Part shown: in pieces, positions 1 through 64,000 of the stretch | How positions within the stretch are numbered: position 1 is the stretch's first letter | Layout: each line of letters starts with the position of its first letter | Source of the DNA: Spirosoma validum | GTDB taxonomy: Bacteria; Bacteroidota; Bacteroidia; Cytophagales; Spirosomataceae | DNA: 64,000 bases | Assembly: GCF_014699035.1 (NCBI RefSeq) | Contig: NZ_JACXAA010000004.1 | Location: 434,001 to 498,000 of the forward strand | Direction: 5' to 3' | Program-made: the position numbers and the translations under genes | Notes under the pieces: model-generated | Seen by the model: only the letters and a program-made list of their open reading frames with translations | Database searches by the model: none | What the model was told of the DNA's origin: nothing

Positions 1-218
1 TTCTTGCTATTAAAGCAAATCGAAGAATCTCTTGGTAAGATTATTTGCCGACAATCCAAACATTAATGGGAACTTCTTGCTCAATGCGATATAATGAGCC
101 TTTATTCAAGTTTTATAAAACCTGATCATTCCTTATAACGTCGGGTTATAGCTAACCGTCGGGGCGTCGTGCACTTTTGTCACAGGATTTCTTGCTAATC
201 TCTAAAGACAAAACGTGT

Positions 219-866
219 ATGAAACGGTTCCTCATTTTTGGCTGGCTCGTCCTCGGGACTTTGACCAGCGCAACGGCCCAGGCCGATCGCTATGCAACGC
301 AGATGCGTAAGCTGCTCGCCGAAATGGATACAGTGCGTGGCTCCAAATCAACGCAGGAGCTGGCCTATCGTTTTCTACGGGTCGCCACGGCAGAGCAGTC
401 GAAATGGCTTCCGTACTACTACGCCAGTCTATGCTTTGTGACAGCCGCTTACGAAGAAAAAGACGTAACGAAAATCGACGCGCTCTGCGACGTAGCGCAA
501 CAATACGTCGAGCGTGCCGACAGCCTCTCGGCGCCGAAAGTTGAATCGCTCTGTCTGAAATCGATGATTCCCCTGGCACGTATATCGGTGGACGTTATGA
601 AGCGGGGGGCGGCAAACCTGATCGAATCCAAGCAACTTCTTCAGGAAGCCGTGGCGCTGGACAATCGCAATCCCCGCGCGTTCTTCCTGCTCGGTCAGCA
701 ACTGGCCAACATGCCGACGGCCTTCGGTGGGGGAAAACAAAAAGCCCTGCCTTACTTCCAGAAAGCGTCGCAGCTGTTTGCGGATAAAGTAGCCCAGGAG
801 GCAACGCTCGACGTTCACTGGGGGCGCGAATCCAACGCCAACATGCTGGCGCTCTGCCAGAAATAG
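219..866 (+). CDS. Secreted TPR-like protein, function unknown
   Basis: A 216-residue protein that starts with a typical Sec signal peptide (MKR, then a hydrophobic stretch ending at TAQA, about residue 20), so it is probably periplasmic. The rest is helical with TPR-like pairs: the segment around residues 135-175 (LLQEAVALDNRNPRAFFLLG) is a recognisable TPR unit. I chose the ATG at 219 over an upstream in-frame start at 177 because it begins exactly at the signal peptide. It lies 44 bases upstream of the ketoreductase in the same direction and could be first in that transcript. Similar small secreted TPR proteins are common in Bacteroidota, and I cannot assign a role in the pathway. Nothing recognisable was seen in bases 1-218. 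Confidence 0.7.
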   Translation: MKRFLIFGWLVLGTLTSATAQADRYATQMRKLLAEMDTVRGSKSTQELAYRFLRVATAEQSKWLPYYYASLCFVTAAYEEKDVTKIDALCDVAQQYVERADSLSAPKVESLCLKSMIPLARISVDVMKRGAANLIESKQLLQEAVALDNRNPRAFFLLGQQLANMPTAFGGGKQKALPYFQKASQLFADKVAQEATLDVHWGRESNANMLALCQK

Positions 867-910
867 AATTCAGTCGACGACCTATTCCTAACCCTTTTTC
901 TTTTGTTTTT

Positions 911-1666
911 ATGCAACCAATAACCGATTCGAAAGTGGTCCTGGTGACCGGTGGTACGCGTGGCATTGGCCGGGCGATCTGCCTCAAGTTAGCGTCGCTG
1001 GGTCATACTGTAGTGTTTACATACATTACCAACGAAGCACTGGCGCAGTCGCTGGTGGAGGAAATCAACGCGATGACCCATGCACCTGTTATGGCTTACC
1101 GCTGTGACATGACCAAACTGCCGGAAGTACAGAAGCTGTTCAAGGAAATCAAAGCGGCCTTCAAACGGGTAGACGCCGTGGTCAACAACGCTGGCATTCT
1201 GGGCGATGGAAAGCCGTTTATGATGTCGCCCGACGCCGACTGGTGGCACGTGTTTCAGACCAACGTATCGAGCGTAACGAATACCTGTCGGGCCGTACTG
1301 GCGACCATGATCAGCCAGCGCAAAGGACGTATTATCAACATTACGTCGTTGTCGGGCCAGAAGGGTAATCCGGGTCAGTCGGCGTATTCGGCCTCTAAAT
1401 CAGCCATTGTTACGTTCTCCCGCTCGCTTTACAAAGAAGTTGGCCAGTTTGGGATTACGGTCAACTGCGTATCGCCCGGCCTGATCGAAACGGATATGAC
1501 GAAGGAACTGAGCGAAGACTATTTCTCGTCGCGGATGTCCAAAACGCCCCTCAAACGCAAAGGCACCCCCGAAGAAGTTGCCAATGTCGTCTCGTACCTG
1601 ATCTGCGAAGCACCGACCTACATGATCGGGCAGGAACTCACCATTGATGGCGGTATCGGCGGTTGA
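911..1666 (+). CDS. 3-oxoacyl-ACP reductase, FabG-like SDR (pathway ketoreductase)
   Basis: A 251-residue classical short-chain dehydrogenase. The nucleotide-binding motif TGGTRGIG is at residues 13-20, NNAG at 92-95, and the Ser146-Tyr159-Lys163 catalytic set is intact; the protein ends with the usual IDGGIGG segment. Enzymes of this type reduce 3-oxoacyl-ACP to 3-hydroxyacyl-ACP with NADPH. Its place directly before a ketosynthase, a FabZ-like dehydratase and a second ketosynthase-like protein, with gaps of 38, 12 and 11 bases, indicates a dedicated copy for a secondary fatty-acyl or polyene pathway rather than the housekeeping fabG. Other SDR substrates are possible in principle, but the context makes ketoreductase the best call. 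Confidence 0.88.
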   Translation: MQPITDSKVVLVTGGTRGIGRAICLKLASLGHTVVFTYITNEALAQSLVEEINAMTHAPVMAYRCDMTKLPEVQKLFKEIKAAFKRVDAVVNNAGILGDGKPFMMSPDADWWHVFQTNVSSVTNTCRAVLATMISQRKGRIINITSLSGQKGNPGQSAYSASKSAIVTFSRSLYKEVGQFGITVNCVSPGLIETDMTKELSEDYFSSRMSKTPLKRKGTPEEVANVVSYLICEAPTYMIGQELTIDGGIGG

Positions 1667-1704
1667 TCATCCCCGTTCCATTCACCCTTAAACAGCCAAT
1701 TCTC

Positions 1705-2925
1705 ATGCGTAAACGAGTAGTCATCACGGGTATGGGTGTCAGTAACTCCATTGCCCGCTCCCGCGACGAGTTTCAGTTGAGCCTGCGCGAAGGACGGTCC
1801 GGTCTGAAACCGATTTCGCCCGACCGCTTCCCAACCGACGCCAATTGCTATGCTAATAAACAGGCCTGTACGCTGGATCAGGATCTGTACGAGTCGCTGA
1901 AAGACGAAGACGAAACCATCTTGTCGCGGCTGTCGATGCTGGTCATGCAGGAAGCCCTCGACGATGCAGGCGTTGACCGCACGCAGGTTCAGAGCGACCG
2001 CGTAGCGTTCTGCACCGCAACAACCATCGGAGGAGCTTATCCATTCATTCGCTGGACGCGCCGACGGCTGGAAGGCAACCTGACGCCCGAAGATTTTGAA
2101 CTGCTTTTCCGTTGTTCAACACCCACGATGATCAGCAAACTTCAGCGGCATTTCGGCTTCAGGGGACCTATTTCGACCATTTCAACCGCCTGTACGTCAG
2201 GCACGAACTCCGTCGGCAGAGCGTTCGATATGATTGCCCACGACCGCATTGATATGGCCCTGGCCGGTGGGGTAGACGTCTTCACGGAATTGACCTTCAG
2301 CGGGTTTAACTCGCTGCAATCGCTGTCCAAAAACATTTGCAAGCCCTTCGATAAAAAACGCGACGGTCTGACACTCGGTGATGCTGCAGCGTATTTAGTC
2401 GTTGAAAGTTTAGACTCAGCGCTGGCAAGAGGTGCCCGGATTTATGCGGAAGTAAAAGGCTATTCCGCCACGAACGAAGCGTACCACCCGACAGCGCCGA
2501 AACCCGATGGCAGCACGGCCTACGAAACCATGATGCATGCGTTACGGCAGGGTGGGGTAGAGGTCGAAGCGGTCGAGTACATCAACGCGCACGGCACTGG
2601 TACCAACGCCAACGATTCGATGGAAATCAACGGCATCCGGCGTCTGGTTGGCGACCGGCCGGTCTTCATCAGCTCCACGAAGTCCATGATCGGGCATACG
2701 CTGGGCGCAGCCGGTAGCGTCGAACTCATTGCTACGGTGCTGGGGATGCACCACGACTTTATTCCGCCGTCCTGCAACACGGGCGAGGCTCTCCTGACCG
2801 ACGACGATAACATCGTATTGGTACGTGACAAGGGGTTGGTCCGGCGGTTTGATACAGCACTGTCGAACTCGTTCGGGTTTGGCGGATGCATGGCTTCTAT
2901 TGTGGTACAACGCTTTGTGGCTTAA
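1705..2925 (+). CDS. Beta-ketoacyl-ACP synthase (active KAS II/FabF-like)
   Basis: A 406-residue thiolase-fold condensing enzyme. The catalytic set is complete: Cys163 in STACTSGTNS, His296 in NAHGTGTN and His331 in KSMIGHTLGAAGS, with the usual glycine-rich end NSFGFGGCMAS. It should carry out decarboxylative condensation of malonyl-ACP with a growing acyl chain in the cytoplasm. I start it at the ATG at 1705, because the TTG at 1663 overlaps the previous stop and adds 14 residues unlike the family. It is followed 12 bases later by the dehydratase. It pairs naturally with the catalytically dead ketosynthase-like protein at 3426, as in KS/chain-length-factor heterodimers of type II systems. 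Confidence 0.9.
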   Translation: MRKRVVITGMGVSNSIARSRDEFQLSLREGRSGLKPISPDRFPTDANCYANKQACTLDQDLYESLKDEDETILSRLSMLVMQEALDDAGVDRTQVQSDRVAFCTATTIGGAYPFIRWTRRRLEGNLTPEDFELLFRCSTPTMISKLQRHFGFRGPISTISTACTSGTNSVGRAFDMIAHDRIDMALAGGVDVFTELTFSGFNSLQSLSKNICKPFDKKRDGLTLGDAAAYLVVESLDSALARGARIYAEVKGYSATNEAYHPTAPKPDGSTAYETMMHALRQGGVEVEAVEYINAHGTGTNANDSMEINGIRRLVGDRPVFISSTKSMIGHTLGAAGSVELIATVLGMHHDFIPPSCNTGEALLTDDDNIVLVRDKGLVRRFDTALSNSFGFGGCMASIVVQRFVA

Positions 2926-2937
2926 CTCCTTACGACC

Positions 2938-3414
2938 ATGACAACAACATTTAAAATCCCTTACCCAAAAGACCTGCTGCCCCACCGGCCGCCCATGCTG
3001 CTCATTGATCGTGTGGATAATTACGACCCAGGGCAGACCGTTCAGGTCAGTTCCTTCATTACCCCCGACAACCGATTCTTCGAAGGGCATTTTCCCGGCG
3101 AACCGATTTTGCCCGGTATTATTCTGGTTGAAATGATGTTCCAGGCTTGCGGTATTTTCGGTCGACTGGAGGGCATGTTCAGTCAGGCCAACAAAACCAA
3201 TACGGCTAACCCCGCGTTACCTGCGGTACGTTCCGGCCGGGCGATCAAGATTGACCGGCTGACGTTCACCCGCGAAGTTCGGGCGAATGACCAGCTGATT
3301 ATTTCTGTGAAACACCGCTTCCAGATCATGAAATACATGGTGTTCGACGCGAAGGTGGAGATTGCGGGTAAAGGAGCCGCTGCCAAAGGAGAAGTAACCG
3401 TTTTAATCGCTTAA
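2938..3414 (+). CDS. 3-hydroxyacyl-ACP dehydratase, FabZ-like hotdog protein
   Basis: A 158-residue single hotdog domain. It shows the FabZ signature: LLPHRPPMLLIDRV near residues 13-26, then FFEGHFPGEPILPG at 47-60 with the catalytic His51, and Glu65 in VEMMFQ, 14 residues later as in FabZ. It should dehydrate 3-hydroxyacyl-ACP to trans-2-enoyl-ACP. An insertion of about 25 residues after the central helix (about 80-105) is longer than in housekeeping FabZ. It is tightly packed between the two ketosynthase genes (12 and 11 bases). No enoyl reductase gene lies anywhere in the surrounding 24 kb, so the double bonds it makes may be kept in the product. Confidence 0.88.
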   Translation: MTTTFKIPYPKDLLPHRPPMLLIDRVDNYDPGQTVQVSSFITPDNRFFEGHFPGEPILPGIILVEMMFQACGIFGRLEGMFSQANKTNTANPALPAVRSGRAIKIDRLTFTREVRANDQLIISVKHRFQIMKYMVFDAKVEIAGKGAAAKGEVTVLIA

Positions 3415-3425
3415 CCGATCTGATC

Positions 3426-4655
3426 ATGTCTGCTAATCAAACTATTGTTTTAACCGGGGGAGGCATCCTGTCGAGCCTCGGCAACGGCGTTGAAACGTTC
3501 TGGCAGAACCTGCTGGCCGATCAGGCGGGCGTTGGTATCCGCGAAGACTGGACGATCCCCGAAATTGGTACTCAGTACTTCGGTACGTGTCAGCCGTTTA
3601 CCTTCACGGAAGCATTTTCTAAACTCAAGCCACCATTTCCGCTTAAGTATTCGCAACTGGCGATGATGGCCTGCCACCTGGCGTTTCAGCACGCGGGACT
3701 GTCGATGGACGAGCTAACCCCCGAACGGGTAGGCCTGCTGCTTGATACGTCGTTCGGTGCCAACGCTGCTGCCGAAGAGTTTCTGATCAAACTGTTCCAG
3801 GCCGGACCCGCCAAGGTTAGCCCCTTTACCTTCACCAAAACGACCGTCAACTGCGCCCTGGGCGACGTAGCGCGGACCTTCGGCATCAAAGGGCCCAGCT
3901 CCATGTCGCTGGGTGAAAACAGTGTCTGCTACGGGTACGATCTGTTGCAGGACGGCAAAGCCGACGTAGTGGTTTGCGGAGGATTCGACGAAGTGCGCGA
4001 GATTACGCTCTGGTCGTACGCCGAGCGAAAGTATCTGCTCTCGCCTAAATCCGACGGGCAACCGGTCGATCTGCCGAACAACACCTCGACCGATAACGAA
4101 GTCATGGTGATGGGTGAAGCGTCGGCCTTTGTCGTGCTCGAAACCCTGGAGCATGCAAAAGCCCGCGGGGCGACCATCTATGCCGAACTGGTTGATTACC
4201 ACGCGCAGAATGACCGGGATTACCGCGAGTTCATGCATACACGTAGTGAAGACGATCTGACCAGTACCATGAACGGCGTGTTACGTCGCAGTAATACGTC
4301 GCCCAGCTCGGTAGGCCTGGTCGTGGGTGGAGCCTGTTTGCCGCAACACCTGAGTGGAGCCGAGGGCAACGCCATTCGACGCATCTGGCCAACGGACGAT
4401 CTGTACTATACGACCCTCAAAGGCCGGATCGGTGAGACGTTCAGTGCCTCGGGAATTGCCTCTCTGCTGACAGCAGCACTGGCCCTGCGCGACAAAGTCG
4501 TACCGGGAACGGGTTACGCTTCGACCGAACCCACCGATGGACTCCGCATACCGGAAACGACAACAACCTACGAAAGCGAGAAAGACTACGCCCTGGTCAA
4601 TTCGTGGCACGCCAGCGGTAACAATGTCAGTCTGTTGCTCAAGCGCGCAGCCTGA
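3426..4655 (+). CDS. Ketosynthase-like protein without catalytic residues (chain-length-factor-like)
   Basis: A 409-residue protein with the same fold and length as the ketosynthase at 1705, but with the whole active site lost. The segment equivalent to the nucleophile (GPSSMSLGENSVC, about residues 156-168) has no Cys at the catalytic position, the HGTGT motif is replaced by ACLPQHLSGAEG, and the second His region reads KGRIGETFSAS. In type II polyketide systems such a partner is the chain-length factor, which forms a heterodimer with the active KS and sets chain length. The strict loss of the Cys-His-His set argues against a decayed duplicate, since the reading frame and the glycine-rich structural parts are intact. 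A non-enzymatic ketosynthase homologue with another role is the alternative. Confidence 0.8.
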   Translation: MSANQTIVLTGGGILSSLGNGVETFWQNLLADQAGVGIREDWTIPEIGTQYFGTCQPFTFTEAFSKLKPPFPLKYSQLAMMACHLAFQHAGLSMDELTPERVGLLLDTSFGANAAAEEFLIKLFQAGPAKVSPFTFTKTTVNCALGDVARTFGIKGPSSMSLGENSVCYGYDLLQDGKADVVVCGGFDEVREITLWSYAERKYLLSPKSDGQPVDLPNNTSTDNEVMVMGEASAFVVLETLEHAKARGATIYAELVDYHAQNDRDYREFMHTRSEDDLTSTMNGVLRRSNTSPSSVGLVVGGACLPQHLSGAEGNAIRRIWPTDDLYYTTLKGRIGETFSASGIASLLTAALALRDKVVPGTGYASTEPTDGLRIPETTTTYESEKDYALVNSWHASGNNVSLLLKRAA

Positions 4656-4727
4656 CCTGGGTACCACGGGCTTCAGCCCGTATCTCATAATAGAGTTTAT
4701 ACGGGCTGAAGCCCGTGGTACCTAGGT
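4656..4727. repeat. REP-like palindrome, copy 1 (GGGCTTCAGCCC type)
   Basis: An inverted repeat immediately after the stop of the chain-length-factor-like gene. The arms contain GGTACCACGGGCTTCAGCCC and its complement and are separated by an AT-rich spacer of about 20 bases. Each arm is itself palindromic around CTTCAG. Three further copies of this element type occur at 9211, 20920 and 33073. It may end transcription or protect the upstream mRNA, and it separates the assembly-line genes from the next two genes. Confidence 0.85.
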
Positions 4728-4759
4728 TAGTCGCGAAGCTCAAAATGCTCATTACCACT

Positions 4760-5455
4760 ATGAACACATCTCTGATTCTCAAAGCCCTGATCATTATCCA
4801 TGCGACGGGAGGTACGTTGGCTCTTGCGTCCGGACCGGTCGCTATGCTGACGAAGAAAGGCAGCACGCCCCATCGCCGGGCCGGGCGAGTGTATGTCTGT
4901 AGCATGGCCGTTGTGTTCGTCACGGCGGTTGTCGTGGCCTACGTCAAAAGTCTGGCGTTTCTGTTCATGATTGCCTTTTTTAGCTTTTATCTGGTATTGG
5001 CAGGCTATCGGGCGCTGAAGCTGAAAAAGCTACACCTGGGTCAGCAGCCCACCTGGATAGACTGGGCGTTACAGGGCGGAGCGGGTTTGTTTGCCATAGC
5101 ACTGGCTGAGTGGGGCATCTATACCTGGTTGCAGGGTGATACCTTCGGGATCGTGGCGATTGTCTTTGGGGCCGTTCTTTTGTGGCGAACCAGCCATGCC
5201 GCTCTGCGGTTCGTGCACCCACCCGAAGATCCCAAATACTGGTTGTATACCCACATCGCCGGTATGTGCGCCGGATACATCGCTACTCTGACCGCTTTTC
5301 TGGTTGTCAATAATCATTTCCTGCCGGGCGTTGTCGCCTGGTTGTTGCCAACCGCCGTTGGAACGCCCTTGATCATTCGGGCCATCCGCCGGGTACGTAA
5401 CGCCAGTGCTGTCAACCGACCCGTTGTTTCTGAACTAACCTCGTCTCCCTCATGA
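4760..5455 (+). CDS. DUF2306-type membrane protein
   Basis: A polytopic inner-membrane protein of about 231 residues with seven or so hydrophobic helices. The N-terminal pattern IIHATGGTLALASGPVAML, followed by KKGSTPHRRAGRVYV, fits the DUF2306 family, which has conserved histidines and no established biochemical role. The start at 4760 is my choice; an ATG at 4745 would add five residues, and an upstream GTG lies inside the REP palindrome and is unlikely. Its stop overlaps the start of the acyltransferase gene (ATGA at 5452-5455), so the two are translationally coupled and probably work in the same process, for example in membrane handling of the acylated product. That role is inference. Confidence 0.75.
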   Translation: MNTSLILKALIIIHATGGTLALASGPVAMLTKKGSTPHRRAGRVYVCSMAVVFVTAVVVAYVKSLAFLFMIAFFSFYLVLAGYRALKLKKLHLGQQPTWIDWALQGGAGLFAIALAEWGIYTWLQGDTFGIVAIVFGAVLLWRTSHAALRFVHPPEDPKYWLYTHIAGMCAGYIATLTAFLVVNNHFLPGVVAWLLPTAVGTPLIIRAIRRVRNASAVNRPVVSELTSSPS

Positions 5456-6657
5456 TCCCACTTGAAACCTCCGTCGGGTTGAAGTCCGAGACATTTGCCC
5501 GTCGCTACTTAGCCGATTACACTACGTTGCAGGAACGGATTCTGGCGCGGGAACGGCAGAAAATGGCCCTACACCAGACCAAAGACTGGGTGTTCGTATC
5601 GACTAACCTGACCAATTTTATGCCTGAACTGCCCATGTCAGACCATGAGCGGATTTATTTACAGGTCGTGGTCAATCACGCGGCTCGCGCCCACGACCGG
5701 CAACTGGTCGACGACCGCGCCGTGGATTATCTTCAGCCCGAAGGCAACCTGACGTTCCTGGAACCTGCGGAGAAACGAAAACCAAAGATTTTCTGCACGT
5801 ATCATTTGGGGTCATACCAAAGTATCGTCGGGATTCTGGCCCGCGAAGGCATCGACATGGCGATGGTCGTAGATACCAATACAGTTCAGAAACAAAGCGA
5901 GGAAACAATCAAAACCGTTTCCCGGATCAATGAACTGAATAACGTATCGTCGCGGATGCGGATATTGGATGCTGAGCGGCCCGACATCGGTATCTGCATG
6001 GCGCAGGCGTTGCGGCAGGGCTATTCGATCGTGATTTACATCGACGGCAATTCCGGTACGGGCGGTATCTACAAACGCGGTCCCAAAACGCTGATGGTGC
6101 CTTTCCTGAACCAGGAACTCTGCTCCCGAACCGGTATCGCGCTGACATCCTTCGCGCTGAAAGTTCCTATTATCCCGATGGTGTCGTACTACGAATGGAT
6201 CAACGGTTCGCGGACTCCCCGGTTCCTGTTTTTCGATCCGATTGCGCCAGCATCCGGCGTCGTCCAGACGGACTACGTAGCGGATACGACCCGATCGCTG
6301 TATGCACTGCTGGAAACCTACCTCCGCCGGTACGTCGATCAATGGGAAAGCTGGCTGTACGTGCACAAATTTCTGGATTTCGACAGCTTGAGTAAAGGGC
6401 AGCAGTCGGCGTATGCCAGTGACGTAGCGAATGATGACCGGGTGTATTTTCAGGAAAATCGGTACGGCTTATTTAAGATGGACGTAACGTCCTACCTAAT
6501 GGACAAACGGACCTACCGCATCGTTGCCATCCACGCCGATCTGTTCAGCATACTCCAGGATCTCCGGCAGCCGCAGCTATTGAGCGACGTAACAAACCGA
6601 TTGACGTCAACGACGTTGGCACAACTGGTTGAGCGCGGTATTCTAGCAAAAGTCTGA
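5452..6657 (+). CDS. LpxL-like acyltransferase with C-terminal PqqD/RRE-like domain
   Basis: A 401-residue protein with two parts. Residues about 45-305 resemble LpxL/HtrB-type lysophospholipid acyltransferases: the HxxxxE/D motif appears as HLGSYQ (118-123) with His118 kept and the acidic residue replaced by Gln, then GGIYKRGPKTLMVPFLN (204-220) and a PIIPMVSYYE strand (239-248). Residues about 333-401 do not belong to that family. They read like a PqqD-type winged helix: a beta hairpin (DVTSYLMDKRTYRIVAIH), a helix (ADLFSILQDL) and a final helix ending VERGILAKV. Such domains are RiPP recognition elements that bind leader peptides. I infer transfer of an acyl chain from the carrier protein to a ribosomal peptide. 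Lipid acylation with an unrelated C-terminal tail is the alternative. Confidence 0.75.
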   Translation: MIPLETSVGLKSETFARRYLADYTTLQERILARERQKMALHQTKDWVFVSTNLTNFMPELPMSDHERIYLQVVVNHAARAHDRQLVDDRAVDYLQPEGNLTFLEPAEKRKPKIFCTYHLGSYQSIVGILAREGIDMAMVVDTNTVQKQSEETIKTVSRINELNNVSSRMRILDAERPDIGICMAQALRQGYSIVIYIDGNSGTGGIYKRGPKTLMVPFLNQELCSRTGIALTSFALKVPIIPMVSYYEWINGSRTPRFLFFDPIAPASGVVQTDYVADTTRSLYALLETYLRRYVDQWESWLYVHKFLDFDSLSKGQQSAYASDVANDDRVYFQENRYGLFKMDVTSYLMDKRTYRIVAIHADLFSILQDLRQPQLLSDVTNRLTSTTLAQLVERGILAKV

Positions 6658-6724
6658 GAAACTGTTCAAGTCCGTACAATCCGGTTCTCAACCCTGATAA
6701 ACGCGCTGCTATAAGGTGTAAACG

Positions 6725-6767
6725 AGGTTCTGAGGAACCTTGCTCTGTCGGGCTCTTAAACCCGACA
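6725..6767. repeat. Two short inverted repeats in the acyltransferase-receptor gap
   Basis: Two small palindromes lie between the acyltransferase and the receptor gene: AGGTTC/GAACCT at 6725-6740 and TGTCGGG/CCCGACA at 6746-6767. They could form hairpins that end the upstream message. There is no T-run, so this is only a possible terminator. Confidence 0.4.
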
Positions 6768-6856
6768 TCACCAGAACGACAGACCACACTGTGCTGAAAT
6801 AATACGCTTTTACAAAATCCAACTAGTCAAATTAACACACTGAAAAGGCTACAGGC

Positions 6857-9211
6857 ATGAACGCGAAACGACGGAGAGAAAGCCTATGGGTGAGTTTGCT
6901 GAGTATACTAACCCTGACGGTTCAGGCGCAGACCCAAACCGGACGAGGACGTATTACGGATACGCAATCGGGAGCAGGCGTACCACTGGCTACGGTTCAG
7001 GTTCTGGATGAACCCACGATTGGCGCTACCGCCGACTCTACAGGAACGTATCGGCTAAGCCAGGTGCCGCTGGGACGACACACGCTGAAAATTACGTCCG
7101 TTGGCTACGGTGATCAGGTTATACCGGACGTATTGTTTACGGCGGGTAAAGAAACCAGCCTGGACGTACCGATGACCGAACGGGTGCAAACGGCGCAGGA
7201 AGTGCAGGTGTACGCCCAACGACCGCTGGATGCCATTGACAAAACCCTGGCCGTAACGGGTGCCCACGTATTCGACATGGAACAGACCCGCCGGTTTGCG
7301 GGCAACCGAAATGATCCATCGCGAATGGCGATGAACATGGCGGGGGTGGTGGGGAACAACGATTCACGAAACGACATCGTCATCCGGGGGAATTCACCAA
7401 CGGGATTACTCTGGCGCGTTGAAGGCATTGACATTCCCAATCCGAACCATTTTGGAGCGATGGGCAACACGGGTGGTCCCGTACCCATTCTGAACTCGAA
7501 CGTGATCGACCGATCGGTGTTTCTGACCGGCGCCTTTCCCGCCGAATACGGCAATGCGGTTTCGGGCGTGTTCGACATCCGGCTCCGTAACGGCAATCCG
7601 GATAAACGCGAATATACCGTTCAGGCGGGATTTAACGGTTGGGAACTAGGTGCGGAAGGCCCTTTTTCGAAAGGATCGCAGGCGTCGTATCTGGCTCACT
7701 ACCGCTACTCGTTCCTTCAGCTATTTCAGGCGCTGGGCATCAATTTAGGTACCGGTTCGGCTCTGCCGCAGTATCAGGATGCGGTTTTTAAAGTTCGATT
7801 GCCACTAGGCAAAGCCGGAGAGATTGCCGTGTTTGGCATGGGCGGCACCAGCCGGATTACCTTCGAGGACGAGCCCGTCACCAATACGTTATACCCGCAG
7901 GGTGGTGAGTATTCGACCTACAACACGAAAATGGGCGTCGTTGGCCTGACACATACCTACTCCTTCGGCCCTGGTACGTCATTGCGGACAACACTGGCGG
8001 CTACCGGCAACTCTGTTCAGGCCGTGACCGATTCCATTACCAGCGATCGACGCCACTACGCGCAGTACGGCGACGGATCGAGTCAGTACAAGTACACGGT
8101 GCATAGTCAGTTCAATCGGAAGATCAGCGCGAAAAGCCGGTTTGGTGCGGGGGTTATTCTATCGTATCTGGGCGTAAACTATGCCGACAGTACGCGCGAA
8201 ACAGGGCAGTTTCATTACCTGCGTCATACGACCGGTCAAACCGGGCTGGTACAGACGTACGGATTCTGGCAGGGTCGCCCATCGGATCGCTGGGTACTTA
8301 ATGCGGGGGTATATCACCAGTGGCTGGCGCTGACGCAGCAGCATTCGGTAGAGCCGCGTCTGAGCGCTCGTTACCAGCTTAACCAAAAACAATCCTTATC
8401 CCTGAGTGTCGGTCGGCACAGCCAGGTGGGCCCTTTGCAGGTGTTCTTCAACCAGCAAGACCAACCTGATGGAACTGAAACGATGCCAAATCAGCACCTG
8501 GGTTTTGTCTTTAGCAATCAGGCCGTACTGGGGTATACGCGCTGGCTGGGGAAGCAAACCTCGCTGACTGTCGAAGCGTATTATCAGGCGTTGCAGAACG
8601 TACCGGTGTCGCCAACGAGTCCGTCGTATTCGCTGCTCAATACGGGCACCGACTTCCTGACGCCTTCCGCTACAGGTCTGACCAACGGGGGGAGTGGCTG
8701 CAACTATGGTCTGGAATTGACCCTGGAACGCACGTTCAGCCGCAATTACTACGTAATGGCAACCGTCTCGGCCTTTGACAGCCGTTACCGAGGCAGCGAT
8801 GGCGTGTTACGGAATACCCTGTTCAACAACCAGTGGGCCGGTAATTTTCTGACCGGCGGGGAGTGGAAGATCAGTCGTAAAACAACCCTGGTCGCTGATT
8901 TGCGCGTGGCGGTGGCAGGGGGTAAACGCTATACACCCGCTGACCTGAGTGCGTCGCAGCAGACCGGTACGCTGGTTGAGCAAACGAACCAGGCCTTTGA
9001 GGGACAATTTCCAGCCTATGGCCGATTAGACGGTAAACTAACACTACGGGTGAACGGCAAACACGCCATGCGGGAATGGTACTTCGATCTAAATAACCTG
9101 ACCAACCGACGCAACATTTACTCGCAGTATTACAGTCCATCAACCGGACAGGTTCGCTACTCGTACCAATTAGGTCGATACCCGGTTTTCGGTTACCGAA
9201 TCCTGTTTTAG
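6857..9211 (+). CDS. TonB-dependent outer-membrane receptor with N-terminal CarboxypepD-regulatory-like domain
   Basis: A 784-residue outer-membrane protein. A signal peptide (about residues 1-24, ending VQA) is followed by a carboxypeptidase-regulatory-like beta sandwich (about 28-115), a plug domain with the signature DIVIRGNSPTGLLWRVEGID (about 175-195), and a long beta-barrel rich in aromatic/glycine strands that ends with RYPVFGYRILF, a typical C-terminal barrel strand. Such receptors move large substrates across the outer membrane with TonB energy. No SusD partner is present. Its position among acyl-assembly genes suggests transport or recognition of the locus product, for example re-uptake of the lipopeptide, but that is context only. 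A second receptor of the same type lies at 22239. Confidence 0.9.
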   Translation: MNAKRRRESLWVSLLSILTLTVQAQTQTGRGRITDTQSGAGVPLATVQVLDEPTIGATADSTGTYRLSQVPLGRHTLKITSVGYGDQVIPDVLFTAGKETSLDVPMTERVQTAQEVQVYAQRPLDAIDKTLAVTGAHVFDMEQTRRFAGNRNDPSRMAMNMAGVVGNNDSRNDIVIRGNSPTGLLWRVEGIDIPNPNHFGAMGNTGGPVPILNSNVIDRSVFLTGAFPAEYGNAVSGVFDIRLRNGNPDKREYTVQAGFNGWELGAEGPFSKGSQASYLAHYRYSFLQLFQALGINLGTGSALPQYQDAVFKVRLPLGKAGEIAVFGMGGTSRITFEDEPVTNTLYPQGGEYSTYNTKMGVVGLTHTYSFGPGTSLRTTLAATGNSVQAVTDSITSDRRHYAQYGDGSSQYKYTVHSQFNRKISAKSRFGAGVILSYLGVNYADSTRETGQFHYLRHTTGQTGLVQTYGFWQGRPSDRWVLNAGVYHQWLALTQQHSVEPRLSARYQLNQKQSLSLSVGRHSQVGPLQVFFNQQDQPDGTETMPNQHLGFVFSNQAVLGYTRWLGKQTSLTVEAYYQALQNVPVSPTSPSYSLLNTGTDFLTPSATGLTNGGSGCNYGLELTLERTFSRNYYVMATVSAFDSRYRGSDGVLRNTLFNNQWAGNFLTGGEWKISRKTTLVADLRVAVAGGKRYTPADLSASQQTGTLVEQTNQAFEGQFPAYGRLDGKLTLRVNGKHAMREWYFDLNNLTNRRNIYSQYYSPSTGQVRYSYQLGRYPVFGYRILF

Positions 9212-9286
9212 GTATCCACGGGCTTCAGCCCGTGTTCTCGCAAAATAGCTCTTCTCGTAAAACACGGGCTGAAGCCCGTGGGTACC
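9211..9286. repeat. REP-like palindrome, copy 2 (GGGCTTCAGCCC type)
   Basis: An inverted repeat starting at the last base of the receptor stop codon. The arms, built on CCACGGGCTTCAGCCCGTG, are nearly identical to copy 1 at 4656 and are separated by an AT-rich spacer of about 27 bases. It probably marks the 3' end of the receptor transcript. Confidence 0.85.
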
Positions 9287-9334
9287 ATCAGTGCATAATC
9301 TTAAATTTTTCTAAACCATAAACCTGTTTTACCC

Positions 9335-9766
9335 ATGAAAATCAATCTATTCCTGGCCACGATGCTGGCAATGACGGTAAGCTTTGCGAAAGCGGATGAA
9401 CCCAAGCGCAAATCAGAAGGCCCTAAGTACACCGTAACGGTGACGCTCAAAAATTTTAAAGGAGATGAAGGAAAGGCGTATGTCCGGCTGCTCGATGCCA
9501 ACGAAAAACCCCTGCTGGCCAAAACCGTTACAGTTCAGGGTCAAAAAGCCACGCTGACGTTCGATAACCTGACGGGTGGCCAATACGCGATTAAATTCTA
9601 TCAGGACGAAAATGGAAATGGTGAACTGGACCGGGGTATGTTCGGAATTCCGACCGAAAGCTGGGGTGTTTCGAACGATGTCGATGCGTCCTTTGGTCCA
9701 CCGGCTTTTGCTGCTACGTTGTTCGAGGTGAAAACCAACCGCAATATCGTCATCAACGCGAAGTAA
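9335..9766 (+). CDS. DUF2141 family secreted protein
   Basis: A 143-residue secreted protein with a signal peptide (about residues 1-20, MKINLFLATMLAMTVSFAKA) and a single beta-sandwich domain. The segments LTGGQYAIKFYQDENGNGELD and GMFGIPTESWGVSND are the hallmark of DUF2141: a conserved aspartate-rich DENGNGELD loop followed by GIP..GYGFSN-like text. The biochemical role of the family is unknown; members are often found near outer-membrane receptors or biosynthetic genes in Bacteroidota. It is flanked by a REP palindrome upstream and a hairpin downstream, so it may be transcribed alone. Confidence 0.85.
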   Translation: MKINLFLATMLAMTVSFAKADEPKRKSEGPKYTVTVTLKNFKGDEGKAYVRLLDANEKPLLAKTVTVQGQKATLTFDNLTGGQYAIKFYQDENGNGELDRGMFGIPTESWGVSNDVDASFGPPAFAATLFEVKTNRNIVINAK

Positions 9767-9775
9767 TCGTACCGG

Positions 9776-9807
9776 ATCGTCTCCCGATTCGCGAATTGGG
9801 AGACGAT
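9776..9807. terminator. Hairpin after the DUF2141 gene
   Basis: Perfect 10-base arms ATCGTCTCCC/GGGAGACGAT around a 12-base loop, starting ten bases after the DUF2141 stop. There is no strong T-run, so termination or 3' end protection is likely rather than certain. Confidence 0.55.
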
Positions 9808-9857
9808 TAGACAAGCTCATCTCCTTAACCGTCTGTTTATCCTTTTCCCTCCCCAGT

Positions 9858-11294
9858 ATGCCAGCAGTCGATACATTCGTAGCCCGTTTACGCCAGCGGC
9901 ATGAACCGTTGCCAGCTAAAATCGCCCTGATTGAAGGTCGGCGGATGGTCAGCTATCATCAGCTTTGGCAGCAGGTGGACCAATACACGGCCCGACTGAC
10001 TCAGCACGGGATTCAGCCCCGGCAGGTCGTAGCCGTCGGTTCCGCCAACTGCGTTGAACTTTGCGCGATGGTGCTGGCGCTGTGGCAGGTCCGGGCGGTA
10101 CCCTTCGTGATCAATTACAAGGTCGAACACCTGCCCCAGCTGGATTGCATTCCGGTGTATCTGGTCAACACGAAAAATACGCCCCCCGCCATAAAATCCT
10201 ACGTTCACTCGCATTACACCAGCGAAGACTTCGACGATACGTTCGAGCTGATTCGCTGCTGCGGTCCGTCGACGCGGAAAGAGATGGGCGATGCCGCGTT
10301 ACTGGTGACCAGCTCAGGCAGCAAAAGCCAGCCCAAAATCGTTAAACTGACCGAATCGGGTCTGGGCCAGAACGTCGAAGGCAACGTAGCAGCACTGGGT
10401 CTTCGGTCCGACGACGTAACGGCGATGGCCCTGCCGATGGGGTATTCGTACGGTTTAGTGGCGCAGTGGCTCAGTCATTTTTACGTGGGAGCCACGGTGG
10501 TCTTAGCTGATGCCCGTTTTTTTCTGGCTGAGTTGCCTCGCCTGATCGAGCGTCACCGCATTACAACCCTATTTACGGTTCCGCCCATGATCCGACAGAT
10601 CAATTACTTTGCTGATCGTGGCTTTTTTCGTCTGCCAGCGGCTCATTCGCTACGTTTCGTAACGGTAGGCGGTAATCGGCTCGAACGCTCATCGCTCACC
10701 AAAGCGATGACGGTATTTGGCTGCCCGCTGGTGAAAACGTATGGCCTGGCTGAGGCTGGTCCTCGTGTGGCTACCAATTTCGTTAGTGAAGCTGATGACT
10801 GGATGGCAGATTCCGTTGGACGTCCGAATCAGGGGGTTACCATTCGTGTGCTGGATGCGAAACGCCAGGAGTTGCCCCCCTTCAAGCCCGGTATCATTCA
10901 TATTGTCAGTGGATCGGTGACGGCGGGTTATGTCAATGTTCGCAAACCCCGGTATCTGATTCCGGGTCGCGAGGTGACCACCCGCGATTTTGGCTTCGTG
11001 ACCGATACCGGCGAGGTGTTTATTCTCGGTCGTCGGAATGAATCGATCTATCTCAACAAACGGCGGATCTGGTTTCAGGAAATCGAAAATCTGCTCTACG
11101 GCGAGTTCAGCCTGCTCAAACTGTCGCTCGATCGGCAACAGCGTCGGGTACGGATTCGGGCTGTCGCACTGGCCGAAAGCCAGCTTTGTTCCCAGCGCAT
11201 TGTGGATTACCTCGGTACGCAACTAAGCGTGGACGGCCGCAAGGTCTTCGACGTGGAGATGCTGCGGACCAACGAATTTTTAAGCGAAAAATAA
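9858..11294 (+). CDS. Acyl-AMP ligase (ANL superfamily)
   Basis: A 478-residue adenylate-forming enzyme. The phosphate-binding loop reads LLVTSSGSKSQPKIVKLTE (about residues 147-165), the YGxAE motif is KTYGLAEAGPR (about 294-304), and the C-terminal hinge region contains VTDTGEVFILGRRNE with a late KRRIW segment. It should activate a carboxylic acid as acyl-AMP and load it onto the carrier protein or CoA. It is followed after 12 bases by the phosphopantetheinyl transferase. In this locus it could load the starter acid for the ketosynthase pair or reactivate a free acid; the substrate cannot be read from sequence by eye. Confidence 0.85.
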   Translation: MPAVDTFVARLRQRHEPLPAKIALIEGRRMVSYHQLWQQVDQYTARLTQHGIQPRQVVAVGSANCVELCAMVLALWQVRAVPFVINYKVEHLPQLDCIPVYLVNTKNTPPAIKSYVHSHYTSEDFDDTFELIRCCGPSTRKEMGDAALLVTSSGSKSQPKIVKLTESGLGQNVEGNVAALGLRSDDVTAMALPMGYSYGLVAQWLSHFYVGATVVLADARFFLAELPRLIERHRITTLFTVPPMIRQINYFADRGFFRLPAAHSLRFVTVGGNRLERSSLTKAMTVFGCPLVKTYGLAEAGPRVATNFVSEADDWMADSVGRPNQGVTIRVLDAKRQELPPFKPGIIHIVSGSVTAGYVNVRKPRYLIPGREVTTRDFGFVTDTGEVFILGRRNESIYLNKRRIWFQEIENLLYGEFSLLKLSLDRQQRRVRIRAVALAESQLCSQRIVDYLGTQLSVDGRKVFDVEMLRTNEFLSEK

Positions 11295-11306
11295 ACCCTT
11301 ACCCGT

Positions 11307-11978
11307 ATGACTACTTCCTGCGTTATTTACTGGACCCGGCTGTCCGGGTCATCCGTCGATGCGTGTCTGCAAGCCGGTGCGCACGACCTGCCACCCAACC
11401 TGTGGCAACGTAGCCAACATTACCGCGACCGACAGGTTCGGGCGCTGTCGGTGCTGGGAAAACGGTTACTGGAGTACGGTCTGAGCCGATACATGCCCTC
11501 TCCGCATGGCCAACTGCTCAAGTTTTTACGGTATACGGCGCAGGGAAGTCCGTATCTATCAGGCCTGGGATTGTCCGTAAGTTTCTCCCATTCCGCCGAC
11601 GTAGTGGCTTGTGCGCTTAGCGAAGATGGGCCGGTGGGCGTCGATGTACAGTCGGTTCAGCGTTTCCCGATGCAAACCGACGGACGGTTGTTCTTAAATG
11701 CTGCTGAACTAGGTCAGTTCACCGAAAAGACCTACGTTGATCTATGGGCGAAGAAAGAAGCGGTCTACAAAGTTACGGCCTCGAACGGTAACGGTAGTCA
11801 GACGCCGTTTAAATCACTGACCGTCACGACGGATGGTAACGTAAAGGATGCCAAAGGGCAAACCTACCATACCCAGCCGTTCCATGTCGGTCCGGGTTAT
11901 GTGAGTTACGTAGCGGCAAATGGTCCCGTTTGCGCCGAGCTCCGTTCGGTGGAAGCCCGAACGCTCTGGACAGCTTAA
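11307..11978 (+). CDS. 4'-phosphopantetheinyl transferase, Sfp type
   Basis: A 223-residue Sfp-superfamily enzyme. The magnesium-binding GVDVQSVQ motif (about residues 111-118) follows a strand with VSFSHSADVVACAL, and the second motif WAKKEAVYKV is near residues 147-156. It transfers the phosphopantetheine arm from CoA to the serine of carrier proteins, so it should activate the carrier protein at 18012. It lies 12 bases after the acyl-AMP ligase. Presence of a private Sfp-type enzyme is typical of biosynthetic loci. Confidence 0.87.
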   Translation: MTTSCVIYWTRLSGSSVDACLQAGAHDLPPNLWQRSQHYRDRQVRALSVLGKRLLEYGLSRYMPSPHGQLLKFLRYTAQGSPYLSGLGLSVSFSHSADVVACALSEDGPVGVDVQSVQRFPMQTDGRLFLNAAELGQFTEKTYVDLWAKKEAVYKVTASNGNGSQTPFKSLTVTTDGNVKDAKGQTYHTQPFHVGPGYVSYVAANGPVCAELRSVEARTLWTA

Positions 11979-12049
11979 CCCTTCACGTACCAATTCGGAG
12001 ACTGGAACGCCAGCCCTGAACGATAACGTAACGTTCGACAACCTGACTC

Positions 12050-12778
12050 ATGAAAACGCCCGTCTACTGTTTGCCGTTTGCGGCCGGCAGCCGCTTTTCC
12101 TATCAGCCCCTGGTACGTCGGTTACCGGATTCGCTTCGGTTCGTGCCGCTTGAATTGCCCGGTCGGGGTTTTCGGGCGGCTGAACCGGCTCTGTTTACCA
12201 TAGAGAATGCCGTGGACGATGTCTTTCGGCAATTTGAACGGGCTACGCCAGCCGAACCGTATGCGTTATATGGGCATAGCATGGGCTCGATGGTGGGCTA
12301 TCTGCTTCTTCATCGGATGCAGGAGGCAGGATTTCCCCTGCCCGTTCGCGTGTTTTTTTCCGGACGGGGCGGTCCGATAATTCCCGAAAAAGAACGACAG
12401 GTGCATCTGCTACCACGCCCGCAGTTAATTGAAAAGCTGGCCAAGATGGGGGGTGATCTTAGTCCATTGCTGGCTAATGAGCGGGCCTGGGCGTTGTATG
12501 AACCCGTTATCCGCGCTGACATGGCTGTGCTGGATAGCTTCGTCTATGAGGACGTAACGCGCCCTCCTCTGACCATCCCGGCCACCATTCTGATTGGAAG
12601 TCACGATCTGTATACGGTCGATGAAGCCGCTCTGTGGCAGCGGGAGTTTGCTGATCCCATTACGCTCCATTGTCTCGACGGCGGCCACTTTTTTATCTTC
12701 GACCATCCTCAGACAATTGGCCAGATTATTGCCCAGGATCTGAATCGTACATTGGCTACGGGACTTACGCTCGTTTAA
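12050..12778 (+). CDS. Type II thioesterase (alpha/beta hydrolase)
   Basis: A 242-residue thioesterase of the kind that accompanies PKS and NRPS systems. The N-terminus reads CLPFAAGSRFSYQPL, then LELPGRGFR, the nucleophile elbow GHSMGS with Ser77, an acid in LIGSHDLYT and the last His in GGHFFIFDHP. These enzymes remove stalled or wrong acyl groups from carrier proteins, or release a product. It follows the Sfp-type gene by 71 bases in the same direction and closes the acyl-assembly block. Confidence 0.87.
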   Translation: MKTPVYCLPFAAGSRFSYQPLVRRLPDSLRFVPLELPGRGFRAAEPALFTIENAVDDVFRQFERATPAEPYALYGHSMGSMVGYLLLHRMQEAGFPLPVRVFFSGRGGPIIPEKERQVHLLPRPQLIEKLAKMGGDLSPLLANERAWALYEPVIRADMAVLDSFVYEDVTRPPLTIPATILIGSHDLYTVDEAALWQREFADPITLHCLDGGHFFIFDHPQTIGQIIAQDLNRTLATGLTLV

Positions 12779-12865
12779 CCTGACGAATACGTGTGTATTG
12801 ATTTCTGAATGCTGATACATGGATAAAGTCGGAGTAAGTGGGGCATGGAATATAGTAGATTGGTC

Positions 12866-12898
12866 TTTGTTTCAGATGAAATATTCTTGTTACTTTCG
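12866..12898 (+). promoter_or_regulatory. Probable Bacteroidota promoter for the TlpA-like gene
   Basis: TTTG at 12866-12869 is followed 21 bases later by TACTTTCG at 12891-12898, one mismatch from the -7 consensus TAnnTTTG. The ATG of the next gene lies 20 bases further on. Confidence 0.4.
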
Positions 12899-12918
12899 GG
12901 TGAATCAAAGACATTGAT

Positions 12919-13665
12919 ATGAAGTATTTTCTCCTGTTCATTTTAGTCAATACTGTGCAGGTCTGCACTTGTCTTTCTTTGTTAGCCCAGCCGGTCGTTA
13001 GAAGAGAGATCGGTGGAATACGGTTTGAAAGGCGATTTGATGAAAATACCAGGTTTTTTGACAAGAGTACTGGTAAACAGGTTTCATACCAGGAGTATCG
13101 GCAGTTAATGAAAGATGATCCAAATGGATATCATTTAGAAGCTGTTATTGATGAATATGGTCAGGCTAGTGCCTACAAGATTCGACCTACCACGCCCGAA
13201 GAACGGGAAACGCACCGCTTCAACGATCGAAATCCTGCCCTGAGACCTAAAATAGGGGAGCCCGTGCCGGAATTTGTTATGAAGGGAATTGATGACAAAG
13301 TGTACCGATCAACGGAATTAAAAGGGCATGTCGTTATCCTTAGCTTCTGGGTCAGTTTAAGCAAGCCGTTCTGGGGAACGAATCAGGCAAAAGGCTATGC
13401 GGATGCCCTGCGGCCTTATCAGTCGGAAACCGACCCTATTTCGTTAGGTATTTTACGCGAGTCAAAGGAGGACATAGTCAACGTAATGGCTACGGAAACG
13501 CTGCCATTTATCCCCATCCCGAATTCGTACGGATTCCACGAAAAATTTCACGTGACTCTAAGCCCAGCCTTCATCGTTATTGATCGGGCCGGAAACGTAG
13601 CGGCTTACATAGAAGGAATGCATTACGATCAATTGCAAAAAACCTTACAGGCCGTAAGCCGCTAA
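12919..13665 (+). CDS. TlpA/AhpC-like thioredoxin-fold protein without CxxC
   Basis: A 248-residue protein with a signal peptide (about residues 1-24). Residues about 110-248 match the thioredoxin-like TlpA/AhpC pattern: KIGEPVPEFVMKGIDDKVYRSTELKGHVVILSFWVS at about 111-147 and TLSPAFIVIDRAGNVAAYIEG near the end. The position of the redox motif after the FW strand reads VSLSKPFWG, with no Cys, so it is probably not a disulfide enzyme. The N-terminal 90 residues are unassigned. It seems to have its own promoter and more AT-rich codons than the genes before it, so it may not belong to the acyl pathway. Confidence 0.7.
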   Translation: MKYFLLFILVNTVQVCTCLSLLAQPVVRREIGGIRFERRFDENTRFFDKSTGKQVSYQEYRQLMKDDPNGYHLEAVIDEYGQASAYKIRPTTPEERETHRFNDRNPALRPKIGEPVPEFVMKGIDDKVYRSTELKGHVVILSFWVSLSKPFWGTNQAKGYADALRPYQSETDPISLGILRESKEDIVNVMATETLPFIPIPNSYGFHEKFHVTLSPAFIVIDRAGNVAAYIEGMHYDQLQKTLQAVSR

Positions 13666-13768
13666 GAGACTGCCTGAAAATTATAGGCTCATGGATATGA
13701 AAATTCCTAAATCCTTTGAAAGGCTAATCTTGTAGGGCTTTTCCAAATGGTAAATATTGGGCATTTCT

Positions 13769-13927
13769 AGCCCCATTGGGGCGACCTGTTAGTAGTAAAG
13801 AGAAATAATTTATATTCTTGAAGCGCCATAGGTGCGACCTGATTACCAGCGTTTGGGGGCGCACCTACGGCGCTTCAAGTCGGCTGGTGCGCTGGTTTTC
13901 TATTGACAGGTTGCCCCTGCTGGGGCT
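13769..13927. repeat. Nested inverted repeat in a 297-base intergenic gap
   Basis: Inner arms of 20 bases at 13817-13836 and 13860-13879 (CTTGAAGCGCCATAGGTGCG against its complement, one mismatch) sit inside weaker outer arms at 13769-13789 and 13906-13927 (AGCCCCATTGGGGCGACCTG-like, about four mismatches). It fills most of the space between the TlpA-like gene and the converging response-regulator gene, so it can act as a two-way terminator. The layout resembles a small miniature element, but no target duplication is obvious. Confidence 0.7.
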
Positions 13928-13962
13928 GTTGCAAAACCAAAGAACACACAAATAGACTCCTC

Positions 13963-14697
13963 TCACTCATTCGGCGATCGCAGAAAAGCCTGCATGAAGG
14001 GCTCTTTGTATTTGCCACCGACCGGAATCCGGAATCCTGGCTTGAGCAGGAGTTCGTTACCGTCTATGGCATCAATTGTTTTTAATGACACGATGTAGGA
14101 CCGATGGACCCGTGCAAACTGATGAGCGGGTAAGTTTTTCTCCATGTCGCCCATGCTCATGTACGTAATAATTTTATCCCCTTTGACGGTACGGATAATT
14201 ACGTAATTCAGCATCCCCTCCACGTACGCGACATCACTGTAATCGATCCGGCGCAGCTTCCCTTTATGTTCCGTTTTTACCAGGAGAAACGACATGTCCG
14301 GTTCGGCAGCTGCGGGTGGCCGTGTTTCTACGTTTACCAGCTTGAGCGCTTTCGACACCGATTTCTGGAAACGTTCGAACGATATGGGTTTCACCAGATA
14401 ATCGATCACGTTCGAGAACTCGTAGCTTTCCAGCGCGTGCTGCGGGTAGGCTGTTGTCAAAATTACCTTTGTTTTCCCTTCGTAGAGTCGCAGGAATTGC
14501 AGACCCGTCAGTTTGGGCATCTGAATATCCAGAAACAATACGTCGATGGGCTGTTCGGCGAGCAGTTTCTGCGCCTGCAAAATATCCGTTGTGCTGCTGG
14601 TCAGCGACAGATAAGGCGTGTCGCGAATATAATTCGTTAAAATTTTGATGGCGGGTGGTTCATCATCCACCACCACACACGTAAGAATTCCGGCCAT
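13963..14697 (-). CDS. LytTR-type response regulator
   Basis: A 244-residue response regulator. The receiver domain (about residues 5-125) has the acidic pair in VVDDEP, the phospho-acceptor Asp57 in VLFLDIQMP, Thr/Ala in ILTTAYP and Lys in DYLVKPISFERF. Residues about 145-240 form a LytTR DNA-binding domain, with VAYVEGMLNYVIIRT and the late FARVHRSYIVSLKTIDAIDG segment. It is encoded 15 bases after the partner histidine kinase. This AlgR/AgrA-like domain binds direct repeats upstream of its targets; the divergent peptide gene at 15972 is a natural target candidate. Confidence 0.92.
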   Translation of the reverse strand: MAGILTCVVVDDEPPAIKILTNYIRDTPYLSLTSSTTDILQAQKLLAEQPIDVLFLDIQMPKLTGLQFLRLYEGKTKVILTTAYPQHALESYEFSNVIDYLVKPISFERFQKSVSKALKLVNVETRPPAAAEPDMSFLLVKTEHKGKLRRIDYSDVAYVEGMLNYVIIRTVKGDKIITYMSMGDMEKNLPAHQFARVHRSYIVSLKTIDAIDGNELLLKPGFRIPVGGKYKEPFMQAFLRSPNE

Positions 14698-14712
14698 GTT
14701 ACGTAGTTGGAG

Positions 14713-15828
14713 CTAAAGCGAAAGGGACTCATAAGCGGGAACAGCATCAAACTGAACCCGTATTTCTGCACTGAACTCGTCGGTTGCGTCGGTAACTGTA
14801 AACGTCTGGTTATGAGCATAGGTTAGGTACAAACGTCTCCGCGTGTTGGTCAGGCCGACGCGCGTTGACGGTTCGAGTTGCTCTACGTCTTTTTTTCGGT
14901 TACTGGTGTAGAAATAAAATGAGTTAGCGTCGGCATGGATTCGGATGATGAGCGGATGCTCGGCGGAAGTCAGATCACCGTATTTGAACGCATTCTCGAT
15001 AAGCGACATGAGTACCAACGGTAAAAACTTTAACTGGTCGAACCACTCTTCGCCTTTCACCTCCATGTCGATATGCAGGCCATCCTCAAAACGCTGCTTT
15101 TGCAAATACAGGTAATTATTCAGGTGCTCGACCTCCTGACTTAAGGTTACGGGAGCTTCGTGTTCAGGGTGCGATAAGGAATAGCGCATCATTTCTGATA
15201 AAACCATCACCGACCGCGCCAGTCTCGGCGACGTATCCATTGCTTCGGCATACAGGAAATTTAGGGTATTGTACAGAAAATGCGGGCTAATCTGCGATTT
15301 GAGGTACGCCATCACCGCCTGGCTATGCTGCTGCTCGATCACTAGTTTCTGCTGAAGAATCTTCGTGCGCTCCTTCGCCAGTCGCAGGCTTTGCAGGACG
15401 TACCAGTACCCGTAGCTGAACAGAGTAAAGTTGACGTAGATCCAGAACGTCTCCACAAAAAAGTTGCTGGCCCCGAAAAGCGAGGTAAAGGGTACGCCAA
15501 TCGCCGGTAGTACGCGCCAGAAAATGAACTGGCGACACAGCACATACCCACCCAGCAGCAAGATCGTACCGATGATCAGTTTCCCATAGCGTTTGGTCGT
15601 TAAGTATCGGTCCAGCAGGACGTGGGCATTGATGTAAAACAGGGCGATCACCAGGCCATAGGTCAGCACGGTACGTTTAAGTACGGCTACCGGATCGACC
15701 CGATGGTCGAAAAATGTCAGCACGTTACCATACAGAAAATACAGGAACCAGAACGCTACGTGCCAGAGTACACGCTGCCAGCGGGTCGGAATTCGATAAA
15801 AAAAAGAGGGTTGCTTCACGTTCTGCAA
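14713..15828 (-). CDS. LytS-type sensor histidine kinase
   Basis: A 371-residue membrane kinase. Four hydrophobic helices occupy about residues 15-150, then a coiled segment leads to the His_kinase domain with SQISPHFLYNTLNFLYAEA (phospho-acceptor His in SPHF, about residue 182) and an ATPase part with LMSLIENAFKYG. No periplasmic sensor domain is visible, so it probably senses within the membrane. It forms a pair with the LytTR regulator. Its 5' end faces the lanthipeptide-like peptide gene across 143 bases, an arrangement used by peptide-sensing systems; sensing of that peptide is inference. Confidence 0.9.
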   Translation of the reverse strand: MQNVKQPSFFYRIPTRWQRVLWHVAFWFLYFLYGNVLTFFDHRVDPVAVLKRTVLTYGLVIALFYINAHVLLDRYLTTKRYGKLIIGTILLLGGYVLCRQFIFWRVLPAIGVPFTSLFGASNFFVETFWIYVNFTLFSYGYWYVLQSLRLAKERTKILQQKLVIEQQHSQAVMAYLKSQISPHFLYNTLNFLYAEAMDTSPRLARSVMVLSEMMRYSLSHPEHEAPVTLSQEVEHLNNYLYLQKQRFEDGLHIDMEVKGEEWFDQLKFLPLVLMSLIENAFKYGDLTSAEHPLIIRIHADANSFYFYTSNRKKDVEQLEPSTRVGLTNTRRRLYLTYAHNQTFTVTDATDEFSAEIRVQFDAVPAYESLSL

Positions 15829-15971
15829 ACACGTTGATCAGGTAAAACTGGCGACAAATCCGCAATTAATATAGGCAAAAACGCGATTCATATAATATTT
15901 TTTCAGAGGTGACGGGCGTCCTACATCTTTGAATCAGAAACAAACACAAACACCTGCTAACTTTTACGATC

Positions 15972-16103
15972 ATGAACGTCAAGAACAACACCCCGACCGC
16001 AAAACTGATGTTGAACAAGCGTACACTGGCTACCATGGGCGGACGCGCTATTCCGGGCCACAATGGTGGTAAAAGCATGATGACGACGGTAATGACGCTC
16101 TAG
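15972..16103 (+). CDS. Short lanthipeptide-leader-like peptide without cysteine
   Basis: A 43-residue peptide. Its N-terminal half contains TAKLMLNKRTLATMGG, which follows the pattern of Bacteroidota class I lanthipeptide leaders (K-L-x-L-N/K-K-x-T-I/L-A-x-L/M). The remaining part is glycine- and basic-rich (GGRAIPGHNGGK) and ends SMMTTVMTL, with four Ser/Thr residues and no Cys, so a lanthionine ring cannot be formed within it. The next gene, 41 bases downstream, is a LanC-like protein, which supports a RiPP role. No dehydratase (LanB) gene is present. It may be a signal peptide sensed by the divergent LytS kinase, or a relic. Confidence 0.65.
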   Translation: MNVKNNTPTAKLMLNKRTLATMGGRAIPGHNGGKSMMTTVMTL

Positions 16104-16144
16104 TCATCCGTCAATCGTTCGCCGACCTTTAGCCTATCGTATCC

Positions 16145-17254
16145 ATGAACCTGTTTGCGCCCATTCTTTCTCAGCTTCGTGACCGCCTGGATGCGGCCGC
16201 AACGGGAGGTTCGCAACAGGAAGTCGGAAAGCTGCTGCTGGACTTGTATGCACCCGTCTCCGATCGTTTCGTCCGTACAGAGCGTGATGGTTATGGTCTT
16301 GCGAATCAGCTCGGTCTGATGGTTCAGGAAAATGGGTCACAGGATGCCTTCGTTGAATGGGTCGTGTTGCTGCATGGGATGAAGACCCAGGACGTATTAA
16401 CGACACCGTTACAGAAAGCCATCGAGCAGGCTGACAAAGTTGTGTTCGAGACGGTTCGACGTCAGATTCGGTTGGATGCACTGACCTTTGCCGATGGAGA
16501 AGCCGCTGCGCTGAACTACTTCATGCTGCACCCGGAAACCGTTGATTACGCCCGGCAACTTGTGCAACTGATTGCCCGTCATACAGAACCCGAACGGTTG
16601 TTGTATGCCCTGGATGGTCAGGCGCAGCAGGCTGCAAAGCACAACGGACTAACGAAATTATTGATCGCTCTGGTCAGTGCCGGGCAACGGGGATTAGCCT
16701 CGCCATCGCTGCTAAAATGGATTGAATCCGCGGTCAAGTACAGGTTGCATTACCTCACGCTGATGGTAAACAGCACAGAATCGCAATCTGAATTTCGACA
16801 GTCGGCCAGCGGGCCATTTGAACAGGAAGCGCTGGCAACGAACGAGCCGATGTGGACGCGTGGTGATCTGAACGAAGTGGTGCTACTCTACCAGGTGGCT
16901 ACGCTGCTGAGTGATTCCTACTACCGCCAGCTGGCCGACCGCATCGGACTGGACACGATCATGCACCGGGAAGTCGCACAGACGGTCATTCGACACGCCG
17001 AGTTTCGACAGGGAGCCGCTGGTATTGCGCACACGTACGATTATCTCTTCCGACTGACGGGGTATATGGCCTACCGCAATGGCTGGCACTACTGGCTGAC
17101 AAGAACCATTGATCTGCTGAGAACAGATTTAGCAAGCAACTATTACGCACATCGCGAATGGCACCTGTTGAATGGGATAGTGGGCGTTTACCTGATGCTT
17201 CACGCAACCGTTACGCATACCCGCCAGGTCTGGAGCGATATTATCCTGCTATAA
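16145..17254 (+). CDS. LanC-like protein that has lost the zinc ligands
   Basis: A 369-residue protein whose C-terminal two thirds keep the repeated barrel pattern of lanthionine cyclases: HNGLTKLLIAL (about 166-176), MWTRGDLNEVVLLY (236-249), FRQGAAGIAHTYDYLFRLTG (287-306) and LLNGIVGVYLMLH (341-353). In true LanC proteins the third and fourth motifs are WCYG and CHG and hold the catalytic zinc. Here they read WTRG (237-240) and RQG (288-290), so all three zinc ligands are gone. It should not catalyse thioether formation in the usual way. It follows the lanthipeptide-leader-like peptide. It could be a binding or scaffolding protein, or a decayed cyclase with an intact reading frame. Confidence 0.7.
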   Translation: MNLFAPILSQLRDRLDAAATGGSQQEVGKLLLDLYAPVSDRFVRTERDGYGLANQLGLMVQENGSQDAFVEWVVLLHGMKTQDVLTTPLQKAIEQADKVVFETVRRQIRLDALTFADGEAAALNYFMLHPETVDYARQLVQLIARHTEPERLLYALDGQAQQAAKHNGLTKLLIALVSAGQRGLASPSLLKWIESAVKYRLHYLTLMVNSTESQSEFRQSASGPFEQEALATNEPMWTRGDLNEVVLLYQVATLLSDSYYRQLADRIGLDTIMHREVAQTVIRHAEFRQGAAGIAHTYDYLFRLTGYMAYRNGWHYWLTRTIDLLRTDLASNYYAHREWHLLNGIVGVYLMLHATVTHTRQVWSDIILL

Positions 17255-17358
17255 CGAAATAGCCTGGCGAGCAGCCCTTGACTAAAAGTAGTCTGCAACA
17301 CCCAGGCGCTGATTACAAGAAACTGTTTGACACAACACATTTAAACCTTAAACGCAGT

Positions 17359-17514
17359 ATGAGAACGACCAAGAACGCATTTGATATGGCTCTGTCGCAG
17401 CGGACCGATTACTGGATGCCCTCGAACAATGACTGGAGCGAACTACTGACCGATGCTTCGCCGGCTGGTCCGCCCACCAATCGACTACGTATTCTGGCCT
17501 CTGCGCTGCTTTAA
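17359..17514 (+). CDS. Small acidic protein, paralogue of the one at 24590
   Basis: A 51-residue protein. The middle is acidic and Trp-rich (DYWMPSNNDWSELLTD) and the end reads GPPTNRLRILASALL. The small protein at 24590 shares the same layout: a DW..LL block, a Gly/Pro/Ser linker, then an N-x-L-x-R helix. The ATG at 17359 is preferred over a TTG at 17278 that would add 27 unconserved residues. Together the two frame the peptide part of the locus. I do not recognise the family. A precursor peptide or a small adaptor are both possible. Confidence 0.55.
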   Translation: MRTTKNAFDMALSQRTDYWMPSNNDWSELLTDASPAGPPTNRLRILASALL

Positions 17515-17573
17515 AACGATTGCCGTAACCTCCCTATAAAAAAATTATTCAACCAACTGATAGTAAACAGGAC

Positions 17574-17828
17574 ATGGAACAACTAGCTGAACGCGTTCGG
17601 GTGCTGCGTATGATTACCGGCTATCCGCAGGATTATGTCGCCTTTAAACTGGGTATCAGCCAGGCGGCTTACAGCAAGAAAGAAACGGGCCGTACGATTC
17701 TGTCGCTGCAGAACTTGTCCGAACTGGCCGAACTCTACCAACTGTCGATCAGAGACATTGTTGGAGCCACAACCGAAGAATTAGTTATGCTGGTTATGCG
17801 CCAGAACACCCGCCCGATCCTGGTCTGA
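17574..17828 (+). CDS. XRE-family HTH regulator (small)
   Basis: An 84-residue single-domain Cro/C1-type DNA-binding protein. The helix-turn-helix covers about residues 5-60: VRVLRMITGYPQDYVAFKLGISQAAYSKKETGR, then LSLQNLSELAELYQLSIRDI. It lies between the small acidic protein and the carrier protein, 59 bases after the former, so it probably regulates this locus. No effector domain is visible. Confidence 0.85.
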   Translation: MEQLAERVRVLRMITGYPQDYVAFKLGISQAAYSKKETGRTILSLQNLSELAELYQLSIRDIVGATTEELVMLVMRQNTRPILV

Positions 17829-17937
17829 CACTACGTATCGGACTAACCGCCAGCCCATTCGCATCGTCGATGCATGGAATAGTCAGCAAAGGTTTCGTTT
17901 ATAACCACCCGTTATGGTCCAGCCCAGATCGACCCGG

Positions 17938-17945
17938 TACCTTTG
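17938..17945 (+). promoter_or_regulatory. Probable -7 promoter element for the carrier-precursor operon
   Basis: TACCTTTG fits the Bacteroidota -7 consensus TAnnTTTG exactly. A weak -33 candidate (TTATGG) lies about 20 bases upstream. The carrier-protein ATG is 66 bases downstream. This would start transcription of the carrier protein and the peptide array. Confidence 0.5.
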
Positions 17946-18011
17946 TCACAGACAATCAGCAACACAGCCTTATCAAGAATTCAGTCCTATAACCCTTAAT
18001 CACTTACCCTT

Positions 18012-18305
18012 ATGAACGATCTGTTCACCATCAAAGAGCGCGTTAAGGAAGTCGTAACCGACATTCTGAGCGTAGAGGATGCCTCGATCACCGAAATCGA
18101 CGACAACACGCCCTTCTTCGGAACCGATGAAAATCCCGGCATCATTCAGGATTCGCTGGCTATCCTGGAGATCTCATCCCGCCTGGCCGAAGAGTTTGAC
18201 ATCCTGCCGTCCGACTTCAACGAAGACAGCTTTCAGAACGTCGAAACGCTCAGCGCAATGATCCTGGAGAAAGTTCAGGAAAATGCCCCGGTGGAGGCTA
18301 ACTAA
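18012..18305 (+). CDS. Acyl carrier protein of the locus
   Basis: A 97-residue acidic four-helix carrier protein. The phosphopantetheine site is the Ser in GIIQDSLAILEISSRLAEEF (about residues 40-59; DSL motif at 44-46), preceded by FFGTDENPG and followed by the recognition helix. It should carry the growing acyl chain for the ketosynthase pair at 1705/3426 and be activated by the Sfp-type enzyme at 11307. It is the only carrier protein in the window. It sits 64 bases upstream of the first precursor peptide gene and shares its upstream AACCCTTA-like leader, which ties the acyl machinery to the peptides. Confidence 0.88.
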   Translation: MNDLFTIKERVKEVVTDILSVEDASITEIDDNTPFFGTDENPGIIQDSLAILEISSRLAEEFDILPSDFNEDSFQNVETLSAMILEKVQENAPVEAN

Positions 18306-18369
18306 CGCCCGATCCGAATACACCTAAACCCTTATTTTTTTAATAAACAACCCTTAAACCCAATCAATC

Positions 18370-18522
18370 ATGTCTGTTAACACAAATCCCCAGGAACAAC
18401 TTTCTTTCGAAATCGAAAACGAACTGACGATTGTTGAACTCGAAGAGCGTTTCGAACTGACCGCAGCCGCTTTAGACACGGATCGTTGCAGCGGCAACAG
18501 CGGCCAACTACAAGCCGTGTAG
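18370..18522 (+). CDS. RiPP-like precursor peptide 1 (long-tail type)
   Basis: A 50-residue peptide, first of five paralogues. An acidic, variable N-terminus is followed by the shared block LTIVELEERFELTAAALD (residues 19-36) and a short core with the invariant Arg39-Cys40-Ser41, then GNSGQLQAV. Conserved leader, short Cys-containing end, tandem paralogy and proximity to RRE-bearing enzymes are the marks of RiPP precursors. Apart from the Arg in the leader block, Arg39 is the only arginine, so it is the natural target of the arginase at 20998. I know no named family with this leader. Confidence 0.8.
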   Translation: MSVNTNPQEQLSFEIENELTIVELEERFELTAAALDTDRCSGNSGQLQAV

Positions 18523-18576
18523 TTCTCTGCACTTGTCATTTAAAACTCATATCAACTTCCTAAACCAACTCATCCC

Positions 18577-18729
18577 GTGGTAAAAGACACAAAGGCCCAG
18601 GACCAACTTTCCTTCGATCTAGAGAACGAATTGTCAATTGTTGAACTCGAAGATCGCTTCGAATTAACGGCCGCTGCTATGGATTCAGCCCGTTGCAGCG
18701 AGAACAGCGGGCAACTGCAGGCTTCGTAA
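18577..18729 (+). CDS. RiPP-like precursor peptide 2 (long-tail type, GTG start)
   Basis: A 50-residue peptide with the same length and layout as peptide 1: SIVELEDRFELTAAAMD in the leader, Arg39-Cys40-Ser41, then ENSGQLQAS. The start codon is GTG at 18577; no ATG precedes the leader block in frame, and the GTG gives exactly the length of peptide 1. It lies 54 bases after peptide 1, in the same orientation. The pair differs from peptides 3-5 by its QLSF N-terminal block and the SGQLQA tail. Confidence 0.78.
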   Translation: MVKDTKAQDQLSFDLENELSIVELEDRFELTAAAMDSARCSENSGQLQAS

Positions 18730-18843
18730 ACTTCCTGTCATTTTTGATTTCTGTTTGCGAACGGACATCAGAGATACGGTTAATCGGTGAGTATCCTTTT
18801 CTAACTATAAATCAGTTTATTAACCCCTAAACTTTTATTAATC

Positions 18844-18984
18844 ATGGAAGAAAACAAGACGATCGCCCCTGAGCAAACGCCTGAATCACTGGTTGAAGCG
18901 CTGACGGTTATTGAACTCGAAGAGCGTTTCGAATTAACGGCTGCTGCTTTAGATTCAGCTCGTTGCAGCGGTAACAAACGCTAA
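18844..18984 (+). CDS. RiPP-like precursor peptide 3 (short-tail type)
   Basis: A 46-residue peptide. The N-terminus MEENKTIAPEQ differs from peptides 1-2 but matches peptides 4 and 5. The leader block is TVIELEERFELTAAALD, followed by SARCSGNKR. The invariant Arg40-Cys41-Ser42 is kept, and it alone ends with an extra Arg. A 114-base gap separates it from peptide 2. Confidence 0.8.
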   Translation: MEENKTIAPEQTPESLVEALTVIELEERFELTAAALDSARCSGNKR

Positions 18985-19126
18985 AACAAAGCACCCGTTC
19001 GAGGGAATCGGGTAGTGACCAGTCAGTACTACGTAGTGCTGCAAAATGGTTGCCTGATCTCTCCCCTAATGTGCGTACAACCCTGTTTTACAATCAATTC
19101 ATAAACCTGTTTATTATTTATCAATC

Positions 19127-19270
19127 ATGGAAGAAAATAAGACATTCGCCCCCGAACAAATCGTTGAATCAGTAGCTGAAGCGCTAACCGTTGTTGAACT
19201 CGAAGAACGCTTCGAACTGACCGCAGCTGCTTTAGACTCAGCTCGTTGCAGCGGTAACAAAGTCAAGTAA
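19127..19270 (+). CDS. RiPP-like precursor peptide 4 (short-tail type)
   Basis: A 47-residue peptide, close to peptide 3 in both protein and DNA sequence: MEENKTFAPEQ at the start, TVVELEERFELTAAALD in the leader, then SARCSGNKVK. A 142-base gap upstream, AT-rich just before the start, could hold its own promoter. The DNA of the leader block is almost identical among copies, pointing to recent duplication or strong constraint. Confidence 0.8.
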   Translation: MEENKTFAPEQIVESVAEALTVVELEERFELTAAALDSARCSGNKVK

Positions 19271-19299
19271 TTCAACCAACTTTTATCAAATTCCTCAAA

Positions 19300-19440
19300 A
19301 TGGAAGATAAGAAAGTTACCTCGCCTGAGCACGCGAACGAGTCGCTTGTTGAAGCCCTGTCGATCGTTGAACTCGAGGAGCGCTTTGAATTGACGGCTGC
19401 TGCGCTGGATGCTGCCCGCTGCAGCAACAATAAAGTTTAA
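19300..19440 (+). CDS. RiPP-like precursor peptide 5 (short-tail type)
   Basis: A 46-residue peptide, last of the array. The start is MEDKKVTSPEH, the leader block SIVELEERFELTAAALD, and the core AARCSNNKV. It begins 29 bases after peptide 4 and is followed by a strong terminator at 19584. Gly after Cys-Ser is replaced by Asn, so the position after RCS tolerates change (Gly, Glu, Asn among the five) while Arg, Cys, Ser and the second Asn do not. Confidence 0.8.
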   Translation: MEDKKVTSPEHANESLVEALSIVELEERFELTAAALDAARCSNNKV

Positions 19441-19583
19441 GAGTATACACGCTCTTACGCTGAACGAATACGTAATGCAACAAGTCCCGACGTAACGGTC
19501 ATCTACTAGTGCAAAAGCCTGACCCACTGGTTCGCTTTTCGCCCGGCTAACGCCATCACCCGACCACCGTCTGGGGAGCATCG

Positions 19584-19616
19584 GAGGGGGGACGCAAAAT
19601 CCCCCCTCTTTTTTTT
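19584..19616 (+). terminator. Strong intrinsic terminator after the precursor array
   Basis: Perfect 9-base GC-rich stem (GAGGGGGGA/TCCCCCCTC) with a 7-base loop, followed by eight T. It closes the carrier-precursor transcript and separates it from the protease gene. Confidence 0.92.
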
Positions 19617-19647
19617 CTCCGATTGATCATTCTTCTACTTGAACCGT

Positions 19648-20910
19648 ATGCAACTGGCTTCCTATACAATCGAGGAAATGGAAACCGCGGCCGGTGGCCC
19701 CCGCCATTTTCTGTTGACCGTTAATGAAAAACCCTACCGAGTGGGGGAACTCCTGTGCGTCATCCTTCAGCACATAGCCGAACGGCGCTCATCGGCCGAC
19801 ATTGTACCCCTGCTCAATGGCTGGGCGGCCGGTCGTCACGTGTTCACGGCGCAGGAGGTAGACCAGATTATTGAACATAAAATTCGACCACTCGGCGTTT
19901 TCAATACGTCGGTGTCGGCCAGCCCAACCCTGACCGATACGCACCGGCTCAATGGCGTTCGCTGGCGCAAAACATTGCTTCGGTATACACAGATGCGCTG
20001 GGCACTGATCGGGCTGCAATGGCTCTTTACACCAGCCGTATTCTGGCCCCTACTGGCCGTAATGGTCGGGGCAAATTATTACTACATGAACAGTCTGATT
20101 GCCGCCGAAAAATACGTGGAAACCTACGCAGCTGCGAACAAAGACTGTTTGAAAGACATTAGCTATTTTGCTCTATTCTACCCAATTATCCTGCTGACGC
20201 TGCTCATTCACGAGGTTGGGCACGCAGCTGCGAGCTACCGGTTTGGCGTGAAACCCAAAGACATTGGGTTTGGTGTGTACTTAGTTTTCCCAGTGCTCTA
20301 TGCCGACGTAACGGGCATCTGGCGACTGAACAAGCATAAGCGGGCCATCGTCAATCTGGCCGGTATCTTTATGCAGTTATTGATCAACATCGGTTTGATC
20401 TGGTATACGTACCACGCCGACGCCAACATTGACGTCATCACCACCTTCCGGTACCTGTTGCATATCAACGTCAGCATCATGCTTATCAACAGCATTCCGT
20501 TTCTGATGTTCGACGGCTACTGGCTCTATAGCGACCTGTTCGGGCTGCCCAATTTACAAAAACAGGCCAGCGCGGTATTTCTGAAATACACCAAGAAAAT
20601 CATCCCTCAGATACCTTATTCGCTACCACCCCAGGCGGAGAAAATGATCAACTTTCGCAACCCTCTGTTGCTGACGTATACAGCCGGCCGTTACTTGTTT
20701 CTGGCGTATTTTATTGCGTATGGTTTCGGCATATTTGCGAAGACCATCGCTAACCTGCCCTCCGTATTTTACCAGATATACATCGATTTTTCGGTTTGCT
20801 CCATCGAACCGTTTCTGCAATCCTCGCTAACGGTCGGTATGTTCGGCTACTTCTTTGCCCAGTATTCACGAACAGGTCGCCAGGTCTTTCGTACCATCCG
20901 TAAAGCCTAA
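19648..20910 (+). CDS. Membrane M50 metalloprotease with RRE-like N-terminus
   Basis: A 420-residue polytopic membrane protein. The zinc site HEVGH (188-192) lies in a membrane helix, and the second motif NSIPFLMFDG (281-290) gives the conserved Asp, so it is a site-2-protease-type (M50) peptidase with all key residues. Residues about 18-85 precede the first helix and look like a PqqD-type winged helix (RHFLLTVNEKPYRVGELLCVILQHI, then a later helix). Similar M50 proteins occur in RiPP operons, where they are thought to cleave or export modified peptides. I take the ATG at 19648; an in-frame TTG at 19639 adds three residues. Leader removal from the precursor peptides is the likely job, by inference. 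Confidence 0.82.
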   Translation: MQLASYTIEEMETAAGGPRHFLLTVNEKPYRVGELLCVILQHIAERRSSADIVPLLNGWAAGRHVFTAQEVDQIIEHKIRPLGVFNTSVSASPTLTDTHRLNGVRWRKTLLRYTQMRWALIGLQWLFTPAVFWPLLAVMVGANYYYMNSLIAAEKYVETYAAANKDCLKDISYFALFYPIILLTLLIHEVGHAAASYRFGVKPKDIGFGVYLVFPVLYADVTGIWRLNKHKRAIVNLAGIFMQLLINIGLIWYTYHADANIDVITTFRYLLHINVSIMLINSIPFLMFDGYWLYSDLFGLPNLQKQASAVFLKYTKKIIPQIPYSLPPQAEKMINFRNPLLLTYTAGRYLFLAYFIAYGFGIFAKTIANLPSVFYQIYIDFSVCSIEPFLQSSLTVGMFGYFFAQYSRTGRQVFRTIRKA

Positions 20911-20919
20911 GAACCAATT

Positions 20920-20977
20920 GGTACCACGGGTTTTAACCCGTCTTTGACTCCCATTACGGGTTAAAACCCGGGATACC
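20920..20977. repeat. REP-like palindrome, copy 3 (GGGTTTTAACCC type)
   Basis: Arms GGTACCACGGGTTTTAACCC and a nearly exact complement, separated by a spacer of about 16 bases, start ten bases after the protease stop. It shares the GGTACCACGGG ends with copies 1 and 2 but has a different centre. Confidence 0.85.
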
Positions 20978-20997
20978 TTCTCTTACTGCTAATCGCT

Positions 20998-22242
20998 ATG
21001 GAATCGAACCTAATAAGGCAACCTCACGTCCGTTCGCCATACATCGACATGGAGTCGACCGGAACGGGTAAACTGAAAATACATAATCAGCTTTCGGGCC
21101 GGGCGTTTGAAGTGGGCGAGGGGATCGGTAAGATTCTTCGCTTCTACGACGCACCCCGCTCATTCGACGAGGTAGCCGAACAGTTTCCGCTCTACGGAAA
21201 TAAGCTGGGCGTAGTCTGTCAATACCTGACTGATCAACGATTGATCTTTCCGGCCGACGATCCGGCCGAGCTGGTGACCGACCGGGTGGCCGTGGCTCCC
21301 CGGCTATTCGACGCGCAACCGTTGACAGAGTCGGACGTAACAACGCCTGTGGCGGTTTGTCTGGGCGTACCGTTTGGGAAAGGAAACGGGAAATCAATGG
21401 GTTCGGCCGAATTCCCGCAGACCATCCGGGCTTATACACAACGGTATGGCTTGGCAACAAATCGGTTAGCTCAGTCGCTGAGCTGTGGTGCGGTGGGGAA
21501 TGCGGACGTAACGGATCGACTGAAGAAGCTATTTAAGGCGGATCGGTTCCGCGATGGCGGGAATCTGTTCGTTAGTGCGCTCGAATCCCCGGCGTTCATA
21601 TACGAGAAGTTGTATGCCGTGGCTCGGAAACTGCTTCGGCAGGGACACGTACCCGTGACCATCGGGGGTGATCATTCGATCAGCTACCCGCTGATCCGGG
21701 CCGCTGCCGAGACGTATCCAAATCTACACGTCCTGCATTTCGACGCCCATACGGATACGTACTCGTCGCGCTACGATGCTCTACCACACGCGGGACGTAT
21801 TCATCACTACGGCAACTTCATGAGTTACTGCCTGGCCCTGCCGACCGTAGCCAAAGTGTACCAGTTCGGTATTCGCGGACTGACCAATGCCTGCGAACAG
21901 GACACCGCTAAACGCCAGATCATCTGGGCCGATGAAGCCCGCACGGTTACCCTCGATCTGCCCAATGACGTACCGTATTACGTTACGTTCGACATCGACG
22001 TACTGGACCCATCGGTAGCACCCGGTACAGCGTCTCCCGTTGCCAATGGCCTGACATACGCCGAAACAACCGCCCTGTTCGAGCGACTGCTTCCCGGCAA
22101 GCGAATCATCGGACTTGACCTGGTAGAAATGAATCCTGATTTCGACCGTACGGAACTGACGACTGAAGTTGCCGTGAGTATTCTGCTTCAATTGCTGAGT
22201 TACATACCGCTAATGTCCTGCTCTAAACCCGACTCCGTATGA
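20998..22242 (+). CDS. Peptide-arginase candidate: RRE-like domain fused to an arginase-family enzyme
   Basis: A 414-residue two-part protein. Residues about 15-90 form a PqqD/RRE-like winged helix (YIDMESTGTGKLKIHNQLSGRAF, a helix IGKILRFYD, then a helix ending TDQRLIFPAD). Residues about 115-405 are a complete ureohydrolase: GGDHS (223-227), DAHTD (249-253) and FDIDVLDPSVAPG (331-343), which give all manganese ligands. Arginases free in RiPP loci are known to turn peptide arginine into ornithine (OspR-type). Here the leader-binding domain is fused on, which points to a peptide substrate, most likely the invariant Arg of the precursor cores. Its stop overlaps the receptor start (ATGA). Agmatinase or free-arginine activity is the alternative, less likely with this fusion. 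Confidence 0.85.
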   Translation: MESNLIRQPHVRSPYIDMESTGTGKLKIHNQLSGRAFEVGEGIGKILRFYDAPRSFDEVAEQFPLYGNKLGVVCQYLTDQRLIFPADDPAELVTDRVAVAPRLFDAQPLTESDVTTPVAVCLGVPFGKGNGKSMGSAEFPQTIRAYTQRYGLATNRLAQSLSCGAVGNADVTDRLKKLFKADRFRDGGNLFVSALESPAFIYEKLYAVARKLLRQGHVPVTIGGDHSISYPLIRAAAETYPNLHVLHFDAHTDTYSSRYDALPHAGRIHHYGNFMSYCLALPTVAKVYQFGIRGLTNACEQDTAKRQIIWADEARTVTLDLPNDVPYYVTFDIDVLDPSVAPGTASPVANGLTYAETTALFERLLPGKRIIGLDLVEMNPDFDRTELTTEVAVSILLQLLSYIPLMSCSKPDSV

Positions 22243-24446
22243 AAACGACTTTATTCTGGCTGAGCGTACTCGTCTGGTTTCCGCTGGTTGCCCATAGCCA
22301 GACGACCATAACCGGCCTCATCAGCGACAAAAAAGGACGACCTCTCCCTGGTGCCAGTGTTGGCATATTGGGTGGATATGACGGTGCTATGACGGCTGAC
22401 AATGGTACGTTCTCGTTCAGTACGAGCGAGAAGGGATCTACAAGAGTACGGCTACAGATGTTGGGATTCCAGTCGCGCGATACGTTGCTGACGCTGGGTC
22501 AATCAGGAAATGTGGCGCTGAACCTTCAACTGAGCGACGTTTCGGTAGCATTGAACGAGGTACAGGTAAAAAGTAAGGGCAACGATTTTCTGTCGAAAGG
22601 GGGGACGCTCTCTCTACAGGCGCTTGATGTTCGGGCGATGGGCGGCTCCAACGCCGACATTGCGAATGCCTTCCGAACGCTGCCTGGTGTGCAACCGGTG
22701 ACGAACGCAACGGGATTGTTAGTACGGGGTGGTTCCGGCGACGAAACGAAAGTATTTATCGATGGCATGCAGGCCAATAATTTCTTCTACACCGGTAGTC
22801 CGGACGTATCGCAGCGCGGTCGTTTCAACCCCGATCTGTTTGAAGGCAACTTCTTCAGCAGCGGGGGATATTCAGCGCTGTACGGGCAGGCTCTTTCGTC
22901 AACGCTCATTCTGGATACGCGCAATCTTCCAGCACAATCGTCGGTCAATGCGGCTATTAATTCCACCGGCGGTACGCTCGATGCGACCCATCTCATGGCC
23001 CGTCAGCGCCAGGCAATCAGTGCATCGGTGAACTACATGAACATGAGCCCGTATTACCAACTGGTTCCCCAGCGACGCGATTTTACCGAAGGGCCGTCTT
23101 TCCTGGATATGACCGTGAACGTTCGGAAACAATTTCGCCGGCAGGATATGCTGAAGTTGCTCAGTTCCTACGGGCAAAATAACGTAGCGTTTACCATGCC
23201 AAATGTAGACCGGGCCAATGTTCGGGATTATTATCGATTGCAAAGCCGGAATGTCTATAACAATCTGACGTACAGTAGTTTTTTAGGGCGAGGAATTCAC
23301 CTGCACGCGGGATTTGCCTTTAGCCTGGCCAGCACAACGTATCAATCGGACACGCTGATGCAAATTGACGCCAAAAGTCCGAACCGCGCCCTGCCCGAAC
23401 GCCAGGTCCTGCTGGGATCGTATCAGGGGCGGGTGGTGCTGCGCAAGGTAATCAATCCGAATACGGACATATATATTGGTGCAGAAACCCAGCTGACGAC
23501 GGATACCTACGCCCGTGCCTACGCGGGTCGGTCACGTCAGGATCTGGTGAATGGGCAATACGTAGCGGCCTTTGCCGAAACAAATCTTACGGTACAGGAA
23601 CGGTGGAACGCCCGGCTGGGCGTTCGTCTGGAACATCAGTCATTGCTGTCTGGAACGAATCTGTCGCCCCGAGCAACGGTAAATTATCGGTTGGCCAAAC
23701 AGGAGAAATTGTTTGTTAGCTACGGTCAGTTTTTTCAGACACCGGATACGCAATGGCTCATCAACAGGACCAGTCCCAATGACCGGCTTCAGGCGCAGAA
23801 GGCAACGCATTATATTGTTGGCTACCTCCGCGAACGCGCCGGGTCGATTATCCGGCTGGAAGCTTTTTACAAAACCTATAACCGACTGCTTCGTACGACC
23901 GATACGTCGACAACGGGTCAAGGCTACGCGCAGGGTATCGAAGCATTCTGGCGCAATAAATCGCTTATCAAAAACGGTGATTTCTGGCTGTCGTATGCTT
24001 ATCTGGATACCAAACGACAATATCTAACCTATCCGGTAATGGCTCAACCAAACTTTGCGGCCCGGCACGTAGCGTCGGCAGTCATGAAGAAATACCTGAC
24101 CGGCCCTGCTCTAAGTGTTGGATTAACCTACACCTATGCATCGGGTCGACCGTATTACAATCCCAGTCAACCGGTTTCCGAATTTATGACCGATCGGACG
24201 GCGGATTATCATAACCTGGGCGTAACGCTCGCGCATTTAACTCGCTTCCTGGGATCAAATGCCCTGTGGGTGATGTCGGCAAATAATCTGTTGGGTAGCC
24301 AGCAAATATTTGATTACCAGTATTCAACGATCGACCCCAGCCGACGGCAGGCCGTTACGCCGTTAGCCTCCCGCTTTTATTACGTAGGGTTGTTCCTGAG
24401 CTGGGGAATCGATAAGCGCCAGAAAACTATTGACGACCTTCTTTAA
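22239..24446 (+). CDS. TonB-dependent outer-membrane receptor, coupled to the arginase gene
   Basis: A 735-residue receptor with a signal peptide (about residues 1-20, ending AHS), a carboxypeptidase-regulatory-like domain (about 24-100, ITGLISDKKGRPLPGASVG), a plug with LPGVQPVTNATGLLVRGGSG and FIDGMQANN (about 148-185), and a barrel that ends with FYYVGLFLSWGIDKRQK, 10-15 residues longer than a typical final strand. Its start codon lies inside the arginase stop, so both are made from one message; this is a strong link to the peptide pathway. Transport of the mature lipopeptide, or of its metal or lipid complex, across the outer membrane is a fair guess. No TonB or ExbB is in the window. Confidence 0.88.
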   Translation: MKTTLFWLSVLVWFPLVAHSQTTITGLISDKKGRPLPGASVGILGGYDGAMTADNGTFSFSTSEKGSTRVRLQMLGFQSRDTLLTLGQSGNVALNLQLSDVSVALNEVQVKSKGNDFLSKGGTLSLQALDVRAMGGSNADIANAFRTLPGVQPVTNATGLLVRGGSGDETKVFIDGMQANNFFYTGSPDVSQRGRFNPDLFEGNFFSSGGYSALYGQALSSTLILDTRNLPAQSSVNAAINSTGGTLDATHLMARQRQAISASVNYMNMSPYYQLVPQRRDFTEGPSFLDMTVNVRKQFRRQDMLKLLSSYGQNNVAFTMPNVDRANVRDYYRLQSRNVYNNLTYSSFLGRGIHLHAGFAFSLASTTYQSDTLMQIDAKSPNRALPERQVLLGSYQGRVVLRKVINPNTDIYIGAETQLTTDTYARAYAGRSRQDLVNGQYVAAFAETNLTVQERWNARLGVRLEHQSLLSGTNLSPRATVNYRLAKQEKLFVSYGQFFQTPDTQWLINRTSPNDRLQAQKATHYIVGYLRERAGSIIRLEAFYKTYNRLLRTTDTSTTGQGYAQGIEAFWRNKSLIKNGDFWLSYAYLDTKRQYLTYPVMAQPNFAARHVASAVMKKYLTGPALSVGLTYTYASGRPYYNPSQPVSEFMTDRTADYHNLGVTLAHLTRFLGSNALWVMSANNLLGSQQIFDYQYSTIDPSRRQAVTPLASRFYYVGLFLSWGIDKRQKTIDDLL

Positions 24447-24466
24447 TTGGTTAGCAGAAAGCAGAC

Positions 24467-24498
24467 AAACCCACTGGTTCATGCCGGTGGGTTTTCTT
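24467..24498 (+). terminator. Terminator after the receptor gene
   Basis: AAACCCAC and GTGGGTTT arms around a 12-base loop that can extend the stem, followed by a short T-rich tail (TTCTT). It closes the arginase-receptor transcript. Confidence 0.75.
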
Positions 24499-24589
24499 GA
24501 CCGGCATACGTTATAACCTGACGTTGTAGCGTCTAACTGCTTTCTTCCCCATTTTTGACCTGAATTCTAACCCTTACATGCTAACACAT

Positions 24590-24748
24590 ATGAACAAGAA
24601 AAACACCCCCTGGACTGATGAGTCGGCTTACGAACTGGACTGGACTCACGCTGACGACGAGTTGCTCAAAACCAATGGCGACAGCGGAGCGCCTTCGCCC
24701 AACGATCTGACACGCTGGCTATCGTCCGTTCAGATACGTCACAAATAA
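24590..24748 (+). CDS. Small acidic protein, paralogue of the one at 17359
   Basis: A 52-residue protein: basic start (MNKKN), an acidic, Trp-rich middle (YELDWTHADDELLKTN), a GDSGAPSPND linker and an end helix LTRWLSSVQIRHK. The layout matches the 51-residue protein at 17359 (DW..LL, Pro-rich linker, N-x-L-x-R). An in-frame ATG at 24578 would add four residues; the AACCCTTA-like leader lies just before it. It is enclosed by hairpins on both sides, so it is expressed alone. The function is unknown. Confidence 0.55.
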   Translation: MNKKNTPWTDESAYELDWTHADDELLKTNGDSGAPSPNDLTRWLSSVQIRHK

Positions 24749-24752
24749 CCAA

Positions 24753-24786
24753 GTCAACGGCCTCAACTACAGTTGGGGCCGTTGAC
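24753..24786. terminator. Two-way hairpin between the small protein and the permease
   Basis: GTCAACGGCC and GGCCGTTGAC arms with inner CAAC/GTTG pairing close to a short loop. It lies between converging genes and can serve both, although no T-run follows. Confidence 0.65.
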
Positions 24787-24802
24787 GTATTGCAGTTTGC
24801 AG

Positions 24803-26182
24803 TTATTCATTGAGCGATACGTTCTCGACACTAGCTTCTTCAGAGCGCTTTCGCCAGAACCAGTAAAAGGGTAAACCCGTAGCGATCAAGCCCAGACCGG
24901 TCAGGGCTTCGCGGGGCTGGTTGATGAGCGTTGTTACGACCAGTAGGGTACAGCAGATGCAGAAAAAAGCAGGTACAAACGGATAGCCTACGACACGGTA
25001 AGGACGTACTCGTTCGGGTTGCCTGTAGCGGAGAAGGATGACGCCTAAAGCCGTTGCTCCGTAGAAAATAAACGACGCAAAGACCAGCATATCCGTCAAT
25101 TGATCGAAACTGCCGGACCAGACCAGAACAGCCGCCCAAACGCTCTGAAGCAAGATCGCGACGGATGGGGTTTTGTAACGAGGATGAATAACGGCCGCCG
25201 ATTTGAAAAACAAACCATCGCGGGCCATCGCGTAAAACACCCGGGCAGGCATCAGAATGGATGCGTTGGTCGAATTGGAGGTCGTTATCAAAATTAGTAT
25301 CGAAATGAACGTAGCGCCGAACCAGCCAGCCGCCTGACGGACTACTTCAACAGCCGCGATCTTACCGGGCATACTGGCCAGCTGTACCAGTGAATCAATG
25401 GGCAATACGTACACATAGACTACGTTCAGCAGTACGTAAATCGCGATAACAATGCTGGTGCCAACGCCCAGCGCAATGGGTAGATTCCGTTGCGGATTTT
25501 TGATTTCCTCGCCGATGTAGCCGATCTGGTTCCAGCCTTCATACCCCCAGAAAGCTCCTAATGAAGCCGCCACCAGCGAGCCCAATAAACTACTACGTAC
25601 TGTTGTGCTGCTGGGTTGCACTGACTGCGTTAGATTGGACAAACTACCCGAATCGGCTGAAAACCCAAGGACGGCAATGATCGCTACGGCGACAAAAACA
25701 ATGTAGATCAGCGCCCGACTAAGACCTTCCGCTACCGTAACGCCCCGGTAATTGACCAGACTCAGGAAGATGATAAGTCCCGTAGCCACACATTTCACCA
25801 GGAACTCGGTTGATTCATTGTGCAGACTGATCAGGGAAAGCAGTGACTGGCCAAAAATGTGGGAGAGCGCAGCAATCGTAGCCGTGCGCATCACCGTAAA
25901 CGCACCCCAACCGTACAGAAAAGCAAATAGCCGACCATACACGCGCTTGAAATATACGTATTCGCCACCCGATTGCGGAAACATACCCGCCATTTCGGCA
26001 TAAGTAAGGGCACCGGTCAAGCTAACGAGCCCAGCGGCTATCCAGCAGGCCACAACAAGCAGCGGAGAGCCCAGTTCAGCCGCCATTGGCGCAACCTTTT
26101 TAAAAACGCCCGACCCAACAATACCACTGACTACTAATAAAATAGCGGAACGAGTGTCAATCGTGCGTGCTAATTTGACCAT
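24803..26182 (-). CDS. APC-family amino acid permease
   Basis: A 459-residue inner-membrane transporter with about twelve helices. The start (SAILLVVSGIVGSGVFKKVAPMAAELGSP) holds the GxGIF-like unwound helix 1 of APC/LAT transporters, and FWGYEGWNQIGYIGEEIKNPQRNLPIAL is the typical helix 6 region and loop. The substrate is probably an amino acid. It lies downstream of the DUF3445 gene and the D-glutamate-type pair in the same direction, so uptake of an amino acid such as glutamate for that pathway is plausible. It has the family's normal length. Confidence 0.88.
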   Translation of the reverse strand: MVKLARTIDTRSAILLVVSGIVGSGVFKKVAPMAAELGSPLLVVACWIAAGLVSLTGALTYAEMAGMFPQSGGEYVYFKRVYGRLFAFLYGWGAFTVMRTATIAALSHIFGQSLLSLISLHNESTEFLVKCVATGLIIFLSLVNYRGVTVAEGLSRALIYIVFVAVAIIAVLGFSADSGSLSNLTQSVQPSSTTVRSSLLGSLVAASLGAFWGYEGWNQIGYIGEEIKNPQRNLPIALGVGTSIVIAIYVLLNVVYVYVLPIDSLVQLASMPGKIAAVEVVRQAAGWFGATFISILILITTSNSTNASILMPARVFYAMARDGLFFKSAAVIHPRYKTPSVAILLQSVWAAVLVWSGSFDQLTDMLVFASFIFYGATALGVILLRYRQPERVRPYRVVGYPFVPAFFCICCTLLVVTTLINQPREALTGLGLIATGLPFYWFWRKRSEEASVENVSLNE

Positions 26183-26406
26183 TTGTTTCTTTGGAGATAC
26201 GGTGAAGAGGAAGTTGAATTATTTTATAGAAACGTAATAGTACGAAATAATTCCTTGATCTGACTTTGATTGTTTTGCTGAAGTGATTGTGGCTATTTCG
26301 TAAAGTCAGGTTCTCAAATCCGACTTTTTAGGGGCTCATAAAGTTCACCCACAAGTTGTATGCAAGATTTCTTGAAACTGATTAAGTCAGGTTTGAGCGC
26401 CTGACT

Positions 26407-27339
26407 TCATATTGAGGTTGACGGATAGTTATTCAAATACGTCAGTAAGGTGGGAAGAAAGCTGGTCATGCTTTTGTAATCCAGCATCGCTTGGGGTGTT
26501 GTGCTGAACACCTGCGCCATCTGTTTTGCCCGTTGAAGATCAGCGGCTTCGACCGCCAGCCGGTTTTGGTACGTATGAATCCCAAACAGGATGGCACCTG
26601 AGCGGGGCAGTCGGGTAAGGGTTTGTCGCTCGACACGTATGTAAAGCTGATCGCCAATGGTATCGGGCGTTAACGTCGGCAACCGGTCGGCAAGTCGTTG
26701 TTGAAGGAAAGTCGTGTGGCGACTGGTCATATCGAGCTGATCGCTGATTTTTACGCTCCAGTTGGCTCGCCAAACCGGCCGACCGATGGGTAAGCGTTCC
26801 ATCAGTTTCTGAGCAGCCTGCATCATCGGCTCGACAATCGGCATAATAGGCGCATGAATCTGCCCGAAGGGGAGTCCTATTTTTTCGTCCAGGCACCAAT
26901 CATTCGCGAAACAGAGTTGACCCGCTACCAACGTAGCGTCATTCCCGGCTAATACGATCAGATCTTCCTGAACCTGTCGCCCAACCCAATCGAGCGGAGC
27001 GTACGGTAACGTAGTGGCATCGCCAAACGTAAACGTAATAGCTTCGTTCAACAGATGATTTTCCCAATGCCAGCGATCCCCATTCTTCTGGAGCGTGAAC
27101 TGATCAGGGCCGAACCGGGCCAGATTGTGTAAGATGATGTCCACTACGTCCCACTGGGCTGTTTCGTAGTCTGGCAATGTCTGAAAGTAATAGTCAGGAA
27201 GTTCGGTCAGAAGTTGACGTTTAAGCGTGATTTCAGGGCTATACTGCGCATCTACTTCAACCAGCCGGTCGCTTTCCGACAAAGGAGCTGTGCCCATCTT
27301 GTCATTAAAACGTTGGCCAAAAGGGAAGTAAGGAAGCAT
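26407..27339 (-). CDS. DUF3445 family protein (heme-dependent demethylase-like)
   Basis: A 310-residue soluble protein. The segment VQEDLIVLAGNDATLVAGQLCFANDWCLDEKIGLPFGQIHAPI (about residues 142-184), followed by VWRANWSVKISD, is the DUF3445 signature with its conserved WCLxEKIG and IHxPVP-like motif. Some members are heme-containing oxidative N-demethylases; I cannot say whether this one has the same activity. It is preceded by a palindrome at the end of the upstream gene and followed by a 224-base gap with an imperfect hairpin of GTCAGG/CCTGAC type near 26385-26405. Confidence 0.8.
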   Translation of the reverse strand: MLPYFPFGQRFNDKMGTAPLSESDRLVEVDAQYSPEITLKRQLLTELPDYYFQTLPDYETAQWDVVDIILHNLARFGPDQFTLQKNGDRWHWENHLLNEAITFTFGDATTLPYAPLDWVGRQVQEDLIVLAGNDATLVAGQLCFANDWCLDEKIGLPFGQIHAPIMPIVEPMMQAAQKLMERLPIGRPVWRANWSVKISDQLDMTSRHTTFLQQRLADRLPTLTPDTIGDQLYIRVERQTLTRLPRSGAILFGIHTYQNRLAVEAADLQRAKQMAQVFSTTPQAMLDYKSMTSFLPTLLTYLNNYPSTSI

Positions 27340-27370
27340 AATAGACGTGATGAAATAATTAAGAGTTTGT

Positions 27371-27414
27371 TAAATCACCCCTAAATCCCCTTCAGGGGAT
27401 TTAGGGGTGATTTA
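27371..27414. repeat. Perfect palindrome overlapping the epimerase stop
   Basis: Arms of about 20 bases (TAAATCACCCCTAAATCCCC and complement) with a 4-base loop. It covers the last four codons (Asn-His-Pro-stop) of the upstream enzyme gene on the minus strand, so the palindrome contributes the protein's end. Probably a terminator or a mobile palindrome that landed at the gene end. Confidence 0.8.
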
Positions 27415-28468
27415 ACCCCAATCCCGCTCCTCCCGTCGGACGCATATAGCCGTTCTCTACCACAAAACCACCTGATACTACGTCCTCGGCCAGGTCGAAA
27501 CTGCCGTCGAGGTCAATGTAGCGGGTATGTGGGCAGGCAAAGGCTGCATGCAAGGCGGCCGTGATGCTCACCCGGCTTTCGTCGTTACAACCCCAAAATA
27601 GGGAGATTCCGGCAGGTTCAGCAATGGTAGCCATGTCGAGGGCGGCCCGGATACCCCCGCATTTCATTAGCTTGATGTTGTAGATCCCAAACGGTTGTGG
27701 TTGCTGAGCTAGTGTCAAAGCCGCCTTTGGGCCTTTCAGCGACTCATCAGCAGCCAATGATTGCCGAATGTTATCAGGTAAAATAAGCAATTCCTGCTCC
27801 TGGCCCACGGGTAGTGGCTGTTCGATTAGTTCAACGTCTGCATCAGCAGTGGCAGCGACAAAGTGTTGTAAATCAGTCAGTGAATAGCCCTGATTCGCAT
27901 CGACACGGATGGTGAACTCGTCAGGATACGTTTCTCTGAGTTTTAAAATCCGCTCGATGTCTTCGTCTACGTCTAACCCCGTTTTTACTTTCAATACCCG
28001 AAATCCCTGGTCAAAATAACCTGCCGCTTCGGCTAACGTGTCGGCTACGTTCATGATGCCAATCGTAACGGAGGTTGGGAGGGAGTGAATCTTTTGTCCA
28101 TAAAACTGAACCACGGGAACGCCCAGGTATTGCCCAAAAGCGTCGTGCAGTGCAATATCCAGTGCGGCCAACGTACCGGGTGCTTGGGCAAACTGTTGCT
28201 GTCCGTCGCGTATCCAGGACTGAAATAGTCGAATGTCTTTGCCCACCAAACGGGTCACCCAGTCACCCTGAAGATGTTGCAGCGCCTGTTCCGGCGATTC
28301 TCCAACCACTTCGGGCGAGGGATTAGCCGCTCCGATCCCAACCATGCCGTTATCCAGCTCGATCTCCAGAAAGACATTTTCGACATCCGACGTTGTCTGA
28401 TACGCAATGGTATACGGCTTGGTAAGCGCCAGATTCTTTAAATAAGCCCGTATCGATCTAATGCGCAT
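27401..28468 (-). CDS. dgcA: Enolase-superfamily epimerase, DgcA/dipeptide-epimerase type
   Basis: A 355-residue enolase-superfamily enzyme of the muconate-lactonizing subgroup. The metal and base residues are all visible: KVKTGLD (base Lys pair), IRVDANQGYS, VELIEQPL, LAADESLKG and YNIKLMKCGG. The family covers L-Ala-D/L-Glu epimerases and N-acetyl-D-glutamate racemase DgcA. The start overlaps the end of the DUF1611 gene by 11 bases, and in known pathways DgcN (DUF1611) acetylates D-glutamate and DgcA racemises the product. That pairing makes DgcA a good call, with cell-wall dipeptide epimerase as the alternative. Confidence 0.78.
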   Translation of the reverse strand: MRIRSIRAYLKNLALTKPYTIAYQTTSDVENVFLEIELDNGMVGIGAANPSPEVVGESPEQALQHLQGDWVTRLVGKDIRLFQSWIRDGQQQFAQAPGTLAALDIALHDAFGQYLGVPVVQFYGQKIHSLPTSVTIGIMNVADTLAEAAGYFDQGFRVLKVKTGLDVDEDIERILKLRETYPDEFTIRVDANQGYSLTDLQHFVAATADADVELIEQPLPVGQEQELLILPDNIRQSLAADESLKGPKAALTLAQQPQPFGIYNIKLMKCGGIRAALDMATIAEPAGISLFWGCNDESRVSITAALHAAFACPHTRYIDLDGSFDLAEDVVSGGFVVENGYMRPTGGAGLGLNHP

Positions 28469-29522
28469 GAACCTTGTTGATTAACGATTGAATAACGGGA
28501 ATGATCGTGTCGACGCCTTCCTGCAAAGGCAGCAACGCCGGAATACCAAGACGTTCGGCGTACTCTTTCTGATACGTAACGGCTTCTTCGTTTGTACAAT
28601 CTTCGGTGTTGAGCGCCAGCGCAATAACCTCCGAATGATAAGCCCGGATCAGGGCAATTTCGGATTCGACAGACGGAATTCTTCCCCAGGCCGGGTCATG
28701 GTCGTAATACGTTCGCTTGGGTGCATGGACGAGTACGACGTAGCGCGCGTTGCCCGATACCAGAAACTCGGAACCGCAGGGGCCGCTTGGATTCCGTAGT
28801 GCGGCTTGTCCTTCAATCAGCAAAACGTCGGCACAGGTTTCGCGCCAGCACGTAACGAGGGCGTGTTCCAGTTCGCCCGACACGAAATCGTTCAGCGTCG
28901 AATCGAAGACAAAACCGTATTTGCCGCCCTGTAGCCAGCCCGTTTGACCCGTATAAATCATCTGTGCATTCACATCATGTCGTTCACAAGCTTCCCGGAC
29001 GAGTCGGGCAGTGGTCCGTTTGCCGAGGGCGCAGTCGGTACCGATCACGGCGATAATCGGCGCGGTGATTTGGTTGACCTCACCCGTCCAGAAATGGAGT
29101 TCGTCGCGGGATTTCGGTCGTCGTACGTCGATGAGCTGCACCCCGTGTTGCTGCGCTAACGTAACGATTTCGGGTTTGTCGTTCAGAAATTCGTGTAACC
29201 CATTGACGATCGACACGCCTTGTTCGATACACCGTTTAACATCAGTCAGCATCGTTTGAGGTAATACACCTCCGTTTGTGGCAATAGCAATGATGGCGTA
29301 CTCAACCGAATCGACCTGTTCAAGTGCTTCATCGACCGAAGCAAAAACTGGTATGTTACGTGATTGACCATCCAGCACAATGCCTGCATCCTGACCCGCT
29401 GTCGGTGCGTCGACTACACCAACAACCGTGTATCGTTCCGTTCCGCGAATCAGTCCATGGGCTGTTTTGGCGTTCGGTGTACTCAATAAGCCATCGGTGA
29501 GCAGAATAGCTCGATTATTCAT
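28458..29522 (-). CDS. dgcN: DUF1611 P-loop protein, DgcN type (D-glutamate N-acetyltransferase)
   Basis: A 354-residue protein with the DUF1611 pattern: an N-terminal Rossmann-like part (about residues 5-130) and a C-terminal P-loop part with VIGTDCALGKRTTARLV (about 154-170), then GQTGWLQGGKYGFVFDS and LIEGQAALRNPSGP. DgcN members N-acetylate D-glutamate as the first step of its breakdown. The open frame continues upstream for about 130 codons, but I start at the ATG at 29522 because the family begins with MNNRAILLTDG-like text and the extension is low-complexity and unconserved. It overlaps the epimerase gene, so the two form an operon. Confidence 0.78.
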   Translation of the reverse strand: MNNRAILLTDGLLSTPNAKTAHGLIRGTERYTVVGVVDAPTAGQDAGIVLDGQSRNIPVFASVDEALEQVDSVEYAIIAIATNGGVLPQTMLTDVKRCIEQGVSIVNGLHEFLNDKPEIVTLAQQHGVQLIDVRRPKSRDELHFWTGEVNQITAPIIAVIGTDCALGKRTTARLVREACERHDVNAQMIYTGQTGWLQGGKYGFVFDSTLNDFVSGELEHALVTCWRETCADVLLIEGQAALRNPSGPCGSEFLVSGNARYVVLVHAPKRTYYDHDPAWGRIPSVESEIALIRAYHSEVIALALNTEDCTNEEAVTYQKEYAERLGIPALLPLQEGVDTIIPVIQSLINKVHAH

Positions 29523-29569
29523 AAAAAAGAGTTTGGCGTTATTTACGGCGGTAATATGGCAATTATGGC

Positions 29570-29577
29570 CAAATATA
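29570..29577 (-). promoter_or_regulatory. -7 promoter element for the dgcN-dgcA operon
   Basis: On the minus strand the sequence is TATATTTG, an exact match to TAnnTTTG, 48 bases before the dgcN start. No good -33 element was found at the expected distance. Confidence 0.4.
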
Positions 29578-29742
29578 CCGCAGGGAAGGTGTTTTTGCGA
29601 GCTCACTTTCTTATACAATACGGTATACAACTTGTCTTTCAGAAGAGGGAATGGTTTATCTAAGCTTTCTTCGATTCTAGTGTAACTTGCTGCACGCAGA
29701 GAAGTATGTATACGTATCGTTCTCCCGTTAATTGACAGCCTT

Positions 29743-30915
29743 ATGTTTACCCGAAGAGATTTTCTCCGATTTTCCAGTGCATCAGCCGTTCCAGCTTTTT
29801 CGGATTCCGGCGATTTTTCCAGACAATGGCTGACGGCTGACCCAGCCTTGGAACCTGTCTTTTTTATGGGCGATGGACCTATGTATTCACCAACGGAATT
29901 CATTGCCAAACTGGGTCAAATCAACCAGACTAAGCCCATCGAGCGAGATTTTTACGGGAAAGGTGGCTGCGTGGACGAGCTAGCCAGTCAATTTGCTACC
30001 ATAACCGGCAAAGAAGCTGCCATCTATTTAGCCTCGGGAACGTTAGCCAATCAGTTGGCTATTTCGGTGCTAAGTGGCGAGAATACCAAGGTGTTCGTTC
30101 AGGAAACCAGTCACGTCTACCGCGACGAAGCGGATGCGGCACAGTCCGTATTTGGTAAACGACTGATATCACTAGCACCCAACAAAGCTTATTTCACGCT
30201 GAGCGACCTTCAGCAATCCATTGAGGAGCTTAATCAGGGCGAGGTTTTTCGAAGTGGCATTGGCGTTGTATCGATTGAAAATCCGGTACGTCGGAATGAT
30301 GGCCAGTTTGTTCCGATCGACGAGATTAAGAAAATAGCCGCTTTTTGCCGGGAGAAGGGCTATAAACTCCATCTGGACGGTGCCCGGATTTATTTAGCGG
30401 CCGCCTATTCGGGTACGTCGGTGAAGGAGTATGCGTCTTACTTCGACACCGTCTACATTTCGCTCTACAAATATCTTGGAGCGGCTGGGGGCGCCATCCT
30501 TTGCGGTCCTAAAGAGATTATTGACAAAATGGAGCACTTAGCCAAGATCCACGGTGGAGTAGCTTTCATGAGCTGGACCAATGCGGCCATGGCGTTGCAT
30601 CACCTGGCAGGTTTGGAAGAACGCCTGAAACGAAGTGTCCTTCAGGGTAAACAACTGGCTGGTCAGCTCAATGAATTGCCGGAAATTAAAATAACGCCCG
30701 TTGCCGGTGGGACGAACATATCAAACGCACAGCTATCGCCCGCCATAGACCCTAAAAAACTAAGCGAGACTCTGTGGCAGACTCATCAAATCGCTTTACC
30801 CGTCGCGAAGGCGGATGGATCATTCAAACTGATGGTCAATGACAGCTTATTGAACCGCACGAATGACCAGCTTGTAACGGCCTTTAAAAACGCCATTCGT
30901 TTCGCTAAACGGTAA
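29743..30915 (+). CDS. Threonine-aldolase-like PLP enzyme with twin-arginine-like N-terminus
   Basis: A 390-residue fold-type I PLP enzyme of the beta-eliminating lyase / L-threonine aldolase family. Residues about 50-385 contain FYGKGGCVDELASQFA, LHLDGARIYLAAA and the cofactor lysine in SLYKYLGAAGGAILCG. The N-terminus is unusual: MFTRRDFLRFSSASAVPAFS fits the twin-arginine consensus (TRRDFLR), although the hydrophobic part is weak. If genuine, the enzyme would be exported folded with its cofactor. It diverges from dgcN across 220 bases. It may cleave beta-hydroxy amino acids to glycine and an aldehyde. Confidence 0.8.
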   Translation: MFTRRDFLRFSSASAVPAFSDSGDFSRQWLTADPALEPVFFMGDGPMYSPTEFIAKLGQINQTKPIERDFYGKGGCVDELASQFATITGKEAAIYLASGTLANQLAISVLSGENTKVFVQETSHVYRDEADAAQSVFGKRLISLAPNKAYFTLSDLQQSIEELNQGEVFRSGIGVVSIENPVRRNDGQFVPIDEIKKIAAFCREKGYKLHLDGARIYLAAAYSGTSVKEYASYFDTVYISLYKYLGAAGGAILCGPKEIIDKMEHLAKIHGGVAFMSWTNAAMALHHLAGLEERLKRSVLQGKQLAGQLNELPEIKITPVAGGTNISNAQLSPAIDPKKLSETLWQTHQIALPVAKADGSFKLMVNDSLLNRTNDQLVTAFKNAIRFAKR

Positions 30916-30938
30916 GGACGGTGGCCGTTCAGCAACGA

Positions 30939-31865
30939 TTAATTGAACGAGTGCCGGAATTCGAGGGGAGACACATTCGTTTTGCCTTTGAACAGTTTGC
31001 TAAACGATTGAGGGTATTCGAAACCGAGCTGATACGCAATTTCACTGACCGATAACGACGTGGTTGTCAGAATTTCTTTGGCTTTCTCGATGAGCTTGTT
31101 GTGAATGTGCTGCTGCGTGTTCTGCCCGGTCAGTGATCGAAGCATATCACTCAGGTAGTTAGGCGATACGTTCAACTGACCCGAAAGGTACTGAACGGTG
31201 GGTAGTCCCAGTTCCGCAACTTTATCGCTGTTGAAATAATCCGTGAGCAGTTCCTCCACACGTAGTAACAGATCGTTACTGGCGCTTTTTCGGGTAATAA
31301 ATTGCCGGTTATAAAATCGGTTCGAATAGTTGAGCAGTAATTCAATGTGCGACACAATTACGTCCTGACTATACGTATCGATCCCGGACTGGTACTCCAG
31401 CTTAATGTTTTGCATGATGGACGTTACCATCGCTTCTTCTTTTTCAGAAAGGTGCAGGGCTTCATGCACGGCGTACGAGAAGTAGCCATAGTCCTTCATC
31501 CGCTTCAACAAAGGATAATTCCGAATAAGATCAGGATGCACCACCAGCCACCAGCCCGAAAGCGTAGGGTTATCAGCAATATCGGTTGACACGACCTGTC
31601 CGGGTGAAAAAAAGGTCAGGATGCCTTCGTCGAAATCATACGAATTCTGTCCATATTTCATTTTCCCGTTAAAGTCTTTTTTGGTGCAGATCGAGTAAAA
31701 ATTATAGACAACACTCCGCAGGCTATCGTCGGAAAAGCACTTGATTTCATCCATATTGATAACACTTACCAACGGATGCTGCGGTTTTGGCAGAGACAGT
31801 AAGCGATGCAGATCAGAAATCGAATTGATGATGTATGGATGATGCTCTTCCCGTTTCATAAACAA
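30939..31865 (-). CDS. AraC-family transcriptional regulator
   Basis: A 308-residue regulator. The C-terminal 100 residues are an AraC double helix-turn-helix: TVQYLSGQLNVSPNYLSDMLRSLTGQNTQQHIHNKLIEKAKEIL and then LSVSEIAYQLGFEYPQSFSKLFKGKTNVSPLEFR. The N-terminal part is a cupin-like sensor. It lies upstream of and in the same direction as the aldo/keto reductase's tail, separated by a terminator, and is a likely regulator of that reductase or of the threonine-aldolase gene. Confidence 0.9.
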   Translation of the reverse strand: MFMKREEHHPYIINSISDLHRLLSLPKPQHPLVSVINMDEIKCFSDDSLRSVVYNFYSICTKKDFNGKMKYGQNSYDFDEGILTFFSPGQVVSTDIADNPTLSGWWLVVHPDLIRNYPLLKRMKDYGYFSYAVHEALHLSEKEEAMVTSIMQNIKLEYQSGIDTYSQDVIVSHIELLLNYSNRFYNRQFITRKSASNDLLLRVEELLTDYFNSDKVAELGLPTVQYLSGQLNVSPNYLSDMLRSLTGQNTQQHIHNKLIEKAKEILTTTSLSVSEIAYQLGFEYPQSFSKLFKGKTNVSPLEFRHSFN

Positions 31866-31876
31866 CTATTTTTAAA

Positions 31877-31918
31877 ACCAACAGGAAGTTTACTACTAAA
31901 GACAGCCTTCCTGTTGGT
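31877..31918. terminator. Terminator hairpin between the AraC and aldo/keto reductase genes
   Basis: Perfect 12-base arms ACCAACAGGAAG/CTTCCTGTTGGT with an 18-base loop, just after the reductase stop on the minus strand. Confidence 0.7.
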
Positions 31919-31928
31919 ATGTGAAATT

Positions 31929-32939
31929 CTATAAACTAACCATAGCCATTCCGGCCGCATCATAGCGATCGCCGGTCGATACGCCTAGTGGAACGATGGC
32001 TTCTAACTGAGCCAGTTCGTCAGGCGTTAAGGTGACTTCGGTGGCAGCACTGTTTTCTTCAACAAATTTCCGGCGTTTTGTACCCGGAATAGGAATGTAT
32101 CCTTTGGAAATAATCCAGGCAATGGCCAACTGAGGGGCGGTAATGCCTTTTGACTCTGCCAATTGTTTGATCGCGTTGACCAGTTCGATGTTCTTATGAA
32201 ATTGTTCGCCCTGAAAACGCGGGATGCTCCGTCTGAAATCATTTTCCGGGAAATCCTCCGGTTTTTGAATGTCCCCGGATAGAAATCCTCGCCCTACTGG
32301 AGAATACGCAACAAACCCGATGCCGAGTTCCTGAAGCGTGTCCAGAATGCCTTCTTCTTCCACGCTACGTTCAAACAGCGAATACTCGGTCTGTACGGCG
32401 GTTAAGGGATGGACCTGATGGGCTTTTTTGATGGTGGCCGACGACACTTCCGAAAGGCCAATGTAGCCAACCTTGCCTTCTTTCACCAGATCTGCCATGG
32501 CCCCAACGGTATCTTCAATGGGCGTGTTGGGGTCCAGCCGGTGCAAATAATACAGGTCGATGTAATCGGTTCCCAGGTTTTTAAGCGAACGCTCCACGGC
32601 CTTTTTGACGTAATCCGGCTGGCCGTTTATCCGCCAGGTCAGTTGCTCCTGATCATCGATCTCATACCCGAACTTGGTTGCGATGATGTATTTATCCCGG
32701 TTCCCTTTTATGGCTTTCGCCACCAGTCGTTCGTTGGCCAGCGGACCGTATAGATCGGCCGTGTCCAGAAAATTACCGCCTAGCTCTAACGATCGGTGAA
32801 TGGTCGCAATGGATTCAGCGTCATTGGCTTGCCCGTAAATGTCCATTCCGGCAATTTTGGTCATGCCCATGCAACCGAGTCCGATTACGGGAACCACAAG
32901 ACCCTGGTTGCCTAACGTTGTTTTTTGAATACTATCCAT
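31929..32939 (-). CDS. Aldo/keto reductase
   Basis: A 336-residue (alpha/beta)8 NADPH-dependent oxidoreductase. The catalytic set is visible: Asp and Tyr in LDTADLYGP, Lys in ATKFGYEID and His in YYLHRLDP. The C-terminal [18 protein letters not shown] is the cofactor-binding loop. It belongs to the AKR13-like group of general aldehyde reductases. The substrate is unknown. An AraC regulator follows it in the same direction. Confidence 0.9.
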
Positions 32940-33340
32940 GATTTGTTTTTGTCCTGTTTACTACTAGTTGACGGGACAAAGGTCAGGAAGCGCACAGGCC
33001 AAAAAGTAGCTCAATCCCGTATTGTTGTATCCAAAATGAAGCTAGTGCTGCTCCAATTTAATTCTTATTACTGGTACCACGGGTTTTAACCCGTTTTTTG
33101 GGCCAATTCCTGACCGGGTTAAAACCCGTGGTACCTTTCTTTCAACCCATTAAACTGGTCAAGTACTAGTCCCAAAATGGGGGAGCTACACTCGATACTA
33201 CGTTACTCCAGCACTATTTGACTCGATTACTGATGAAGAAAACGCTCCTATACGTAGCCATGAAAACTCTTTTCCGATGGGTGTAGAAGTACTGCGGTAA
33301 TAAGGCACCGTGTAGCAGGAGTTAAAGCCCCAGGGACGGA
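32940..33340. other. 401-base gap; nothing recognised except a REP palindrome
   Basis: It holds the promoter side of the aldo/keto reductase, REP-like copy 4 (33073-33135) and about 200 bases without a convincing gene. A 79-codon open frame on the minus strand at 33198-33437 overlaps the next gene in another frame and shows no domain. Confidence 0.5.
33073..33135. repeat. REP-like palindrome, copy 4 (GGGTTTTAACCC type)
   Basis: Arms GGTACCACGGGTTTTAACCC and the exact complement, separated by a spacer of about 23 bases. It is the closest relative of copy 3 at 20920. Confidence 0.85.
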
Positions 33341-34219
33341 TCAGCGTCGATTGATTGGCTCTTCGCTTAAAATAGTTCGGTGTGTTTGGCCTGGCAAGAC
33401 CCGATACACAGGAATGGTAATGTTGAATTCGCGGCACATACTTTTTATCGCCGTATCAATCTGTTCATGTGAATATCTGGAGGAAAAATGCCCCAAAATG
33501 AGCGTTTCAATATTGATCTCCGAAACCATTTTTAATACGTCATCCAGACTGCTGTGTTTATTCCGCTTCCCTGAATTATCCAGTTCGTTGCTTCGTAAAA
33601 ACGTAGCTTCGTGGATCAGGATCTGGGTATTGTTCCAGGACGAAAAATTTTCGGCAGGCGTATCGCCTGAGTAGGCTAACACATTGGTTCTGACTTCATA
33701 GGTCATGTTTTCTCTGCCGATCGTTTGGGTTGCCTGTACGATTCCCGCCTGCGATAAATGCAGAAACTCCGCCTTCAATTTATTTTTCGTCTGGTAGACC
33801 TGAAATCCCAGGCTTTTGACTTCGTTCGGTTCCGTTTTTACGTGATGGTTTTTTATGGATTGAACAAACAGATCGTTCCTAACCGGAATGTGCTCGTCTT
33901 CGCGTATGGGTGTCCAGATCGTCTGCTGAACCTGCGTATCAAATCGCTTGGTGAACTCTTCCAGCGCAAAGAAAGACCGGCTGTTGTAAGGAAAATAGAT
34001 TTTAGGAAAGCCCTCCCGAGCGTTCATCTGGTTGAGTTTCAGGAGTCCCGTTACGTGGTCCCGGTCGGCATGTGAGATAAAGACATGGTCGATTTTTCTT
34101 GATTTTTGTAGAAGAGAGGACGTAATACCATCGCCAGCATCGAAGAGAATGCCCAGTTCTTCAATGAAATACCAGGTGGAAAATAAGGCCGTTGAATAGC
34201 CGGTTATCGTCAATGCCAT
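33341..34219 (-). CDS. RNase Z-like metallo-beta-lactamase-fold hydrolase
   Basis: A 292-residue MBL-fold protein. The metal motif reads SHADRDHVTG, so the second His of the common HxHxDH is Asp here (HxDxDH). Later ligands are in LAYSGDTP, and the end contains ETLILGHFSSRYSHEQI, as in RNase Z-like enzymes. I start it at the ATG at 34219; an upstream start at 34306 adds 29 residues that the family does not have. The length is near that of tRNase Z (about 300). RNA or another phosphodiester could be the substrate. The His to Asp change makes true tRNase Z activity doubtful. Confidence 0.75.
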   Translation of the reverse strand: MALTITGYSTALFSTWYFIEELGILFDAGDGITSSLLQKSRKIDHVFISHADRDHVTGLLKLNQMNAREGFPKIYFPYNSRSFFALEEFTKRFDTQVQQTIWTPIREDEHIPVRNDLFVQSIKNHHVKTEPNEVKSLGFQVYQTKNKLKAEFLHLSQAGIVQATQTIGRENMTYEVRTNVLAYSGDTPAENFSSWNNTQILIHEATFLRSNELDNSGKRNKHSSLDDVLKMVSEINIETLILGHFSSRYSHEQIDTAIKSMCREFNITIPVYRVLPGQTHRTILSEEPINRR

Positions 34220-34354
34220 TATGCGTACGCTACGTGTGAAAGATTTCGGGATTAACGATGTAGGGTAAGGGTAGTCGCCCTTACACCTGAGCATACTAAA
34301 CCGCACAGCATTGGCTCATGTTCGTATAAAGTGACAGTTTGGGCTAAACAACAA

Positions 34355-34383
34355 AAGCAGGAACAACCTGGCTGTTCCTGCTT
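34355..34383 (-). terminator. Terminator after the APCDD1-like gene
   Basis: Arms AAGCAGGAACA/TGTTCCTGCTT with a 7-base loop, followed on the minus strand by TTTGTTG. It lies 27 bases beyond the stop of the gene at 34410. Confidence 0.7.
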
Positions 34384-34409
34384 CAACATAATAAGCAACA
34401 AGTCACGTA

Positions 34410-34976
34410 TTACTTTCTGATCAACGGAATCTGCAAATTGGTTGGTCTGTTTTCGTCTGTATCAAATCCACGACCATCGACGTTTCGGGCACCCCAGAAC
34501 AGCATGTCGTTTAGTACGTAAATCAAGTCGAACTCGGCGAAAATCTGTCCTTCTGCAAGGCCAAATGGAGCGAAGGCTTTACGCAGTGTACTTTGTGTTC
34601 TATTGACTTCCCATGTATTGAAACCCTGGCTGGCGATCTGGTTCAGAACATCCGCAAATCCCTGATGCAGGGGCGTTACGTCATAGCCTTCGTCAGCCAT
34701 AAAGTCGACTTTTTGAGCGCCTTCCGCAATTGGGTGTGCACCTTGCCAAACCATATGCCCTTTGATCAGGATTTTTACCAGGGGAACTCGGCCATAAGGA
34801 TCAGCACAGTTACTAATTGTCAGCTCAAATTTATCGCCTGCTGAGTACGTGAAGTCGCGCGACAGGTAAAACGGTTTTAAGCTACCGTCAGCGTTTTTGC
34901 TTATACTCGGACGTACCTCAGGCGCGATGCTTATCCACTCGCCCTGAATGGCTTGTTTGATTTCGTCTACTGTCAT
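34410..34976 (-). CDS. Small protein with APCDD1-like (lipocalin-type) pattern
   Basis: A 188-residue protein without a signal peptide. The start QAIQGEWISIAPEVRP, the SRDFTYSAGDKFELTISNCADPYG segment and the following KGHMVWQG stretch resemble the APCDD1 domain, a lipocalin-like beta barrel best known from animal Wnt inhibitors but also found in bacteria. I place it there with modest confidence. The ATG at 34976 is preferred over a TTG at 35000. It is transcribed away from the HxlR regulator at 35069, which probably controls it. The activity is unknown. Confidence 0.55.
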   Translation of the reverse strand: MTVDEIKQAIQGEWISIAPEVRPSISKNADGSLKPFYLSRDFTYSAGDKFELTISNCADPYGRVPLVKILIKGHMVWQGAHPIAEGAQKVDFMADEGYDVTPLHQGFADVLNQIASQGFNTWEVNRTQSTLRKAFAPFGLAEGQIFAEFDLIYVLNDMLFWGARNVDGRGFDTDENRPTNLQIPLIRK

Positions 34977-35006
34977 TGTCGTTTCGTTTGGATGAGGCAA
35001 AGGTGT

Positions 35007-35014
35007 TAGCTTTG
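35007..35014 (+). promoter_or_regulatory. Probable -7 element for the HxlR regulator
   Basis: TAGCTTTG fits TAnnTTTG exactly, 55 bases before the HxlR start. A TTTG at 34987-34990 is the only -33 candidate and is a few bases too close. Confidence 0.4.
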
Positions 35015-35068
35015 TCTAAAATCGACAAGTAGTCAGTTTTTGGTTTACTAGTACATTTTTTTAGACCA

Positions 35069-35431
35069 ATGGCAAATCCGCGCAAAAACAAAGATTTTAA
35101 TCCAAACAATTGCCCCGTTACGCACTGCCTGAACCGAATTGGCGGTAAATGGAAGATTATAATCATCTACGCCATCAGCCGGAACGTCAATCGGTTTAGC
35201 TCCCTGCAACGAGCCATGCCCGCCATCAGTAAACAGATGCTGGTTAACCAACTGCGCGAGCTGGAAGAGGACGGAATTATCGACCGCATGATTTACGCCG
35301 AAATTCCCCCACGCGTAGAATACAAAATCACCGAATATGGCCAATCGCTAATGCCCGTCATCAGCGTAATGCAGGAGTGGGGATTAACCGATTTGAAAAG
35401 CGGACGTAGTGAGGTAGTAGCGGCCATCTAG
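35069..35431 (+). CDS. HxlR-family transcriptional regulator
   Basis: A 120-residue winged-helix regulator. The conserved HxlR start is visible: Cys in NNCPVTHCLNRIGGKWKIIIIYAI, then FSSLQRAMPAISKQMLVNQLRELEEDGIIDR and the wing PPRVEYKITEYGQSL. Members often respond to aldehydes or redox through the N-terminal Cys and control a divergently transcribed gene; here that gene is the APCDD1-like one, 92 bases away. Confidence 0.9.
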   Translation: MANPRKNKDFNPNNCPVTHCLNRIGGKWKIIIIYAISRNVNRFSSLQRAMPAISKQMLVNQLRELEEDGIIDRMIYAEIPPRVEYKITEYGQSLMPVISVMQEWGLTDLKSGRSEVVAAI

Positions 35432-35496
35432 GTCGGTCATTCTGACTTTATGATCTTTATCTGGAAGCTAATAGTCCACACTCATTCTGTTGAACG

Positions 35497-37320
35497 TTAC
35501 TTCCCAACCACACTTAATTCCAAATGCGATGGATACGTAGCGGATCTGAAAATGGTATGGGTAGCTTTTTGATAATCGGTTTCTTTTGCTTCGAAAATAT
35601 TGGGGACAAACGTTTGCGGATTGCGGTCGATGACGGGGAACCAGGTGCTTTGGATCTGCACCATAATTTTGTGGCCTTTCCGGAAAACGTGATTGATGGA
35701 ATGTAAATCAATCGAGTAGGCTTCGGTTTTGTTGGATCGAAGAGCTTGCGGCTTTTCGAAACTGGTTCGGAACCGTCCCCGGAAAACGTCGTTGGCTACC
35801 ATGAGCTGGTAACCACCCATGCCGAGTTGCTGCGGATACTGCGCCGGATACACATCAATTAGTTTGACAATCCAATCGGCGTCGCTGCCGGTGGTGGCGG
35901 AAAACAGTTTCGCCCACACTTCACCCGTTACCGTCACGTCTTCGGTCAATACGTCGGTTTCACACGAGAGCACATCCGGGCGGCCCTGCACAAACCGCTG
36001 ATCTTCCGTCAGCCAGGTTCGCCAGCGAGAGCCGGGGCCATATGTTGCTTCAATCGGGCGGGTTCGGTACGGAACCGGGTGAGCTGGGTCCGATACGTAC
36101 GCGTCGGAGCCGCTCGTTGTTTTGGGCGCATCGAAGGACAGCTTTCCGTTGGCCTGAAAATACAGATTCCGTTTCATAGCGTCTTTGGGCGGCCAGGTTT
36201 CGTAGCGTTTCCAGCTGTTTGAACCCGTCTGGAACGTAATGGCCTCCGGGAAATTTCCAGCGCCTTTGCTTTTCAGGTGATACGCAAACCAGGGAGCCTG
36301 AATCTCTTTCTGGAACGTAACGGCCGTGGACGTATCGAACTTGATGTTGCCTAGCGATCGTCCGTCGCCCCGCGCCCAGCCGCCGTGATTCCAGGGCCCG
36401 GCAACCAGAAAGTTTTTGTGCGCCCGATCCTGTTTTTCCCAGAGCTGATACGCTTTTAGTGGACCATAAAAATCTTCCTGATCCCACCAGCCCGCTACGT
36501 TCATGATCGGAACCTTCGGTTGATCAATACGGGAAATCAGCGACTGTTTCTGCCAGAACGCATCATAATTCGGGTGCTTCACAAAATCGTTCCAGGTCGG
36601 TAGTTTCTCCTTGAAATACAGCTTATTGACGTTCGAGAGCGGTCCGAGTTTCAGGTACCAGTCATACGTATCGTAGTCGGGAAACGGAAATAGGGAGTCC
36701 TGTTTGGTCGCTTCTTCCATAAAAGCGTACTCAAATCCATAGCTTAGCCGAAACGCGCCATTATGATGAAAATCATCACCCAGAAACATATCCGAAGGAG
36801 TTGCCTGCTCCGAAACAGCCGCTAAAGCCGGATGAGGGTCGATGGCGCCCATAACCGTCGTCCAGCCTGCGTACGAAATGCCATACATGCCAACTTTCCT
36901 GTTATTGTTCGGAATATGGGCCAGTAGCCAGTCGATGGTGTCATACGTATCGGTGCTTTCGTCGATGGCCTTCGGATCTTTTTTATCACGGGTAAATCGC
37001 TGCATCTCGAACGTGCCCTCCGATTTGTAGCGCCCCCGAATGTCCTGATAGACAAAAATATAGCCCTCGTCGGCCATGTCTTTTGTGTAAGGAACTTTAT
37101 CCGGACTCGTGGTAAGACTGACTCCATAAGGTGTGCGGGTGAGCAAAAAAGGCAACGGGTCTTTGCTGTCTTTTAGAATGAAAATGACCGTGTTCAGTCG
37201 AACGCCGTCCCGCATCGGAATCATCACTTCCTGACGTTCATAGAGACTGGGTGTCTGACCAACTGTTTGATACGTTATGAGGAATAGTAAACCTATAATT
37301 CGGTAGAAGCTAGTGTGCAT
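35497..37320 (-). CDS. CocE/NonD-type alpha/beta hydrolase (X-Pro dipeptidyl-peptidase-like), secreted
   Basis: A 607-residue secreted hydrolase. After the signal peptide (ATG at 37320, MHTSFYRIIGLLFLITYQTVGQ), the S15 domain starts with MIPMRDGVRLNTVIF and holds the nucleophile in YGISYAGWT. The acid and His follow in the lid and C-terminal part of the domain, and a beta-sandwich (X-Pro dipeptidyl-peptidase C-terminal domain, about residues 375-600) ends the protein. Family members are glutaryl-7-ACA acylases, cocaine esterases or peptidases. The substrate is probably an ester, amide or peptide in the periplasm. A longer frame to 37371 is unlikely, as it hides the signal peptide. Confidence 0.85.
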   Translation of the reverse strand: MHTSFYRIIGLLFLITYQTVGQTPSLYERQEVMIPMRDGVRLNTVIFILKDSKDPLPFLLTRTPYGVSLTTSPDKVPYTKDMADEGYIFVYQDIRGRYKSEGTFEMQRFTRDKKDPKAIDESTDTYDTIDWLLAHIPNNNRKVGMYGISYAGWTTVMGAIDPHPALAAVSEQATPSDMFLGDDFHHNGAFRLSYGFEYAFMEEATKQDSLFPFPDYDTYDWYLKLGPLSNVNKLYFKEKLPTWNDFVKHPNYDAFWQKQSLISRIDQPKVPIMNVAGWWDQEDFYGPLKAYQLWEKQDRAHKNFLVAGPWNHGGWARGDGRSLGNIKFDTSTAVTFQKEIQAPWFAYHLKSKGAGNFPEAITFQTGSNSWKRYETWPPKDAMKRNLYFQANGKLSFDAPKTTSGSDAYVSDPAHPVPYRTRPIEATYGPGSRWRTWLTEDQRFVQGRPDVLSCETDVLTEDVTVTGEVWAKLFSATTGSDADWIVKLIDVYPAQYPQQLGMGGYQLMVANDVFRGRFRTSFEKPQALRSNKTEAYSIDLHSINHVFRKGHKIMVQIQSTWFPVIDRNPQTFVPNIFEAKETDYQKATHTIFRSATYPSHLELSVVGK

Positions 37321-37427
37321 CGGGTGAAGTGTCTGGGAGTGAAGCAATAAAGATAAAAAACGTAGCCACATTATTTCGATGAACCGTACGCTGGCTTTTT
37401 AATTCGCCAGAAATAACCGGCAATCTT

Positions 37428-37435
37428 TACTTTTG
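37428..37435 (+). promoter_or_regulatory. -7 promoter element for holA
   Basis: TACTTTTG is an exact TAnnTTTG match. Transcription starting about seven bases later would begin almost exactly where the 81-base palindrome begins, placing that hairpin in the 5' leader. Confidence 0.5.
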
Positions 37436-37442
37436 TGTGTAG

Positions 37443-37523
37443 TCATCACTGGTTGGTGGTGTCGGTCGGTGGTGTCAGGTTTAGAACCTGACACCACCGA
37501 CCGACACCACCAACCAGTGATGA
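37443..37523. repeat. Perfect 39-bp inverted repeat with 3-base loop upstream of holA
   Basis: Two perfect 39-base arms around TAG, with internal repetition of GGTGTCGGT/GGTGGTGTC. It lies between the divergent CocE-type gene and holA. The centre GTCAGGTTTAGAACCTGAC resembles a weaker hairpin near 26385. Confidence 0.9.
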
Positions 37524-37552
37524 ACCATTGAACCTGAAACATAAGAAACGTT

Positions 37553-38587
37553 TTGATTCCCGCCGTTGACACTCTTTTGAAAGATATCCGTAACAAACGG
37601 ATTGCGCCCGTTTACCTGATTCATGGCGACGAGCCGTATTACCTCGACCGAATTGCCGAAGAACTCGAAAAAGTAGCCGTTCCAGTGGCCGAACGGGGCT
37701 TCAATCAGTTTGTTCTGTTCGGAAAAGATACCGATGCCGGGGCCGTATTGAATTATGCCCGGCGCTATCCATTCATGGCCGAACGGCAGTTGGTGCTGGT
37801 GAAAGAAGCACAGCAGATGAACGGCATTAACGATAAGTCGACGCAAACGCTGCTGGAAGATTACGCCCTGAATCCGCTATCCAGCACAATTCTGATGCTG
37901 TGTTACGTCAAAGAAGAAGGAAAACCCGGCCTCGATGAGCGCAAATCGTGGGTAAAAGCCTTTGGGTCGAAAGGAAAGCTGCTCGGTGTTAAGAAACTCT
38001 ACGATAACAAAATTCCGGATTGGGTAGGGGAGTACTGCCGGGAGCAAGGGGCAAAAGTGAGTCCCAAAGCCTGTCAGCTCCTGGCCGATCACATCGGTAA
38101 CGACCTGAAACGGCTGGCGGGTGAGATCGACAAAATACTGATCAACTTACACGTCGGCGAAGAAATTTCTGCAGCGACGGTCGAGCGGTTAGTCGGCATC
38201 AGCAAGGAGTATAATGTCTTTGAACTGCAGAAAGCCCTTGTTCAGCGCGACGTAGTAAAGGCTAACCAGATTGTCGATTATTTCGGACGTAACCCTAAAG
38301 ACAATCCGCTGGTCGTTATTCTGGCGCAATTGTTCAGTTATTTCAGCAAGGTTTTACTGGTACAGGCGTCTAAAGACCAAACCGAAAAAGGACTGGCTCC
38401 GGTATTGGGGGTGAATCCGTTTTTCGTGAAAGATTACCTCACGGCTGCCCGCACGTTCCCGCTGCCTAAAGTCGCCGGTATTATTCACTCGATTCGCCGG
38501 GCCGATGCCCGGAGCAAAGGCATCGATGCGCCTTCTATGACCGAAAGCGACATACTTCGCGAATTAGTATTTGAGGTATTGCATTGA
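37553..38587 (+). CDS. holA: DNA polymerase III subunit delta
   Basis: A 344-residue clamp-loader subunit. The start region APVYLIHGDEPYYLDRIAEELE is the degenerate P-loop pattern of HolA (it does not bind ATP), followed by NYARRYPFMAERQLVLVKEAQ and the later HIGNDLKRLAGEIDKILINL and IVDYFGRNPKDNPLVVILAQLFSYF segments of domains II and III. It opens the sliding clamp during replication. The start codon appears to be TTG at 37553, 29 bases after the perfect palindrome; no ATG precedes the conserved region in frame. This rare start plus the upstream hairpin suggests low, controlled translation. Confidence 0.88.
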   Translation: MIPAVDTLLKDIRNKRIAPVYLIHGDEPYYLDRIAEELEKVAVPVAERGFNQFVLFGKDTDAGAVLNYARRYPFMAERQLVLVKEAQQMNGINDKSTQTLLEDYALNPLSSTILMLCYVKEEGKPGLDERKSWVKAFGSKGKLLGVKKLYDNKIPDWVGEYCREQGAKVSPKACQLLADHIGNDLKRLAGEIDKILINLHVGEEISAATVERLVGISKEYNVFELQKALVQRDVVKANQIVDYFGRNPKDNPLVVILAQLFSYFSKVLLVQASKDQTEKGLAPVLGVNPFFVKDYLTAARTFPLPKVAGIIHSIRRADARSKGIDAPSMTESDILRELVFEVLH

Positions 38588-38604
38588 TCACTACACGCTG
38601 CGCC

Positions 38605-39156
38605 TTACCTTGCCTGCTGCCGGGCGTAGAACTGTTCAATCTTAGCGCGACTACGCTTGAGCCGCATCTTGACGGCGCTGATAGTCAGATTATGCATACG
38701 GCCTATCTCTTCAATACTCACCTTGTCCTCGTATTTTAACCGTAGCAGGTGTTGTTCGTCTGGAGAAAGACTAGCGAGGGCCCGGTTAACTAGCTGTATC
38801 GCTTCTTCCCGTAAAACCGTCTCTTGAGACTCAGTAACGTGCTGTTCCAGTTCATGATCAATCGCTGTTGTATTGAGTCGTCTGGATAGTCGGATCTGGT
38901 CGGCGCAGTAGTTGTATGCAATCGAGTAAATCCAGGTAGAGAAACTGGAGCGTTGTTGAAACGCGTCGAGCTTATCAAACACCTTAATGAAAATGTCGTG
39001 AGTGAAATCCTGCGCCTTTTCAGAGTCCTGCGTCATGGACAGGCATTGCCGGTAAACCTTATCTACGTAGCGATTATAGAGAGTTTCAAAACACTGGTTA
39101 GGTTGACCAGAAAGCAATTGACGAATCATCTCTTCGTCAGTGGGAAGGCCCTTCAT
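38605..39156 (-). CDS. RNA polymerase sigma factor, ECF type
   Basis: A 183-residue sigma-70 family protein with region 2 (LYNRYVDKVYRQCLSMTQDSEKAQDFTHDIFIKVFDKLDAF) and region 4 (LSPDEQHLLRLKYEDKVSIEEIGRMHNLTISAVKMRLKRSRAKI). There is no region 3, so it is an extracytoplasmic-function factor. No anti-sigma gene is next to it. It converges with holA and ends 17 bases from it. The promoter lies in the AT-rich gap at 39157-39517. Confidence 0.92.
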   Translation of the reverse strand: MKGLPTDEEMIRQLLSGQPNQCFETLYNRYVDKVYRQCLSMTQDSEKAQDFTHDIFIKVFDKLDAFQQRSSFSTWIYSIAYNYCADQIRLSRRLNTTAIDHELEQHVTESQETVLREEAIQLVNRALASLSPDEQHLLRLKYEDKVSIEEIGRMHNLTISAVKMRLKRSRAKIEQFYARQQAR

Positions 39157-39517
39157 GGATTATTGTACTGAGTAGAGGTTAAGGTTATTTTTTTTTACAA
39201 AATAAATGTATGTATGTCTGTTTGTTTAAAATTATTTAAAAAAGTAGATACTATGTATATTATATTTATTTAATGGCGTTGATATGTAGTAAAATATAAC
39301 CAATTCATATAAAAATAATACTAAAAGTTGAACTAATAAAGTTCACGAAACATACGATAGAGCTGTTCGAACTGTCTAAAATCGAGCTATACCGGGGTGT
39401 TTTGTCATTCTTCGCCCCCTGTTGCCCGGCTTCGTCAGACTGACAAAGCACACGCTCTCAAACAACCAGCAAGGGGAGCGATAATAAAAGAGTAAAGCCC
39501 AGTTAAACGGAATAGTT
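39157..39517. other. 361-base AT-rich gap, regulatory
   Basis: Very AT-rich, with runs of A and T, upstream of the sigma factor and downstream of the rhamnosidase gene. No open frame, RNA gene or long repeat was recognised. It likely holds the sigma-factor promoter and the 3' end of the rhamnosidase operon. Confidence 0.5.
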
Positions 39518-42500
39518 TTAAAAAGAGCTTCTTAGTAACTCTACGGGGCCAAGTAAACCTGATTCCTGCAATGGTTTACCCTGCAAACGAAACGGAGCAG
39601 TGGTTTGAGTGACCCGTTTCGGTTCGGGTACTAACTGATCACCGATCAGACGATTTGCCCAAGTATTGCTGACTTCAATAGTTAATTGATTGTTGCCAGT
39701 ATTGAGAAATTTGGTAACATCAATTCGGTAAGGAGCCGTCCAAAGCGTACCACACGATACGCCGTTTAGCTTCACATCGGCAATGTTGGCAATACGTCCC
39801 AGATCAAGCCAGATACATTGTGGAGTCGTTTCTGAAGACGCTGATTGCGATGGCCATGCAAATGTTTTGGTATAGATAGCCGTGCCTGAATAATACCGAA
39901 TGGACGAATCCGGTGATTGACTCCAGTCAATAAGCTGGGTAAACGTTTGAGGTTGTTTCGGACCACCGTAAGCAGGGTCGAACTGTACGTGCCAGGGGCC
40001 GTCCAGGGTTTGACTTGACTGTAACTCAGGCCAATTTCTACCGGACTGCTTAGCCTGCCGGGTGGATCGGCGGAAAATAATAAACAACGACGCATTCGGT
40101 TCCAGGCGTAGTGGCAACTGCATAGTCAAGCCCTGCATGCGCCATTGGTGAGCGTCCGTCAGTTCGTCGGTAACGGGGTTATACAATTCAGGGACTTTAA
40201 AAAATTGGCGAAACGAAGCGGATATGTCGCGCTGTTTATTCTGCTGATTAGCAACAAAATAAACATCAGTCTCGCCATCTTTCCGGTGTGTCCAGGCAAT
40301 GTCGCGAACGTAGTGGCCAGAGGAGTCCGTAAACGTTACGTCGCGCCGGATACCCAGTTGGTCAAATGAATCGGCCTGGAAGGGAGTCTGAATAATTCTA
40401 CCCTGCCCCAGACGTTTCAGTCGAAACGTAGCTTTCCCGTCGTTGATTTCCTGAAACAAGCCGCCCCACAGTTCGTCCGTCAGTGCTTTAAGTGAATTAT
40501 TCGGGCTTTTGCCTGCCTTATAAAGCGGTTTTTCGCCAACCAGAAGGGTTGCACCGTCCTTCACCAGGCTGACTAACTTCGTCAATGTTTCAGGGTTCGT
40601 GTAGGCGTTATTCGTGTTGAGGGGATTCTTCCGAGGGAGAACCAGCAGCGAATAGTCGGCGTCCGGCGCAAACGAAACGTTACCACCCTGAACCTTCGCC
40701 AGCGTATTCAGTGCATCCGGGCTGAAGGAATCATACGCATACCCACGTAGCGGATCGACCCAATTTTCGGGATCGGCCATGTTCGCTGAATGCGTAACGC
40801 CCGCCGGTTTTTGTCGCAGCGGTTCACCGACGTTGGCTACCCGTTTCGCTTCCTGGTGTATTACGTCTTTTCCGAAAAGACCGGGTAGAGTGGTGACCAA
40901 ACGATCCGGCAGTACTGAACGGCGTGGTAAATCCTCTCCCGTAAATACGGCAATATCGGCAACGGGATGGCCTACTTGAAGCAGGGTTTGGCATCGTTGG
41001 GCATAATCGACCCAGGCTTTAGCTGATTTCCACCAGGTCTGGTCCCGCTGAAAGTACAGACCAACACCATCCAGCGTCATGCCCGGTTTGCGGTCAGTCC
41101 AGGGGTTATGGGTAAAGACGTGGTACACCAGTTTATTGATTCCCAGTGCGTAATTTCGGTCCTGAAGGGTTTTCAGCATACCCGGATGTTCGCTCCAGTC
41201 CATACGCACCGTCGTGAAGCCTTCGGCCTGAACAATACGTTTTCCGTAGATATGAGCAGCTGATACCGCATCGAGCATGTCGTTTGGCTTGTCGTGGGTA
41301 GGACTGTTCAGCCAGAATTCGCCCATCGGTACGTCGACCTGTCGGTAATGCGCTAAACCATCACTTACCATCGTTGGCGCTACGCTCTCAGCTGTGAACG
41401 TAACGCCCTTCTGACGTGCCAGATCCGCCAGCGTTTTGTAGAATACATCCACAATCAGTTCAGCCACCGTTTTACGTACGTCATACAACACCTGCTCCGA
41501 TACGTCGGTACTTTCAATTGGAATGCCGGCCATGACGGGCAAATAAGGCATCAGGTCATACCCTCGTCGTTTATTAAATTCATTGGCAAACGCAGGCGAC
41601 CAGTTTTGACTACCGCATTCCCAACTGTCGACGTGGAACACTTTTAATACGGTTTTGCTCAGGTCAGAACCGATTTGCCGTTGCGCTTCGCCAAACCAGC
41701 TATCGAACTGAAGTTTGATAGCTTCCGGATTAAATTTATCACATTCCAGTCCCTTACCTGCTCCGGCCGTCGCGTTGGTGTGTCCCGTAGATGTATGACC
41801 AATACGTAGAATCGTCCATGAACCGGCTGGTGCGTCCCAGTTGAGCTGACCATCATTGGTAAATTTGGCGGTTAGATCAATGATGTTAAGTAGCGGTACA
41901 CAAAGTGAATCGGCGATTTGTTCGCGGGTGGTACGTTTACTGACGCGCCACACAGCGGCTGATTTTCCTTCAAACTGATTAATGCGAGGTTCAGCGGAGA
42001 GTTCCAGACCAATTAGTTTCAAGCTTGGTTTCCATTTGGCCGCGTCCAGATCTTCGGCGCCGGGTTCTGAACCAGCTTTATCATACACAAACCGGAAATA
42101 ACGGGCTGTGGTCGGCGGAATGGCGTGCGTCATATCGACGTCGGTATCCTGCCAGCCGTGCCGGGGTGGATCCAGCCGGCCAATCGACCGGAAGGATTTG
42201 CCATCGTTGCTGACTTCGATCAATAGTCGATGTGCCTGATAATTATTGCCACCCGTTCGGATGAGGATGGAACGGCACGTAAACGGTTGTTCATAGGCGT
42301 ATTGCAGCCAGCAGGTTGTATCGCTTCTGAAACTCTCTTTATTACTCCGATCAATCAGAAACTGCGGACTGATGCCCGATTTGCTGGACGTAATTTTAGG
42401 TTGGTTGGATGCGTTTTCCAGCAATCGGGAAGTCCGCGAAGGGAAGGCTAGTATGGCAATGTCTTTGTAATACCCTTCGGTCGTAGAAGGCTGCGGCAGT

Positions 42501-42994
42501 TTAACGGAAACGCGTTGATGACCCTGCACTTGTGTTGTCGAATACACCACTTTTTGCATCGACAGCGCGGGCGTTATCCAGGGGCCACCTGCCAGGGCGA
42601 ACCCATCGCTCACGTGCATACCCATTTCCAGACCCAACCGTTTGGCTTCCTGCATCGAGTGCCGAACCATGTCCCACCAGCGGGGGCTAAGCTGCTCGGC
42701 CGCAGGTGTATACAGGGGCTGATTCGTGACACCCTGAATGGGCATTAAATACGCTCCGCCAATACCCGCGGCTTTCATGGCTTCTAAATCTGCCGTGATG
42801 CCTTCTTTTGAAACCCCACCTTTCATCCAGTACCAGAACACCCACGGTTTCGTCTGAGACGATTGTTTGCTGACCGGGACGATTTTGGCCAGGCCGCCCG
42901 GCGATTGTGCAGCAGTTTGATTCTTCGCAAACCCACCCACCAGCATGAATAAGACAAGCAGGGAACGGAATAGCCGATATGTTGAATGAATCAT
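39518..42994 (-). CDS. GH106-like alpha-L-rhamnosidase, secreted
   Basis: A 1158-residue secreted glycoside hydrolase. After a signal peptide, the catalytic part starts with KPWVFWYWMKGGVSKEGITADLEAMKAAGIGGAYLMPIQGV, typical of GH106 enzymes, which remove terminal alpha-L-rhamnose from plant polysaccharides. An F5/8-type carbohydrate-binding segment seems present at about residues 240-330 (IEVSNDGKSFRSIG), and the C-terminal 150 residues look like a jelly-roll domain (FEWP..., LDLGRIANIADVKLNGVSCGTLWTAPYRIDVT). It is the last gene of an operon with DUF1501 and PSD1 proteins (gap 9 bases). Confidence 0.85.
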   Translation of the reverse strand: MIHSTYRLFRSLLVLFMLVGGFAKNQTAAQSPGGLAKIVPVSKQSSQTKPWVFWYWMKGGVSKEGITADLEAMKAAGIGGAYLMPIQGVTNQPLYTPAAEQLSPRWWDMVRHSMQEAKRLGLEMGMHVSDGFALAGGPWITPALSMQKVVYSTTQVQGHQRVSVKLPQPSTTEGYYKDIAILAFPSRTSRLLENASNQPKITSSKSGISPQFLIDRSNKESFRSDTTCWLQYAYEQPFTCRSILIRTGGNNYQAHRLLIEVSNDGKSFRSIGRLDPPRHGWQDTDVDMTHAIPPTTARYFRFVYDKAGSEPGAEDLDAAKWKPSLKLIGLELSAEPRINQFEGKSAAVWRVSKRTTREQIADSLCVPLLNIIDLTAKFTNDGQLNWDAPAGSWTILRIGHTSTGHTNATAGAGKGLECDKFNPEAIKLQFDSWFGEAQRQIGSDLSKTVLKVFHVDSWECGSQNWSPAFANEFNKRRGYDLMPYLPVMAGIPIESTDVSEQVLYDVRKTVAELIVDVFYKTLADLARQKGVTFTAESVAPTMVSDGLAHYRQVDVPMGEFWLNSPTHDKPNDMLDAVSAAHIYGKRIVQAEGFTTVRMDWSEHPGMLKTLQDRNYALGINKLVYHVFTHNPWTDRKPGMTLDGVGLYFQRDQTWWKSAKAWVDYAQRCQTLLQVGHPVADIAVFTGEDLPRRSVLPDRLVTTLPGLFGKDVIHQEAKRVANVGEPLRQKPAGVTHSANMADPENWVDPLRGYAYDSFSPDALNTLAKVQGGNVSFAPDADYSLLVLPRKNPLNTNNAYTNPETLTKLVSLVKDGATLLVGEKPLYKAGKSPNNSLKALTDELWGGLFQEINDGKATFRLKRLGQGRIIQTPFQADSFDQLGIRRDVTFTDSSGHYVRDIAWTHRKDGETDVYFVANQQNKQRDISASFRQFFKVPELYNPVTDELTDAHQWRMQGLTMQLPLRLEPNASLFIIFRRSTRQAKQSGRNWPELQSSQTLDGPWHVQFDPAYGGPKQPQTFTQLIDWSQSPDSSIRYYSGTAIYTKTFAWPSQSASSETTPQCIWLDLGRIANIADVKLNGVSCGTLWTAPYRIDVTKFLNTGNNQLTIEVSNTWANRLIGDQLVPEPKRVTQTTAPFRLQGKPLQESGLLGPVELLRSSF

Positions 42995-43003
42995 GGTTAT
43001 ATC

Positions 43004-44452
43004 TCAGGCCAGAATCCCCTTGACGAGTTTTCCTTCAACGTCCGTCAGGCGAAAGCGCCGGCCCTGAAATTCATACGTGAGTTGTTCGTGATTGATGCCC
43101 ATCAGGTGGAGCAGCGTCGCCTGGAAATCATGCACATGGACAGGATTGTGGGCGATGTTATAGCCAAACTCATCGGTCTCGCCATACGTAATACCGGGCT
43201 TGATACCTCCGCCCGCCATCCAGATCGTGAAACAGCGCGGATGATGGTCCCGACCGTAATTGTCTTTCGTTAGTTTTCCCTGCGAATAGTTGGTTCGGCC
43301 AAATTCGCCACCCCAGATCACGATCGTATCGTCCAACAAACCCCGCTGCTTGAGATCCTGTACGAGGGCTGCCGAAGGCTGGTCGGTGGCTTTGCACTGG
43401 CGGGAAAGTCCTTTCGGTAGGTCGCCATGCTGATCCCAGCCCTGGTGGTAGAGTTGCACGAATTTTACGTCGCGTTCGAGCAGTCGACGGGCCATCAAAC
43501 AATTGGCGGCAAACGTACCGGGGTTACGTGCTTCAGGCCCGTAAAGGTCAAATACCCAATCTGGCTCGTCGGACAGGTCGTTTACTTCCGGTACGGAGGT
43601 TTGCATTCGAAACGCCATTTCGTACTGGGCGATGTGGTTCGCTACGTCCGGGTCGCCGTAGATTTCCTCCTGCACCTGGTTGAGATCGTTCAGCGCGTCG
43701 AGCATGTAGCGTCGGTCCGACGTAGCATAGCCTTTTGGATTGTTCAGGTATAGAACGGGATCGGCGCTGGAGCGAAACTGAACCCCCTGATGTTTGGACG
43801 GTAGAAACCCATTGCCCCACAGCCGCGCGTAAAGCGGCTGATCTTTCGGCGCATCTTTAGACACCAGCACGATGAAGGCGGGAAGGTTCTCGTTGGCCGA
43901 GCCTAAACCATAACTGATCCAGGCACCGATGCTGGGTCGTCCGGCCAGTTGGTTGCCGGTCTGGAAAAACGTCAGGGCAGGATCGTGATTGATCTGCTCG
44001 GTGTACATGGACTTGATAAAACACAACTCATCTGCCACCCGACTCGTATGCGGCATCAGTTCACTGACCCAGGCTCCGCTCTTGCCATGTTGCGCAAACG
44101 TGTAAGGTGACTGCACCAGCGGCAGCGACGATTGCTGAGCGCTCATGCCGGTTAATCGTTGTCCTTTCCGTACCGAATCGGGCAGGTCTTTGCCGTGCAT
44201 CTTTTCCAGAAACGGTTTATAGTCGAACAGCTCCAGTTGCGATGGGCCTCCGCTCTGACACAAATACACGATCCGTTTCGCTTTCGGTGCCCGATGGGGC
44301 ATTACCAACGTCGATTCGGGTCCTGGATTTGAGAAGAGGTTACGCGGCAATAGGGAACCCAATGCCAGCGAGCCCAGCCCCACAGACGCTTTGGTCAGAA
44401 ACGATCGCCGGTTAAACGTATCGGCTAGTTGTTGCGTCAGTTTCATATTCAT
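43004..44452 (-). CDS. DUF1501 protein with Tat signal
   Basis: A 482-residue sulfatase-fold-related protein. The N-terminus FNRRSFLTKASVGLGSLALGSLLP is a twin-arginine signal. The body has the DUF1501 pattern: IVYLCQSGGPSQLELFDYKP, RQCKATDQPSAALVQDLKQRGLLDDTIVIWGGEFGRTNYSQG and GRDHHPRCFTIWMAGGGIKPG. Such proteins are nearly always encoded next to PSD1 cytochromes, as here (22 bases from it). The role is not established. It is exported folded to the periplasm. Confidence 0.9.
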   Translation of the reverse strand: MNMKLTQQLADTFNRRSFLTKASVGLGSLALGSLLPRNLFSNPGPESTLVMPHRAPKAKRIVYLCQSGGPSQLELFDYKPFLEKMHGKDLPDSVRKGQRLTGMSAQQSSLPLVQSPYTFAQHGKSGAWVSELMPHTSRVADELCFIKSMYTEQINHDPALTFFQTGNQLAGRPSIGAWISYGLGSANENLPAFIVLVSKDAPKDQPLYARLWGNGFLPSKHQGVQFRSSADPVLYLNNPKGYATSDRRYMLDALNDLNQVQEEIYGDPDVANHIAQYEMAFRMQTSVPEVNDLSDEPDWVFDLYGPEARNPGTFAANCLMARRLLERDVKFVQLYHQGWDQHGDLPKGLSRQCKATDQPSAALVQDLKQRGLLDDTIVIWGGEFGRTNYSQGKLTKDNYGRDHHPRCFTIWMAGGGIKPGITYGETDEFGYNIAHNPVHVHDFQATLLHLMGINHEQLTYEFQGRRFRLTDVEGKLVKGILA

Positions 44453-44473
44453 GGTGTTGTTGGGTTGAACTAG

Positions 44474-47731
<3,258 letters not shown>

Positions 47732-47804
47732 AATTCCCGATTGGCAATTGACAAACTGCGTATTACGTTGCAGATACGTCTGTTGATAATTGACTAATCA
47801 GTGA

Positions 47805-47812
47805 CAAAAATA
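47805..47812 (-). promoter_or_regulatory. -7 promoter element for the PSD1-DUF1501-rhamnosidase operon
   Basis: On the minus strand the sequence is TATTTTTG, an exact TAnnTTTG match, 74 bases before the PSD1 start. No clear -33 element at the right distance. Confidence 0.38.
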
Positions 47813-47871
47813 GGATTTAAATAAGTAATTGAAAATACACAAATAAGAGGTTGTTTTGCACAAATCCGACT

Positions 47872-47922
47872 ATTGACTACTTCTTCCAGTCAAGAAAAGC
47901 TGCTCTGGAAGAAGTAGTCAAT
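47872..47922 (-). terminator. Terminator hairpin after kduD
   Basis: Perfect 18-base arms (ATTGACTACTTCTTCCAG and complement) around a 15-base loop, six bases after the kduD stop. It separates kduD from the operon downstream. Confidence 0.75.
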
Positions 47923-47927
47923 ACGGT

Positions 47928-48698
47928 TTAGCGGCCCATCCAGCCGCCGTCTACGGTTAAAATGGTGCCATGTACGTAGCGGGCAGCATCGGAAGCCAGA
48001 AACACAATTGGGCCTTTAAAGTCGTCAGGTTCGCCCCACCGATTGGCCGGAATTCGGCTTAAAATGGATTGACTACGTACTGGATCGCCCCGTAATGCTT
48101 CGGTATTGTCGGTGGAAATATAACCCGGTGCAATGGCATTGACATTAACCCCCTGGCCTGCCCACTCGTTGGCAAACGCTTTCACCAAACTACCAATAGC
48201 CCCTTTACTGGCAGCGTAGCCCGGTACGTTGATGCCTCCCTGAAACGTAAGAAGTGAAGCCGTAAAGATTATTTTACCACTCTCCCGTGCCACCATTTCT
48301 TTGCCAATCTCCCGGGTCAGTAGAAACTGCGCCGTTTGGTTAATGGCAATAACTTCATCCCAATACTCATCGGAATGTTCGGCGGCTGGCTGGCGCAGGA
48401 TCGTACCAGCATTATTCACCAAAACATCAATGACAGGGTGTTCCTGCTTCACCTGACGAATGAATGCATACAGCGAATCCCGTTTGCCAAAATCGGCCTG
48501 GTAAGCAAAAAACTGACGGCCCTGGGCTTCGACGGCTTTCGCTATGTCGCTGCCTTCACGTTCCAGGTTGGCCGAAACGCCTATAACATCGGCACCCGCT
48601 TCGGCTAAAGCCTCTGCCATCGCTTTCCCAATACCCCGTTTGCAACCGGTCACCAGGGCGGTCTTACCGGCAAGACTAAATTGATCGAAAATACGCAT
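47928..48698 (-). CDS. kduD: 2-deoxy-D-gluconate 3-dehydrogenase type SDR
   Basis: A 256-residue short-chain dehydrogenase that matches KduD well: ALVTGCKRGIGKAM at the nucleotide site, NNAGTILRQPAAEHSDEYWDEV, KIIFTASLLTFQGGINVPGYAASKGA with the catalytic Tyr/Lys, and AIAPGYISTDNTEALR followed by RIPANRWGEPDDF. It acts in the breakdown of 4-deoxyuronates from pectin-like polysaccharides. KduI is not nearby. It diverges from the LacI regulator, whose likely operator lies between them. Confidence 0.85.
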   Translation of the reverse strand: MRIFDQFSLAGKTALVTGCKRGIGKAMAEALAEAGADVIGVSANLEREGSDIAKAVEAQGRQFFAYQADFGKRDSLYAFIRQVKQEHPVIDVLVNNAGTILRQPAAEHSDEYWDEVIAINQTAQFLLTREIGKEMVARESGKIIFTASLLTFQGGINVPGYAASKGAIGSLVKAFANEWAGQGVNVNAIAPGYISTDNTEALRGDPVRSQSILSRIPANRWGEPDDFKGPIVFLASDAARYVHGTILTVDGGWMGR

Positions 48699-49158
48699 TG
48701 ATACTTGACTAGATTACTGTGGTTAAATTATAGACTGGACTGCTTTGCCTGTACGCAACGTTACCGCCTTGATTTACGTAACAGATTCAAATGGAATACG
48801 CCAACCGGGTTAGTACTGAGTTGAGTTTCCGGCAGAAACGGCATCCTGGCAAAGTTCAATTTCTGTTATCCCGGCATAAACTTATCTGCCTGTTCTAGTA
48901 ACTAGACCAGTAAGCTTTGTTGCCGGATAACGGGGCCTAAATTATAGGACAAATGCAGGAATAGGCGTGATTCCTGGTCCGATATTTATCTTTTTTCTGT
49001 GCAAACGTTTGCGGTATCGTTTGCATGTACGTAATAGCATCAACGCTTTACGACTAGGATTGAAGCGTTGTTTTAATCTCATTAGTGAGCAAAGTAGTAA
49101 GGTTTACTCTTTTTACTTTTAAGCGTTATAGTTTAACGCTATCCACACCCAGAGGTCC
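48699..49158. other. 460-base divergent intergenic region with a LacI operator
   Basis: It separates kduD and lacI-type genes and holds the palindromic operator at 49001-49012 and AT-rich promoter sequence. No small gene was recognised. Confidence 0.6.
49001..49012. promoter_or_regulatory. Probable LacI-family operator GCAAACGTTTGC
   Basis: A perfect 12-base palindrome with a central CG, the form bound by LacI/PurR-type regulators. A second half-site GTTTGC follows at 49019-49024. It lies 147 bases before the LacI-type gene start. Confidence 0.65.
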
Positions 49159-50187
49159 ATGAAAAATACACCGGTCACGATTAAAGACATAGCGCGGTCG
49201 CTGAATATCTCAATCTCAACGGTATCCAGAGCCTTGCGTGGACTGCCGGAAATCCACCCGGAGACGCGTAAAGCCGTCATGCGGTTGGCGGAAGATCTGG
49301 ATTATCAGCCGAATCAGCTGGCTAAAAATCTGGCTAAAAGCCGCACGAAAACGATTGGCGTCATTGTGCCGAATTTGAGTTATTATTATTACTCAGCAAT
49401 GCTTAACAGCATTGAGGAAGCTGCCCTGCAAGCCGGTTACAGTGTACTGGTGTGTCAAACGAACGAATCGTATTTACGCGAGATCACAAACGTTCAGAAT
49501 CTGCTACGTAGTCAGGTCGAAGGATTCATTATTTCGTTGTCGCGCGATACAAACAACTACGAACACGTCGAACGGCTGGTTCGTAAGAACATTCCCCTGG
49601 TGTTGTTTGATCGCTACGCCGAGAGTATCAACGTATCGAAAGTCATTGTCGATAACCACGCTGCTTCCTTTAAAGCGACCGAGCACCTGATTGAAAACGG
49701 CTGTCGACGTATTGGCTTTCTGGCGGGACCAACACAATTGGTGTTAAGCAACCAACGGGTAGAAGGCTATCGTGCCGCTTTGGCCAAATACGATCTTTCG
49801 GTTGGCGACCAGTACGTGTTTCACTGTGATTATACGCAGGAAAACACAATCATGCAGACGCTGGAGATGATGAGTTTGCCACAACCACCCGATGGAATTG
49901 TTGTGATCAGCGATCGAATGGCATTTTCGGCAATGTACGCCATGAGTCAAAAAGGAATCCGGATTCCCGACGATGTTGCCGTTGTCAGTTTTAATAATGA
50001 ACCCGTCTCGGCTTATTTTTCACCCACGCTGAGCAGCATCAGCCAGCCTATTCAGGAAATGGGTACGGAGGCCGTTCGGCTTTTATTAAGGGAGTTAGAG
50101 GCTGTTGACGATACTGTTCCGAAAGAAACCAAAGTTATGGAGACGCAGCTCATCATACGGACGTCGTCGCTTAAGCAGGCCAGGTAA
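49159..50187 (+). CDS. LacI-family transcriptional regulator
   Basis: A 342-residue regulator. The LacI DNA-binding domain is at residues 5-55 (TIKDIARSLNISISTVSRALRGLPEIHPETRKAVMRLAEDL) with hinge YQPNQLAKNLAKSRT, and the periplasmic-binding-protein-like domain follows (TIGVIVPNLSYYYYSAMLNSIEEAA, FNNEPVSAYFSPTLSSI). It probably controls kduD and perhaps the nearby rhamnosidase operon through the palindrome at 49001, sensing a sugar or uronate. Confidence 0.92.
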   Translation: MKNTPVTIKDIARSLNISISTVSRALRGLPEIHPETRKAVMRLAEDLDYQPNQLAKNLAKSRTKTIGVIVPNLSYYYYSAMLNSIEEAALQAGYSVLVCQTNESYLREITNVQNLLRSQVEGFIISLSRDTNNYEHVERLVRKNIPLVLFDRYAESINVSKVIVDNHAASFKATEHLIENGCRRIGFLAGPTQLVLSNQRVEGYRAALAKYDLSVGDQYVFHCDYTQENTIMQTLEMMSLPQPPDGIVVISDRMAFSAMYAMSQKGIRIPDDVAVVSFNNEPVSAYFSPTLSSISQPIQEMGTEAVRLLLRELEAVDDTVPKETKVMETQLIIRTSSLKQAR

Positions 50188-50214
50188 ATGCGGGCAGTGG
50201 TACAATGGTACGTA

Positions 50215-50985
50215 TCACTTTGTGAAATCGAGATCGTAACGCACGTTTAGGCGGAAGCCGTTATTCAATTCGAATACGGGCTTGCCGGTAACTGGTTCTA
50301 CTTCGGGGTGTTGCGTAATTTGATTGAGGTAATTCAGTTCCAGCGCAAACGAATCGCGGATCTGGTACCCCAGCCCGCCGGAAATACGGTTCTGGTTAAA
50401 CACGTTCTGCTCAACGTTCTGACCAAATCCGATGAACAATTCATCAAAGAAATTGAGGTAAAATTCGCCATCATCAACCGTTTGTCCTTTCAATGGGATC
50501 TCGCCGGAAATCTGGTAGCGTACCCGATGCTGGTATTCCCAACCGGCAATCTGGCGTGGGTTCGTCTCACTGCCGTTGCCAAGCCACCGCTGTTCGAGCC
50601 GGAAGCGATGGGATAGTTTCACAATGCCGAGTTTATCGCTGAGCTGAATCTCTTCGTGAATACGGTGTTCAAGAGTTGGAACTCCCGCATCGGCAACTGG
50701 ATAATCGCCGTAGGGATACGTAGTGAAAAACGTATAGCCTCCGCCTACTTTAATCCGGTCCGTCAGTTTGTAAGTCAACCCCAGCCGAGCCAGCGATTGT
50801 TGCCAGGAGCGGATCAGTTCAACCCGACGCCACTGGTATTCTGTATGAAGCGCCCAGCGTTCGCTAAGCTTGTGATCGCCATTGTAGACGTACCAGCCAA
50901 TAGCGTTCCGGTCGATGATTCGGTTTTGCTGACCGAAAACTGTGGTTGATAAGAAAATGAGAAAAACCAGGAAGCGAACTGACAT
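50215..50985 (-). CDS. DUF2490 outer-membrane beta-barrel protein
   Basis: A 256-residue secreted protein (signal peptide to about residue 18, VFGQ). The repeated short amphipathic strands, with RWALHTEYQWRR, LGLTYKLTDRIKVGGGYTFF, LSHRFRLEQRW and GLGYQIRDSFALELNYLNQI, are typical of DUF2490 barrels. Function unknown. It lies on the opposite strand to the LacI gene and converges with it. Confidence 0.85.
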   Translation of the reverse strand: MSVRFLVFLIFLSTTVFGQQNRIIDRNAIGWYVYNGDHKLSERWALHTEYQWRRVELIRSWQQSLARLGLTYKLTDRIKVGGGYTFFTTYPYGDYPVADAGVPTLEHRIHEEIQLSDKLGIVKLSHRFRLEQRWLGNGSETNPRQIAGWEYQHRVRYQISGEIPLKGQTVDDGEFYLNFFDELFIGFGQNVEQNVFNQNRISGGLGYQIRDSFALELNYLNQITQHPEVEPVTGKPVFELNNGFRLNVRYDLDFTK

Positions 50986-51041
50986 TAGGGCGTTGCATAC
51001 GTACAGACCAATAAGATGTTTGGCGTCTTGTTAGTTTAAAA

Positions 51042-52181
51042 TCAGTAGCGTACGGTACCGGGATGAAAAGTTCGCCAGCTATGCCAGAACTCCTGGTGAG
51101 CCGGAATTCGCGTCAGATCTGCTTCCTGTCCGATCGCTTTACCCGTGAGAACATACGCCTGGTTGTTGCTCACGAGCGTATCATGTTGGAGTGAAAAGCG
51201 GGTAGTAGACGTAGGGCGTTGGTAGGCAAAGAAACTTCGATTATCGTCTGCCAGTACCAGCAGAATCGGGCGGCTCGCGAAGGTATCGTGAATGAGCCGT
51301 TCGCGCTTTAGGCGATTCCAATCGTACGCTTTCGTCTGATCGCCGATTGTCAGACCGACAACCCACGATTTGTCGCGCCAGGATAAACTATCGGTCTGGG
51401 TAAGTTCGCTGCCGCCTTTACCCCGTTCGTAGTTAGCCATTTTAACGTAACGCTCGTTATACGTTGTATCCGGCTGCATGATGAGACTGTTCGGATGGAG
51501 GATCAGCCATTTTTTCAGTGTCATTTGCTCGCTGAACACTTCGGGTAACGTATCACCTTTCAGTTGACCCGCAATCGATTCTCCGTTTGCCTGTCGCCAC
51601 CAGCTGCCTGTCGTTGCATCCTCAAACATGGCGTTGAAATGATCCATGCCTACCAGTCGAAATGTTTCGGGTTTGCCGTTGACGATGCGCTGAAACACGC
51701 GCCCCGTGCGGCAGACAGTACAATACGTTACCATAACAGGCTGACCACCAATGGTGTCTAACACCTGATGATGGTAGCCGATGTATTGAATCGGGTACGC
51801 TTTTGCCTGACCGTTTAGCACGACGCCCAACACTTCACGATCTGGTTTAACAACGCTTTTCTCCGCTGGTTTCAGCTGCAAATTGCCGGGTTGGTAAAAC
51901 ATGTGATCAGCCGACATTCGAAAATTGAAAGCGTAACTAACAATGGCTACCAGTAGTAACGCTGCCAGCGCCAGCCACTTCGACCCTCGGAAAGCACTAA
52001 ACAGACCAATGAAGAGCAGGAGGCCAAATACCGTCCGAAAAGCCCACCGCCAACTGTAGAGAAAATAAGCCAGATCAATACTTGTCATCCGCTGACTACC
52101 AGGCATCGGCATAATGAAATAGACGTTCGCTACCTCGAAGAGCAAAAGACCTATAATACCGATGTAAAAAAGTGCTTTCAT
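51042..52181 (-). CDS. DUF3179 membrane protein
   Basis: A 379-residue protein. After an N-terminal helix, two or three further helices occupy about residues 40-100, and the rest is a DUF3179 domain with its Cys motif in VMVTYCTVCRTGRVF and LVGMDHFNAMFEDATTGSWWRQ. The role of the family is unknown. I start it at the ATG at 52181, because a longer frame to 52247 would overlap the end of the PQQ enzyme gene. Only two bases separate the two genes, so they form an operon. Confidence 0.85.
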   Translation of the reverse strand: MKALFYIGIIGLLLFEVANVYFIMPMPGSQRMTSIDLAYFLYSWRWAFRTVFGLLLFIGLFSAFRGSKWLALAALLLVAIVSYAFNFRMSADHMFYQPGNLQLKPAEKSVVKPDREVLGVVLNGQAKAYPIQYIGYHHQVLDTIGGQPVMVTYCTVCRTGRVFQRIVNGKPETFRLVGMDHFNAMFEDATTGSWWRQANGESIAGQLKGDTLPEVFSEQMTLKKWLILHPNSLIMQPDTTYNERYVKMANYERGKGGSELTQTDSLSWRDKSWVVGLTIGDQTKAYDWNRLKRERLIHDTFASRPILLVLADDNRSFFAYQRPTSTTRFSLQHDTLVSNNQAYVLTGKAIGQEADLTRIPAHQEFWHSWRTFHPGTVRY

Positions 52182-52183
52182 GT

Positions 52184-54343
52184 TTACGGCAAGGCAAATG
52201 CTACGTACTGATTTCCTTTTTTTACGCCTATTTTTCCGCCACCACAAGCGATAACAACGTATTGTTTACTTCCGATCTGATACGTCGCGGGAGTAGCAAA
52301 ACCAGCCGCTGGAAGATCCGTCTCCCAGAGTAATTTGCCCGTTTTTTTGTCGAAAGCCCGGAATTTTTCGTCGCGTGAACCGCCGATAAAGATCAGCCCG
52401 CTGGCCGTTACCACCGGACCGCCATAGTTCTCCGTCCCGGTGTTGGCAATGCCTTTGGCCTTGAAGGCTTTTTCTTCGCCGAGTGGGATTTTCCAGACGT
52501 ATTCGCCTGTGTTCAGGTTGATCGCGCTGAGGGTTCCCCAGGGTGGTTTGATGGCCGGGTAACCCTGACTATCCTGAAAGCGATTATATCCCGTTATTTT
52601 GTAGGGTAGATACGGTCTTTTCGCCTTCGAAGCCACGGACGAACCCGGTGCTTCCTGCTTCTCGTCATCGAACAGGAAAGCGACAAGCGCATTTTTCTCT
52701 TCGGCGGAAAGTGCTGTGAAGCCCGGCATCATGCCCCGACCGTTGCTGACCGTCTGCATAACGTACGGACGATCCCGACGTTGGCCAATGTTCACTAAAG
52801 ACGGGTAACCGCTACGTGGATTTCCCTTCCGTTCGGGACCGTGGCAACTGATACAATTCTGCGCATACACGCGCTGACCGGGACTTAGGTGCGCTAGTTC
52901 ATCTTGTTTTGGCGTGTCGATCAACTTATAGAGCCAGGGAATGTCATTGGCATTTACATACAGAATGCCATCGGGATCGGCGGCAGCTCCACCCCATTCG
53001 GCCCCGCCATCGGTACCCGGAATCATGAGCGCCCAGCCTTTATCAGTGATGGGTTCATAAGGTCGTTTGCCAACGTTACGGAAAAGCGTAAGCAGAGAAT
53101 CCCGATCAACAGAGTTCGGGTTAATGTCGGCTTCGGTCATTCCCTGACGAACAAACGGCGCTGGTTTTTGGGGTACAGGTTGCGTGGGCCAGGTCGATTC
53201 ACCGGGCATGTCAGATTTTGGGATGGGAACTTCCCTGATCGGGAATAACGGCTTACCCGTTACGCGATCGAATACGAACACGTAGCCCGTTTTGGTCACC
53301 TGCGCCACCGCGTCAATCTTTCGGGGCCGACCATCAGGGCCGTTTTGAGTGACAGTGATCAGGTTCGGGGGTGCTGGAAAATCGCGATCCCACAGGTCAT
53401 GATGAACAGCCTGATAATGCCATAACCGTTTCCCCGTCCGGACGTCAAGCGCCAGCAGACAGTTGGCAAACAGATTTTGCCCTTTCCGATTGCCCCCGTA
53501 AAAATCGTATGAAGGCGAACCCGTGGGTACGTAGATAATACCGCGAATCCGGTCAACAGCCATCCCCGACCAGTTATTGGCCCCACCGACGTCGAAATTC
53601 CTGTAGGCTTCCTTGGGCCAGGTTTCGTAGCCATATTCACCAGGATGCGGAATGGTATGGAATGTCCAGACCAGCTTCCCCGTCCGAACGTTGAACGCGC
53701 GAACATAACCCGGTGCAGCATCGGCTTCTTCCGATAACCGAACGGGCATGATGATCAGGTCTTCGAATAACGTACCCGGCGTATTGGAAACAATAAACTT
53801 ATCTTTCGCCTGTTCACCCAGGCCATCGTGCAGATCGATATGGCCGTCCTGCCCGAAGGATGGAATGGGCTGGCCGGTTTTAGCATCGAGTGCGTAGAGA
53901 AGTGGTCCGATGGCGTGTAGAATCCGGGGAACGTCTTTTGCCGTTTCGCCCGATTTTGGCGCCCAATACGTAACGCCCCGGCTCGTGTTCGCTCCCGCTT
54001 TTTTCAGGCCGCCATACCGCCAGATTTCCTTGCCCGAAGCCGCATCGAGCGCAAAGGCCTGAACGTTAGGCATGACGCCATAAAGAACGCCGTCAATAAT
54101 AATCGGGCTGGTTTGAATCTGGCCACTGTCGGGTGTCGAATACCGCCAGGCCACCTGTAGATTCTTTACGTTGTCAGGATTTATCTGCGTCAGAGCGGAG
54201 TAATGGTTCCGGTCAGGACCGCCAAGGTATTCGCTCCAATTGGTGAAATCGTTGGGTTTATCGTCCGTCAGATTCTGGTTTAGCTGCGACCAGCCAATAG
54301 CCAAAGCAGCCAGCGCGGCAACTGGCAAAATAAATCGTTTCAT
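52184..54343 (-). CDS. PQQ-dependent dehydrogenase with cytochrome c domain
   Basis: A 719-residue secreted quinoprotein. An N-terminal hydrophobic signal is followed by an eight-bladed propeller with Trp-docking repeats (GKEIWRYGG, GKLVWTFHT, GKRLWHYQ, GEYVWKIPLG, GKLLWETDLP), and a cytochrome c site CISCH lies at about residue 500. It oxidises an alcohol or sugar with PQQ and passes electrons through the heme. The PQQ synthesis genes are absent from the window, so the cofactor is imported or made elsewhere. It is followed by DUF3179. Confidence 0.9.
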   Translation of the reverse strand: MKRFILPVAALAALAIGWSQLNQNLTDDKPNDFTNWSEYLGGPDRNHYSALTQINPDNVKNLQVAWRYSTPDSGQIQTSPIIIDGVLYGVMPNVQAFALDAASGKEIWRYGGLKKAGANTSRGVTYWAPKSGETAKDVPRILHAIGPLLYALDAKTGQPIPSFGQDGHIDLHDGLGEQAKDKFIVSNTPGTLFEDLIIMPVRLSEEADAAPGYVRAFNVRTGKLVWTFHTIPHPGEYGYETWPKEAYRNFDVGGANNWSGMAVDRIRGIIYVPTGSPSYDFYGGNRKGQNLFANCLLALDVRTGKRLWHYQAVHHDLWDRDFPAPPNLITVTQNGPDGRPRKIDAVAQVTKTGYVFVFDRVTGKPLFPIREVPIPKSDMPGESTWPTQPVPQKPAPFVRQGMTEADINPNSVDRDSLLTLFRNVGKRPYEPITDKGWALMIPGTDGGAEWGGAAADPDGILYVNANDIPWLYKLIDTPKQDELAHLSPGQRVYAQNCISCHGPERKGNPRSGYPSLVNIGQRRDRPYVMQTVSNGRGMMPGFTALSAEEKNALVAFLFDDEKQEAPGSSVASKAKRPYLPYKITGYNRFQDSQGYPAIKPPWGTLSAINLNTGEYVWKIPLGEEKAFKAKGIANTGTENYGGPVVTASGLIFIGGSRDEKFRAFDKKTGKLLWETDLPAAGFATPATYQIGSKQYVVIACGGGKIGVKKGNQYVAFALP

Positions 54344-54495
54344 ACGGTTCAGGGTAGTCTGACAAATCTACACGAAAATTTTAATCGTGGCTTTGATGTA
54401 GTCGATTAAGTAGCTAATCTGAATAGGAATGGTCTTAGGAAGATTGTTAATAAAAATTAAATAAAACGATAAAAATATATTGTTTAAATTAATTA

Positions 54496-55029
54496 ATGAC
54501 TAGTTTTACACGTCAAATGATAAAACCTTTCTTATATCTTATGAAAACAATTACCATCGTCTTTTGGGCAGTTGCCATATTGATTGGAACTGAATTATTG
54601 CTTTTCACGTATAGAGGCCTTTCGGTTATTCAGGATTACACGGGCGTTCTTCGATGGATGTGGCTGTGTAAGATTGCTACCTATGTCGGTATTGGCCTGA
54701 TGGGTATCGTGTTGTTACGTATCATGAATATCTTCAAAAGACAGGGGTATTTTACGCAGAGCAGCATTAGGCAACTGAAACTGTTTGGCTTACTAAGCCT
54801 GTGCGTTGCCTTGGCAAATTCAATGGCGAATGCAGGCATGGATACCTGGAAGTATTATCACAAGGCGATAAGCCTTTCCGACGCTCGCGAACGACTGCTC
54901 TTTTATCTGGCTGAAAATGTTTTTGATCAATCCCTGCTGGTGTACGTATTGATACTTTCCATCATGTTGTTTGTGTTTTTTACACAAAAAGCGCTCTTGG
55001 TTAAACAGGAAAATGAATCGTTTATCTGA
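54496..55029 (+). CDS. DUF2975 membrane protein
   Basis: A 177-residue protein with four membrane helices and short loops, of the DUF2975 type. It ends next to a tiny XRE regulator (adjacent codons), the usual DUF2975/YozG-like pairing. The start at 54496 is the longest; ATGs at 54523 and 54541 are also possible. Function unknown. Confidence 0.8.
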   Translation: MTSFTRQMIKPFLYLMKTITIVFWAVAILIGTELLLFTYRGLSVIQDYTGVLRWMWLCKIATYVGIGLMGIVLLRIMNIFKRQGYFTQSSIRQLKLFGLLSLCVALANSMANAGMDTWKYYHKAISLSDARERLLFYLAENVFDQSLLVYVLILSIMLFVFFTQKALLVKQENESFI

Positions 55030-55281
55030 ATGAAGATTATTGTTAATCTGGATGTGATGATGGCCAGGCGAAAAATGTCGCTGAATGAACTGGCCTCTCG
55101 GGTTGGCGTAACGAACGCTAATCTATCGATTCTAAAAACCGGGAAAGCACGCGGGGTGCGCTTTGATACGTTAGCAGCTGTTTGTAAAGCCCTGCAGTGT
55201 CAGCCGGGCGATATTTTAGAATATAGCGATGAAGAATCCGAGCTTGTGGAATATACCAATGAAGCGGTGCCCGTTGATTAA
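55030..55281 (+). CDS. Small XRE regulator (YozG-like)
   Basis: An 83-residue HTH protein (MMARRKMSLNELASRVGVTNANLSILKTGKARGVRFDTLAAVCKALQCQPGDILEY) that starts on the base after the DUF2975 stop. YozG-like regulators are usually the partner of DUF2975 proteins. Confidence 0.9.
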   Translation: MKIIVNLDVMMARRKMSLNELASRVGVTNANLSILKTGKARGVRFDTLAAVCKALQCQPGDILEYSDEESELVEYTNEAVPVD

Positions 55282-55351
55282 TTATCAGGAGTTTGTTTCT
55301 GGTCGAAAAAGAGAAATATGAAGGCGATTTCCGAAAGATAAACTTGTAGAA

Positions 55352-55388
55352 AGTAAAAAGTCCCGGATCATATCCGGGACTTTTTACT
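55352..55388. terminator. Two-way terminator between the XRE and helicase genes
   Basis: Perfect 17-base arms AGTAAAAAGTCCCGGAT and complement with a 3-base loop. The A/T ends give T-runs in both directions, so it serves both converging genes. Confidence 0.92.
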
Positions 55389-56863
55389 TAATAGTTTTTG
55401 TCAGATCCTAAATCTAAATACCGGCTGTTGCCCGTACCTCGACCGGGGGTTTGTTCCCGATTGGCATTGGGTGACTGACGCTTATTGTCAGCAGGTTGAT
55501 TCCGCTGGACGTTACGTTCGTCGGTACGTACCTGATTCCGGGTGTCGTCACGTCGGGCCGGTTCGTTACTGGCTCGGCGTTCGTTCGTGCGATTCGCATT
55601 GCCGGGTTGCGACGTACTATTTCTCCGGTCGTTACCCGATTGCTGCCGTTGGCCGCCATTGCGATTACCGTTACGTCCCTGTCGTTGCGCAGGCGCAGCG
55701 GGCGAAACCGAAGCCGTTTTAACATCGAGCACATACGGATGGTCCGTTACGACGGGAACGTTCTTGCCAATCAACTTATGAATATCTCTCAGGTAAGTGG
55801 TTTCTTCGGCGTCGCAGAAGGAAAGCGCTATCCCGTCATTACCAGCCCGTCCGGTTCGACCAATCCGGTGAACGTAGGTTTCCGGGATGTTCGGCAGTTC
55901 GTAATTGATCACGTGCGAAAGCTCATCTACGTCGATGCCCCGCGCGGCAATGTCGGTAGCGACCAGCACCCGTGTTTCGCGACTTTTAAAATTCGAAAGA
56001 GCACGTTGGCGGGCGTTCTGCGATTTATTTCCATGAATGGCTTCCGCACCAATTCCGGCTCTCAACAGATCTTTAACAACCTTATCGGCCCCGTGTTTCG
56101 TGCGGGCAAAAACCAGGGCTGACCGGATCTTTGTATCGTTCAGGACATGAACCAGCAGTTTACGCTTGTCGTCTTTACTAACAAAGTACATGGCCTGCTG
56201 AATTGTATCGGCGGTCGACGAAACTGGCGTCACTTCCACTTTAGCCGGGTTACGCAGAATCGTATCGGCGAGTTTAGCTACGTCGGGCGGCATGGTTGCC
56301 GAGAAAAATAACGATTGCCGACGCTCGGGCAGCTTCGCAATAACGCGCTTTACGTCATGAATGAAGCCCATGTCGAGCATCCGGTCGGCTTCGTCAAGTA
56401 CAAAAAACTGTACGTCACGCAGGGACACAAATCCCTGGTTCATCAGATCAAGCAAACGGCCGGGCGTGGCAATCAGAATATCAATCCCTGCCTTCAATGT
56501 GTTGACCTGGGCATGCTGGGAAACACCCCCAAAAATAACCGTATGCCGGAAATTCAGATGACGGCCATAAGCGGCAAAACTTTCATTGATCTGGATAGCC
56601 AGTTCGCGTGTTGGTGTCAGTACCAGCGTTTTAATTCGCCGGGGCGCTTTCGGATTTTTGTTCCGCTCTTCGTCCTGTAATTGTAGAATCGGAATCGCAA
56701 AGGCTGCTGTTTTACCCGTACCGGTCTGAGCACAGCCTAATAAGTCACGGCGGTTTAACAGAATCGGTATCGCTTGTTGCTGAATGGGGGTTGGGGTGGT
56801 GTATCCTTCTTCGGCGAGTGCCTTCAGGATAGGGTCAATTAAATCTAAATCGGAAAATTGCAT
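55388..56863 (-). CDS. DEAD-box RNA helicase with basic Asn/Gln-rich tail
   Basis: A 491-residue helicase. The core has the Q motif ([12 protein letters not shown]), [30 protein letters not shown] and [10 protein letters not shown]. Residues about 385-491 form a disordered tail rich in Arg, Asn, Gln and Ser ([19 protein letters not shown]), which probably binds RNA. The closest known group is RhlE/cold-shock DEAD helicases. Confidence 0.93.
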
Positions 56864-57055
56864 GTGTTGGTTGGACGTCGGCAGGCAAGGAAAGAAAGCT
56901 TTGGTTTAAGGTTCGCATCCAACGTCTTTGTAAAGTTATATGAGTACAACTCCAACTGGATAAATAAAGTGCCATTTATAGGTGGAGTACAAAAAAACGG
57001 ACGTAACAACTTGCTTCAGCTATCACATCCGTCTGGAAATATGGAAAACAAGTAC

Positions 57056-57829
57056 TTAGTCGTATATACTCCCTGCTGTTTGTTCGACCAGTCCTTTGGG
57101 AAGCAACCAGGCCATGAGTTTTCCGGCTTTATTGAGCAGACCCGTTACCACTTCGATTTTACCAGCAAGCATGGCGTCAACGGCTTGCTGTGCTACGTCT
57201 TTAGGGGTCATATTCACTTTCTCGGCGGCTTTACGACCTTTCTCGCCGATCTGCGCCCGATCTGCAAAGCCCGTATCTGTCGAACCCGGACAAACACAGG
57301 TGACCGATACCGATGACTTTCTTAATTCCTGATGCAAGCCCCGGCTGAACTGAAGCACGAACACTTTGGAGGCTGAGTAAAGGCTCAAGCCCGGTACGGC
57401 CTGGTACGCAGCTGAACTGCCAATATTCAGGATATAAGCTTTGGACTGTTGGCGAAGCTGGGGTAGAAACAGATACGTTAACTCAACCAGTGCTGTCATG
57501 TTCACACTCATCATGTTGGTATGCTCGGCCAGTGAATGCTTTTCGAATGGACCACTCAGACCGTAGCCTGCGTTGTTTATCAACGCCTGAACAGCATATT
57601 TTTTCTGACTGCACCAGTCGAAAACCTGTTGCGCGGCTCCCGCTTCTGCCAGATCAATGGCGAACGTATCCGTCTTAACGCCATGTTCAGTGGCTACTTG
57701 TTGAGCAACCTGCTTCAACAAAGCTGCTGATCGTGCAACCAGCAGCAGGTCAAACTTTCTGCGGGCCAGTTCCCTGGCAATTTCCAGACCAATGCCTTTA
57801 CTGGCACCGGTGATGAGCGCGTAGGCCAT
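57056..57829 (-). CDS. SDR oxidoreductase
   Basis: A 257-residue short-chain dehydrogenase with ALITGASKGIGLEIAREL at the start, NNAGYG, and the Ser/Tyr/Lys set in NIGSSAAYQAVPGLSLYSASKVFVLQFS. The C-terminal part ends with a hydrophobic, positively charged helix (NKAGKLMAWLLPKGLVEQ) that may touch the membrane. The substrate is unknown. It follows the PhyH-like gene in the same direction, with a long palindrome between them. Confidence 0.87.
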   Translation of the reverse strand: MAYALITGASKGIGLEIARELARRKFDLLLVARSAALLKQVAQQVATEHGVKTDTFAIDLAEAGAAQQVFDWCSQKKYAVQALINNAGYGLSGPFEKHSLAEHTNMMSVNMTALVELTYLFLPQLRQQSKAYILNIGSSAAYQAVPGLSLYSASKVFVLQFSRGLHQELRKSSVSVTCVCPGSTDTGFADRAQIGEKGRKAAEKVNMTPKDVAQQAVDAMLAGKIEVVTGLLNKAGKLMAWLLPKGLVEQTAGSIYD

Positions 57830-57844
57830 ACATGAAGGAGAAAA

Positions 57845-57915
57845 GACAAAAGGGAGGAAGGAGAAAGGAGAGGAAGCTTCAGCAACCCTCTCCTTTCTCC
57901 TTCCTCCCTTTTGTC
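57845..57915. repeat. Perfect 29-bp inverted repeat between the SDR and PhyH-like genes
   Basis: Purine-rich arm starting GACAAAAGGGAGGAAGGAGA and its exact pyrimidine complement, with a 13-base loop. It lies six bases past the PhyH-like stop and 16 bases before the SDR start, so it can end the first transcript or hinder translation of the second. Confidence 0.9.
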
Positions 57916-57920
57916 CTCGA

Positions 57921-58736
57921 TTAAATGTTTACTTTCGAAATAAACCGATGGTAGAACGGAGTCTTACTGTTTTCGTCCTTCGGCATGTATTTACCCGTTA
58001 CGACCGGTACATACATCACACGCCGACGGCTGGCTTCGCCAACATGAGGAGACTGCTGCGCCCGGTGCCAGAGACGACCGTCGTGTACTGATAAATCGCC
58101 CGCGTTGATGTCAAAGCCGATTTCTTTTTTGTCGGGCTCGTTGTCAACGAAATATTTCTTACGGAAGAGCATTTTGAGAATACCCTGCTTGTGCGTACCT
58201 GGAATTACGCGCAAACCACCGTTTTCATAGGGCGTTGCATTCAGGTGAATACCGACGTTAAGCATCGGCATGATACGCTGACCGAGGAAAATGTCGCGCG
58301 GGCTATCCGTATGCCAGCCCATCTGAGAAAATTTACTGTTGGGCGTCCGAACGTAGTGGTTTAAAATAAGACCGTCTTTCTCAACTTCGGCAATCCGGCC
58401 TTCATACGGCTGTAACAGGTCAACAACGGCCTGCAAACGGGGGTCCTGTAAAAATTCGTGAAGCGCTTTGCTGTATTGCGACAGGAAGCACATCCGTTGA
58501 ATCATGGAATTCCCGGCCTCATCCTGACCAAACTTGAGTGGAATACCGTTCACTTTATCCCGGCCTTCATCAAGCCATTCTTTCTCAATACGTTCGGTCT
58601 CACTGATGAATAATTTGACCGTTTCAGGATGAATAAAATTACGGAAAACGATAACGCCATGTTTGTTGAAAAACTGACGTTGTTCCTGGGTAATGGTTTC
58701 GCCCAAACTAAAGGGCGGTAAATCGATTTTGCTCAT
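57921..58736 (-). CDS. PhyH-like Fe(II)/2-oxoglutarate dioxygenase
   Basis: A 271-residue phytanoyl-CoA dioxygenase-family protein. The iron site has His142 and Asp144 in MGWHTDSPRD, and the distal His and Arg follow in SVHDGRLWHRAQQSP. Family members hydroxylate lipids, sugars or antibiotics. The substrate is unknown. A -7 element lies 95 bases upstream on the minus strand. Confidence 0.85.
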   Translation of the reverse strand: MSKIDLPPFSLGETITQEQRQFFNKHGVIVFRNFIHPETVKLFISETERIEKEWLDEGRDKVNGIPLKFGQDEAGNSMIQRMCFLSQYSKALHEFLQDPRLQAVVDLLQPYEGRIAEVEKDGLILNHYVRTPNSKFSQMGWHTDSPRDIFLGQRIMPMLNVGIHLNATPYENGGLRVIPGTHKQGILKMLFRKKYFVDNEPDKKEIGFDINAGDLSVHDGRLWHRAQQSPHVGEASRRRVMYVPVVTGKYMPKDENSKTPFYHRFISKVNI

Positions 58737-59255
58737 ATCGGTGGTTTACAGTTCGGACGTTCCGGGTTCAGTGCCAACCGTTGGTTGCGTCGCATTAGAC
58801 GGGTGCAACCATAATGGTTCCTTTAGGGCCCAAATCTACGAAATTTACAATTTTAGGATTACTTTTAATTGATTTAATTAATGCGACTTTAATTAACGAC
58901 TATTCCAGGTGTGGTGGTCGATTTATTTGATCAACGGTTAATTGTCCTGTTAATCAATGGATTTGTTGGGTTCTTTTAGCATTTTTTCCAGTCAGCCTTA
59001 GCATGCGATATCGTCTAAGAAGCTGATAATAAACTCAGTTTTGATTGAGGTAACCTCCTGATTTTACCATTTATAATTACTGATAGAACCGCGGCCCCGC
59101 CTGTTGGTCTGATTAATGGCGCAAGCTGCGTTACCTATATCGTTAATAACTAACAGACAAATTTATACTCACTTAAGGGCAATTTAATGTGGATTTGGCC
59201 GGAATGACTGCTTTCCTGAATGAACAGTGAATCCTGAGTGATCAACTGAACTATA
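58737..59255. other. 519-base gap, mostly regulatory
   Basis: It holds the PhyH-like promoter (-7 at 58831-58838) and AT-rich sequence with ATTAATT/AATTAAT runs near 58875-58900. No gene, RNA or long repeat was recognised in the remaining 350 bases. Confidence 0.5.
58831..58838 (-). promoter_or_regulatory. -7 promoter element for the PhyH-like gene
   Basis: On the minus strand it reads TAGATTTG, an exact TAnnTTTG match, 95 bases before the start codon. No convincing -33 element was seen. Confidence 0.42.
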
Positions 59256-59969
59256 CTACTTTTTCGACAAATCCTGCTGATCGGATTTGGGCAGAGCCGT
59301 TGAGTCGACAGGATGAACTACGCTGTTCCAGCCACTCAATGCCAGCCATTTTCCAAGCCGATAAAGCGGGTAGGTGAATACGAATGCCCCAACTACGTCA
59401 ATGGTATAATGAACGTGCTGAAGCAATAAGCCTGCGCCCACAATCAATGTCCCAATGAACGTAAAGAAACGATCCCACCGACGGCGAAGGCACATAAATA
59501 TCAGAAAGATAGTGGATGTGTGACCAGAGTAGAAAAGATCTTTTGTAATGTACGTTTTCCCATAGAAAGCGTTCGTCAGCGGATCGACCAGTGGGAGCAA
59601 TCCGACGGGCGGATTAAGCGGTACTAAATTGATGGATAGCATCCGCGAAAGGGTAATAATAATGTAGGAATAGATAAATGTCATAAAGATCGTTGGACTA
59701 CGCCGAACACGAATGAGCAGAAGGAGACCTGATGCCCAGATCGTTATAAATATGATCAGCGAAACATCCTGGGGAGGCAATCGATCTAATACCCAATCAT
59801 TTAGGACGGGGCCCGTGTGTTTCTCGATTGTTTGGAAGAAATAAGGGAACGTAACCAGAATGGCCAGAATACCAACCAGGCCAACGCCTAGTTTTCGGCG
59901 GAATAACGGAGAACTCCAGGCAGTGTTCCAGGCCAGATCGTTGATTGGACTGGGAGTAAGAATGGACAT
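59256..59969 (-). CDS. PAP2/sphingomyelin-synthase-like membrane phosphatase or transferase
   Basis: A 237-residue protein with six membrane helices. The active-site pattern is KDLFYSGHTSTIFLIF and, later, HVHYTIDVVGAFVF, which gives the His/His/Asp set of PAP2_C proteins (sphingomyelin synthase-related). Such enzymes move phospho-head groups between lipids. Bacteroidota make sphingolipids, so a ceramide phospho-head-group transferase is a reasonable candidate; a simple lipid phosphatase is the alternative. I use the ATG at 59969; a longer frame to 60032 adds 21 residues. Confidence 0.75.
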   Translation of the reverse strand: MSILTPSPINDLAWNTAWSSPLFRRKLGVGLVGILAILVTFPYFFQTIEKHTGPVLNDWVLDRLPPQDVSLIIFITIWASGLLLLIRVRRSPTIFMTFIYSYIIITLSRMLSINLVPLNPPVGLLPLVDPLTNAFYGKTYITKDLFYSGHTSTIFLIFMCLRRRWDRFFTFIGTLIVGAGLLLQHVHYTIDVVGAFVFTYPLYRLGKWLALSGWNSVVHPVDSTALPKSDQQDLSKK

Positions 59970-60101
59970 AAGGGAAATAGAAAAGACCGCAAATTTACGA
60001 ACAGAAGCGGTATACTGCATTAACCATTGCAAAGAGAGTCCTGTTGCAACGGACGCCTTCGCTTTTCTGAAAGTGGCCCTGGCTGTCTTCCGATCGAACA
60101 G

Positions 60102-60923
60102 TTATAATTTGGCGCCACAGTATTTGCAATGAACAGCGTCGGGATCGTGTCCCTGGCGACTGCAATTGGGGCATGCCTGGGTCGATATCTCTTGTTTTCT
60201 CCCGGCGTTGGCGTTGGTTAAACTAACCGCGACAATGCCCGTCGGAACGGCAATGATAACGTAGCCCAACAGCATGATGATCGTAGCGATAAACTTCCCC
60301 ATAGGCGTACTGGGTACGATATCGCCATAGCCAACGGTTGTGATCGTAATGACAGCCCAGTAGATGCTGAGGGGAATGCTCTGAAATCCGTTGGCATGTC
60401 CTTCTACTACGTACATCATGGCGCCGAGGGTAATGACTAATGTAAAAATGGCAACGAAAAAGACGGTAATCTTAGCCCGACTTTCGCGCAATGAATACGC
60501 AAGCACGGAAGCTGCTTCGGTATATTCGCCCAGCTTCAGAATGCGGAAAATACGTAGCAGACGCAGAATCCGTACGGCGGCCAGTTCATGCGCACCGAAC
60601 AGGAACAAACCAAGGTAGCTGGGTAAAATAGCCAGTAGATCGACCAGACCGAAAAAGCTGAATACATAACGTAACGGTTGTCGAATGCTGATGATCCGCA
60701 GCACATATTCCAGCGTGAACAGAATGGTAAACACCCACTCGATCCGATCGAAGAGAGGACCGTATGGCTTTGTTAGTGAGGGTATACTCTCCAGAATGAC
60801 AGCCAATACGCTGAGAACAATCAGAAAAAGTAACGTAACGTCGAATGCCCGCCCGGCCAGCGTATCGGATTCAAAGACGATTTCGTGGAGTCGGTTCCGG
60901 AAGCGTTGCCATTGAGAGTTCAT
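60102..60923 (-). CDS. Voltage-gated potassium channel with C-terminal zinc ribbon
   Basis: A 273-residue Kv-type channel with six helices. S4 carries regularly spaced arginines (R118, R121, R124, R127), the pore has the selectivity filter TVGYGD at 196-201, and residues 251-269 form a CxxC...CxxC zinc ribbon (Cys251, 254, 266, 269). The zinc ribbon is unusual and may be a small regulatory or assembly module. It lies alone between the PAP2-like and TonB-C-like genes. Confidence 0.9.
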   Translation of the reverse strand: MNSQWQRFRNRLHEIVFESDTLAGRAFDVTLLFLIVLSVLAVILESIPSLTKPYGPLFDRIEWVFTILFTLEYVLRIISIRQPLRYVFSFFGLVDLLAILPSYLGLFLFGAHELAAVRILRLLRIFRILKLGEYTEAASVLAYSLRESRAKITVFFVAIFTLVITLGAMMYVVEGHANGFQSIPLSIYWAVITITTVGYGDIVPSTPMGKFIATIIMLLGYVIIAVPTGIVAVSLTNANAGRKQEISTQACPNCSRQGHDPDAVHCKYCGAKL

Positions 60924-60965
60924 TACATATTTTTTAAACAGTGGCCGGATAAATGTAACGTAGGG

Positions 60966-61766
60966 TTATTTAACGTAACGTTTTTTATTTGCTTCTGAAA
61001 ATAAAATGGGGAAATGATACGCGGTTGGTCGAAATTTTCCGCTTATATAATCAACACTCCACTCCGGTAGTAAACGCATTACTCGTACCGCTTCGGTATC
61101 CCAAACTGAACCTGCCCCTTTAATTAGCTTAATAGCAGGCTTGCCTCCTTCCGGATGACTAATAATGCGCACGAAAACTTTTATTACTAAGTCGGTAGGT
61201 AGAGTAGGTAATTTATTCCAGGCAATACGGCTGTAAACGAAATGCTTCAATTTCCCATTATCTACCTCGTACGTAGAAATCTTTGTTTTACGATTATCAA
61301 ATACGGTTTTTGAACTCAGAGTACCCTGATTAAACTGATAAACCATTTCATACGCATAAATTGACTTATAAGCGTCATGATAGTACCGAAGCAACTTACC
61401 TCTTGGGCTAATAAGGTCACCCGAGAACCAGTCTGCCAGTACCCATCCTTTGTTAAACTGATCGCCAAACAAAGTTGCTAACGGAACTGCATGTCTGTTG
61501 GCAAAAGAGCACGAAACAATGTTCGTTAGGTATAATTTATTGTCAGTCAGTTGCCAGTAAGCTATATATCCACGCCAGCAACTTGTATCCCAATTGTTTA
61601 AAAAATCTCTGGCAAATTTAGCCTTATCGGGGAGCGTTTCGAGTGGATTAGAAAACAATAGAAACGTATCTGCGTTTACGACCAAATAATCGGGTGTCTG
61701 GCCCGTTGCAAATGATGAACTTATTCTAAAGATAAACCATAGAATGAGAAGTATACGTCGGAACAT
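60966..61766 (-). CDS. Secreted protein with TonB-C-like C-terminal domain
   Basis: A 266-residue secreted protein with signal peptide (about residues 1-22). Residues about 175-258 resemble the TonB C-terminal domain (VIKVFVRIISHPEGGKPAIKLIKGAG, WDTEAVRVMRLLPEWSVDY, FPILFSEA). The first 150 residues are unassigned. Such domains occur in many Bacteroidota periplasmic proteins that do not energise receptors. Confidence 0.65.
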   Translation of the reverse strand: MFRRILLILWFIFRISSSFATGQTPDYLVVNADTFLLFSNPLETLPDKAKFARDFLNNWDTSCWRGYIAYWQLTDNKLYLTNIVSCSFANRHAVPLATLFGDQFNKGWVLADWFSGDLISPRGKLLRYYHDAYKSIYAYEMVYQFNQGTLSSKTVFDNRKTKISTYEVDNGKLKHFVYSRIAWNKLPTLPTDLVIKVFVRIISHPEGGKPAIKLIKGAGSVWDTEAVRVMRLLPEWSVDYISGKFRPTAYHFPILFSEANKKRYVK

Positions 61767-61817
61767 ACTGAATTAAGCCTTTTCAATAAGAGGTAGGCTA
61801 ACATATTTTTCCATAAC

Positions 61818-62900
61818 TTAAACCATCAACAGCCGCCAGATTCCTGAGATCAGGAGGAGAACAAGGGCGGCCGGGGTTAGCACTTTCCAGCATAGATGCA
61901 TCATCTGATCGACACGAATGCGGGGGAATGTCCAGCGTACCCACATCTGAACGAGCACGGCGAGGAAAACTTTCGATAATAGCCAGAATCCACCGGTTAG
62001 TTGCCCCCAGAACGTACCAGGAGCGCCACTAGTCCAGTCGGCTAGCCGGACGGGGCCGATATTCGGCAGGGGGGTATTCCAGCTTCCCAAAAACAAAACA
62101 GCACCTAAAAATGACACGAGCAGCATCATGGCGTATTCGGACAGGTAAAGCAGCGCAAACCGCATACCTGAATACTCCGTATGAAAACCGCCCACAATCT
62201 CCGATTCGCCTTCGGGCAAATCGAAGGGAGCGCGATTGCTCTCGGCCAGCGTACAGATAAAAAAGATTACGTAGGCAATCAGCAGAAACGGATTCCGCAG
62301 GATGTTCCAGGTGAAAATTCCGCCCCAGCCCGTTACGTCGACCCCTAACGCTTTCAGGCCAAACAGATAGTTTGTCTCGTGGGTGTAGATGCCCTGCTGA
62401 AAGCTGAGCGCCTGTAAGTTGAGCGTCTGACAAATCATAACGACACACAAAATGGTCAGACCCAGCGGAATTTCGTAGGAGATAATTTGCGCTACGGATC
62501 GCATCGCGCCGAACAGAGAATATTTGTTGTTCGAACCCCAGCCTGCCATCAGGATGCCTACTACGTCGAACGACACGATCGCCATGAGATAAAATACGCC
62601 AACAGCTGCATTTGACCCCTGAAGGTCTGGCGTGAGGGGCAGCACGGCAAAGCCCGCGAAAACCGATGCGAAAATGATTGCAGGAGCCAGTAGAAACAGT
62701 CGTCGGTCGGCCGCGGTTGGCACGATGTCTTCTTTCTGAAGAAGCTTCAGAAGATCAGCAAAAAGCTGTAACAGGCCCCACTTCCCCGTTTCCATTGGCC
62801 CAAGCCGGTCCTGCATAAAGGCGGAGACCTTACGTTCGGTGTAAACGCCAACGACCACAAAGCCGGAAGCCATAGCCAGGAAAATAGGAAGTGCAAGCAT
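61818..62900 (-). CDS. nuoH: NADH-quinone oxidoreductase subunit H
   Basis: A 360-residue membrane protein with eight or so helices. The signature segments [72 protein letters not shown] (here [13 protein letters not shown]) and a final [21 protein letters not shown] are those of NuoH, which forms the quinone site of complex I. No other nuo gene is next to it on either visible side, so in this genome the complex I genes may be dispersed, or the rest lies outside the window. Confidence 0.93.
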   Translation of the reverse strand: [360 protein letters not shown]

Positions 62901-62909
62901 AACAGAAGT

Positions 62910-62980
62910 GAAGAATGTAGAGTGAAGAATGAAGAATAAATGCTTGTCAAGAAATTTGTATTCTTCACTCTACATTCTTC
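62910..62980. repeat. 21-bp inverted repeat between asnS and nuoH
   Basis: Perfect 21-base arms of the GAAGAATGTAGAGTGAAGAA type with a 29-base loop, bearing further GAAGAAT repeats outside. It lies between the asnS stop and the nuoH start. Confidence 0.8.
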
Positions 62981-62995
62981 ATTCTTCACTAAAAA

Positions 62996-64000
62996 TTAAA
63001 ACTCTGCTGTTTTTGGTGCTCTTGGGAATGGGATGACATCGCGAATGTTGCCCATGCCCGTTACGAACAGAACCAGTCGCTCGAAGCCGAGGCCAAAACC
63101 AGCGTGCGGAGCCGACCCAAACCGACGCGTATCCAGATACCACCAGAGCGCTTCGGGCTCAATACCCACTTCCTGCATCCGGGCAACCAGTTTGTCCAGG
63201 TCGTCTTCACGTTGCGAACCACCGATGATCTCACCGATGCCAGGGAATAATACGTCCATGGCGCGAACCGTCTTTCCATCAGGGTCCTGCTTCATGTAGA
63301 ACGCTTTGATCTCGCGGGGATAGTTGGTCAGAATGACCGGTTTCTTGAAATGCTTTTCGACCAGATACCGCTCATGCTCTGACTGTAGATCGACGCCCCA
63401 TTTCACTTCATACTGAAACTGGCCTTTTTTTGCCGGTTTCGAGTCGACCAGAATATCGATAGCTTCTGTATACGTCAACCGTACGAATTCGTTGCTGATA
63501 ACGAAATGAAGTTTTTCGAGCAGACTTAGTTCGCTTTGCTCTTCCTTCTTTTTGGTTTTTTCTTCCTCCTTCAGGCGATTATCGAGGAACGCCAGATCAT
63601 CGGCGCAATGCTGCAGGGCGTATCGGATTACGTTTTTGACGAAATCTTCCGCCAGATTCATATTATCTTCCAGCTCATAAAACGCCATTTCCGGCTCGAT
63701 CATCCAGAACTCGGCCAGGTGACGGGTGGTGTTGGAGTTTTCGGCGCGGAACGTTGGACCGAACGTATAGATTTTTCCCAAGGCCATGGCGCCCAATTCA
63801 CCCTCCAGTTGGCCCGATACAGTCAGGTTGGTCTCGCGACCAAAGAAGTCCTGGCTATAATCGACTTTACCTTCCTCATTGAGCGGAGGTTTGATCGCAT
63901 CCAGCGTTGTCACCCGGAACATTTCACCGGCTCCTTCAGCGTCGGAAGCGGTGATGATAGGCGTGTTGAGGTAATAGAATCCGTTGTCGTTGAAGTACTT
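62996..64000 (-). CDS. asnS: Asparaginyl-tRNA synthetase, C-terminal part (runs off the window)
   Basis: The frame is open through base 64000, so the 5' end is outside the window; about 334 residues are visible. The class II core is clear: [63 protein letters not shown] (motif 2) and [27 protein letters not shown] (motif 3). The enzyme charges tRNA-Asn. The full length should be about 460-480 residues. Confidence 0.93.

Follow-up and report, generated by a model that had tools for sequence, protein, structure and literature searches.

A candidate pathway in Spirosoma validum that may join a type II acyl assembly line to ribosomal peptides with an Arg-Cys core

In the genome of Spirosoma validum, genes for an acyl assembly line lie beside genes for a family of small ribosomal peptides. 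We wish to determine whether the two sets form a single pathway and, if so, which residue of the peptide receives the chain. The stretch of DNA analysed here, which we call the window, comprises 64,000 nucleotides (G000:C34:434001-498000) of an 8.2 Mb genome. A sequence-only reading of it had named the KS/CLF pair, KR, DH, ACP, Sfp, ligase, TE, M50 protease, arginase and acyltransferase, all of which were found where it had placed them, and five precursor-like peptides, all five of which have an Arg-Cys core. The genes are as follows.

911..1666, +: ketoreductase (KR), FabG-like (Pfam PF13561, 1.3e-60)
1663..2925, +: ketosynthase (KS) that retains its active-site Cys and both His (Pfam PF00109/PF02801, alignment)
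2938..3414, +: dehydratase (DH), FabA/FabZ-like hotdog (PF07977, 5.2e-19)
3426..4655, +: chain-length-factor-like (CLF) KS homologue without catalytic Cys/His (PF00109, 6.1e-19, alignment)
4715..5455, +: DUF2306-like membrane protein (match below cut-off), near some related clusters
5452..6657, +: LpxL/PatA-fold acyltransferase with an RRE-like domain at its C-terminus (about 6436-6654)
6857..9211, +: presumed TonB-dependent receptor-like protein, with homologues in some Spirosoma clusters
9335..9766, +: DUF2141 protein (PF09912, 3.4e-25)
9858..11294, +: AMP-forming acyl ligase, likely for starter loading (PF00501, 2.7e-50)
11307..11978, +: Sfp-type phosphopantetheinyl transferase (PF01648, 2e-5, at its cut-off)
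12050..12778, +: type II thioesterase (TE) (PF00975, 1.1e-33)
13963..14697, -: LytTR response regulator
14713..15828, -: histidine kinase (PF06580, 2.4e-23)
18012..18305, +: acyl carrier protein (ACP) (PF00550, 0.0018, weak)
18370..18522, +: precursor 1, core ..DTDRCSGNSGQLQAV
18577..18729, +: precursor 2, GTG start
18844..18984, +: precursor 3, core ..DSARCSGNKR
19127..19270, +: precursor 4
19300..19440, +: precursor 5
19639..20910, +: M50 protease, N-terminal RRE-like domain at about 19639-19932, likely removing the leader (PF02163, 2.8e-8)
20998..22242, +: PF00491 arginase, N-terminal RRE-like domain at 20998-21291, likely converting Arg to Orn
22239..24446, +: presumed TonB-dependent receptor-like protein, after the arginase in several relatives

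The plus-strand region is broken up by the minus-strand LytTR/histidine kinase pair. The M50 protease matches the daptide M50 model at 6.3e-27, under that model's cut-off.

The acyl genes have the features of a type II polyketide or polyene line: a KS with its catalytic residues, a CLF without them, a KR, a DH and an ACP, with no enoyl reductase (ER) among the 20 window proteins scanned. Because the ER is missing, the chain made at the locus is probably a polyene. The KS matches the ketosynthase 6kxd (6e-62), which we take to be the ishigamide KS.

The five window precursors share the leader end (I/V)(V/I)ELE(E/D)RFEL, which is followed by a short core with RCS. Short genes, a common leader and a variable core, as in RRE-dependent RiPPs, recur among the 82 precursors of the 18 arginase clusters, of which the window is one; this count includes some identical copies within a cluster (L011 has six) as well as several ORFs that begin upstream of the likely start. 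The six L011 copies are tandem genes at 13422-14700 in Pedobacter sp. PAMC26386. As regards NHLP or Nif11 leaders, there was no Pfam match (one Arg-Cys precursor scanned) and no NCBIfam match (two scanned), the peptides being short. A weak match to a class I lanthipeptide leader (0.013, below the cut-off) proved to belong to a separate small ORF at 15972-16103 and not to the Arg-Cys precursors. That lanthipeptide-leader-like ORF (NF038153, 0.013) and the weakly LanC-like gene after it, together 15972-17254, diverge from the histidine kinase and LytTR genes; a LanC-like gene also lies near such a pair in L004, L007, L011 and L075.

The maturases carry a further feature of RRE-dependent RiPPs, namely a winged-helix domain of RRE type. 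By fold comparison the acyltransferase combines an LpxM/PatA fold with a C-terminal RRE-like fold, and the N-terminal domain of the M50 protease matches the RRE-like domain by profile. Structures 8VPO, 3DEE and 6OM4 are among those used elsewhere to check RRE hits (PMC12710340). Matches to PqqD itself (PF05402) are few: 1/38 acyltransferases (0.19), 2/21 M50 N-termini (0.001) and 1/18 arginase N-termini (0.024). The arginase N-terminal domain lay outside the reach of the fold comparison, and the M50 N-terminal profile, when searched against the PDB, gave no chain below E 0.17 and none recognised as an RRE. Models and profiles support putative RRE-like domains in acyltransferase, arginase and protease, most weakly in the protease. 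The earlier claim of such domains in two or three enzymes thus extends to all three; a lack of any RRE fold in either enzyme, which had been named as grounds for rejecting the proposal, is not what was found.

We scanned genome contigs for the acyltransferase, which gave 33 loci, a set extended afterwards. Clusters with acyltransferase, M50 protease, arginase and precursors number 18, including the window; among these, the acyltransferase of L064 is partial at a contig end, and the arginase, M50 and acyltransferase of L009 are spread over separate contigs of a single MAG. In eleven clusters (the window, L001-L005, L008, L036, L038, L071 and L072) KS, CLF, KR, DH and ACP are all present, and in relatives too an ACP homologue stands directly upstream of the precursors. 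Five others (L010, L011, L013, L014 and L084) have precursor, M50, arginase and acyltransferase, with no acyl line within the DNA examined, and therefore their acyltransferase may draw chains from primary metabolism. In even genome draws at E 1e-25, the acyltransferase was found in 3/395 genomes of the phylum (the window's own included) and 41/390 of the order. The co-occurrence search thus finds the set of acyltransferase, arginase and precursors in other Bacteroidota, and finds acyl genes with precursors, the absence of either having been proposed as a refutation; the joint set in eleven clusters favours the idea that RiPP and acyl line are one pathway. Two further observations came from this survey. 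In G913 (L104, 5891-6972), a further weak case among the 18, the cluster acyltransferase is split over two reading frames, by error or decay. Six loci (L074, L077, L079, L081, L082 and L083) hold a separate RiPP-like family, an M50 with precursors bearing EELEERLENxW, and in the DNA examined they have no acyltransferase or arginase match.

The arginase shows the PF00491 ureohydrolase fold and its Mn-ligand His/Asp set; PF00491 is matched in 39/39 arginase relatives, and PF12640 weakly in 4/39 (best 0.057). Its presence is associated with the residue before the core Cys. All 18 arginase clusters have Arg or Lys at that position ([RK]C) in 82/82 precursors (79 RC, three KC only), whereas the six clusters with acyltransferase and M50 but no arginase have it in 0/15 (Fisher 7.4e-6, kinship ignored). 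No arginase of this kind was found anywhere in the six arginase-free genomes at E 1e-25 or 1e-20. On the acyltransferase tree, arginase and [RK]C each switch three times, and both of the two independent pairs on supported branches are concordant, which are too few for significance. These counts exclude L006 and L007, whose contigs showed no precursor, L012 and L021, which fell outside the filter by motif or E-value, L076 and L085 (M50, no precursor passing the filter), and the loci with other peptide families or for which no peptide was sought (L015-L020, L022-L030, L033, L035, L040, L041, L043-L049, L051/L069, L053, L054 and L086-L103); overlapping loci from one genome were merged.

The Spirosoma genome G314 (L038) is especially informative. 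Its M50 gene ends 45 bases from the receptor gene, at the place where Spirosoma relatives carry the arginase, with no arginase trace in the gap, and SAVC replaces SARC in 3/3 of its precursors. Since arginase and Arg are lost together here, the Arg before Cys is the likely arginase substrate, from which Orn would be formed; the earlier claim of this conversion gains support from the co-occurrence as well, and of our single inferences, Orn on the precursor has the best support. G314 nevertheless keeps KS, CLF, KR, DH, ACP, acyltransferase, protease and Cys, so that the acyl machinery is maintained without arginase. Across arginase-free clusters the residue before the first Cys is Val, Leu, Ser, Ala or Asn, and the acyltransferase is retained. 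A further case is L012, with no such arginase in its genome and a peptide that ends IIIKCFSPDPL, with Lys before Cys. The Lys variants suggest that an amine beside Cys matters where it is present.

The Cys itself follows the acyltransferase. It is present in the core of 96/97 precursors from 24 acyltransferase clusters, as compared with 6/11 (two as KC) from the eight clusters of the family that have M50 but lack the acyltransferase; every precursor has Cys in 23/24 versus 3/8 clusters (Fisher 0.0015, on counts entered by hand). The exceptions are one of the three L075 precursors and a precursor-like peptide without Cys in L021, which has acyltransferase and M50.

Acyltransferases of the same family also occur as orphans. 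A second peptide family (MKKxFxIK...) lies directly upstream of the orphan gene in 31/33 loci examined, and in L090 and L096 the orphan peptide pattern, which was built from already known peptides, found none. Cys is present in 30/30 distinct orphan-linked strings, some of which are start-extended forms of one gene, and Arg stands directly before Cys only in L087 (RCC). Orphan loci with longer flanks (L015, L016, L020, L022-L025, L040, L041, L043-L047 and L053) gave no M50 or arginase match. A homologue of the orphan kind, 27-30% identical to the window's acyltransferase, is found in 35/36 Spirosoma genomes, and 15 of the 17 whose neighbourhood was examined show the orphan-linked peptide. The window's own genome has such a second acyltransferase (G000:C2:206248-207545, L045), adjoining a 56-aa Cys-Cys peptide; both genes lie on the minus strand of that locus:

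10375-10545, -: orphan-linked peptide
9248-10360, -: LpxL-like acyltransferase

A third peptide family precedes the acyltransferase in three Flavobacteriaceae loci (L027, L029 and L030) and has CC or SC motifs. These peptides read MKI..IRSQI..DL..F..FLA.. with CCGG..CC or SCSNSC, directly upstream of the LpxL-like gene. The acyltransferases have the LPLAT fold, and in place of the full HX4(D/E) dyad of LpxL/LpxM they keep the His in 53/53 sequences, while the acid position, in the 52 of these for which it was listed, holds R (40), Q (4), K (3), S (2), N (2) or G (1).

Where, then, does the chain go? The sequence-only reading had the LpxL-like enzyme acylate ornithine, and this remains the main rival: the arginase would yield Orn, and the enzyme would N-acylate the Orn or Lys side chain directly, as GNATs do in selidamides. 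The coupling of Arg to arginase speaks for it, as do the Lys that replaces Arg in three of the 82 arginase-cluster precursors and in L012, by which an amine is kept, and the precedent of Orn/Lys N-acylation (PMC12703449, PMC13060382). It is the less likely reading, with perhaps a minority chance, since arginase-free clusters retain the acyltransferase, G314 retains its acyl set without Arg, and the orphan pairs have Cys with no Arg directly before it except in RCC of L087. Ornithine acylation is not the simplest reading because Cys is common to nearly all acyltransferase-linked peptides, including those of two other families. We therefore favour acylation at Cys, with Orn or Lys as neighbour or relay acceptor, and consider it about evenly balanced against everything else.

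LpxL relatives O-acylate hydroxyls, so that the chain might sit on a core Ser or Thr; by eye, however, no core Ser/Thr is as constant as Cys. The chain might instead go to the new N-terminus that leader removal exposes, the arrangement of lipolanthines; N-terminal acylation is known for lipidated lanthipeptides (PMC13060382), but the acyltransferase carries a domain of leader-binding type, which fits action ahead of leader cleavage. Such sites elsewhere on the peptide are improbable. More improbable still is that the window merely holds two pathways side by side, a line for a polyene acid or pigment and an unrelated RiPP. The five clusters whose peptide set stands without an acyl line in the DNA examined speak for it, but the acyl line accompanies the peptide set in eleven clusters, the ACP lies directly upstream of the precursors, and the acyltransferase itself carries an RRE-like domain.

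Our main reading, to which we assign a probability of roughly one half, is thus that the five precursors, the KS/CLF line and the three maturases bearing RRE-like domains together yield a ribosomal lipopeptide, its Arg likely turned into Orn and the chain passed to its Cys. The ligase would place a starter on the ACP, and KS/CLF, KR and DH would elongate it without enoyl reduction. The leader (h..ELEeRfE) would be gripped by the RRE-like domains, which are themselves backed by model and profile, their binding being putative. The arginase would act on the R of RC, a step that rests on co-occurrence, and the acyltransferase would move the probable polyene chain from the carrier protein onto the Cys thiol. 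With Orn or Lys beside Cys, the chain may then shift to the amine in an S-to-N relay. The M50 protease would remove the leader, perhaps with export; the M50 protease EpeP is a precedent for cleavage and export (PMC10885120).

The LytTR/histidine kinase pair may control the cluster or sense its product. Relatives of the window LytTR number 4 to 21 per genome at E 1e-30. The best of them sits at the RiPP cluster in 5/14 other genomes (G822, G921, G773, G771 and G776) and the second-best in G779 and G782; in the remaining seven no relative is so ranked (in G255 the best is about 20 kb off). The orphan pair of L015 (Runella) adjoins a LytTR protein and a response regulator of LuxR type, and the Spirosoma orphan pair has similar regulator neighbours, as judged by eye. 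A signalling role of the product is our guess. Also in this part of the window, at 17278-17828, lie an HTH gene, which has relatives in L002, L003, L036 and L038, and a small ORF containing MRTTKNAFDMALSQRTDYWMPSNND.

A broader and more tentative view, which we rate somewhat below even odds, is that LpxL-fold enzymes with RRE-like domains define a new RiPP class, acylated at Cys (as a thioester or relayed from S to N) and served by at least three unrelated precursor families. Its two-gene form would be core to Spirosoma and probably a signal beside LytTR regulators; the window would be the most elaborate case, equipped with a polyene line of its own and with an arginase that places an ornithine beside the lipidated Cys. 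Should the proposed pathway hold, RiPP maturation has taken over the fold of a lipid A-type acyltransferase, leader-binding-type domains occur on three unrelated enzymes within one pathway, and ribosomal peptides have an added enzymatic route to lipidation. Gram-negative bacteria would then offer a case of a discrete type II polyketide line tied to a ribosomal peptide, and the orphan acyltransferase in 35/36 Spirosoma genomes would point to a lipopeptide of general role in the genus. The joint loss in G314 would be a natural experiment, through which one could test with few genes where acylation occurs and in what order.

Among known systems, the pathway appears to be a new variant of lipidated RiPP, possibly a new class. 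It most recalls the selidamides (kamptornamide, phaeornamide and nostolysamides), likewise ribosomal with lipid on Orn/Lys, near which the lipid is predicted here. Selidamides use GNAT acyltransferases and NHLP/Nif11 leaders (PMC13060382), and most of the peptide arginases known belong to PF12640 (PMC12703449). Here, in contrast, we find an LpxL/PatA fold, a short ELEeRfE leader, a PF00491 arginase with RRE-like domain and a KS/CLF line of its own, with no GNAT among the 20 window proteins scanned. The outline of the pathway is alike, while its acyltransferase and arginase belong to other families than those that define selidamides. Closer in its arginase is enteropeptin, whose KgrD is a PF00491 enzyme that acts on a peptide Arg beside Cys (PMC12703449), as we propose for the Arg next to Cys here. 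KgrD requires thiomorpholine, however, whereas no radical SAM enzyme is among the genes scanned here. We know of no acyl line in the enteropeptin system. Lipolanthines, goadvionins and lipoavitides bear an acyl chain, of PKS/FAS origin, on a ribosomal peptide, as predicted here. In these, GNATs acylate the N-terminus of a lanthipeptide (PMC13060382); the genes scanned here include no lanthionine synthetase save the weak LanC-like gene (PF05147, 0.019), which lies away from the precursors. DAG-RiPPs (DybA) bear a lipid on a conserved Cys, as we predict here, but there the general lipoprotein pathway modifies a precursor that has a signal peptide (PMC12636315), instead of which we find a cluster-encoded acyltransferase with an RRE-like domain. 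No LpxL-type RiPP maturase was found in the literature searched, which was thin on subscription journals; one survey describes many new RRE fusions, and the words 'acyltransferase' and 'arginase' are absent from its main text (PMC12710340). Finally, the type II polyene synthases of ishigamide and aryl polyenes have the same KS/CLF, KR, DH and ACP, and the difference lies in the end of the chain, which here is predicted to finish on a peptide.
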